From positions 476,501-540,500 of the forward strand of contig JAJGOT010000494.1 in NCBI GenBank assembly GCA_022457155.1: a stretch of 64,000 nt of DNA, given 5' to 3'. The translations under genes and the position numbers were made by a program. This DNA is from Cladopsammia gracilis (Eukaryota; Cnidaria; Anthozoa; Scleractinia; Dendrophylliidae). This document shows, one piece after another, positions 1-64,000 of this stretch; the first letter of the stretch is position 1, and each line of letters begins with the position of its first letter. The notes under the pieces were generated by a model that saw only the letters and a list, made by a program, of their open reading frames with translations, was not told where the DNA came from and ran no database searches.

Positions 1-240
1 CAATCACAGCAGTCGTAAACAATCCAATGAACCAATCAGAGCTCGAAGCAATTACATGTCGGCGGCGCCAAGCGCGGGAAAACGCGTGCGAGCAAGTCAC
101 GATTGGTTTTGGTTTTCTGATTGGTCGAGAAAGTGGCGCGAGATTTTTTAGCCAATCACAAAGCGCAGTAATGCAAAACCAAAGCAATTGTGTAATTACT
201 TTCGACACTCAATTGAAAACTGCTCTATTACATGTACAAT
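1..240 (+). repeat. CCAAT-rich dispersed repeat, copy 1
   Basis: It contains several CCAAT/ATTGG words (ACCAATCAGAGC, CACGATTGGTTTTGGTTTT, TTTAGCCAATCACAAAGCGC) and ends ACACTCAATTGAAAACTGC. A reverse-orientation copy is at 31999-32250, and partial copies are at 34615-34745 and 39960-40045. Confidence 0.8.
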
Positions 241-746
241 TTGTATTTGTATTACTTAATTTAGACAAACTTTTATAAAGAGAAAATAGATAAAGAAATA
301 ATAAGCTTAATACAATATTTATCTTTATTTAAAAATGAAAAAAAATCAAATCAAATATGGACATTTTATCCCCTCCTATGCATTTTTTTTAGTTTGTTCT
401 CTTATTTATATATAAATGTTGAATACAACATGAAACAAAGGGATCAAATATATTTTCCTGTGGGATAGTTAGTTTCAGGGGGGAATGATGTTTAGTATCA
501 ACTGAAAGTCTGTAGTTTTGGGGGGTCACTGAAAACATTTTAGGTTTGTGGGGGGTGGGGGCTGCCCCCAAAAAATATTTTTTTAAAATTTAAAATCCCC
601 ATAGTCCCCCTGCCATATATATTATGAATGCTCCCTTAGCACATTCTTAAAGTAATTCTGGCCCGAATCTCAGCCTCAATGTTCTTATAAAAAAAGGTTC
701 TTATATAAAAAAGAGTGTATACAGCATCTATCGGCAATAAACATTG

Positions 747-747
<1 letters not shown>

Positions 748-782
<35 letters not shown>

Positions 783-783
783 A
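748..783 (+). repeat. (CAT)n microsatellite
   Basis: There are about twelve CAT units. The sequence after it (784-1100) looks like decayed 3' repeat sequence without an open frame. A second, interrupted CAT/CGT run is at about 60994-61022. Confidence 0.9.
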
Positions 784-1167
784 TCTTTATTTATACACGA
801 AATCGTATCATAATTACTTCCTAGGAGTCTTGTGAATTTACACTAGAGTACATTTATACCCGTAGAACTACTTAACTAAGGAAGATAAAGTGCAATGAAA
901 ACTATGATCAAGGTTTCTTCAATTAATAATAGAATGCTATAAAAACTTAAATGATCATTGTTTCATTATAATCTTTCACACATAAAAAGGTTTTAAAATC
1001 GTTCAAGTTGGGCCGCTGTCTGATCTCTAAGGGGATCTTGTTTATTTATTTATATATCATAATTCGCAAAGCTTAAGTACATCACTGCGAATATGTAAAA
1101 ATAAAAAGCAAAACAAGATAAATGAAAATGAAAAATAAACAAACACATTGACAGTCATTAACTTATC

Positions 1168-1237
1168 TGTACATCTCAACTAGTGCAGATTTAAAGAAGT
1201 CAGTACATCTCAACTAGTGCAGATTTAAAGAAGTCAG
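1168..1237 (+). repeat. Tandem duplication of about 35 bp
   Basis: GTACATCTCAACTAGTGCAG followed by ATTTAAAGAAGTCA occurs twice in a row. Confidence 0.9.
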
Positions 1238-1305
1238 AACAGATCCCCTATAGTGTATGCTACCTTTGGCGTATTCAGTTCTCGGTCTGGGAATGTAACA
1301 ATTGT

Positions 1306-1574
1306 CAGTGGCGCAGTTAGCCTATAGGCCCGTAGGCCTGGGCCTACAAATTTTTCAGCCCACTTGTGTTACATTTTTAAGAATTGGAAATGAAAAATTT
1401 AAATCCATTCTCTTTTATTAAATATTAGGATTTCGGTGCTGTCAAGATACACATAAAATCACCAGAAAGTGAAGGATAAAGCATTTTCAAGGGGCAATAT
1501 CGAAAAAATTTCCGGCGGGCAGACGGGCCGGATGGCCAGGCCTACAACTCTTCTGAAAGCTGGCTACGCCTCTG
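1306..1574. mobile_element. Short hAT-like element
   Basis: The left end CAGTGGCGCAGTTAGCC and the right end GGCTACGCCTCTG are imperfect inverted repeats, and ATTGT directly flanks both sides. GGCCTGGGCCTACAA and CCAGGCCTACAA are also mirrored. Confidence 0.6.
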
Positions 1575-1900
1575 ATTGTATCATATGGACGTTTTAAGCA
1601 AAGGACAAGAAATGGTCATTTTATACTGAGGAGTTGTACTGTAACACATTCAATTTGCTTCTGTTATGACATCGAAATTTGGGCGGGTGGTCACTTATCA
1701 GAGATTCAAAACAATAGAAAAATTCAAATCCTGTCCAGCTTTGAAAGTGGTCGCGCTCGCTTTAATACGCTCGACGTTACTAATTGAGTTCGGTATTAAA
1801 TTGAACACAATCAAACTCTCACAAAACATTTTGAGCAATCGAACGAACGTTCGAGTGCGTTCGATTGAGTTCGATTGAGTATGATTAGGTTCGATTCATC

Positions 1901-2017
1901 CTTGGAGACCTAGGGGCAATCAGTATGTTGGGGCGCGACGAAAATCGTCATAAGTTTGAAAACTTATGCCGATTTTCGTCGCACCCCAACATACTGATTG
2001 CCCCTGGGTCTCCGAGG
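1901..2017. repeat. 58-bp-arm hairpin inside TCGAA-rich repeats
   Basis: The left arm CTTGGAGACCTAGGGGCAAT and CAGTATGTTGGGGCGCGACG is mirrored by CGTCGCACCCCAACATACTG and ATTGCCCCTGGGTCTCCGAGG with a loop of a few bases. The flanks (1740-1900 and 2020-2220) are degenerate repeats of AATCGAAC/GTTCGATT. Confidence 0.85.
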
Positions 2018-2562
2018 ATGGGTTCGATTTGGGTTCGATTAGTTCGGAAATCGAACGCAATCGAACTCTCTCACACAAATTTTTGGGTTCGATTGTGTTC
2101 GATTATCGAACTAATCGAACCCAATCGATTGTGTTCGATTATCGAACTAATCGAACCCAATCGTTCGATTAAGTTCGATTGAGTTCGATTACCGAACAGT
2201 TCGATTAGTAGAGGTGGCCGCTTTATTAAAGAGGTTTTGATTATAATGATTTGACTGAAAAAAAAAATGATATTTTGGAAAACTGGTCCCTTAGGATAAG
2301 AGGTGGTCGCTTACGAGAGTTGGTTGCACATGGCTCGGAGGTTCGACTGTATTACAAAATGCTCTTGAACGGGAAAACGGCCATTTTCATTTTGCCGTGA
2401 TCAAACTTGAGCCCTTTAGTTATCCAAGGGCGCTGAAACCCCCTGGTTCTCCGGATCGCTAATTACATCCGCTTTACTGAAACATGCAATCAGGCGTTTT
2501 TAGAGTCTCGGGGAGAATTTCCAGGCCAATGACGCCAGCTTCAGCAGATTTCACATTTTTTC

Positions 2563-2935
2563 AGTTATGGACCTCCCCCCCCCCCCCGGGGGGGATACTC
2601 CCAATAACGGGCTATACGGTGATGAAAGGGTAGGGATTTCACGAAGTATAGGAAAGGGTAGGGAAAACACGAATTGAAGTACACAAAAGGGTAGGGAAAA
2701 CTGCCATTTAAGTGTTATAAAAAGCGCCTTTCAAAATATATCGAACATCGTAAAGGCTATATGAAAGGGGTACCAGTTTCAATGAAAGGTATATGAAAAG
2801 AGTACCATTTTCAATGAAAGGGGTACCTTTTTTGTCAAAAACGGTATATGAAAGGGTAGGGTTTGGACCCAGTAGGGCGGAGCATCCCTGTACAAAACTT
2901 TGTTGAGTACCCCCCCCCCCCCCGGTGCAAAACTG
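2563..2935 (+). repeat. AAAGGGTAGGG dispersed repeat with poly-C ends, copy 1
   Basis: The words GATGAAAGGGTAGGGATTTC, GGAAAGGGTAGGGAAAAC and TTTCAATGAAAGGGGTACC repeat between C-runs at 2574-2587 and 2911-2924. The partial reverse copy is at 33170-33440. Confidence 0.75.
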
Positions 2936-3732
2936 ACTAGAAATGTCATTCAGACGTACCTTTAACTGGGAGGCATGGCAAACGGCGGTGCTCGCGTGTT
3001 TAGCTTTCAAAATTGTCCCGCAGAGATGAAAAATTTGCATGTAATCCGCTCAATACCCTTTCATTTTATTTGTTCAGTATTTTATCAGCCCTGTATTGTA
3101 TTTCGAGCCATGTTGTTTTCCTCCATTCAAACTGGCGGGAAAACTGCTGACATTTCATGGTGTCAATAAGAAAGCACCCTCTTTCCGAAAGAAAACCATC
3201 CCTCCATGATCCAGCATAAAACAGCTAAAACATTGTAAAAGGCTCGGTTGTTGACCTTTAATCCACTAAAACACATTTTTGCTCTAATCTTTTTCCATCT
3301 CTAATCACCACATTCAACAGATCGCCACGTTATTTAAAGAAAAATTCAAGACTGCAATAGACAGTCTATGATTTCCCAGCTTTTGCGATAAATATCTTTG
3401 TCAGAATAAACTCTTCATTACCACAAAATCGATACAATATTACAGGTAGTAGTTCTTTTTATTTTAAAAAGGATATGTATACTGGATGGGGATAGTCGTC
3501 GTGGATACAAATTTGTTCGACGGTACTTCCGGTAGCGTGCTGAATGCTGATTGGTCAATTCCTTTTTCACGTGTCAATCAATATTTGGACGCATGCCCAG
3601 AAGTTGGGATGAACTTTTCCTCTTACTTTTCCTCTTGACTGAAAGTCGGCGTTTTTCTTCGTGAGAAAAAGGTTATCAAGTGTGAGCTGACTGTGTTTTT
3701 TTCCTCGCTGAAACGCTCTTTTGAGCATCACG

Positions 3733-4408
3733 ATGCAGCCTCTCGATCCTATAACCTTGGCTCTCATTGCTGTCGCGGTAGCCATTGTATTGTCTGCACT
3801 CCTCTTACTTCTGTTTGCAACCCGCGAGGAAAAATTCGAGGATGTTCTAGCGGCCCAGCGTTCTGAACAAGAGGCTTATCTCGCGCGTACCGCTGCCGCA
3901 AAATCCACCAAACCACGCAAGAAGTTAAGCAAGGGTAAGAAGAAATACTCAGACGATGGAGAAGTTCTGGAAGACGTTCCCGAGCCTCTGGTCGAAGAAA
4001 CAATCGAGACGAGCGCTGATGTTGATGAGGACGACTTTCCCCCATCCGGTGAGTTTTCCAAAGATCCTGCAGGAGTTGTTGACGTGCCGAGCGAAGAGAA
4101 GATGCCTTTGGCTGAGGAAAAACCGAGCTCTGGGGCCGTGAAAGAACGCCATGGGAAAAAGAAGTCAAAGAAATCTGGCCCGAAGGAAATTTCCGTGACC
4201 GAACATGGAAGTTTCGACAAACCACGTGAAGATATGGAAGAGGTCGTGACTCAAATGGATTCTGTTCCCACGTTGGAAAGCGAGCCAGACAAGACCGAGG
4301 AACTCGAAATCGACGAGCAGAAATTTCCTGAGAGCAATGGAGCAGGGCCTTTAGCCAAGAAATCGAAGAGTAAAGCTAAAACAACCAAAGACAAGGGCCC
4401 TATTCAAG
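3733..4408 (+). other. Exon 1 of the RRBP1-like/annexin gene: membrane anchor and charged region
   Basis: This exon encodes residues 1-225 and ends in phase 1 before a GTCAGT donor. The first six residues are followed by a hydrophobic run ending LLLLLFATREEKFEDVL, which is the single signal-anchor arrangement of RRBP1 and kinectin, with the short N-terminus lumenal and the rest cytosolic. The next 190 residues alternate Lys-rich clusters (KPRKKLSKGKKK, KKKSKKSG) and acidic stretches. I see no tandem decapeptide ribosome-binding repeats like those of mammalian RRBP1, so in this part the protein looks more like kinectin. Reading through the donor adds about 26 residues and then a stop at 4477-4479, so a spliced exon is the better model. 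Confidence 0.85.
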
Positions 4409-7400
4409 GTCAGTGTAGTTTTGACTGTAACAAGTCGTATTATATTTCGAGGGTCGAGTTCCCAAAAGCTCTGATCTAAGCTTATGTGTATTTATAATAC
4501 AGAGCAGTGTTGAAAAAGAGCGGAACGATTTTTCCGTTGTTCAACCTTTTTAAGTGCCGGTCACACAACGGACGTAGCTTAAGCTTAAATTAAAGCATTC
4601 ATTGAAACGATCAATAGCACGAATTGAAATCAGAGTTGTACACTTCGGCGGATGAAAAAGTCAACGTGGCAATTTTGCTACTGCGGTAAATACCAGCGTT
4701 TTTTTCCCTGCTAGTTTGAAAATATATTAAAACGGAGGAAAATTGGCCAAACAATCGATCTGAAGATGTTAAATCGTTCACGAGAACTCGAGAAAGTCGA
4801 AATAATGTACTTTATAAACCGAGGAATAAATAGAATAAATTATTCAATGAAATCATGAGGTTGGAAGGATGTTTTGTTAGCAGTGAATATTTGTTGTAGT
4901 TTTAGGTGTCGTTTGTATATTAAAGAGAATTTGTTTGATAACACTGTACTAAAATTTGAGACAGAAAGTATTGATTTCGAAATCCGTCGACGATCTCTGG
5001 CTTTTAAAAGGCTCTTTATGTATAAATTTATCAAAACTGTATTTCCATATTAAATTAAGTTTTGTATATCCGCTATCCGAACCAGTCTTCTGGAACAAAC
5101 TTTTTCTATTTTACGAAATGCGATCTTTTCTTTTCTTTTTTTTTTTAGAAATGCGATTCAATGGAAAAGTCATTATATTTTCAATTTAATGACTTTATAA
5201 TATGTACCTGATTTACATATTGCTGTGGTATATTCAATGAATATTTTGTTTCCTGCGGTTGGTAAAGTGTACCAATGATACTGTGGTTGTGACATGTTCT
5301 AGTACCTATCCATAATCTGATAAGGCCCTTTAGAGGAATTTTTAAAATTAATTTAAATAATAATAACAATTAAATACTTATGATTTAAAAAGAAATCATT
5401 CAAAGATTTCCAAAAATAGTTAAAATAATATAAAAAAAGTCTATAAGTTATTATAACCACAATTTATAACCTCATTTTATAACCACATTTTATAAAATGT
5501 AAACATTAAATTTTTATTTTGACTGAATTTCCATGTTCTAGAATTATTTTATTTTGTTAAATATTTCTCATTTGATTTTTTTCTTGTTGTGTTAGAATAC
5601 CTGCTTACTAAACAACATGTTAATTAAATTTGGTCCAGAAAAGTCTATCTTTTTATATTTTTTTATCAAATCAAAACATTTTCAAAATTCTTGAGGCAAG
5701 CTGTTTATATCAGCAATGATTACATTATTTAAAAAGTTTCTATTGCTAAAAAGTCCATATTTGATTGTCGATGGGCAAAGCAAAAATTTAAGTGTTCTTG
5801 ATCTAATGAAAGGGCTCTGGATAAAAACATTCAAAGTGACATCTTGTCAGTTTGAGCTAAAATTGTGTGATTTGTAGCTTAAACTAGTATATGTGATAAA
5901 TAGTGATTGCTGTGGCGAATTGGGTGGAATCTGCTGGCTAATTGACCGCTTAATAAGATCGTTATATAATCAGCACTGTCCATGCCAACAGTTGGGTAGG
6001 GCAGAAACAACCTAATATAGTCCACCATCTACATGTTATCTAACAATTGGTTCATGCTTTAGTGTGCACTATTGAGTTATGGAGCACGCGGGAAGTTTGG
6101 AGAGCACGAAAGAAGCGTAAGAGTATCGCCTCGGGCAACTCTAGCTTCTTGAGTGCTCTCCAAACTTCCCACGTGCTCCATAACTCGATAGTGCACAGCT
6201 AAAAGCATGAACCAATTGTTTTATAACATAGCCAGTGGAATTGTGCATCAAATCTGACGCGAAAAACGGACAACAATATCAGAAGTGATTGTTCGTGGTA
6301 AGCGAAATATTAAGCAAAATAGGAATTGGTTTTATTTCAAATTTTCTGTTGAAAGCTCAAGTTTTATTTTACTGCAGTTCAAATACAAAATTCTTTATTT
6401 TTAAAAAAGAAATCACGGTCAAGAATGGCACTTTTATTTATCAGCGTGCACTATCGGGATTTTGAGCATGTTTACGTATACTGAATTTGATTGCGCGGCT
6501 CTGCTAGCTATGTTATAATTTGTCTTAAGCAATAAGCCACACTATTTTTACTACTTCCCAGTAAGCTGCAACATCCACAAATGTTTTGGCCACCTTCTGG
6601 GTTACGATTGTGATTCAGTGAGTATATTTCTGATGCATCATGTGGTACATTTGTCCATACCATGTGATGCATTTTTTTCATGTCACATGTTGGATTCAAA
6701 CACTTGGTAAAGGAAGTGTGGTCATGAATATAAAAAAACCTCATCATGGAGTACAGACAAATGTACCACATGACAAAGGAAGAACAGAAATGTCCCTTTG
6801 AACCACATTATTGTTCCAGAACTTTGAAATAAATAACGTTTTGTATAAAAAGTATTTAAAGTGTAAAGATGACTAATGTATTTGTTGTGTACATAGGTGA
6901 AGTGAGTACTAAACGTCTCATGGAAATGGTTACGTCTTCTACCCTTAACTCGTCTGAAATTCAAGCTATGATTGATGTGTTACTTAACAAACAAGGGGAA
7001 AATAGCCAGTGGAAGAAGGTAAGAATTTCTGAAAAATTGTTGTAATAATGCAGTGGAACTCCATTGTAACTCCATTGTAACGAAGGGACTGGGAAAGTGT
7101 GTTTGTTATAACAGGGGATCCTCATAAGCGAAACCTTGTTACAATGAATTTATGGGAAAATGACCAGTATGCCGCAACATTTGTAAACCATGCTGAAGAT
7201 CTTTTGTGTAACCCACACAAGTGCTGACTGGCTTATAACAGGGATTTTGTTACCATACATTTTACTGTAACTTTGGCCGGCTGAATAACATTGATCTTTC
7301 GTTATAAAGAGGTTTGTTATATTGGGGTAAACTGTAAATGATTAGAATTGTGCTATCTTGAACACAAGCTACATATCATGAACCTCTGCTATCTCCAGCA

Positions 7401-10400
7401 GGGTCAAGATTTAAATGTTTTACTGTATACAGAAGTGGTGGGGTGTTCTATAGAAGTCTGCAATTCACCAACTTTTAAACAGTCAGTTCTGTATTGCAAA
7501 ATTCTGACTCATCTGAAAACCAATCAGAATGCCGCACTTGATTATTGACCAGGCCCTGGTTGTTCAAAAGGTGGATAGCGCTATCCACCCGGTTAATCAC
7601 TATCCAGTGGATACTGTAAGTATTAACAAAGTCCATGTGTTATCCGCTGGATAGTAATTTATCCTATGGATAGCACTATCCACCTTTTGAATGACCCGGT
7701 CCAGTTTCCCAGATACAAAGTTATTGATTTCCTTTTCTCTTTACAGTCAACTTCTAAGGGTGATACTGTTGAATTACTCAAGAAACAGCTTCAGGAGAAG
7801 GATAATCAGATATTGGAAGGTGACTGATGATACTTTTAAAAATCTGTTGTAATCATCAGTTTATAATTTGTTAACTCGAACCCTCTTAATATGTGAACTT
7901 AATTCTTACTATCTAAAAGAAAACAATTTCCACCACTTAACTCTATTACTGCGATTTAACACCCAATATCCCAAAGTGTTTTGATATTCAAGTGTTGCGT
8001 GTATGGTCAACTGTCTTAAGACAGACACTCTTGTAAGGCGGACACCTCTCCAAGATGGATATCAATAAAGAGAGGCTGGTTTTGTGTGAAATTCACTTGT
8101 TTGCCTGTAACTAAACTCTCTATAAGGCGGATACCTCTTAGCTGGACAGCTAGATCTGTTCAGCTTAGACAGTGTTCATAATGATTCTACATGTAGTTTG
8201 GAAAAGTAAATTACTGGTATATGTGAAGGAGAACGTAACATGGCAAAAAGTCATAATTTTCAAGACATGCAAATCAGACACAGGTGTAGCTAAGAAAAGC
8301 GGGCTCATAAACAATCCCAGCCGGTTTTCTGGCTTGTGTTACCGTCAAAATCACCCCAAGTCTTTGTTTTCTAGTGAAATTTCAGTGGGTGATAAGTTCT
8401 TTTTCAGCCGGTGACATTAGCCGGTAGCCGGCTCTTAGCTACATCCCTGCAGACAGCATGAGAATTGCCTAGGATTGTTTTTATTTCTCAATTACAGCCT
8501 AATGGAAATTTCTTTTTTTTTCTTCATTATTCCCGTGATCTTAGCTACAGATACTGGTTGACTATAGTTCTGTGGTTATACGCATGGGATAGAGAAATCC
8601 ATCTGAATGTTATTTTGCAGAAGTTCCATTGCAGAGTGAACTTATGCCACGGAGCATTCATACAGTTATACAAAATAATTTTTGGAACAGTTTCAAGAGA
8701 CACATTGGTTTAATTTTTCCACTTGTCAGAAATTTCCTCAATTACATTCAGTCAGTTGATTTTTACACTTTGGATTTCATTCACAGACTAAAACCACCAT
8801 GAACAGTATAGTGAACAACCACACAGCACATAGACTACAAGTATCTTTCAGTTGTATGGCCACTCAGACTTTATGATTTCATTCACTGATCGACTTGAAA
8901 GTTCACCCTGTTTCATTCTTATGAGGAAGAGTTACATGTATACTTTTTTTCCAACTGCCAGACATAATTTATTAATATTGTTGCATCCTTGTTAGTCTAC
9001 ATAACAATTCCAAAACAACAATAAGTCAAACCAATATTACTAAACATTGACATTAAAGGTGTTTATTAAATTTTGTCCACTTAGAGCGCCAACAGTCTCA
9101 AAATGCTTCCAATAAGCTGAGGGAACTAAGGTAAGAACAATTTGCATGCTTCAAAAGTACTCAACTTAATTCTGGCATAACCCAGAAAACTTGTGAAGGC
9201 AGATTGATGTGTTATTATTAATTCACAACAGCATTGTTTCTTAAATACTTGGGTGGGTTGGGCATGAACCTTGAAGTGGGTTATGAGCTTAGCTCAGATT
9301 TTCTTGGGCTTCTATCTTATTTTAGTGCTGAAAAGTGAATCTGCTTGAATTGAATCCTTTGCTAAGAATTTTTGTCTTTTGTAGGGATGAACTTCAGCAG
9401 GAAAAACAAAAGCAGAAGCATCAACAAAGTAATGCTACCAACAAAATCAATGCTCAGGTAAAACACTCTTCTATATCACATGTTATTGTGCTCAGCAGTA
9501 ATCAGTGTTATATTTATTTTTATTGTCATTATGGACATTTCTACTGGGTGTCTTTTGTTACAGGGGTGAACAGAAATATGACATGAACAACTGAGATATT
9601 TAGTTGAACACAAGAAGAAAAATTTCCAAGAAGCTGTGTATTATTTTGTTTATTATATAAACCACACTAATTACTAATTTATTTATTTATTTTATTTTAT
9701 TTATTTTAATCAATTTTTAGACAGGATTGCCCATTCAGCTGAAGCTGGTTTAAGTGGAGCCCTGTTTAACAAAAACGTATTATGAAATACAGAGACAAGG
9801 CTAAATAAAATTACAGTTTATATGACTAATGCAAATAGATATGACTACAGATAGGAATTACTTATTCAGTATTTGTTGGGTGTGTCGGAAGTGCATCTTA
9901 AGCTTTGTTTTAAACATTCCAAATTCAGTTATATTCCTTAGGTTGGACGGCAGCATAGTCCATATTCTAGCCCCATTTATCCTAAAAGATCCTTGATATG
10001 TTTGTGTTTTTGTAAACGGTGGGCAGAGTAAATCTCTATTTCGAGTATTATATGAGTGTACTCTACTTGCATGGCGAAATTCATTGAGCAGGTATGCTGG
10101 AGCTAATCCATGTAAGCATTTAAGCACAAGCAGTGACAGCCAACTAAAGATATGCTTAAGTTCATGTGGTTCAATTTTACTCTGTTCAATTATTTTAGCA
10201 GCTCGTAACTTACATGTAAGTTTATCGGGATAGTCCAGATTTGTTTTTCCACAAGTACCCCAAATGATGGAACAATAATTTCCGATCATTTTTAGAAATT
10301 TTTCCGAAGATTGCCGAAGATATACAAAGATTTCTGAGGAAGGTTTGGAAATTTTTTATTGTAGACCAACACCTGTTAGCTCGTTTGACATTTAATAGGC

Positions 10401-13400
10401 GGCACCGTGAAGATATTGATATCTTCACTCTTCACAGTGAAGATAAAATTGTTATCTTCACATGTGTGGAGATGTGATTTTTCCGTGGTGGGAGAAATCC
10501 TTGTGATTGAATAAAAAATTTTATATCGTGTGCAAATATGTCTTTTTTTCTGCAGGCTAAGGAGATCCAAGCTCTCCAGGCACGAATGCAAGCTTCACAT
10601 GAAAACCATGCATTAGAACTGCAAAATATGCAGACTCAGATGCGGCAGATGCAAGAAGTTGTTGCATCATCTTCCATGGGCAGTCTGCAGCGCCTGCAGG
10701 ATGTAAGTACTACTTTTTTTTCATAAAATGCTTATGAATAAGTTTAAAGATCTTTAACCTCGATAACATGCTCATTAATTTTGTTTTCTGTATTGTAATT
10801 AGGAGAATTCGCAGTTGAAGAATGCTTCCATGAGAGCAGCACAGTTGTAAGTAATATATCAAACATGAGACACAGTGTTTCATCAAATTTCCAAACACTG
10901 CGAAGTGGGTTGAAAAACGAGGCGCAGCCAAGTTTTTTTTAACCCACTTCAAGGTGTTTGGAAATCTGATGAAAATACTGTGTCTTATGTTTGATATTAC
11001 TTCTCAAACAAAATTATTAAGGATGCAAAAATGAGGAGTGTTTCAACTGATTTCCAAACGCTCGTTAAACATTAATTTTCTTTGTATTTTCATCACGGAT
11101 TGTTAATGAGTTTGAGAAGTTTCAATCTTAATTATATGTGGGCTTTGCTATGATGTTGTTGTTATTGTGTGTTTGTGGCCTGATTAGTGTGTCTGACTTG
11201 TTTGAGTCTTATCAGGTATTATTGTTTGGCAATACAGTCAAACTCTTATTAAACAGTCACCTTTGGGGAATGGCTAATTGACCACTCAGTTCAGCACCAC
11301 TTAATACAGGGTGCTCATTTAATACAGGGCCACTTAATACAGGGTTCACTGTATTGATATGACTTCATACTGATACAAGATGAATGTTTATACTGCATTT
11401 GCATTGCATTTATGTGAAACTGGTTTGATTTTTGGTACTGGAGGAAGACTCTTTACCAAATGCACAGTTACAACTAGAGGAACAGGGAAGGCGTAGTCGT
11501 CATATTTGGGTTGCATTTGTTGTTGGTTCTTGACCTTGTTCCAAGGGTGTTTAATCTGGGTCCTCTGGTTTTTCCTCCATCCTCAAAGACCAACAATTCC
11601 AATTTTATATGGAATTTGAGGGCTACAGGTTTGTCATTTGAAAGACTGTTAGGTGTCACCCTCGTTAAACAAAGTTAATTTATTTATTTGATGTATATGT
11701 ATTTTTCAATAGGTATTTTTTTAACTAGGTAGTTTTTTCTATTAAAAAACAACAAGATAAAAGTACCCACCCCTCCAATAGAATGTCCATTTTTATTTGT
11801 TGTTACTCTTCAACTGTTATTCCCGTTTTTTGACCCTATTAACAATTTCCAACACCTTAACCCAAAGTTAACCCTAACCCCTACTCAAAGCTAACCATAA
11901 CCTTAACACAAAACTAACCATAACCCTAACACAAAGCTAACCATCACAGATAACCTAGGTTTTATGTCAAATAAAGAAACAGGTAAACTAGGTAAAAAAA
12001 AAAACTAGTTAAAAAATATTTCACTAGAACTTCAAAATTAGAAAAAAAGTTGCCTAGTGTAAAAAATTAACCTTGGCTTGTGAAAAAGTGTTGATGGTTA
12101 AACTTTCTCTACAGAACTGCAGATAAAGAATCACTCACATCAGAACTGACCAAGCTGCAGCAATCATATCGCCTTGTAAAGGGAGATTTGGCAAGCAAAA
12201 TAGAACAACTAACAAAGAGCGAGGCAAATCGTAAATCTTCTGAAGAAAAATTTAGACAGTTGAACATTCATCAGAACAGTGTGGTGAGAGAATATTTTTA
12301 CTTGCTCTCTAAACTTGTAAATTCTGAAGTGTTAGTCGTCGTGGGGTTAACAAAATTATAATCACAAATCGGCAAGAGAAACAGAAGGTATGTGATTCAG
12401 GATGATCGTCATGCACTCCATTTGAAACAATAGTAATTGTAATTGACAACAGTATAAAATACAAATGTTAAATGGGTTTTAAAGGGACTGTTTCATGCTA
12501 TGTGCACACCTGTACACATCTAACCATTGCTTGGCTAAGGTCATTTAAGATTCTAAAATAACAATTTGTTCAAATAAGTAAGGTACAGTTCTGTAGTAAA
12601 TGCTCCAAATATGGTACAGATGGCTTCCTTGTGAGGATGATTGAAATGGATAGCAGTTGCTGGTGCTAAAGATAACTTTTCCTTTGGACTGTAGGATAAA
12701 TTATTAACTTGCACAACATAGCATTGACTGTTCCCAATTTTATTATTTCAAAGAGTTTATTTGTGTTCCTTACTTATTTAATTTGTACAATTTGTTATTT
12801 TAGAATCTTTAATGACTTCAGGGAAGCAATGGAAAGGTTCTTGCAAGCATGTGCATAGCGTGAGTCATTGAAGAAGATAGGGGAATGGGAAAAGTAGTTG
12901 TGACCAAACAAGGCAGTGCTCAGAATTAATTTTTTCTAGCTGGGGTATTACCAGCTCCCAGCCCTTATTGACACTGTTGCATCTTGTAAAAATGCCTTAA
13001 TGCTTACATCAATATATTAAACTTTTCTTGTAGAAAGAGGCTGAGAATGCAATGTCAAAGCGACTGGCTGAAGTGAATGATGAACTGAACAAGTCCCAAG
13101 CGAAAAATGCTTCATTGCAAAAGGATCTGGAAGGTACTAAACAGATGCTCAAGACTGAAGAAACCAAATCAGCTGAGCTGGGTGAGCGTATTAAAGGATT
13201 GACAGCTGCAGACTCAAGTTTAAATTCCTTGACAGCTAAACTTCAGGAGGCAACTGCTAGAGTTTCTGAGTTGGAAAACACACTAACTGGGTTTGAAAAT
13301 CAACTGAAGGCTTCGCAAGAGAAACAGTTGCAAAAGGATAAGGAGATACAGGCAAGTTGAACCAAGACTTCTTTGCTTCTTCTTTACTATGCAGTATATG

Positions 13401-16400
13401 AGTCTGTATTGGTAAAGCTTGGTTTACACTAGTCACATAACGGTGAGGTCACGCAAACTTCTAGCGATGTTTTATGTCACCAGTGTGAACAACACAATAT
13501 AATGACATAAAAGCAACATAATAACATAAACATAACGACATAGGAAAAAACTTATCTTTTCTTTATTATGTCATTTTATATGTTGCAAGTGTGAACCAGG
13601 CTTTAAGTGTGTGGTTGCACAGTTAGTACAGGACTTAAATGGTGAGCACGTCCGACTTCTGACCTTAGGGTCAGTTGCCAAAGGGCCTGGTCTCTACTGC
13701 GATGTTCTTTCCTTAGACGATTTCTTCACATTGCCTATCCACCCAAGTGACAAAAAAGTCAAATACTTGGGGTACCCTGCTGAAGTAGACTTTTTCAATC
13801 CAAGGGGTTGGGGGGGGGGATATTAATGCTTTAGCTGCATGCACTTCATTACCATTTTTATTCCTGCAACCGAAACTCAGTTTTAATGGTAAGCAACAGC
13901 TATGTGTGCCTGTAGCCCAGGGCAAAGTGCAACTTGTTTAATAACACCCTTTTCATATCCAATTTAGGTCCTTCAAGAGGAACTTAGATTGTCAAAGGAG
14001 AAAGTGCAAACATCTGTTGCCAATCATGTGAATAGTGAACCACCAGCTGAAGTAAGTAAAATTACACGGTCATGTAGCAGCTCTCGTAAGGTCTCACACC
14101 ATTGGTTCGGAGAACAATAGAACAAACAACCCAACAATGGGCTCTAGACCTAAAAACAATAGAAGCTGTGTTTTACAAGGCCAATGAAAATAGAGGTTTT
14201 GGAGAGCTGCTACACTACTGAAATTACATGTTAACCCTTTAAGGCGGTGTTACACGCTGCAATTTTTTTGTGCAGCCAGTCTTGCAATGCCGTTGCATGA
14301 ACCATTGCAGCATGTAACACCCCCTGCAATGGTCAAAATTGTTGCAAGACAAGCTCTGCAATCATTGCAGAAAGTAGAATTGGGTTCTACTTTTCACAAT
14401 GATTGCGGCAACTTTTTTGAGCATTGCAACATGTAACACCTCCCTTGCAGCAAGTCACGCATGTTTTGGTTTTAAAACCCCTGTGTGCAGGTGTGACAAC
14501 CTTCTGTAGCAAGCTGCATGAAGATCAAAACATGATATGGTTTAACAACCCGGTTCCTGCAGCAGTAATGATCATCCAGCAGGTCTTGCAATGCTATTGT
14601 GAGACTTGCTGCACAAAAAATTGCAGCGTGTGACACCGCCCTTAATTCCCAACATCAAAATTCAACTTTTCCTTTGCTGTCCCCATACATTTATTATATC
14701 AGTTAAATTCAGGGAGAAGTTTTTAAAATGTCAGTAGTGTTCAACTTGTTATTTCCCCTTGTATTAAATATCAATGTTTAATCAATGAGAAAGGTATTAA
14801 GGATATGATTCTTGGTTGATCATATCCTTAATTCTCATAACCACTCCTATTGATTAAACATTGATATGACAAAGGAGAAATTTAATACTATGCACTGTTA
14901 ACATTTTATGTCCAATTTTAGAATGGAAAAGAACCTGAGGTGTCTCCCAAGGTCCAGGAAGATGTGTAAGTACTGTATAGTGGAACCCCGTTAATACGAT
15001 CACCTACGGGCCATGAAATTTTGGCCGTATTAACGGGGTAGGGTCAAATTTTATGACTGGTCTATGTTTCTTTTTCATAACAGGAAAGTAAATTGCTGTT
15101 TGATTATGTTAACGACAGAGGTCAATGACATGACAAGTTACAGGCGTTGTGAATAAATACAGTATTGTTTCTCAAGTAGTGTACAGTATTTGTTTTGTTT
15201 GGTCAATAATAAATGCATATTTGGTTCAAGTGGCCGTATTAATGGGGTAAAATTATAAAGGATTATACAGGTTGGGATTTCAGAATGTGGCTGTTGGCCG
15301 TATTAACGGGGTGGCCACATTAATGGGGTTTCATTATAAGAAAATGTATGGAAAATGTAAAGTGACCATAATAACGAGGTGACTGTATTAACACGGTGAC
15401 CGTTAGGCGGGGCTCCACTGTACTTGTGATTGGTGTGAAGTCATTTAATTTTATGGTAAACTTGTCAATATGACAGCTTATTTTTGCTGTTTCTTGGAAA
15501 TGTAGGTTGAAAGTTAAAGAGGATGTCATTGCTGAGTTGCATGGAAATGTGCTCAAGAAAGATGAAGAAATTGCCAGTCTTAAAAGCCTGTTGGATGAAC
15601 AGAAGAATAAGAATAATGTGAGTGAATTTGTCAAGGAATGCCTCCCTACATTCCCTTGTCTCCCTACCCCATGTGTGTGAACTTTGTGAGTCTTCATGAT
15701 CCGCGAAAATCAAATCATGTAAATATGAGTTGCTGCAACAAAAATTGGTGAAATTTTACTCCTTTTGTTTACATAACTGAATTTCAATTAAATTGACTGC
15801 AAACAATATTATGAACTTCTAAAACAAACAGTTTCTGTGGTCTCTGATAACAACTCATCTCTTGCTGAGGAACAAACAATGGATGGCTTTGAGTTGTAAT
15901 CAATGACTCATGACATGAACGCAGTAAATTAGTGCAACAAACATCCCCATGTTCTTATCCTAATTTCGTGTTGGTTGTCCTGTAGTTTATGTGCAGTAAA
16001 ATTTGAGGTTTTTTGGTGGCTGATCTTCCAAATTGCTGCCCCTATTGTATTTTCTCAGGGGCTCATTTCCGCCGGAAATTCCTTCAAACGCGTCTCCATA
16101 ATCTGTGATTACTGCTAGTATATATATACCAGTACAAAATGTGAAAGAGCCAACAGGAACTTGCTCAAGATCTGGAAAAATTTGTTCTTAACAGTAATGT
16201 CTGAAATCAAGGTTTGCAAAAATTTGTTTCATCAAAATGCAAAATGCAAAAAAAAAAAAATCAGCAACCCGTGAAATTCAGCTGTGCCATGGTTGTTATT
16301 TTGTAACTGATTGATGTTCTAGTAAATCCCCACTCAGTCCCTTTCACGAAACAGTTACATGTAGATAACCTGTTTCCATCTCCTTGCATTACGGTGGTCT

Positions 16401-19400
16401 CTTTCTATTTAGCTTCAAATGTTGTTTATTTGGATGCATGCATTAATTGACGTAATCGCCTTCGTAATTTAATAAACACTGTGTTGTTTCAAGTTGTGTG
16501 TGAATGACTAATGATCTTTCAGCTTGTGTATTTTTCTATCACTCACTCAAATGTAAATCACATTTATCACTATGAAGCTGCTTCTTAAAACCTTTACCAA
16601 TCTTTTCTCTAAACGAATTCTCCCTCTCTCTCTTTTGCTACAACCTGTAAGTAACAAAAAAGTAAGCCAGCTGTTGTGCTGTTAGTGCATTAGTTGTCTT
16701 ATCATTGTAAATTTCATCTAGCAAAGTGTAGCAGTGCAGTAGAGATAGAAGTTTAAGGTGGCTCCCAACAGTTTCCAGTACTTTCCAAGACTTAGATTTT
16801 GATGAGTCATTAAAACCACTCTATCAGTTGATGCTACAATCATGATATCAAACAAATGCCCAATGAATGGTGAACATTTTGTTATCATTTTTGTGACACA
16901 GTATGTTACCATAGCAACAGTATAATGTGCTGAAAACACCCTTATTTTAGCTTTAAGTGTTCATAACTCAAAAATGACTTGGTGAACCCCATTTTTTATT
17001 GTCAAATTTTGATCAGCAGGATAAGATGCTTGTGGTGTTTTCAGCATATTATACTGTTGCTATAGTAACATATTGTGTCACAAAAATGATAACAACGTGT
17101 TCACTAATCATTGGGCATTCGTTTGATATCATGATTGTAGCATCAACTGATAAAGAGTGGTTATAATGACTCATCAAAATCTAAGTCTTGGAAAGTGCTG
17201 GAAACTGTTAGGCCACCTTAAGTTAGATTGTTGAATTCTCATTTATTAAGTCACAGCCTATGCTCTTGTTTTAGAGATTAAAACCTGAAAAGTGCTAAAC
17301 AATGAAAAGAACCAACTGGATTACTGAAAATAATTTACCATAATGGTTGTTATTTAGGATTTTACCCACAGACTCAAAAGGTAGAACCACTTTGTACCAC
17401 ACTTTAAACATCACAGACAAGTACTGTTCAATAGCTTCAATTAAATGCTCACACTTTAGGATCAAAAGTAAAGTAAAAGCCACCTTGTTCTGCAAAGTAA
17501 ACAGCACCATGCTAAGTTCTCGTAGCTCGTCAGACGTTTTCATCAGTTTGCTACTCAGTAGCTATCATTGGAATGGTCATTACAGACAAATTTTAACAAC
17601 AACATAACTTGTGATAAGATTAATCAAAGGGGGAGAAAGATGTCTGCTATTTCAGTGAGTGAATTCAATTCTCTGAAAATTAAGTGGTCAGAACTCTGGT
17701 GTATTTAAGGCATTTTTTACAATACAGTATTCTTTTGTAACTCAGGCACTCCGTCAGAAGAACTGGAAGGCTATGGAAGCCTTATCTGAAGCCGAGAAAT
17801 CTGCTCAGGCTCAAATTACTAAGGCTCTTGAGGCAGCCAAGGTATCAACAACCTTCTGCCAGTAACATTAACAACTATTCTTCATTCGTGGCATGTGTAA
17901 TGTCTGTCTCCTCATCCAGTCATATATAGGTGTTAGCTCTTTTCTTCTTTTCAATTTCTTTCATGATAATAATAACCTTTCCAAGTTAATTTCTGTTATT
18001 GCATACATTCTTGCATGTTGTGTGCATCAGATTTTCTTTTTTCTTGGTGTTAGTGTTGCCCCTTAAATGTGTACGACATAATACAGCCATGCTGCTCTGG
18101 CATTGCCAGAGCATTGAACTGTTAAATACACACTTTAAAAATAGTTTTTAGGACAGACGTTATGTCTAAGTAATGGTATTACTCAATTTAGCATGACTGA
18201 CATCAACTTTGTGTCTGAATGTTTCACTTTATAGGCTGCAAGTGATACCATGACTAATGGAAAAAATGACTTGTAAGTATTGGCCAATGTAACTGCAGTT
18301 TGTATGCGTACCTATATATAGACATATAAATTATGTAGGAAGGAAAACCCATGGCTGTTGTGAATTGCTGATCACCTTTATCTCAGTTGTCAACCATAAT
18401 AGCTGGTTGCCGGATTGACAATACCAAATCTAAAAGGTAACCATTAATTTTCACTCACCCACTCATGCCCATTACACCGGGTGGCATGTAGGTCAGCAGC
18501 ATGGCCCCTCCACTTCTGCCGGTCTTTTTCCATAACCTCAAATGCTCTTCCAGGTCTTTCCCATCAATCATTGTCAGTAGTTGTTTTAATTTGGTGCTGA
18601 TGGCTCCCATAATCATGACAGTGGCTTCCTCTTGGCTTTGACCACTGTCAGTCATGTGAATCCTCCTTTTGACAGAGTCCCCAGTGGCTTTACTGTGGGC
18701 AGTCATTCTTTCCCTTGGTGTGGATTCCGGAAGCCTGTCTTGTACTCATTGCTGTTTCCGTAACAAAGGTTTTTTTTACATTAATTTTCAGGTTAAAGGA
18801 AAAAGATGACACAATAGAAAAACTTCAAGCCGACCTGAAGGATAAAAAAGAAGAATGTCATAAAATTGAAACTGTTATTCAACAACAGAAAGAAAAGAAT
18901 AACGTAAGTATTGATCAGCAGTAGTATAAATTACTAGCTCAACACCAAGCTTCTTGAATTGTTGTAAGAATTTGATTGGGTGTAGAGTGTGTTCAACCTC
19001 CCAAGGGCTTTCTCTGCTTTCAAAATGGCAGAGAAAAATCAAGGCTGCCAGAATACTCCAAGGATTATGGAGTACTTTGTCATGTGCCATACAATGAAAT
19101 GGTGTTTTCAGAGGTTCTTTTCATCCATTGTAAGCCATGTTGTTTTCTGTCAATCAGAAACCATTGTTTAACCCTTTAAGCCCTAAGAGTGATCAACATC
19201 AAATTTCTTCTTGTAATATCAATGCCTTATCAATAAAAAGGTCATGAGAATTAAGGACATGATCACACAAGGTGAGTTCTCTTGATATCCAAACAATTTC
19301 TCCCCACTACTTCTATAGGAAATGTGTAGGACTAGAAATGAGAATTTAAATTTTGATATAAGGGCTTAAAGGGTTAAATCAAACAAAGACACTTCATCAT

Positions 19401-22400
19401 GTTTTACGCAACAAAATACTCCACGATTCTTGCAGTAATTTGGCAGCCTTGTCCAGAGTTTCTACGCCTGCCCCTAATATCAAAATATAAATTCTCATTT
19501 CTTGTCCCTACACATTTCCCATAAAAGTAGTGGGGAGAAATTGTTTATATATCAAGAGAATTCATCTTGTGTGATCATGTCCTTAATTCTCATGACCTTT
19601 TTGATTGATAAGGCATTGATATTACAAGGAGAAATTTGATGTTGATCACTCTTAGGGCTTAAAGGGTTAAAGGTGGAGAAGCCTGTGGGGACGAGGTTGA
19701 GGGTGTATTTTTGTGGGATTTGTAGTTACAAATGGTGATTTTTTCTTGTTTTTGCCTGCATTAGGAGTTACGTGAGAAGAACTGGAAGGCAATGGATGCA
19801 CTCTCAGAAATGGAGAAAAATGTGAATAAGAAAGTGAAGAGTGCTGTAGAGAAAGTCAAGGTAACATTCACCTCACCTTTCTGAACTTGTCCACTTTCAA
19901 GGCATCACTCCCAATCTACCCTCTTTCTCTACCCCCCACCCCCCACCCCCATAGAACCTGGCCCCCCACCCACCCACCCCTTCACCTCCCCAAAATGACC
20001 CTCATCAACCTGGGTGTATCCTCCACTGCACCATCATTTATCAAAGTATTACTTCATGTTCCAAATGACCCTTGGACAGTGTAACATTTTTACATGATAG
20101 CTGTAGCTGGAAGACCAATCATTAGCAGAATAACAAGAATTGCACATTTTTGTTATATTCACAACTGCATGCAGTCCTTGACTTCTCTCTTCTTCGGGAG
20201 AAATTAAATTATTTATTTATTTATTGTGTTTTACAGGATGAAAACAAGACACAATTAATAGAAGAGCAAAATGCAACAAAGGTAATGATAAAACCTTTCT
20301 TCTTGAACATGTTTTGTTCTAAATTAATAACTACCAAAATTCATGTTGTTAATTGGTGCTGTTTTGTCTACAGAATGCTCTATGTAGAATACACCCTAAT
20401 GTCACAGTAGATGCCACTATGGTGAGTCAAACACTCGTGAACATTTTTTTAATTTAGCCCAATTATCAGTCAGATGATATTATTCGTCTTAATTATATAA
20501 AAATCATTCATGTAATTGCAAAGTATGTGAACTCAGGTGCAAATTTGTGCGTTTTATAAATTTCTGCACATCTTTTGAGAAGTGAATGTTATTCTCTGTT
20601 GTTGTTGTTGTTGTTTTTTTTTTGCCAATGTTGTGTTTTGTTTATTATCTAGCCATACAAGAGTTGGCTTGGTGAATTTGAGAAGCAAGCATCAGAAGCT
20701 TCCAATGATTCTAAAGAGGTTAGTACATAATGAATGGAAGAAAAATGACATTGTTCTTTACTTTTTGTGAAGCCCATGCACAATTAACTGCAATCCCCAT
20801 GCTGTGGTTTTTGTAAAGAAAAATATTAGAACCTGATGTTGAAGGATTTTGGAGATTGGTAGAAAACTGAGCTTAAAAAGCTTGACCCTTTAACTTCCAA
20901 GAATGCCAAAAATGATAATTTCATTGAAAGGAATGTTAAAAACCAAATTGTAGCATGCAAAAGTACTGCTGAAGATGTTTCATTTCAATGGTCACACGAT
21001 AGGATTTTGTCAACAGACTGAAAAGTTAGAACTACATTACATGTGTCCATAAATGACTGGTTGAATATTTCCAGTAAGTCATTTGATCTTTTTATCTCTT
21101 AGTTGGAAGAACTCACTGCAAAGTTTGAGGAAGTTCAAGCACAGAAAGACCACTTAACTGCTGAATGTGCGCACTACAAAGTTACACTCCAAGAAACGGT
21201 CAGTAGAGAGGTTACTTGATCATACTCCTTAGTGCTCAGGTTGAGTGGGTGATGATTTGAGATGATGGGATGTTTTTACCTAACAAGGCCAAACCATGCC
21301 TTTCAAGTGTTAAGGGCCTGTTAGGGAGGGTTGGGGATGCATGTCTTTAGTCCAAATTTCAAACATTGTCATTGTCAATATTGTGAGGTTTCACAATTAG
21401 ATGTGAGATTTTTATGCACTACTATGCTGAAAGTTCACAATTTCACGCAATCTTCTTGTTGTTCATTGTCATTTCATTTCACTGATGTCACTGTTTTGAC
21501 ACCATTTGAGCTGTCAGAATTTATCCATTGTTTATTGCCTGTCATCAGTTTACTTTCTTGCCTATCGCTGACTTATTCTAACTTATTGTTTACTGTTTGT
21601 CATCAGGAGTCATTACTTAGAAAACTGGAAGACAATGTTGAGTCAGAAATGGACAACTGGCAAAAAATTGTGGAAAGAACCCAAAGAGAACTTAAAGAGG
21701 TATTATTACAGTACACAGAGGAGTGTACCATGATTTTTTATTTTATCTGTAGGTACTAAGATATTTTTTACAGCGGCTAAAAGTTGAATTGGAATGAAGT
21801 GTCGTCAGTTTGCAGTGCTGATTGGACAATTTTTTAATCAGACAGATAATTTGCTACTCCATAAACTTTAGGGAGGCTGTGCACCAGCTTTTGACACTAG
21901 GCTTTCTGGGATAGATTGGGCAACCAGCGATAGGTTAGCTCGTTATTGGTATCCAAACGATCCCAGACATCTCAGTGCTGAAAGCTGTGCTCATTCAGCC
22001 CAAAGTTTCTGAAGGGGCAAGTTAATCTTAACAAAATCAATAACAAAGAGCAGCATTGTTAAATGGTCAGTGGTAATAGCTTTCTGGGGCATGCTGAGGC
22101 AGGACATTGTTTCAACATTGAAGCATGTATATTTTAATGTGGTCCTCTGTATATCCACTTATAGAATATTTGGTTGTGTTTTGTTGCAGGCTAATGACAG
22201 AATATCTTCATTGGAAGAAGATCTTCAAAAAGCAAAAGGCTCAGCTTCTTCACAGTTGGATACAGTGGCTTCATTAGAGGAACGACTTAAACAGGCTCAA
22301 GACGCTGAGAATGAGGCAAAGCAGAGGTTTATTGAATTACAGGAGCAGCTAGCAAAATCAACTGTGTCAGTCGAAGATGCAAATAAAATCAAAGAACTTG

Positions 22401-24926
22401 AGAAAGAACTTGAAGTTCTTAGATCACAAGAGAAGGAACTCGCTGATACAATTTCAAAATTAGAATCTACAGAGCAAGACATGATCAAGTGTAAGAAACA
22501 ATTAGAAAATGCAGCAAAAGAATTAGCTGATCGTGACAGCGAATTGAAGACATCAAAAACTGAACTTGTTAAAGCACAGGGAGCAGAGGACGAACTAAAG
22601 AAAAAGGTGGTGTCACTTGAGGAAGCTCTTGCCAAGGCTAATAATGACTTAGGAAAGTCACAGGTTTGTACTTGAGGGTGCATGTTATTTTGTGTCATTA
22701 AAAACTTTGAAGAGAGTTCTTTTACCGGCAAATAGAAACCTAAGTACATTTTAAACTCCACTAACTCCCACCTCCCTACAATAGCCAGAACATTTTGTCC
22801 AGAGATAGCTGTTACAGCACTGAAAATAATTTTCCTTACTTAGGAGATGCATCTTTTCAAACCTTTATTTTGATAGGGCATTTTACAAAATTGGTTGGAC
22901 ATCCATCATTTCAGATTTTTTTTTTTTGAGACACAATCTGTTAGCATACATGACATTGTGCAGTTTGCAATGCATTATAGGGCAATTTCAAATCCCACTG
23001 CTGTTTTTAATTTTCTTTAATCAAGAGAGCCTTTTATACAAAATAAACTTAAAATATCATCAATAGTAATCAATTCTTATATTTTTATGTTTATGGAATC
23101 AAAATAATTATGTAGTGGCTAAACAATACTTTTTTTTCTTAAACAAGACTTTCAATACAAAAGCCAAACCATTTTTGGACTTGGAAACCTAAATGTACTG
23201 TAAAATAAGTCAGCCGTTTTAGGATTTGGTCGGACAACGTCCAACGACTGACTATTATTTCCAGCACAGCCGTTGTAGAGAGGTTTTTGGCAGCAAGAGG
23301 TTTGACTGCAATTCACAGGGTTCGGACTATACTGCAAGTAGCTGTGAAAATTGTTTTGTATATTGTTGCCTTGACATAAATAAAGAGTTTAACCTATATG
23401 TAAGTTTGATAACTTAATGACATAAAGTCAGTGACCCACTTACTTTGTTAACATTATGCATGATTTTCACATTATTTTAATGCTGTATTCCTTAATTAAA
23501 ATTTTCTCCAAGATTTAAATTACTGTTAAATTCTATAGAATAACATTGCAACACTTTCTTTTAATACAGTTGTCTGTAAAATAAGATGCTTTTAAGAGTA
23601 AATTGTGTATGACACTTTAATTAAATAACTCTTAATTGTTAAACAATAAATCCAAATGTAGGAGTCACTTGACAGCTTAAATAGCAGTCCTGAGAAGAAA
23701 AAGAAGGGCTTAAAAGGGGCATTCACTAAAGTTAAATCTAAGGTTTGTACCTTTTAGTTGTAATTACATTATTGAAATAGTAAAATTGATTAAACCAAAA
23801 TAATGAACTTTAAAGTTAATTTTTGCTTGTTTGCTCTTGTCTTCTTAATTAATTTTGACCAATGTTTAAAGGTGCATCTATAAATCTTCATTTAACTCCC
23901 TTATATTTCTAATCTAATTTTGATCATTGAATTACATTGCTAAATTAAAATGCTGATATTGTAATATAATGTATTGTTCTTCATAAGTGATGATAATAAA
24001 AATTAGGTGTCCTGTTTGGTGTCATGTAGAGTTCATAATTAATTTAGATATCAAATGGGAAATAAACAGTATGTACCAGTGTGAATGGTGGTATGGTGAA
24101 AAGTGCATGCTCAAGACAAACTGAACACAGTTTACTTTCATTAATACTTTGTATCTTTAGTACCATACAATTGACACTTGACATACATGGGTACGAATCC
24201 CATGGGGGACTGAGATGTTTTCCTTTGAAGTCCTGCGTGCCTAAGACAAACTGAACACAGTTTACCAATACTTTATTATCGACTGTGATGTCATTTTACC
24301 TTATAAGGGAAAGAGAACACATAAAAATATCAGAGCATATTACACTGTACATTGCCGTATTACACCTTAGCATCCCAGTTTCAAGACACAAGCTATTATA
24401 AATATAAGAATAATAAATCTCATATTCGATGGTTTAACAGGTAATACCTGCCAACATTTTACTCATTGTTCGCATTTTTTCTCGCCCCTGCGGGACCCAA
24501 AAAAATACTATGTAACTTGTAAAATATCTGCACATATTATCTGTTAACCCATCAAATAAGGTGTATTTATTACATGACTTAGTGCAGCATTCATCATCTG
24601 TCTCTTTATTTCCATACAATTGACATTACAAATCCCAGGATTTTAGAGTCACTTGAACAAAAGAAAAATATTGTAGTACTGTTCCAGTGATTCTCATTCC
24701 ACAGCTAGTGTGACCAATGCCTTCTTATTTTTAATCCAATTAATTATTTCTTGACAGAAAGATAAAGAGAAAGATGACAAACAGCTAGAAGAGGTGAGGT
24801 GGCATTAAACATTACTATATGTTGTACAGTTCAGTAGCAAAATAACTCAATTACCACCACAAGGTTAACTTAGTTGGTGGAATACTGGTCTGCAGAGTGG
24901 GAGGTCGCGGGTTCGATCCCGGCCAC

Positions 24927-24958
<32 letters not shown>

Positions 24959-27900
24959 TGAAGGTGCTGCCTTTGCTATGATATCTGCAAATGGTTAGAC
25001 CTTCACGCGGCTCGGATGACCATTTAGAAATGGCAGTCCTGACTCCAGTAGGGGACGTAACCGCAGTGTCCTCATTAAGTTCTTTCGTGCTAAATACATT
25101 GAAACAAAATGATATTTTAATTAACTGTTGTGTTCCTTTAGGCTCAGCGCAAGATCTCTCAGCAGCAAACTGAAATTGATGTAAGTTTGAGGTTACACAC
25201 TCTATTTTGTCTTTAAATGGTTGACTTGAAGTAACATAATCAACAAATTCTTGTTTTATAGGACCTTAAGAATGCTAGAGAGCAGCTAGAAAAACAAAAC
25301 AAAGCCTTGGAAGTTGAATACACAGAGTTGAAGAGAAGGTCTATTTCTGTAGAAGCTGTAAGTACTGTCACTCACTCAAACTTTCCATGAGAACATAAAT
25401 GCCAGTAGGATTGAGGTCTGGCTTTTAGCGAGAAGTTGACAACCTGTCCGTTGATGAAGTGTGAAATCTTCATTATTATAGGAGAATAGATGTTTACTTA
25501 TTTATCATCTATTGTTGTTATTGTCTCACAGGAAATGACGAAATCCCAACAGATAGAAAAAGACATGGCCGAAGCCATAAATGATGTAAGTAAATTTTTT
25601 GAGTTGGAGAATGAAAAGAGAAAAACAGAAAAAAGATCCCTCCCCATTTTCAGCCTTGATATATTTTCATGTCCCAAACCATTGTTTTATTCACAGACAA
25701 ATGCTACACACAGTTAAAGAAAGTTAATTTGAAATGCAATTAAACTCGGAACCATTGCCGTGGTACTTATCTAAGTTCCTTAGCTGGTCAGCGGTTGTCC
25801 GCCATCAAGTCACGTGGTGTGGAGATTTTTGTTGTTGTTGTTGTTGTTTGTTGTTGTGGTCCAGGTGCCTTTGCAGGAGTGATTTCAGCTTTCCCTTGTT
25901 CAGCTTGCTCGCTTGCTGTTGTTAATTTGTTATGCAATAAACAAATACAAACAATTTGGTAAAGCTTGCTACCAGCCAAAACGTTATAACCAGTTTACAA
26001 AATAGAATTTTATACTTTTAAGATCAAGAACTAAACAGTTACTTTGATAAAACCCAAGATTGTAATCTTAACATTTAATGTTAAAAAGTTTTAACGCAAG
26101 TTAGAGATGCTGATGGTGTGATATAATGTGGTGGCAAAAAGAGAGGCGAAAACTCATCTGAGTTCAATGCGATCACTTTCGTAAAGTCACATGCTTTTAA
26201 AATGCTGTTCTCTTGTTAATCAGTCACAAGCTTCCTGAATTTCTACCAATGTTTCTGTCATAAAAAATCTCTGCATCTTTAGCCAGCAGCTAAAGTATAA
26301 AACTTGGTCATTTAAAAGCTAGGTATTAAATGCTTATATTGTAACCACTTGTCCTGTTAACCCTGACATCTTTTTCAAAATTCTTAATTATTGTATGATA
26401 TAAATGGAATGAAAAACCGGTAACTGTTTGTCCTGTGTTAAATAATAATTGTTTTTCAGCCTTTTTAAATTGATTGTTACTGACTGAGAACAAAGAACAT
26501 AAAAATTGACCTGTTTGGACTCGCTTATTTGTGTGAAATAATAGTGAACAAATTAAATCTAAGTAATGCATACGTTTAATGTTTAACAGACTGCGGTAAG
26601 CCCCGTGAAGCCCCGTGTTCTCCCCAGTGAACGGAAAGTAAGTAAAGCCGGCTGGCTGAAACACTCACACATAGTCATACACACACTGCCTTGTCAAGCC
26701 ATCTGCTTTAAATATGGTGTAAAAACACCTGGGGCATTTCCCTACATGTTATATGTAACTCGTTCTGAAACGGTGATTAAAATTTGTGAATTCCTTGTCT
26801 AAATTCCATTGCTTGCTTTTGCAAGTGTACTAATATCAGCCATTTTGCATCATACTGTAGCATTTACTTACGTAGCATGATTCTCAGCTGGTTCAAGGTC
26901 ACTCCATGGTCAAACCATGGTCAGATGAGGTCAAAAACAAGCCCTCAAACAAGGCACGTCAGACGGGGAAAGAAGGGGCAGTATGTAGCTCTTACAAAGT
27001 CTTCTCTGGTTTGCTGAGAAAACAATAGAACAAATAACACAACAATGGACCCCAGCCCTGAAAGCAATAGAGCTGTGTGACACCCAGGTCCAATGAAATA
27101 AGAGGTTAAGAGCTGCGTGGTATTTGGAGAGGAGGGAGGGGTGAGTGCGAGGGACTTTGGACCATCTGAGAATCAGGCTATCACTAACATGGCTAAATCC
27201 TCTTTGCTCTTTACAGAACAAGTTGTTCGTGGTTTGTATTTCAACACAGTGGCATTTGCTTCCTTGCAGCAATTTTCAGCACTTGTAGTCCCGAAGATAA
27301 ACAGAGTTCTATTTTTTGGTGAGGGATTTTAAAACTTATGCTTGGTGGTTTTTGTTTTATTTTCTTTCTTGATAGCCCGAGCCTGAGTTCCATGGAACAC
27401 TAAAGCCAGCAGATAATTTTAACCCTGAAAAAGATGCGGAGGCATTGAGGAAAGCCATGCAAGGATCTGGTAAGATAAGATGTTCTTTGGAGAGGAGGAT
27501 GACAAGCTTGAAGGGCACAGATGTCCAGAAATACAGGCAGAGGGGGGTCACACTTCTCCATGACTGGCATCACAAAGTGTCCTCACCTTTTAAAGTTCAC
27601 CAAAATACACAAAATTCTGTCACTTATGAAGTAATATGAAAACGACAAACTACTCTCGCAAATACGAAGTACTTGTTAAACAATACTTGTCTGCATTTCT
27701 GGAACTGTTATTTATATCCACATGTTCTTCTGACATCTGAGCTTTGGGCTCCTGAGAATTTGATAGACATCCACCTTGGGAAGTGATGTAAACTGAAATG
27801 TCTCACTTGGAGAACCCTGAACTTGAATATTAATTATACAAACTTTATATTCTAGACAAACAGCTCACTCAAAGTTCACTTACAAATAGCTAGCATTTCC

Positions 27901-30900
27901 TCTTTGAAAATGTCAACATACAAAAGCTTGACTTCGTTAATTCTGGCACCAAGTCATCAAGAAGAGCTGATCTCAAGATAGAAATTCTCTTCTAGTTTGT
28001 TGAGAATTTTATGCAGACTAGTTAGGAGAATTCATGTTTTCATATTAGTATGTACTTACATGAACTAACATATCAGGTTGTACTTAATTAACTTTGTATC
28101 CTTCCTGTCTACCCACAGGAAGTGACAAAGATGCCATTGTGGCAATTCTTGGAGCTCGCACTAACAAACAGCGACAGGAGATTGCTGCTAAATATCAACA
28201 AAAATATGGCAAGGTAACATATCTTATTGTTATTTTAACCTGCATAGCAGGTGCCAGTTAATTTATAGGGTGAAATTTTAAAGACGTGAAATTTCACCTC
28301 TAAGTAAGCGGGCGTATGATACACTGGCATGTTATTTTGGAAGCTGGAATTAAATGCCATTTGAAGTTTGGTAGAATGATTTGTCCATGTTTTGTATTCC
28401 TAATTTTGATTTTGCAATGCTTGGTTGTAAAAGTGTCCAATCTGTTTTGTAGACCCTCACTGATGACTTAAAATCAGAGCTGAGTGGAAAGTTTGAAGAT
28501 GCCATGGTTGGGTTGGTGATGGCTCCAGAATCCTATGATGCTGTCTCACTTCACGACGCTATGTCTGTAAGTTCTTCCAGCAGAAATGGCTAACACAGTT
28601 TTCTTCTCACTAGGCCTGTGTGCTTGACCAGTAATAAATTACATCCATGCTCCGTCACGCGTGACCAGTAATTTTGAGAATGAAACGAACATTTAAATAT
28701 TTCTTTGTAACGTCCGAGATTTGAATGAAACCTTGCAGATCTCTGTTGAAAACACTTTGAAAGTCACGAATTAACGGAAAATAACTTCGCTGCATGCATA
28801 AAAAACCTAATATTGTTCGGATATATAACATTTCAAACAAAATGATATTTTGTTGCCCTTTGTTTCCAAAATGCGGTAAAGTTCTCACGGGAATTCCGAA
28901 TCTCGGAATGAATTTTCAAAACCGACGCGTAATCTTGAAAACTCCATTCAATTTTTAAAAATACTGGTCACGCGTGACGGAGCATGGCTGTAAATGGTGA
29001 AGTTTCAACTTTCAGTCAAACAATCTGCTATGATAGTAAATTCCCTGCAAGTTGCTCTATAACCTTTCAATGTCTTCCAAGGTCAGTGGGCAGATCTACA
29101 AGAGCCTCCCCCCCCCCTCCCCCCACCCCCAATCTTGGAAAAAATTAGGTCCCAACGGCCAAAAAAGGTCTCTGTCTCCAACATTTTCACCCTGCCTCCC
29201 TCCCCCCTCCTTATTCATCCAGGGGTGGGGGGGGGGGGTTATATGATGACCCGCCACTGAAGGTTTACAGTTGTTGCACAGAGCAGATATTGATGCTAAC
29301 AGCTATTATTTTTCAAACTAAAGAAACATGATATAGTTACATCTATGTGAATAGTGATGCGTTTTCCGTAGCTCGTATTTTGAAAGAAGTCGCGTTCTGC
29401 ACTATTTTAAAATTTAAGCAGTGTACCATATACTGTAGTTGCTTAGCTAAATTTGAATTTCTTTCCTTGATTTACAGGGAATTGGAACTGATGAACAAGT
29501 TCTTGTAGAGATTTTAAGTTCACGCAGTTATGAGGTGAGTTTCCTTGTGTGTAAATTAAAATAGAAAAGTGTTTGCTTATAGTTCAGGATAATAAACAGC
29601 ACCACAGGAAAGTACTGTTCAATAGCTTTCATTTAAATGGTCACAGTTTAGGATTTCATCAACAGACTCAAAAGTTAGAATCACCTTGTAGAGCATAATA
29701 AACATTACCACAGGAAAGTACTGCTCAGTAGCTTTCATTTGAATGGTCACAGTTTAGGATTTCATCAACAGACTCAAAAGTTAGAATCACCTTGTAGAGC
29801 ATAATAAACAGTACCACAGGAAGGTACTGCTCAGTAGCTTTCATTTGAATGGTCACAGTTTAGGATTTCATCAACAGACTCAAAAGTTAGAATCAATCAG
29901 TCAACTCTTTCATTATTATACTAATTATACATTGTTGTTGTTGTTTCTTGTTGAATAAATTGTTGTTGTTGTTGCTCTGAAAGAATCACCTTGTAGAGCA
30001 TAATAAACATTACCACAGGAAAGTACTGCTCAGTAGCTTTCATTTGAATGGTCACAGTTTAGGATTTCATCAACAGACTCAAAAGTTAGAACCACTTTGT
30101 ACAGCATAATTAACAGCACCACCGGAAAGTACTGTTCAATAGCTTTCATTTGAATGGTCACACTTTAGGATTTTATCCACAGACGCAAAAGTTAGAACCA
30201 CCTTGTACAGCATAATAAACAGCACCACTGGAAAGTACTGCTCAGTAGATTCACTTGAATGGTCATACTGTAGGATTTTATCCACAAAATCAAAAGTTAG
30301 AACCACCTTGTACAGCATAATAAACAGTACCACAGGAAAATACTGCTCAATAGCTTTCATTTGAATGGTCACACTTTAGGATTTCATCCACAGACTCAAA
30401 AGTTAGAACCACCTTGTACAGCATAATAAACAGTACCACAGGAAAGTACTGCTCAATAACTTTCATTTGAATGGTCACACTTTAGGATTTCATCCACAGA
30501 CTCAAAAGTTAGAACCACCTTGTACAGCATAATAAACAGTACCACAGGAAAGTACTGCTCAATAGCTTACATTTGAATGGTCACACTTTAGGATTTCATC
30601 CACAGATTCAAAAGTTAGAACCACCTTGTACAACACAATAAGTAGCACAACTGGAAAGTACTGCTAAGTAGCTTTCATTTTAATGGTCACACTTCATCCA
30701 CAGACTCAAACTTTAAGTTAGGAATATAAGAATTTACGAACGAACAAACTTAAAGGTCATGTTTTAATTTTTTGACAGGAAATCCAAGACATAAAGTCTG
30801 CTTACACACAAAGTAAGTGGTTAAGTTTTTAATCTGAATTTCCTTGTGCATGTGTTACTCTCATTTTGTTTGTTTACTGATTCACAAACAATTTAATGCT

Positions 30901-33900
30901 TGTCATTTCTGTTTAGTTTATAGTGGAAAAGATGTTGTTAAAAAACTCAAAGAAGATACCGGTGGAGAGTTCCGAACCACTCTAATGAACTTGATGGAGG
31001 TATGAACTGTACATTGTGTCAACTGTCAAAATTTTGTAAGCTTTCCACGATTAATCTCAGCAGAATGGATATCACTGGAGAATCAATTCCAGAAGTCACG
31101 AGTTCGATTCTCGCCAGGGTCAAAGATTTTTTTTATTGCTGGTTTCCCAATATCCTTTCTTTTCTTTTACGCTTAGTAGTTTTGTGGGTTTATTCCTTCT
31201 TAGCACTCTCGTATACGCTTAAAATGTCATTTAGATTTATTCAGGTGATCGCTATGTTTACATCCAAGTCCCCTAATGACATCTGTTGTGAAGTTAATTT
31301 CATGAAGACAACCTTCAAGCTTTTTGATAGCGTGTTTAGTGTTGATTTTTTTGTTTTTATCTCACAGAAAAAACGCGATAGCTCAGATGAGGTTAACACG
31401 GACCTCGCTAAAGATGATGCTAAAAAACTTTTTGAGGTTGGTGTGTTTTACAACTATCTACACCCATTCTGCAAGAACTACCTTTATGGAAGGCTTCGTG
31501 GCCTGAAAAGGACGATGGACTTGTAATTCGGAGGTCACTGGCTTACGTCCTTCTCTCTGCAATGAATGTCCGAATAATTGCTTAAAATGCCCACTTTTGG
31601 TGTAAAGCTGTTTTCTTCTATGATAAAAGTTGATTCCCATAAATGTTTGTATGAAGGCTAAATATCTAAGAATCTCGCAGTAGTAACGGACATTGTTTTG
31701 CCATACTGTCAGTACAGGCCAAAATTCTTTGGAATTCAAGTTAGTTTTAATCTTTGAACTATAATATTGACGTAACTGTTGAGTTTTCGTTGTACTTCCA
31801 GGCTGGAGAAGGGAAAAAGGGAACTGACAAAGCAGTTTTTGTTGAAATTCTAACAGCACGAAGCTACGCACAACTACGAGCCACCTTTGACGCCTACAAA
31901 ACTGTAAGTATTTCAAAGTAGCACCATTATAAAGTCTCAGTTTGCGGAGTGATATTTTTGAAATTCTTGCCTACCAGAATTGAGAATAAACCTTGTGACA
32001 CTTGAGTGCTTTTCAATTGAGTGTCAAAAGTCATTTCGCTATTGCTTTGGTTTTGCATTACTATACTTTGTGATTGGCTAAAAAATCTCGCGCCACTATC
32101 TCAGCCAATCAGAAGTAAAACCAAAACCAATCGTGACTTGGTAGCACGCGTTTTCCCGCGCTTGGCGCCGGCTACATGTATTTGAACTATTTGCTACGAG
32201 TTCTGATTGGTTCATTTGATTGTCTGCATCTGTTGTGATTGGCCACTTTTACCTGTACGACACTGGCCTTAACAGTTTTTGTTTCCCCGAGACCCTGAAT
32301 ACTCCAGAGGCAAATACCTCCCAAATTAAAAAAATAAATAAATAAATAAAAAGCAGCGACGTTCAAAAAAGCGGTGAAGTTCAAGCGACTCTAACGAGAA
32401 CTTCAAAAAGGTTCAGGCTGGATTGCAGAATTCCCGGTCCACTTATATTTGCATCTCATTGAATAACGAGAGTGCCTATTGTTATTTGCCTCTTTCTGCA
32501 TAGCGTACCGACACATGTAAATGAATGGGCCGGGTATTCTGCAATCGCCCCAAAGTTTAATCAGGGAAATATTAGCAGAACAACAGTTTTGCTCGCGCGT
32601 TGATATGTTTAATTAGCGAATCAACAGTTTTACACGAACAAAGCAACAGTTATACACTTGCCTTCAAAATTAATTAGCAAAACAACTTTTTACATGCGTT
32701 TTAAGTCTAATTTGCAAGAATAACAATTTTGCACGCAAGTTAGTAAGTTTAATGAGTATTTATAAGTTTTGGTACACTTTTCAGTTGCCAAATCTGTGTA
32801 ATTGCAACACAGTATTTCTGTGAACTTCACAGGTCGCCAAAAAGGATATTATAGACTACATCAACGATCAGCTAAGTGGGGACTTGCGCACTGCATTGAA
32901 GGCGATAGGTAAGTTTATACACTCTTGTTTTTGTTCTGTTATACAGTCGAACCTCCGCTAACGGACACCTCCCGTAGGCGGACACCTCCCATAAGCGGAC
33001 ACTTAGTCGTTGTCCCAGCCACATACAAACACTACATTTTTAACCTCCCATAAGCGGACACCTCTCTTTAACAGACACTTTTTCTGGTCCCGAAGGTGTC
33101 CGTTTACGGGAGGTTCGACTGTACGTTGTTTCGCTTTTCCTATTACACCTGTTATTCCTCTTATGTGCCGTTTTTTGACAGAAAAGGTGACCACTTCATA
33201 TACCTTCCAAAGAAAATGATACCCCTTTTCATATACCTACAGTAGAACATTGCATCCCTTTACTATATCCTAGGAAGTACAAGGTATTTAAATGACAGTT
33301 TTCCTTACTCTTTTCCATAGTTCAACTCGTGAAATCCCTTCCCTTTTATATGCCTCCAACCTGGAACCTCCCAGTATAGTCCATTATAGGGAGTCCCTCC
33401 CTCTCCCCTCCAATCCCCCCTCCCCTCCCCCACGGGACTTGTGTATCTTTTTCGCCAACACGTAACAAATATACCGCAATACACCCGCGACATTTCCCAA
33501 GGTATTGAATTGTGATGTACACTTGTGTGTTTCAGTTCGCTGCGCAGAGAGCCCTCCTCTGTATTTTGCTGAAGTGTTGGAAAGAGCTCTGGACAAATCA
33601 AACAGCAAGACGGTCACTCGTGTTATGGTGACGAGAGCAGAGGTGAGTAGCTGGGCTGTCGAGCCAGTAAAGTAAGGTTAACATTATTTAGTATATACTG
33701 AAACAGTGGATAGCATTGTTGGCGCGCTCTGATTGGCTACTGAAACTCGGAATAGATTTTTGGATATTTACCTCGCCGCTTCGCGTCTCGGTAAATATCC
33801 ACCACTACCCACCTCCACTTCGGTGAATAGTTGTTAATTATAACTGTTAAACTGTAAGTTACAAACCTGGACAACACTTCTAACGAACTAATCAAAACTA

Positions 33901-55631: not shown

Positions 55632-58600
55632 ATGAAAAGAGCATTATGCCAGACTATGTGGAAACTTGTCCAGAGACAGACATACACGTGTTTGTCGTCG
55701 CGATATGGAATATGGTTGTGTATCGGCGGTATTTTGTTGACTCTAATATCTGCTTTCCAGTTTGGAGAAGTTGTTCTTGAATGGAGTATGCAAAAATATG
55801 CGGTCACTTTTAACACCTACCACGATAACATTCTTGGGAATTCTTACCAGAACAGGCTGTGTCTTCCAATACCGATTGACATTGTCTACACATGGGTAAA
55901 CGGGAGTGATCCAAAGTTACTTGCCGACTTAACGAAGCTGAAGTTGGAAATAGAGCTTGAACAAAATATAACTACTTTGAAAGAGATAGAACGGCTCAAA
56001 ACCGAAACTAATGCTACGGAAAATGAAATCGCCGAGCTGCTTTTAAAGAGAGCTTTAGAGAAAAAAAAGAAAGCTAAAGGAGAAACGGGAAAAAACGATG
56101 TACAGATGGGGAATTCACGCTGCCCCTTTACAAATTGTGTTTCGGCCTTTAGCGTCGTTGTAGAAGACGGTCTCCCTGGTGATTTGCAGCTTTCAAAAAT
56201 ACGCGAAATGGATGTATCATTCGCAAAAGCATCTGGTTTTTACAACGTTACCTCTTCTGGCTTAGACAAGGAACAAGTAAGTGTTATTCAATTTCCTGGT
56301 CAAAGCGAGACAAATGAAGCCTTGAAAGTTAAAATCAGATGGCAGGAAAAAAGTCTGCAAAGCAAGGAAGGCTATTTCACAAGCGATGCAACCAGACCCA
56401 CTGCAGTAAACAGAGAAACAGAAATGATGATTTTAAATTTGAAGGGTGTTAATGAAGCGGAGAAAGTGAAAAAAGATCTAAAAGACCGTTTCGGAGATAA
56501 ACTCATTAATTTAGTTTTTCATGCAGAGAAGCTTATTGGTGTGGCCTACTTTTCAGATAAAACATCAACTTCTTCTGCTCTTGGATTAAGTTTGACAGTT
56601 GATGGTAAATCTGTGAAGTTGGCTCCAGCTTTGTTGATATGGGCACCATTTCATTCCGTTCTTGTTGCCGCTGACGATTCAAAAGAAGACGCTGATATTT
56701 CAGCAAGTCGTTTTGCAGACAATGAGGAGTTAAAATACTCTCTACGTTCTGTCGAGAAACATGCACCATGGGTTAGGAACATTTTTATTGTTACGAATGG
56801 CCAGATACCCTCCTGGCTTAACATGGACAATCCTCGCCTCAAAATAGTCACACATGAAGAACTGTTTCTTAATAAAAGCCATCTTCCTACTTTTAGCTCT
56901 CCAGCCATAGAATCTCATCTTCACAGAATTCCAGGTTTGTCCCAGAAGTTTATCTATCTAAATGACGATGTCATGTTTGCTGATGATGTTTGGCCAGATG
57001 ACTTTTACACCCATGCTAATGGCCTGAAACTTTATTTAACATGGCCCGTCCCAAACTGTAATGAGGGGTGTCCATCCTCATGGGTAAATGACAAGTACTG
57101 TGACAAAGCATGCAATGTGTCAGAATGCGACTGGGATGGAGGAGACTGTATTGGTGTTAAACGCAAGACACAGTGGAATTATCAAGGATGGCAGAATCAA
57201 CACCCCAGTTATCGCATACAGTTTTGTTCTCCAGGTTGTGCGGACACCTGGGTTGGTGATCGTTATTGCGATGTTGCATGTAATGTTGTGCAATGCGGGT
57301 ATGATGCTGGTGACTGCGGTATTGCTCAGTTCCATGAATTGCATCACATAGATGTTGATCAAAACACTCATGCAGTTGATTTACCTCAAGGTGTATCAGT
57401 GTTGTATTTTAACATTTCAAAAGTGTTTGCTGAAGGGAAGGTCACTTCTGGAGACTACTCTGAGACCCAGTGTGTGAGATCTGCGACTGTTGCTCAGAAG
57501 TTTAAAGTTTTTACTCTGACTTTGCGAGTAAACTGTACTTCCACAGGTGTTAGGTTCAATATTGAAGGATTTAGTGACAAGAATGAAACAAACAAGGTGG
57601 CCATTACTTTCAATTTGAGTATCGATACAAGACCAGTTGAAGAAAATAAGTCAGTTCCCATTGTAACACCAGCAGACAGCAAAGTGATAACATCCAAAGC
57701 ACCAGCAACACCAACTGTGACAAGTACATTTAAACAACGCATACCCAGTACCCTTTATCCAATCCGAATTCAGAATGCCAATCAATCCCTTAATTACTGG
57801 GTTGTTGCTAATGGGTCTGTCCATAAACCAACATGGCCACCATTAGCTGAAAAAGCATACAACATACCCTGGCTTTCAAATGACACAGTTTTACCAAAAC
57901 ATGTTCAAAATGCCCTGGCGAATGTAGAGAAAGAGTTCAAGGATGGTGACTTGACAGAGAAAGGCTACACAAGGAAGAAGGCAAAGATTTTGCATGACTT
58001 TCTGAATGTGGTTGCTACTGAACCAGCTCCTGTACCTGTTGCTATGCTGAGGTCACCTTTACCTGAAGCAGAAGAAAAGCCAACTATCCCCGCAAAGTTG
58101 CATGCCAAGCAAAATGTAAGTTTATTATTTGAAATTATTGAAATTTAACCGAAAGTGGTCTATGCCAGAAAGTAGTTTGGTGGAGAGGAAAAAAACACCT
58201 TATCAGCTGTTAAATTTAAAATTTTCTTATGATCATTTTGTCCATATTTGTGGTCTTAAGCTATACCTGTACACTTTTGACTATCAGACACAAACCAAAG
58301 GCAAAGCCAAGCTCTAAAGTACTGCCTTGTTCTTGAACTTTTATGAAACTTTTAATATATTACAACCAAGGTCTACCTCTTGAGAACGTGCTTTTGTTGA
58401 TGTTGCATGGCCCCAATTTCTGTTGATAAATATTACTTACTTTTTCTCTTACTTTGTAGGATAAAAGAGGCGGTACTGATGCAGAGAAAAATTCAAACAA
58501 ATCTGAGTATGTGGAAACGAAATCCCATCAAAGGAAACTGTTATCCTTAGAAATCCCCAAACAAGGAGCTGTCATTAATGATGTTAGCAAGCAGGAATAC

Positions 58601-60373
58601 CACAATGTAAATCTCAAAGCAACTGCAACATTTCAAGATGGTTTTGATATTAATTTAGACCAGAAAACTGCTGTGTCAGTGGATGATCTCTTTTTAGTGG
58701 ACTGGATTGCTAATACTAAACAGAAGCAGTTGTCATTTAAAAAAGACCAATCAGAGAGCCACAAGAAGTGGATAAGTCGCTATGGTGACTGGAAACCTAA
58801 ACTGCAGCAAAGTGCGACAAGTTTTCTCCCCTGGGAGAGACTTAGAACATTTGAACAGCTTCAGAAATCCAAGGAAAGGTGGAAGCATACACAGGAATTT
58901 GCAAACTATCACCCACCCAGCAGAAAATTAATGGACACTTTTGCAGATTCATTGCTTCATGTGCATCGGATCTATAACCGCAAGTTTGGCTACATGGGAC
59001 GGAAGGTTCCTGCTCACATGCCGCACATGATCGACAGGAAGGTGAAAGAAGAGTTACATGACATGATACCAGAGGAGTTTGACAAAACTTCCTCACACAA
59101 GCTACGCAGCTCAGATGACATGCAGTTTGCATTCTCATACTATTATTTTGTGGTTGGGCAAAAGAAAACTCCAAATGTCACTGAATTCTTTGCTGAAGTG
59201 GATGCAGATCATTCAGGTTGAAGTGAATTTATATAGTTTTTAACTTTTTAATCCCACAAATGTCCAATAATAGTCTAACAATCTACATGTAGTGTTCCTC
59301 GATGCAGCCTGAATTTAATTTATACAAATTCATTATGCAAAATCATAAAAAATTCAATATGTAAATGCAGTGTATATGCAGAATTATCTACAGTGTAAAT
59401 GAATTGAAAAGTGAAAACTAAGCAAAAGAAAGTGATCTTCATTCTTTGTGTGCCTCAGTTCTGTTGCTATATTGGATGGGCAGGTCAAATTTTAAGGGGA
59501 TTGAAGTTGTTAATTTGGTTACCATGGAAACCACAAATACATGTAGTTACTTCACCTTAAACACTGTACCACAGCTGTTTATTAAAAATAAACAGCAGCT
59601 TCTTTTTCAAGAAGCTACTAACAGTGAAGCATGAGTTTGCTAAATAAATCTCCTTTGATATATTTTCAGGAGTATTGTCAGATCGAGAGTTGCGCACCTT
59701 GGCAACACGGCTGTACACTCTTCCATTAGACCTGAATGACCTGAATTCTCTTGAACAAACCTTGCTGAAGTGTGCTAACAGCTCCTCGCCAGAAATGAAC
59801 ACATCTGATCCACATCGCAACGCAATATTGCCATCAGTGTCAGAGGAATTCTTACAAATGTGTGATCCCTTGGTGCAAATGTTGAATGAATCTTACAAGG
59901 GCATCACTAAGTACAAGTTTGAAACTCTTGGAGATGACAGTGTTGCATTTCACATGATCCGTGATAATGCATCAGCCGTTTTACAGCAGTTGGATGCCAT
60001 TAGAGGCAAGAAAAAGAAGTTTGTGTGCTTGAATGATAACATAGATCATTCAAAGAAAGACGCTGAACTGATCAAGGCCCTCTTAGTGGACTTCTATCAA
60101 TCTCTTTTTCCAATTCCTTCTCAGTTTGAGCTGCCACAAGAGTACAGAAACAGATTTCTTCATATCAGTGATCTGAATGAATGGATGCAGGAGAGAGAGG
60201 TCATAAAATTTTGGACAAACATTTTAGTAGCAATTTTAATTTTAGCAGCAATCTTAGCAATTTTTCCTGGTCCATTTTTCTATCTGATCCAATTTTTATG
60301 TCCTTTAAGAAGACTTTTTTCCTTTTTTCAACGAAATAGTTCTGCATCTACTTCGCGCCTTATGACTGTTTAG
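55632..60373 (+). CDS. GNPTAB: GNPTAB orthologue, GlcNAc-1-phosphotransferase alpha/beta precursor (3 exons, about 1314 aa)
   Basis: Exons are 55632-58115, 58460-59216 and 59670-60373; phases agree (3945 nt). In animals the protein is a Golgi enzyme that adds GlcNAc-1-phosphate to mannose on lysosomal hydrolases. Order: N-terminal membrane anchor (about 26-45); Stealth region 1 with IDIVYTWVNGSDP (82-94); Stealth region 2 from about 362 with YSLRSVEKHAPWVRNIFIVT and FIYLNDDVMF; two Notch/LNR modules with CNEGCPSSW (475-506) and CSPGCADTW (532-562); DMAP-binding region with GDLTEKGYTRKKAKIL (about 752-790); Stealth region 3 in exon 2 with RKFGYMGRKVPAHMPHMID; an EF-hand loop DADHSGVLSDRE (1076-1087) split by intron 2; and a C-terminal anchor (about 1263-1290). 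The length is close to human (1256 aa). I did not assign the site-1 protease cleavage point. Confidence 0.95.
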
Positions 60374-60517
60374 AAATTTTGCAATTTCTGGTTAAAATCT
60401 AGAATGAGTTAACAAATGTTATTAATTATTAATATTATTAGAGGTAATTAATAGAAATGTTTGAAAACATTTAAGTTTCTAGTTTACATATTCCAGTAGG
60501 CGTTTTAAATAGTTCTG

Positions 60518-60882
60518 TGTATGCTTGCCAACTTTTTCCGAGTGATGGGCGTGAGAATTTTTTCGTGGGAGTGCCAGGCAACCTGACCAAATCCGAAGAC
60601 AACCCGATATGTGTCCGAAGATGTTCCGAAAAATTCCATGGACTTCAGACCTCCATTTAGTAACAATCCAGCTGTAATCATAACGTTCAGAACTATAAAA
60701 AAAAAACTACAAAAAAGTGCCAAATTCTCATGAATTTAACTATATTTTTAATTGGATCATGCGATCAGTTAAGGCTGATAGCTCAAATCTGTAAGTTGGG
60801 TGTGAGAAATTGCTCCATAGGTGTGAGTTGGCGTGAGATCGGAGTTTGGGCCTTGTAGGCGTGAGACTTGGCAGGTATATTC
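60518..60882. mobile_element. Possible MITE downstream of GNPTAB
   Basis: The left TATGCTTGCCAACTT and the right GACTTGGCAGGTATA are imperfect inverted repeats. GGCGTGAGA words occur at both ends. A related end (TACCTGCCAACATTTT) is at about 24445. Confidence 0.5.
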
Positions 60883-61564
60883 TGCGTCAGCTTTTTTCAC
60901 TCATCGTGTTTTTAATTGAGCTGTAATAGATCTCAGCCTTCAGCCTTGTGCAAGGACCAGAATTACATAACACAATACATCTTGAGAAATGTCCTCATCA
61001 TCATCGTCATCATCATCGTCAGTGAAATCTCATTGATACAACCACTGACAGGCCATACAAAGGTTGTTTGGGGTGGTTTTGAAACAGCATAACCCACTAG
61101 GTTAAAAAATGACTGTATGAGCATTTCGCATTGCTTTAGCTCTACCCCAAGGCTAAGTTCATGTCGATCTGTTGCATTCTTGCATACAGATGTGGAAATG
61201 TTTTAAGTTATTTATATCAAGAATAGATAGATCAAATTGACTGCAAACAACTAACTAACCCCAGCCTGGTGAATTATTTATCCTGAGTTTATTCAGACAA
61301 GAAAATTATGTTTTTTTTCAGCTTACTTTTCTCATGACAGCTTTCCAACTAGCCTAGAGTAAAACAAAACCAGTTTGAATCAGTTGATATGCATATTAAA
61401 TGATGAGAACTATTTTTTTACAAGTCTTACAAGGTGTTGTTCCAAATCACTGCCACCCGATAAACAAATAAATATATATCTTTAAATGTTGGATTGTTTA
61501 CTGCACAATTTATTGATATCTTGATGTTCAGGAAAATTACAACATGAAGGCGTGAAAGTCCAAC

Positions 61565-61760
61565 CAAACAAGATATGCCCAGAAATGCCGAAAGAGGGGG
61601 CCACGCTACTCCATGACTGGTGTCACAAAGTGTCCTCACCTATAAAAGTTCACCAAAATACACAAAATTCTGTCACATATGAAGTAATATGAAAACGACG
61701 AACAACTCTGTTAAATATGAAGTACTCGTAAAAACAATACTTAGCTGCATTTCTGGTTAT
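61565..61760 (+). repeat. Dispersed repeat pair, copy 2
   Basis: Same orientation and words as 27510-27705 (CTCCATGACTGGTGTCACAA, GTTCACCAAAATACACAAAA, GAAGTAATATGAAAACGACG, TGCATTTCTGG). Confidence 0.85.
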
Positions 61761-64000
61761 AAATGAACCAAGCAATTTATCGAGTGGCAACGGTACATGC
61801 CAAGTTGAATGATATTTAATAGCCCTTATGCATGTTTATGTTTCACTAGTTAATTTCACCGCCAAGCCTCGCTTTTAAAGTGTAAACCCATGACAATCTC
61901 ATCAACATATTCTCTAATGAGCAAAGTTGAAAAGAATACCCACTCAAAACCAACGTGAACTTGTCAAAGGTTTGCACGGAATGTATTACAAACGAGCCTT
62001 GGTGGTGAATTTTGAGCCGGTGACGTTATCATGGATATGAGGCCTATTATTAATAAATGCGAATATTTATATTAATTCATTGACCAGACTGAATCATTTG
62101 ATGAAAAATGTAAATAATAAAAGTAAATAAATAAATAAATAAAATATGTTTTAGCAGTTTAAATGCTATATAGGGATCAGCATGGTGATCAGAATAAATG
62201 CATGACACTCGAAGTTAGCACTCATGAGTTGACTAGTCCCTGCATCACAACTAGTTGCCTGTTGCTTTTTTTTTTACTTGGTGGAGAGATTAGCCCCACA
62301 AACATTACACACAAGGGAACTTGTTATATAGCTGGAGTTTTTATCAATACAACATGCGCGTTCATTGGTTGATTTATGGCCACACGACATCTAACAAACA
62401 AACTGTTTCCCGCCAAACATCCATTACCAGGCAACATTTGCGGAGTGGGCAGGCAATATTTTTTACACTGTTGCCCGCTAGTGCACGTGGTTAGGCCATG
62501 ACAAAAGATGGCATGATTATTATTAGATTTTGTGTTGCTATAAAACAATTCACATAATGACTGATCCCTTGGGGAAAAAGTGAATTTTGTTTCCCTTGAA
62601 TGTTGGGAAACAAAATGAACTGTTTCCCTCTGTACCAGTCTTTACGTGTTTTTTACAGAGACAGTCTGATTTGGCCCTTGATTGGCAAATAAACTGGAGG
62701 GATAAGTTGCAGTGACTAGTCACTTCAATTTTAGCCAGTTTGAATGAATGTATTCATTAAAGTTACAGAGTACCTTCAGGTAGACCATTTTATTGAAATT
62801 TTTTTTGGACGTCAAAATAAAGTTTACAGAATGAACTTTCATCCAAAAAAAGAAATTATCGAAAAATAGTGAAAATTGACGGAGAAATGACGGTATAACG
62901 TTTTGAACGGAAGTAAAAGTTTCTCAAAAGTTTTCTCTTTTGCGCTGTTTTCTCAAAGTTAATTTTTCGCTTGTAGGGGACATTTAAACGAGCTACAACT
63001 CAAAGGGAATTTGTTCGATTCTCCTCAAATTTGGACAGAAGCTAGGCTAACATATAATCAACAAAAACATGCCGGCGAATTTCTTATTTCCGAAAACGTT
63101 TTCGTCAAGAGCCATTTCCGTGCGATCACTCCCATTTTTTTTTTCTCCCTTTATCGAAAATATCCTGTAACATTTCACTGCAGTTGAATATGGGAAATCG
63201 CCGATACAATTTTTTAGCGCTTCGTGTCCGAAAACCCGAGAACAAATCAACTGATTAGCAAAATACAATAATCGCTTTGAGTTATAGCGTTTTAAAGCTG
63301 ATTCGGACGTTCGAATTTAGATGCCGTAAAAAATTCGACAATTCATTTTATTACCAAATGGTTTCCATATTTAGATAGCCAGCTCTGTAAGCTTTAATTT
63401 GATATCTGGGTTAGGTATATTAAGCGTAATCTTAAGACGCTCGAGCTCCTGTCTGTTATACTGGAGACACCCCCGAAGGTACACACGTGGTGCACGGTAA
63501 TCCACAACACACCTAGGTCTTTACACTGAAGTAAAACAAATCTACTTCATGCGAATACTCGCTGCAACCAGACTTTTCGATGAAAATTGGTAGCGACCAC
63601 TTGCCTTGTGTGCTGACCTTTAAGAATATTAATATTGGTTAAGGCCCGTAATATACCAGTGGGTTGTTTTGTGAATTTTTTTTTTACCTTTTGAAGAAAA
63701 TTTTAAGTTTATCGTCGTACCTTTTTTTTTTAAACCATTTCAGCATTTGTTTACTGGTTTTGATTATTTGTCAGTCAATTTGGATGGTGTTATTAGGTTT
63801 TGGAGAAATTGGAAACCCTGTATCATTTGACATTTGAAACCCTTTGGGACATCCTATGATGCCCACTGAAAAAAAAGCCCAAGCTAAATAGGGTGGAGTT
63901 AGTGGACTGAGCCTGATGTGGGATTGATCTCACAATAAATGAGTGATGCCACTAAATAAGGGCATAGCTCACAGTGGTGATCAGGCCATTCTTGCCGCAC

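Follow-up and report, generated by a model that had tools for sequence, protein, structure and literature searches.

The window analysed here is a stretch of 64,000 nucleotides from the stony coral Cladopsammia gracilis. Its main feature is a gene on the plus strand (3733-35026) that, in the final model, consists of 39 exons and 1460 codons with a single terminal stop. The encoded product of 1459 residues comprises a membrane anchor, a coiled-coil rod of the RRBP1/kinectin type, a linker and a complete four-repeat annexin. The features of the window are as follows.

3733..4408, plus strand, exon 1: start codon ATG, the membrane anchor at the N-terminus and the greater part of the lysine-rich cytosolic region
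6897-7018, 7747-7819, plus strand, exons 2-3: end of the lysine-rich region and start of the rod
9085-9130, 9385-9457, 10556-10702, 10803-10846, 12115-12283, plus strand, exons 4-8: rod
13034..13351, plus strand, exon 9: rod, followed by a GC donor
13968-14051, 14922-14965, plus strand, exons 10-11: rod and a proline-containing break
15506-15617, 17746-17841, plus strand, exons 12-13: first copy of the signature unit (KNWKAMEAL)
18235-18272, 18792-18903, 19765-19860, plus strand, exons 14-16: second copy of the signature unit (KNWKAMDAL)
20237-20281, 20374-20421, 20653-20718, 21103-21198, 21607-21699, plus strand, exons 17-21: conserved kinectin/RRBP1 rod segment
22190..22663, plus strand, exon 22: heptad-rich rod segment of 158 residues (867-1024)
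23662..23742, plus strand, exon 23: lysine-rich cassette ESLDSLNSSPEKKKKGLKGAFTKVKSK
24758-24793, 25142-25180, 25262-25357, plus strand, exons 24-26: linker coiled coil
25532..25585, plus strand, exon 27: EMTKSQQIEKDMAEAIND, the last stretch common to all Nematostella isoforms seen, with two in-frame Met
26590..26637, plus strand, exon 28: TAVSPVKPRVLPSERK, the 16 residues ahead of the annexin
27376-27469, 28119-28213, 28453-28566, plus strand, exons 29-31: annexin repeat 1, with loop GSGSD (1172-1176) and E1214
29478-29534, 30779-30812, 30917-30999, plus strand, exons 32-34: annexin repeat 2, with GIGTDE (1244-1249) and D1287
31368-31436, 31802-31903, 32833-32908, plus strand, exons 35-37: annexin repeat 3, in which the loop is kept and the acidic ligand is replaced (Q1371)
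33536-33642, 34904-35026, plus strand, exons 38-39: annexin repeat 4 with a shortened loop, and the stop codon
16819-17155 and 19167-19671: pairs of inverted repeats within introns, 73-122 bases in length and with 93-97% complementarity
29582-30821: a 106-base unit repeated in tandem within intron 32, which separates two annexin exons
39885-53410, minus strand: Sel1-repeat gene, with a Sel1 Pfam match at 39888-40487 and more open frames reaching as far as 53410
40567-40638, plus strand: tRNA gene (Rfam, 47.6 bits)
55554-60373, plus strand: gene with an uninterrupted frame of 864 codons holding Stealth CR1 and CR2, two LNR stretches and a DMAP-binding domain, and with Stealth CR3 in the next frame

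The Sel1-repeat gene is presumably SEL1L-like; three other open frames of this gene that were tested gave no Pfam match. The gene at 55554-60373 is one that we take to be GNPTAB-like. The intronic inverted-repeat pairs look like small non-autonomous transposons.

The main gene was rebuilt by a splice-site and codon-usage search, with both ends fixed at the coordinates of an original prediction made from the sequence, and then by reading. With four different intron penalties, the search alone gave 42, 39, 36 and 34 exons, and its settings disagreed on exons 23, 28, 33 and 34; reading supplied exon 18, the longer version of exon 9 and the beginning of exon 10. The exon 38 acceptor at 33548 was rejected in favour of 33536 from the alignment with relatives, and the queries in the main protein searches and the Pfam scan come from the model with the former acceptor, which is four residues short. 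Candidate exons at 7399, 7553, 19241, 19656 and 26876, proposed under some search settings, were dropped for weak signals and for the lack of a counterpart in the aligned relatives. Apart from the ends, which were taken over, the rebuilt model arrives at the same 39 exons and 1460 codons in one frame as the original prediction, whose figures were known when the gene was rebuilt. The introns are GT-AG in 37 of 38 cases and GC-AG in one, the GC donor (CAG/gcaagt) lying after exon 9 at window 13351-13352. Every intron after exons 15 to 28 is in phase 0, in line with what had been said of the linker exons 24758-26637. When a Porites lobata protein is used in a tblastn search, 35 of the 39 exons are matched; exons 4, 11, 14 and 24, all short, gave no match. 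The original prediction also held that a separate annexin gene would have no visible start. This stands for exons 23-26, which contain no ATG, but not for exon 27, which has in-frame Met codons at 25535 and 25565, and an internal start there is conceivable. The in-frame TAG ahead of exon 29 is part of the acceptor of that exon.

The N-terminus contains one strong hydrophobic segment at about residues 6-28, with a peak 19-residue hydropathy of 3.17 at residue 9 vs 0.73 for the best stretch elsewhere. Residues 61-266 contain 30 lysines, and the rod comprises residues 267-1126. According to a simple periodicity score devised for this analysis, the heptad z is at least 1.6 in every 100-residue block from 301 to 1100, with values of 8.8 for residues 801-900, the maximum, and 7.4 for 901-1000, against -0.8 to 0.8 in the other blocks. 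A straight rod of 860 residues is computed to span about 128 nm. No Pfam family matches the rod above the cut-off, and no solved structure matches its Nematostella counterpart P0091. An HMM of the anthozoan N-termini, in contrast to the best of 168 reversed or shuffled decoys (E 0.83), reaches a best E of 3.9e-9; it matches the N-termini of 49 of 84 RRBP1/kinectin proteins and leaves the other 35 unmatched. These 84 proteins, bilaterian where named, make up the best 120 of 945 matches to the rod signature together with 34 fused proteins and two Nematostella proteins; bilaterian RRBP1/kinectin is matched from E 3.6e-21 downwards. Hydropathy, HMM matches and rod-signature matches thus support the N-terminal membrane anchor and RRBP1/kinectin-type coiled coil that had been proposed, and by homology we infer a location in the ER with the rod facing the cytosol.

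Kinectin (KTN1) and RRBP1/p180 share with the window protein the N-terminal membrane anchor and the long coiled coil with the KNW-AM signature. They differ in that no annexin is present in the Pfam column of any of the 84 other RRBP1/kinectin proteins within the best 120 of 945 matches, all 84 of which have a single copy of the KNWKAM unit, as do some isoforms. The window protein and Nematostella P0091 each have two copies; either the unit was duplicated in the cnidarian line, or bilaterians lost a copy. The window protein, P0013, P0014 and Nematostella P0091 all lack a match to the ribosome receptor lysine/proline region (PF05104) at an E of up to 0.01, and this region is also absent from the annotation of the Mytilus relatives among the matches listed. 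The window protein is therefore classed as an RRBP1/kinectin homologue and not as a p180-type ribosome receptor. p180 is described as a membrane-anchored protein with a short end in the lumen and a kinesin-1-binding coiled coil (PMC8302662), and as having a decapeptide repeat domain (PMC12491259). The three motifs tested for these ribosome-binding repeats do not occur in the window protein. One review calls the origin of p180 vertebrate-specific and the protein absent from most invertebrates (PMC12491259). The presence of the predicted anchor and rod in the window and in Nematostella shows that the wider RRBP1/kinectin family is older than that.

Behind the rod, the linker varies between relatives. 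The motif spanning the join of exons 25 and 26 is found in all 34 fused proteins, and those of exons 23, 27 and 28 in only some of them (16, 19 and 13 of the 34, respectively), which means that the linker undergoes alternative splicing. The exon 23 motif is additionally present in Nematostella, and exon 24 is absent in P0070. In the AlphaFold2 model of P0177, a relative that is a coral by its sequence, the homologue of exon 28 (131-147) is of low confidence and predicted to be disordered. The model as a whole consists of two long helices, this low-confidence stretch and the annexin, with a mean pLDDT of 87.5 and a pTM of 0.66.

The annexin core is complete, as predicted, with four stretches of PF00191 (E 1.3e-73). 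A fold search superimposes the P0177 model on annexin III at 1.4 A over 315 columns, with a TM of 0.93 of the target. The calcium sites were judged by the type II ligand motif of annexins. In repeat 1, the acid E1214 is identical in all 34 fused proteins (alignment columns), and the first and second glycines are kept in 32 and 33 of them; the odd rows are P0063 and P0070, two gene models that are irregular where the annexin begins. The ligand positions of repeat 2 (G, G, T and D1287) are identical throughout the 34. Repeat 3 keeps the loop glycine in 34/34 and the threonine in 33/34, but its acid position is Q, K, H or Y in every fused protein vs E in 5/5 of the multi-annexin gene described below. 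In repeat 4 the acid position is a lysine in 34/34, and in those of the 34 aligned rows that were read, the loop is two residues shorter. The calcium sites of repeats 1 and 2 hence look intact and those of repeats 3 and 4 look lost. Annexins bind acidic phospholipids at raised calcium (PMC10882027). With the acidic ligands of two repeats absent, the calcium affinity may be low.

The fusion is not confined to the window. A whole-protein query scored on the annexin alone, a design that lets only long proteins answer, returned 90 proteins of 855-2496 residues, most of the relatives being database predictions. Anchor, rod, linker and annexin occur in one chain in 34 of them, with motifs and ends checked in all 34. 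Thirty-two come from Oculina, Porites, Montipora, Acropora, Pocillopora and Stylophora; the remaining two, P0015 and P0034, sit on contigs of 6588 and 5729 bases. Since the coding exons of the window spread over 31 kb, these two are probably spliced transcripts. Among the other 56 are multi-annexin genes, bacterial proteins and molluscan proteins of the annexin A6 type; the anchor is matched by none of the 56, and the rod by several, weakly (19-23% identity) as is usual for coiled coils. The Desmophyllum model is truncated at its 5' end but includes the end of the rod, the linker and the annexin, and for Orbicella only a multi-annexin protein, P0011, turned up. Of the eight named stony-coral genera encountered, seven thereby show the fusion, with Orbicella as the exception. 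The combination of anchor, coiled coil and annexin, which the original prediction proposed to look for in other cnidarian proteins, is consequently present in stony corals. In public databases the fused proteins go by names such as 'uncharacterized', 'ribosome-binding protein 1-like', 'kinectin-like', 'myosin-4-like' or 'Annexin'.

A query with exons 27-39 gave 73 proteins at E 1e-60 or better. Only four of them exceed 60% identity: P0177, P0178 and P0179, whose sequences begin within the rod, and P0180, a fragment of 279 residues that begins inside repeat 1 and comes from a contig of 1052 bases. Apart from this fragment, no separate annexin-only product is found among the 73 matches. P0183, a short annexin of Acropora digitifera, was rejected as such a product, having 55% identity and grouping with the multi-annexin domains, and so was P0182 (58% identity), which resembles these domains. 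With 34 fused proteins and Nematostella proteins that end at the fusion point, the in-frame fusion of the anchored rod and an annexin is regarded as virtually certain.

The two Nematostella proteins, P0091 and P0092, named ribosome-binding protein 1, come from a rod gene without an annexin. Like the window gene, they have the orthologous rod through exon 27 (P0091 in alignment), but they end where the coral protein goes on. P0091 then has a different short end, and P0092, compared by eye, continues with TANSPVKPTAASKH and a stop. Exon 28 (TAVSPVKPRVLPSERK) resembles, also by eye, this end of P0092 (TANSPVKPTAASKH), and the window gene proceeds by splicing into the annexin. Exon 28 therefore looks like the old rod end minus its stop, and judged from these protein ends, the stop of the rod looks to have been lost. 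From one anemone and the bilaterians, it would be the corals that gained the fusion rather than Nematostella that lost the annexin; Exaiptasia, corallimorpharians, octocorals and hydrozoans do not appear by name among the best 120 of 945 rod matches, and the lower-ranking matches may include more cnidarian orthologues that lack the annexin.

Outside the fused proteins, the annexin most similar to the head is the final domain of a multi-annexin gene (P0001-P0008), which is present in corals and Nematostella and encodes several annexins in a row in 1645-2323 residues, along with other precomputed Pfam matches. Its proteins differ from the fused ones by this arrangement and by having no match to the anchor. 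The head is 59-62% identical to the last domain in corals and P0007, 69% over 117 residues in Orbicella P0011 and 50% in Nematostella, vs 32-39% for the remaining near-complete domains in the coral multi-annexin proteins. A tree of 26 rows places the seven fused annexins in a single clade (100/100), and together with five last domains of the multi-annexin gene they form a clade with 100/99 support; the window annexin groups weakly with Porites (83/75). Rod and multi-annexin proteins are found on contigs that are equally long in Oculina, Montipora foliosa, Stylophora and Nematostella, which indicates that the two genes are probably linked. The simplest account would be a local duplication of the last annexin domain followed by its capture. 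The last rod stretch would have lost its stop and been joined by splicing to a duplicate of the final domain from the linked multi-annexin gene.

The best explanation overall, and a fairly probable one, is a long ER-anchored tether with a calcium-controlled annexin head that arose by annexin capture. The N-terminus would anchor the 1459-residue protein in the ER membrane, with the coiled-coil rod facing the cytosol. Upon a rise in cytosolic calcium, the annexin head would bind acidic lipids of another membrane and tie the ER to it, and the alternative linker exons would set the charge and flexibility near the head. That the protein functions in trans, between the ER and another membrane, is given slightly better than even chances. 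Ordinary membrane contact sites are narrower than about 128 nm, which counts against the tether, and a straight rod of that length suits long-range capture better than tight contact. More tentatively, with chances a little short of even, stony corals may have evolved a covalent, calcium-gated, long-range ER tether, composed of a golgin-like rod and an annexin head derived from annexin capture at the lost stop, whose head captures acidic membranes such as the plasma membrane, the endosome or the symbiosome. Golgins and EEA1 are likewise long coiled coils with membrane attachment at both ends, but they have no annexin head and belong to other organelles. Annexin A1 is reported as a tether of ER-endosome contacts (PMC4906250) and would resemble the window protein in that an annexin ties the ER to another membrane; it differs in working with S100A11 and without a covalent ER anchor. 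A trans tether is disfavoured by the two lost calcium sites and by the knock-down of P180 in neurons, after which ER-lysosome contacts were reportedly not evidently reduced (PMC8302662).

Another explanation, held to be unlikely, is that the annexin head acts in cis, binding its own ER membrane or a facing sheet of rough ER, and thereby sets the spacing of the sheets or keeps the rod masked as long as calcium is low. Acidic lipids are scarce on the cytosolic side of the ER, which counts against such binding in cis, given that they are the ligands of annexins. This lipid preference is documented in PMC10882027. The proline-containing breaks in the rod and the predicted disorder ahead of the head in P0177 would fit the cis arrangement, as would the shaping of ER membranes by p180 over-expression (PMC12491259). 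A somewhat less likely possibility is that the annexin serves as a calcium-independent, protein-binding cap, for which the fold alone matters. The replacement of the acidic ligands in repeats 3 and 4 of all 34 fused proteins agrees with this, but the same 34 keep those of repeats 1 and 2. An erroneous joining of two adjacent genes, or an occasional read-through, is very improbable and was rejected: the exon 27 Met codons could start an annexin-only product, most database proteins are predictions and P0180 is an annexin-only fragment, but 34 proteins agree on the fusion with no full annexin-only product found among the 73 matches, both parts lie on each of the two transcript-like contigs, and the in-frame Met of exon 29 falls within annexin repeat 1.

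The gene represents a fusion with a visible before-state, as the anemone protein stops where the coral protein continues. Its single chain also combines an ER-type rod with a calcium module that binds membranes. No paper on this domain order was listed in searches of an open-access full-text library, with subscription papers and preprints outside its scope, and to that extent the expectation that no such protein has been described stands. In the anemone Aiptasia, phosphorylation of rrbp1 is reported to be higher in symbiotic animals (PMC6972648). As a matter of speculation, the coral protein may have roles in calcium signalling, skeleton secretion or symbiosis.
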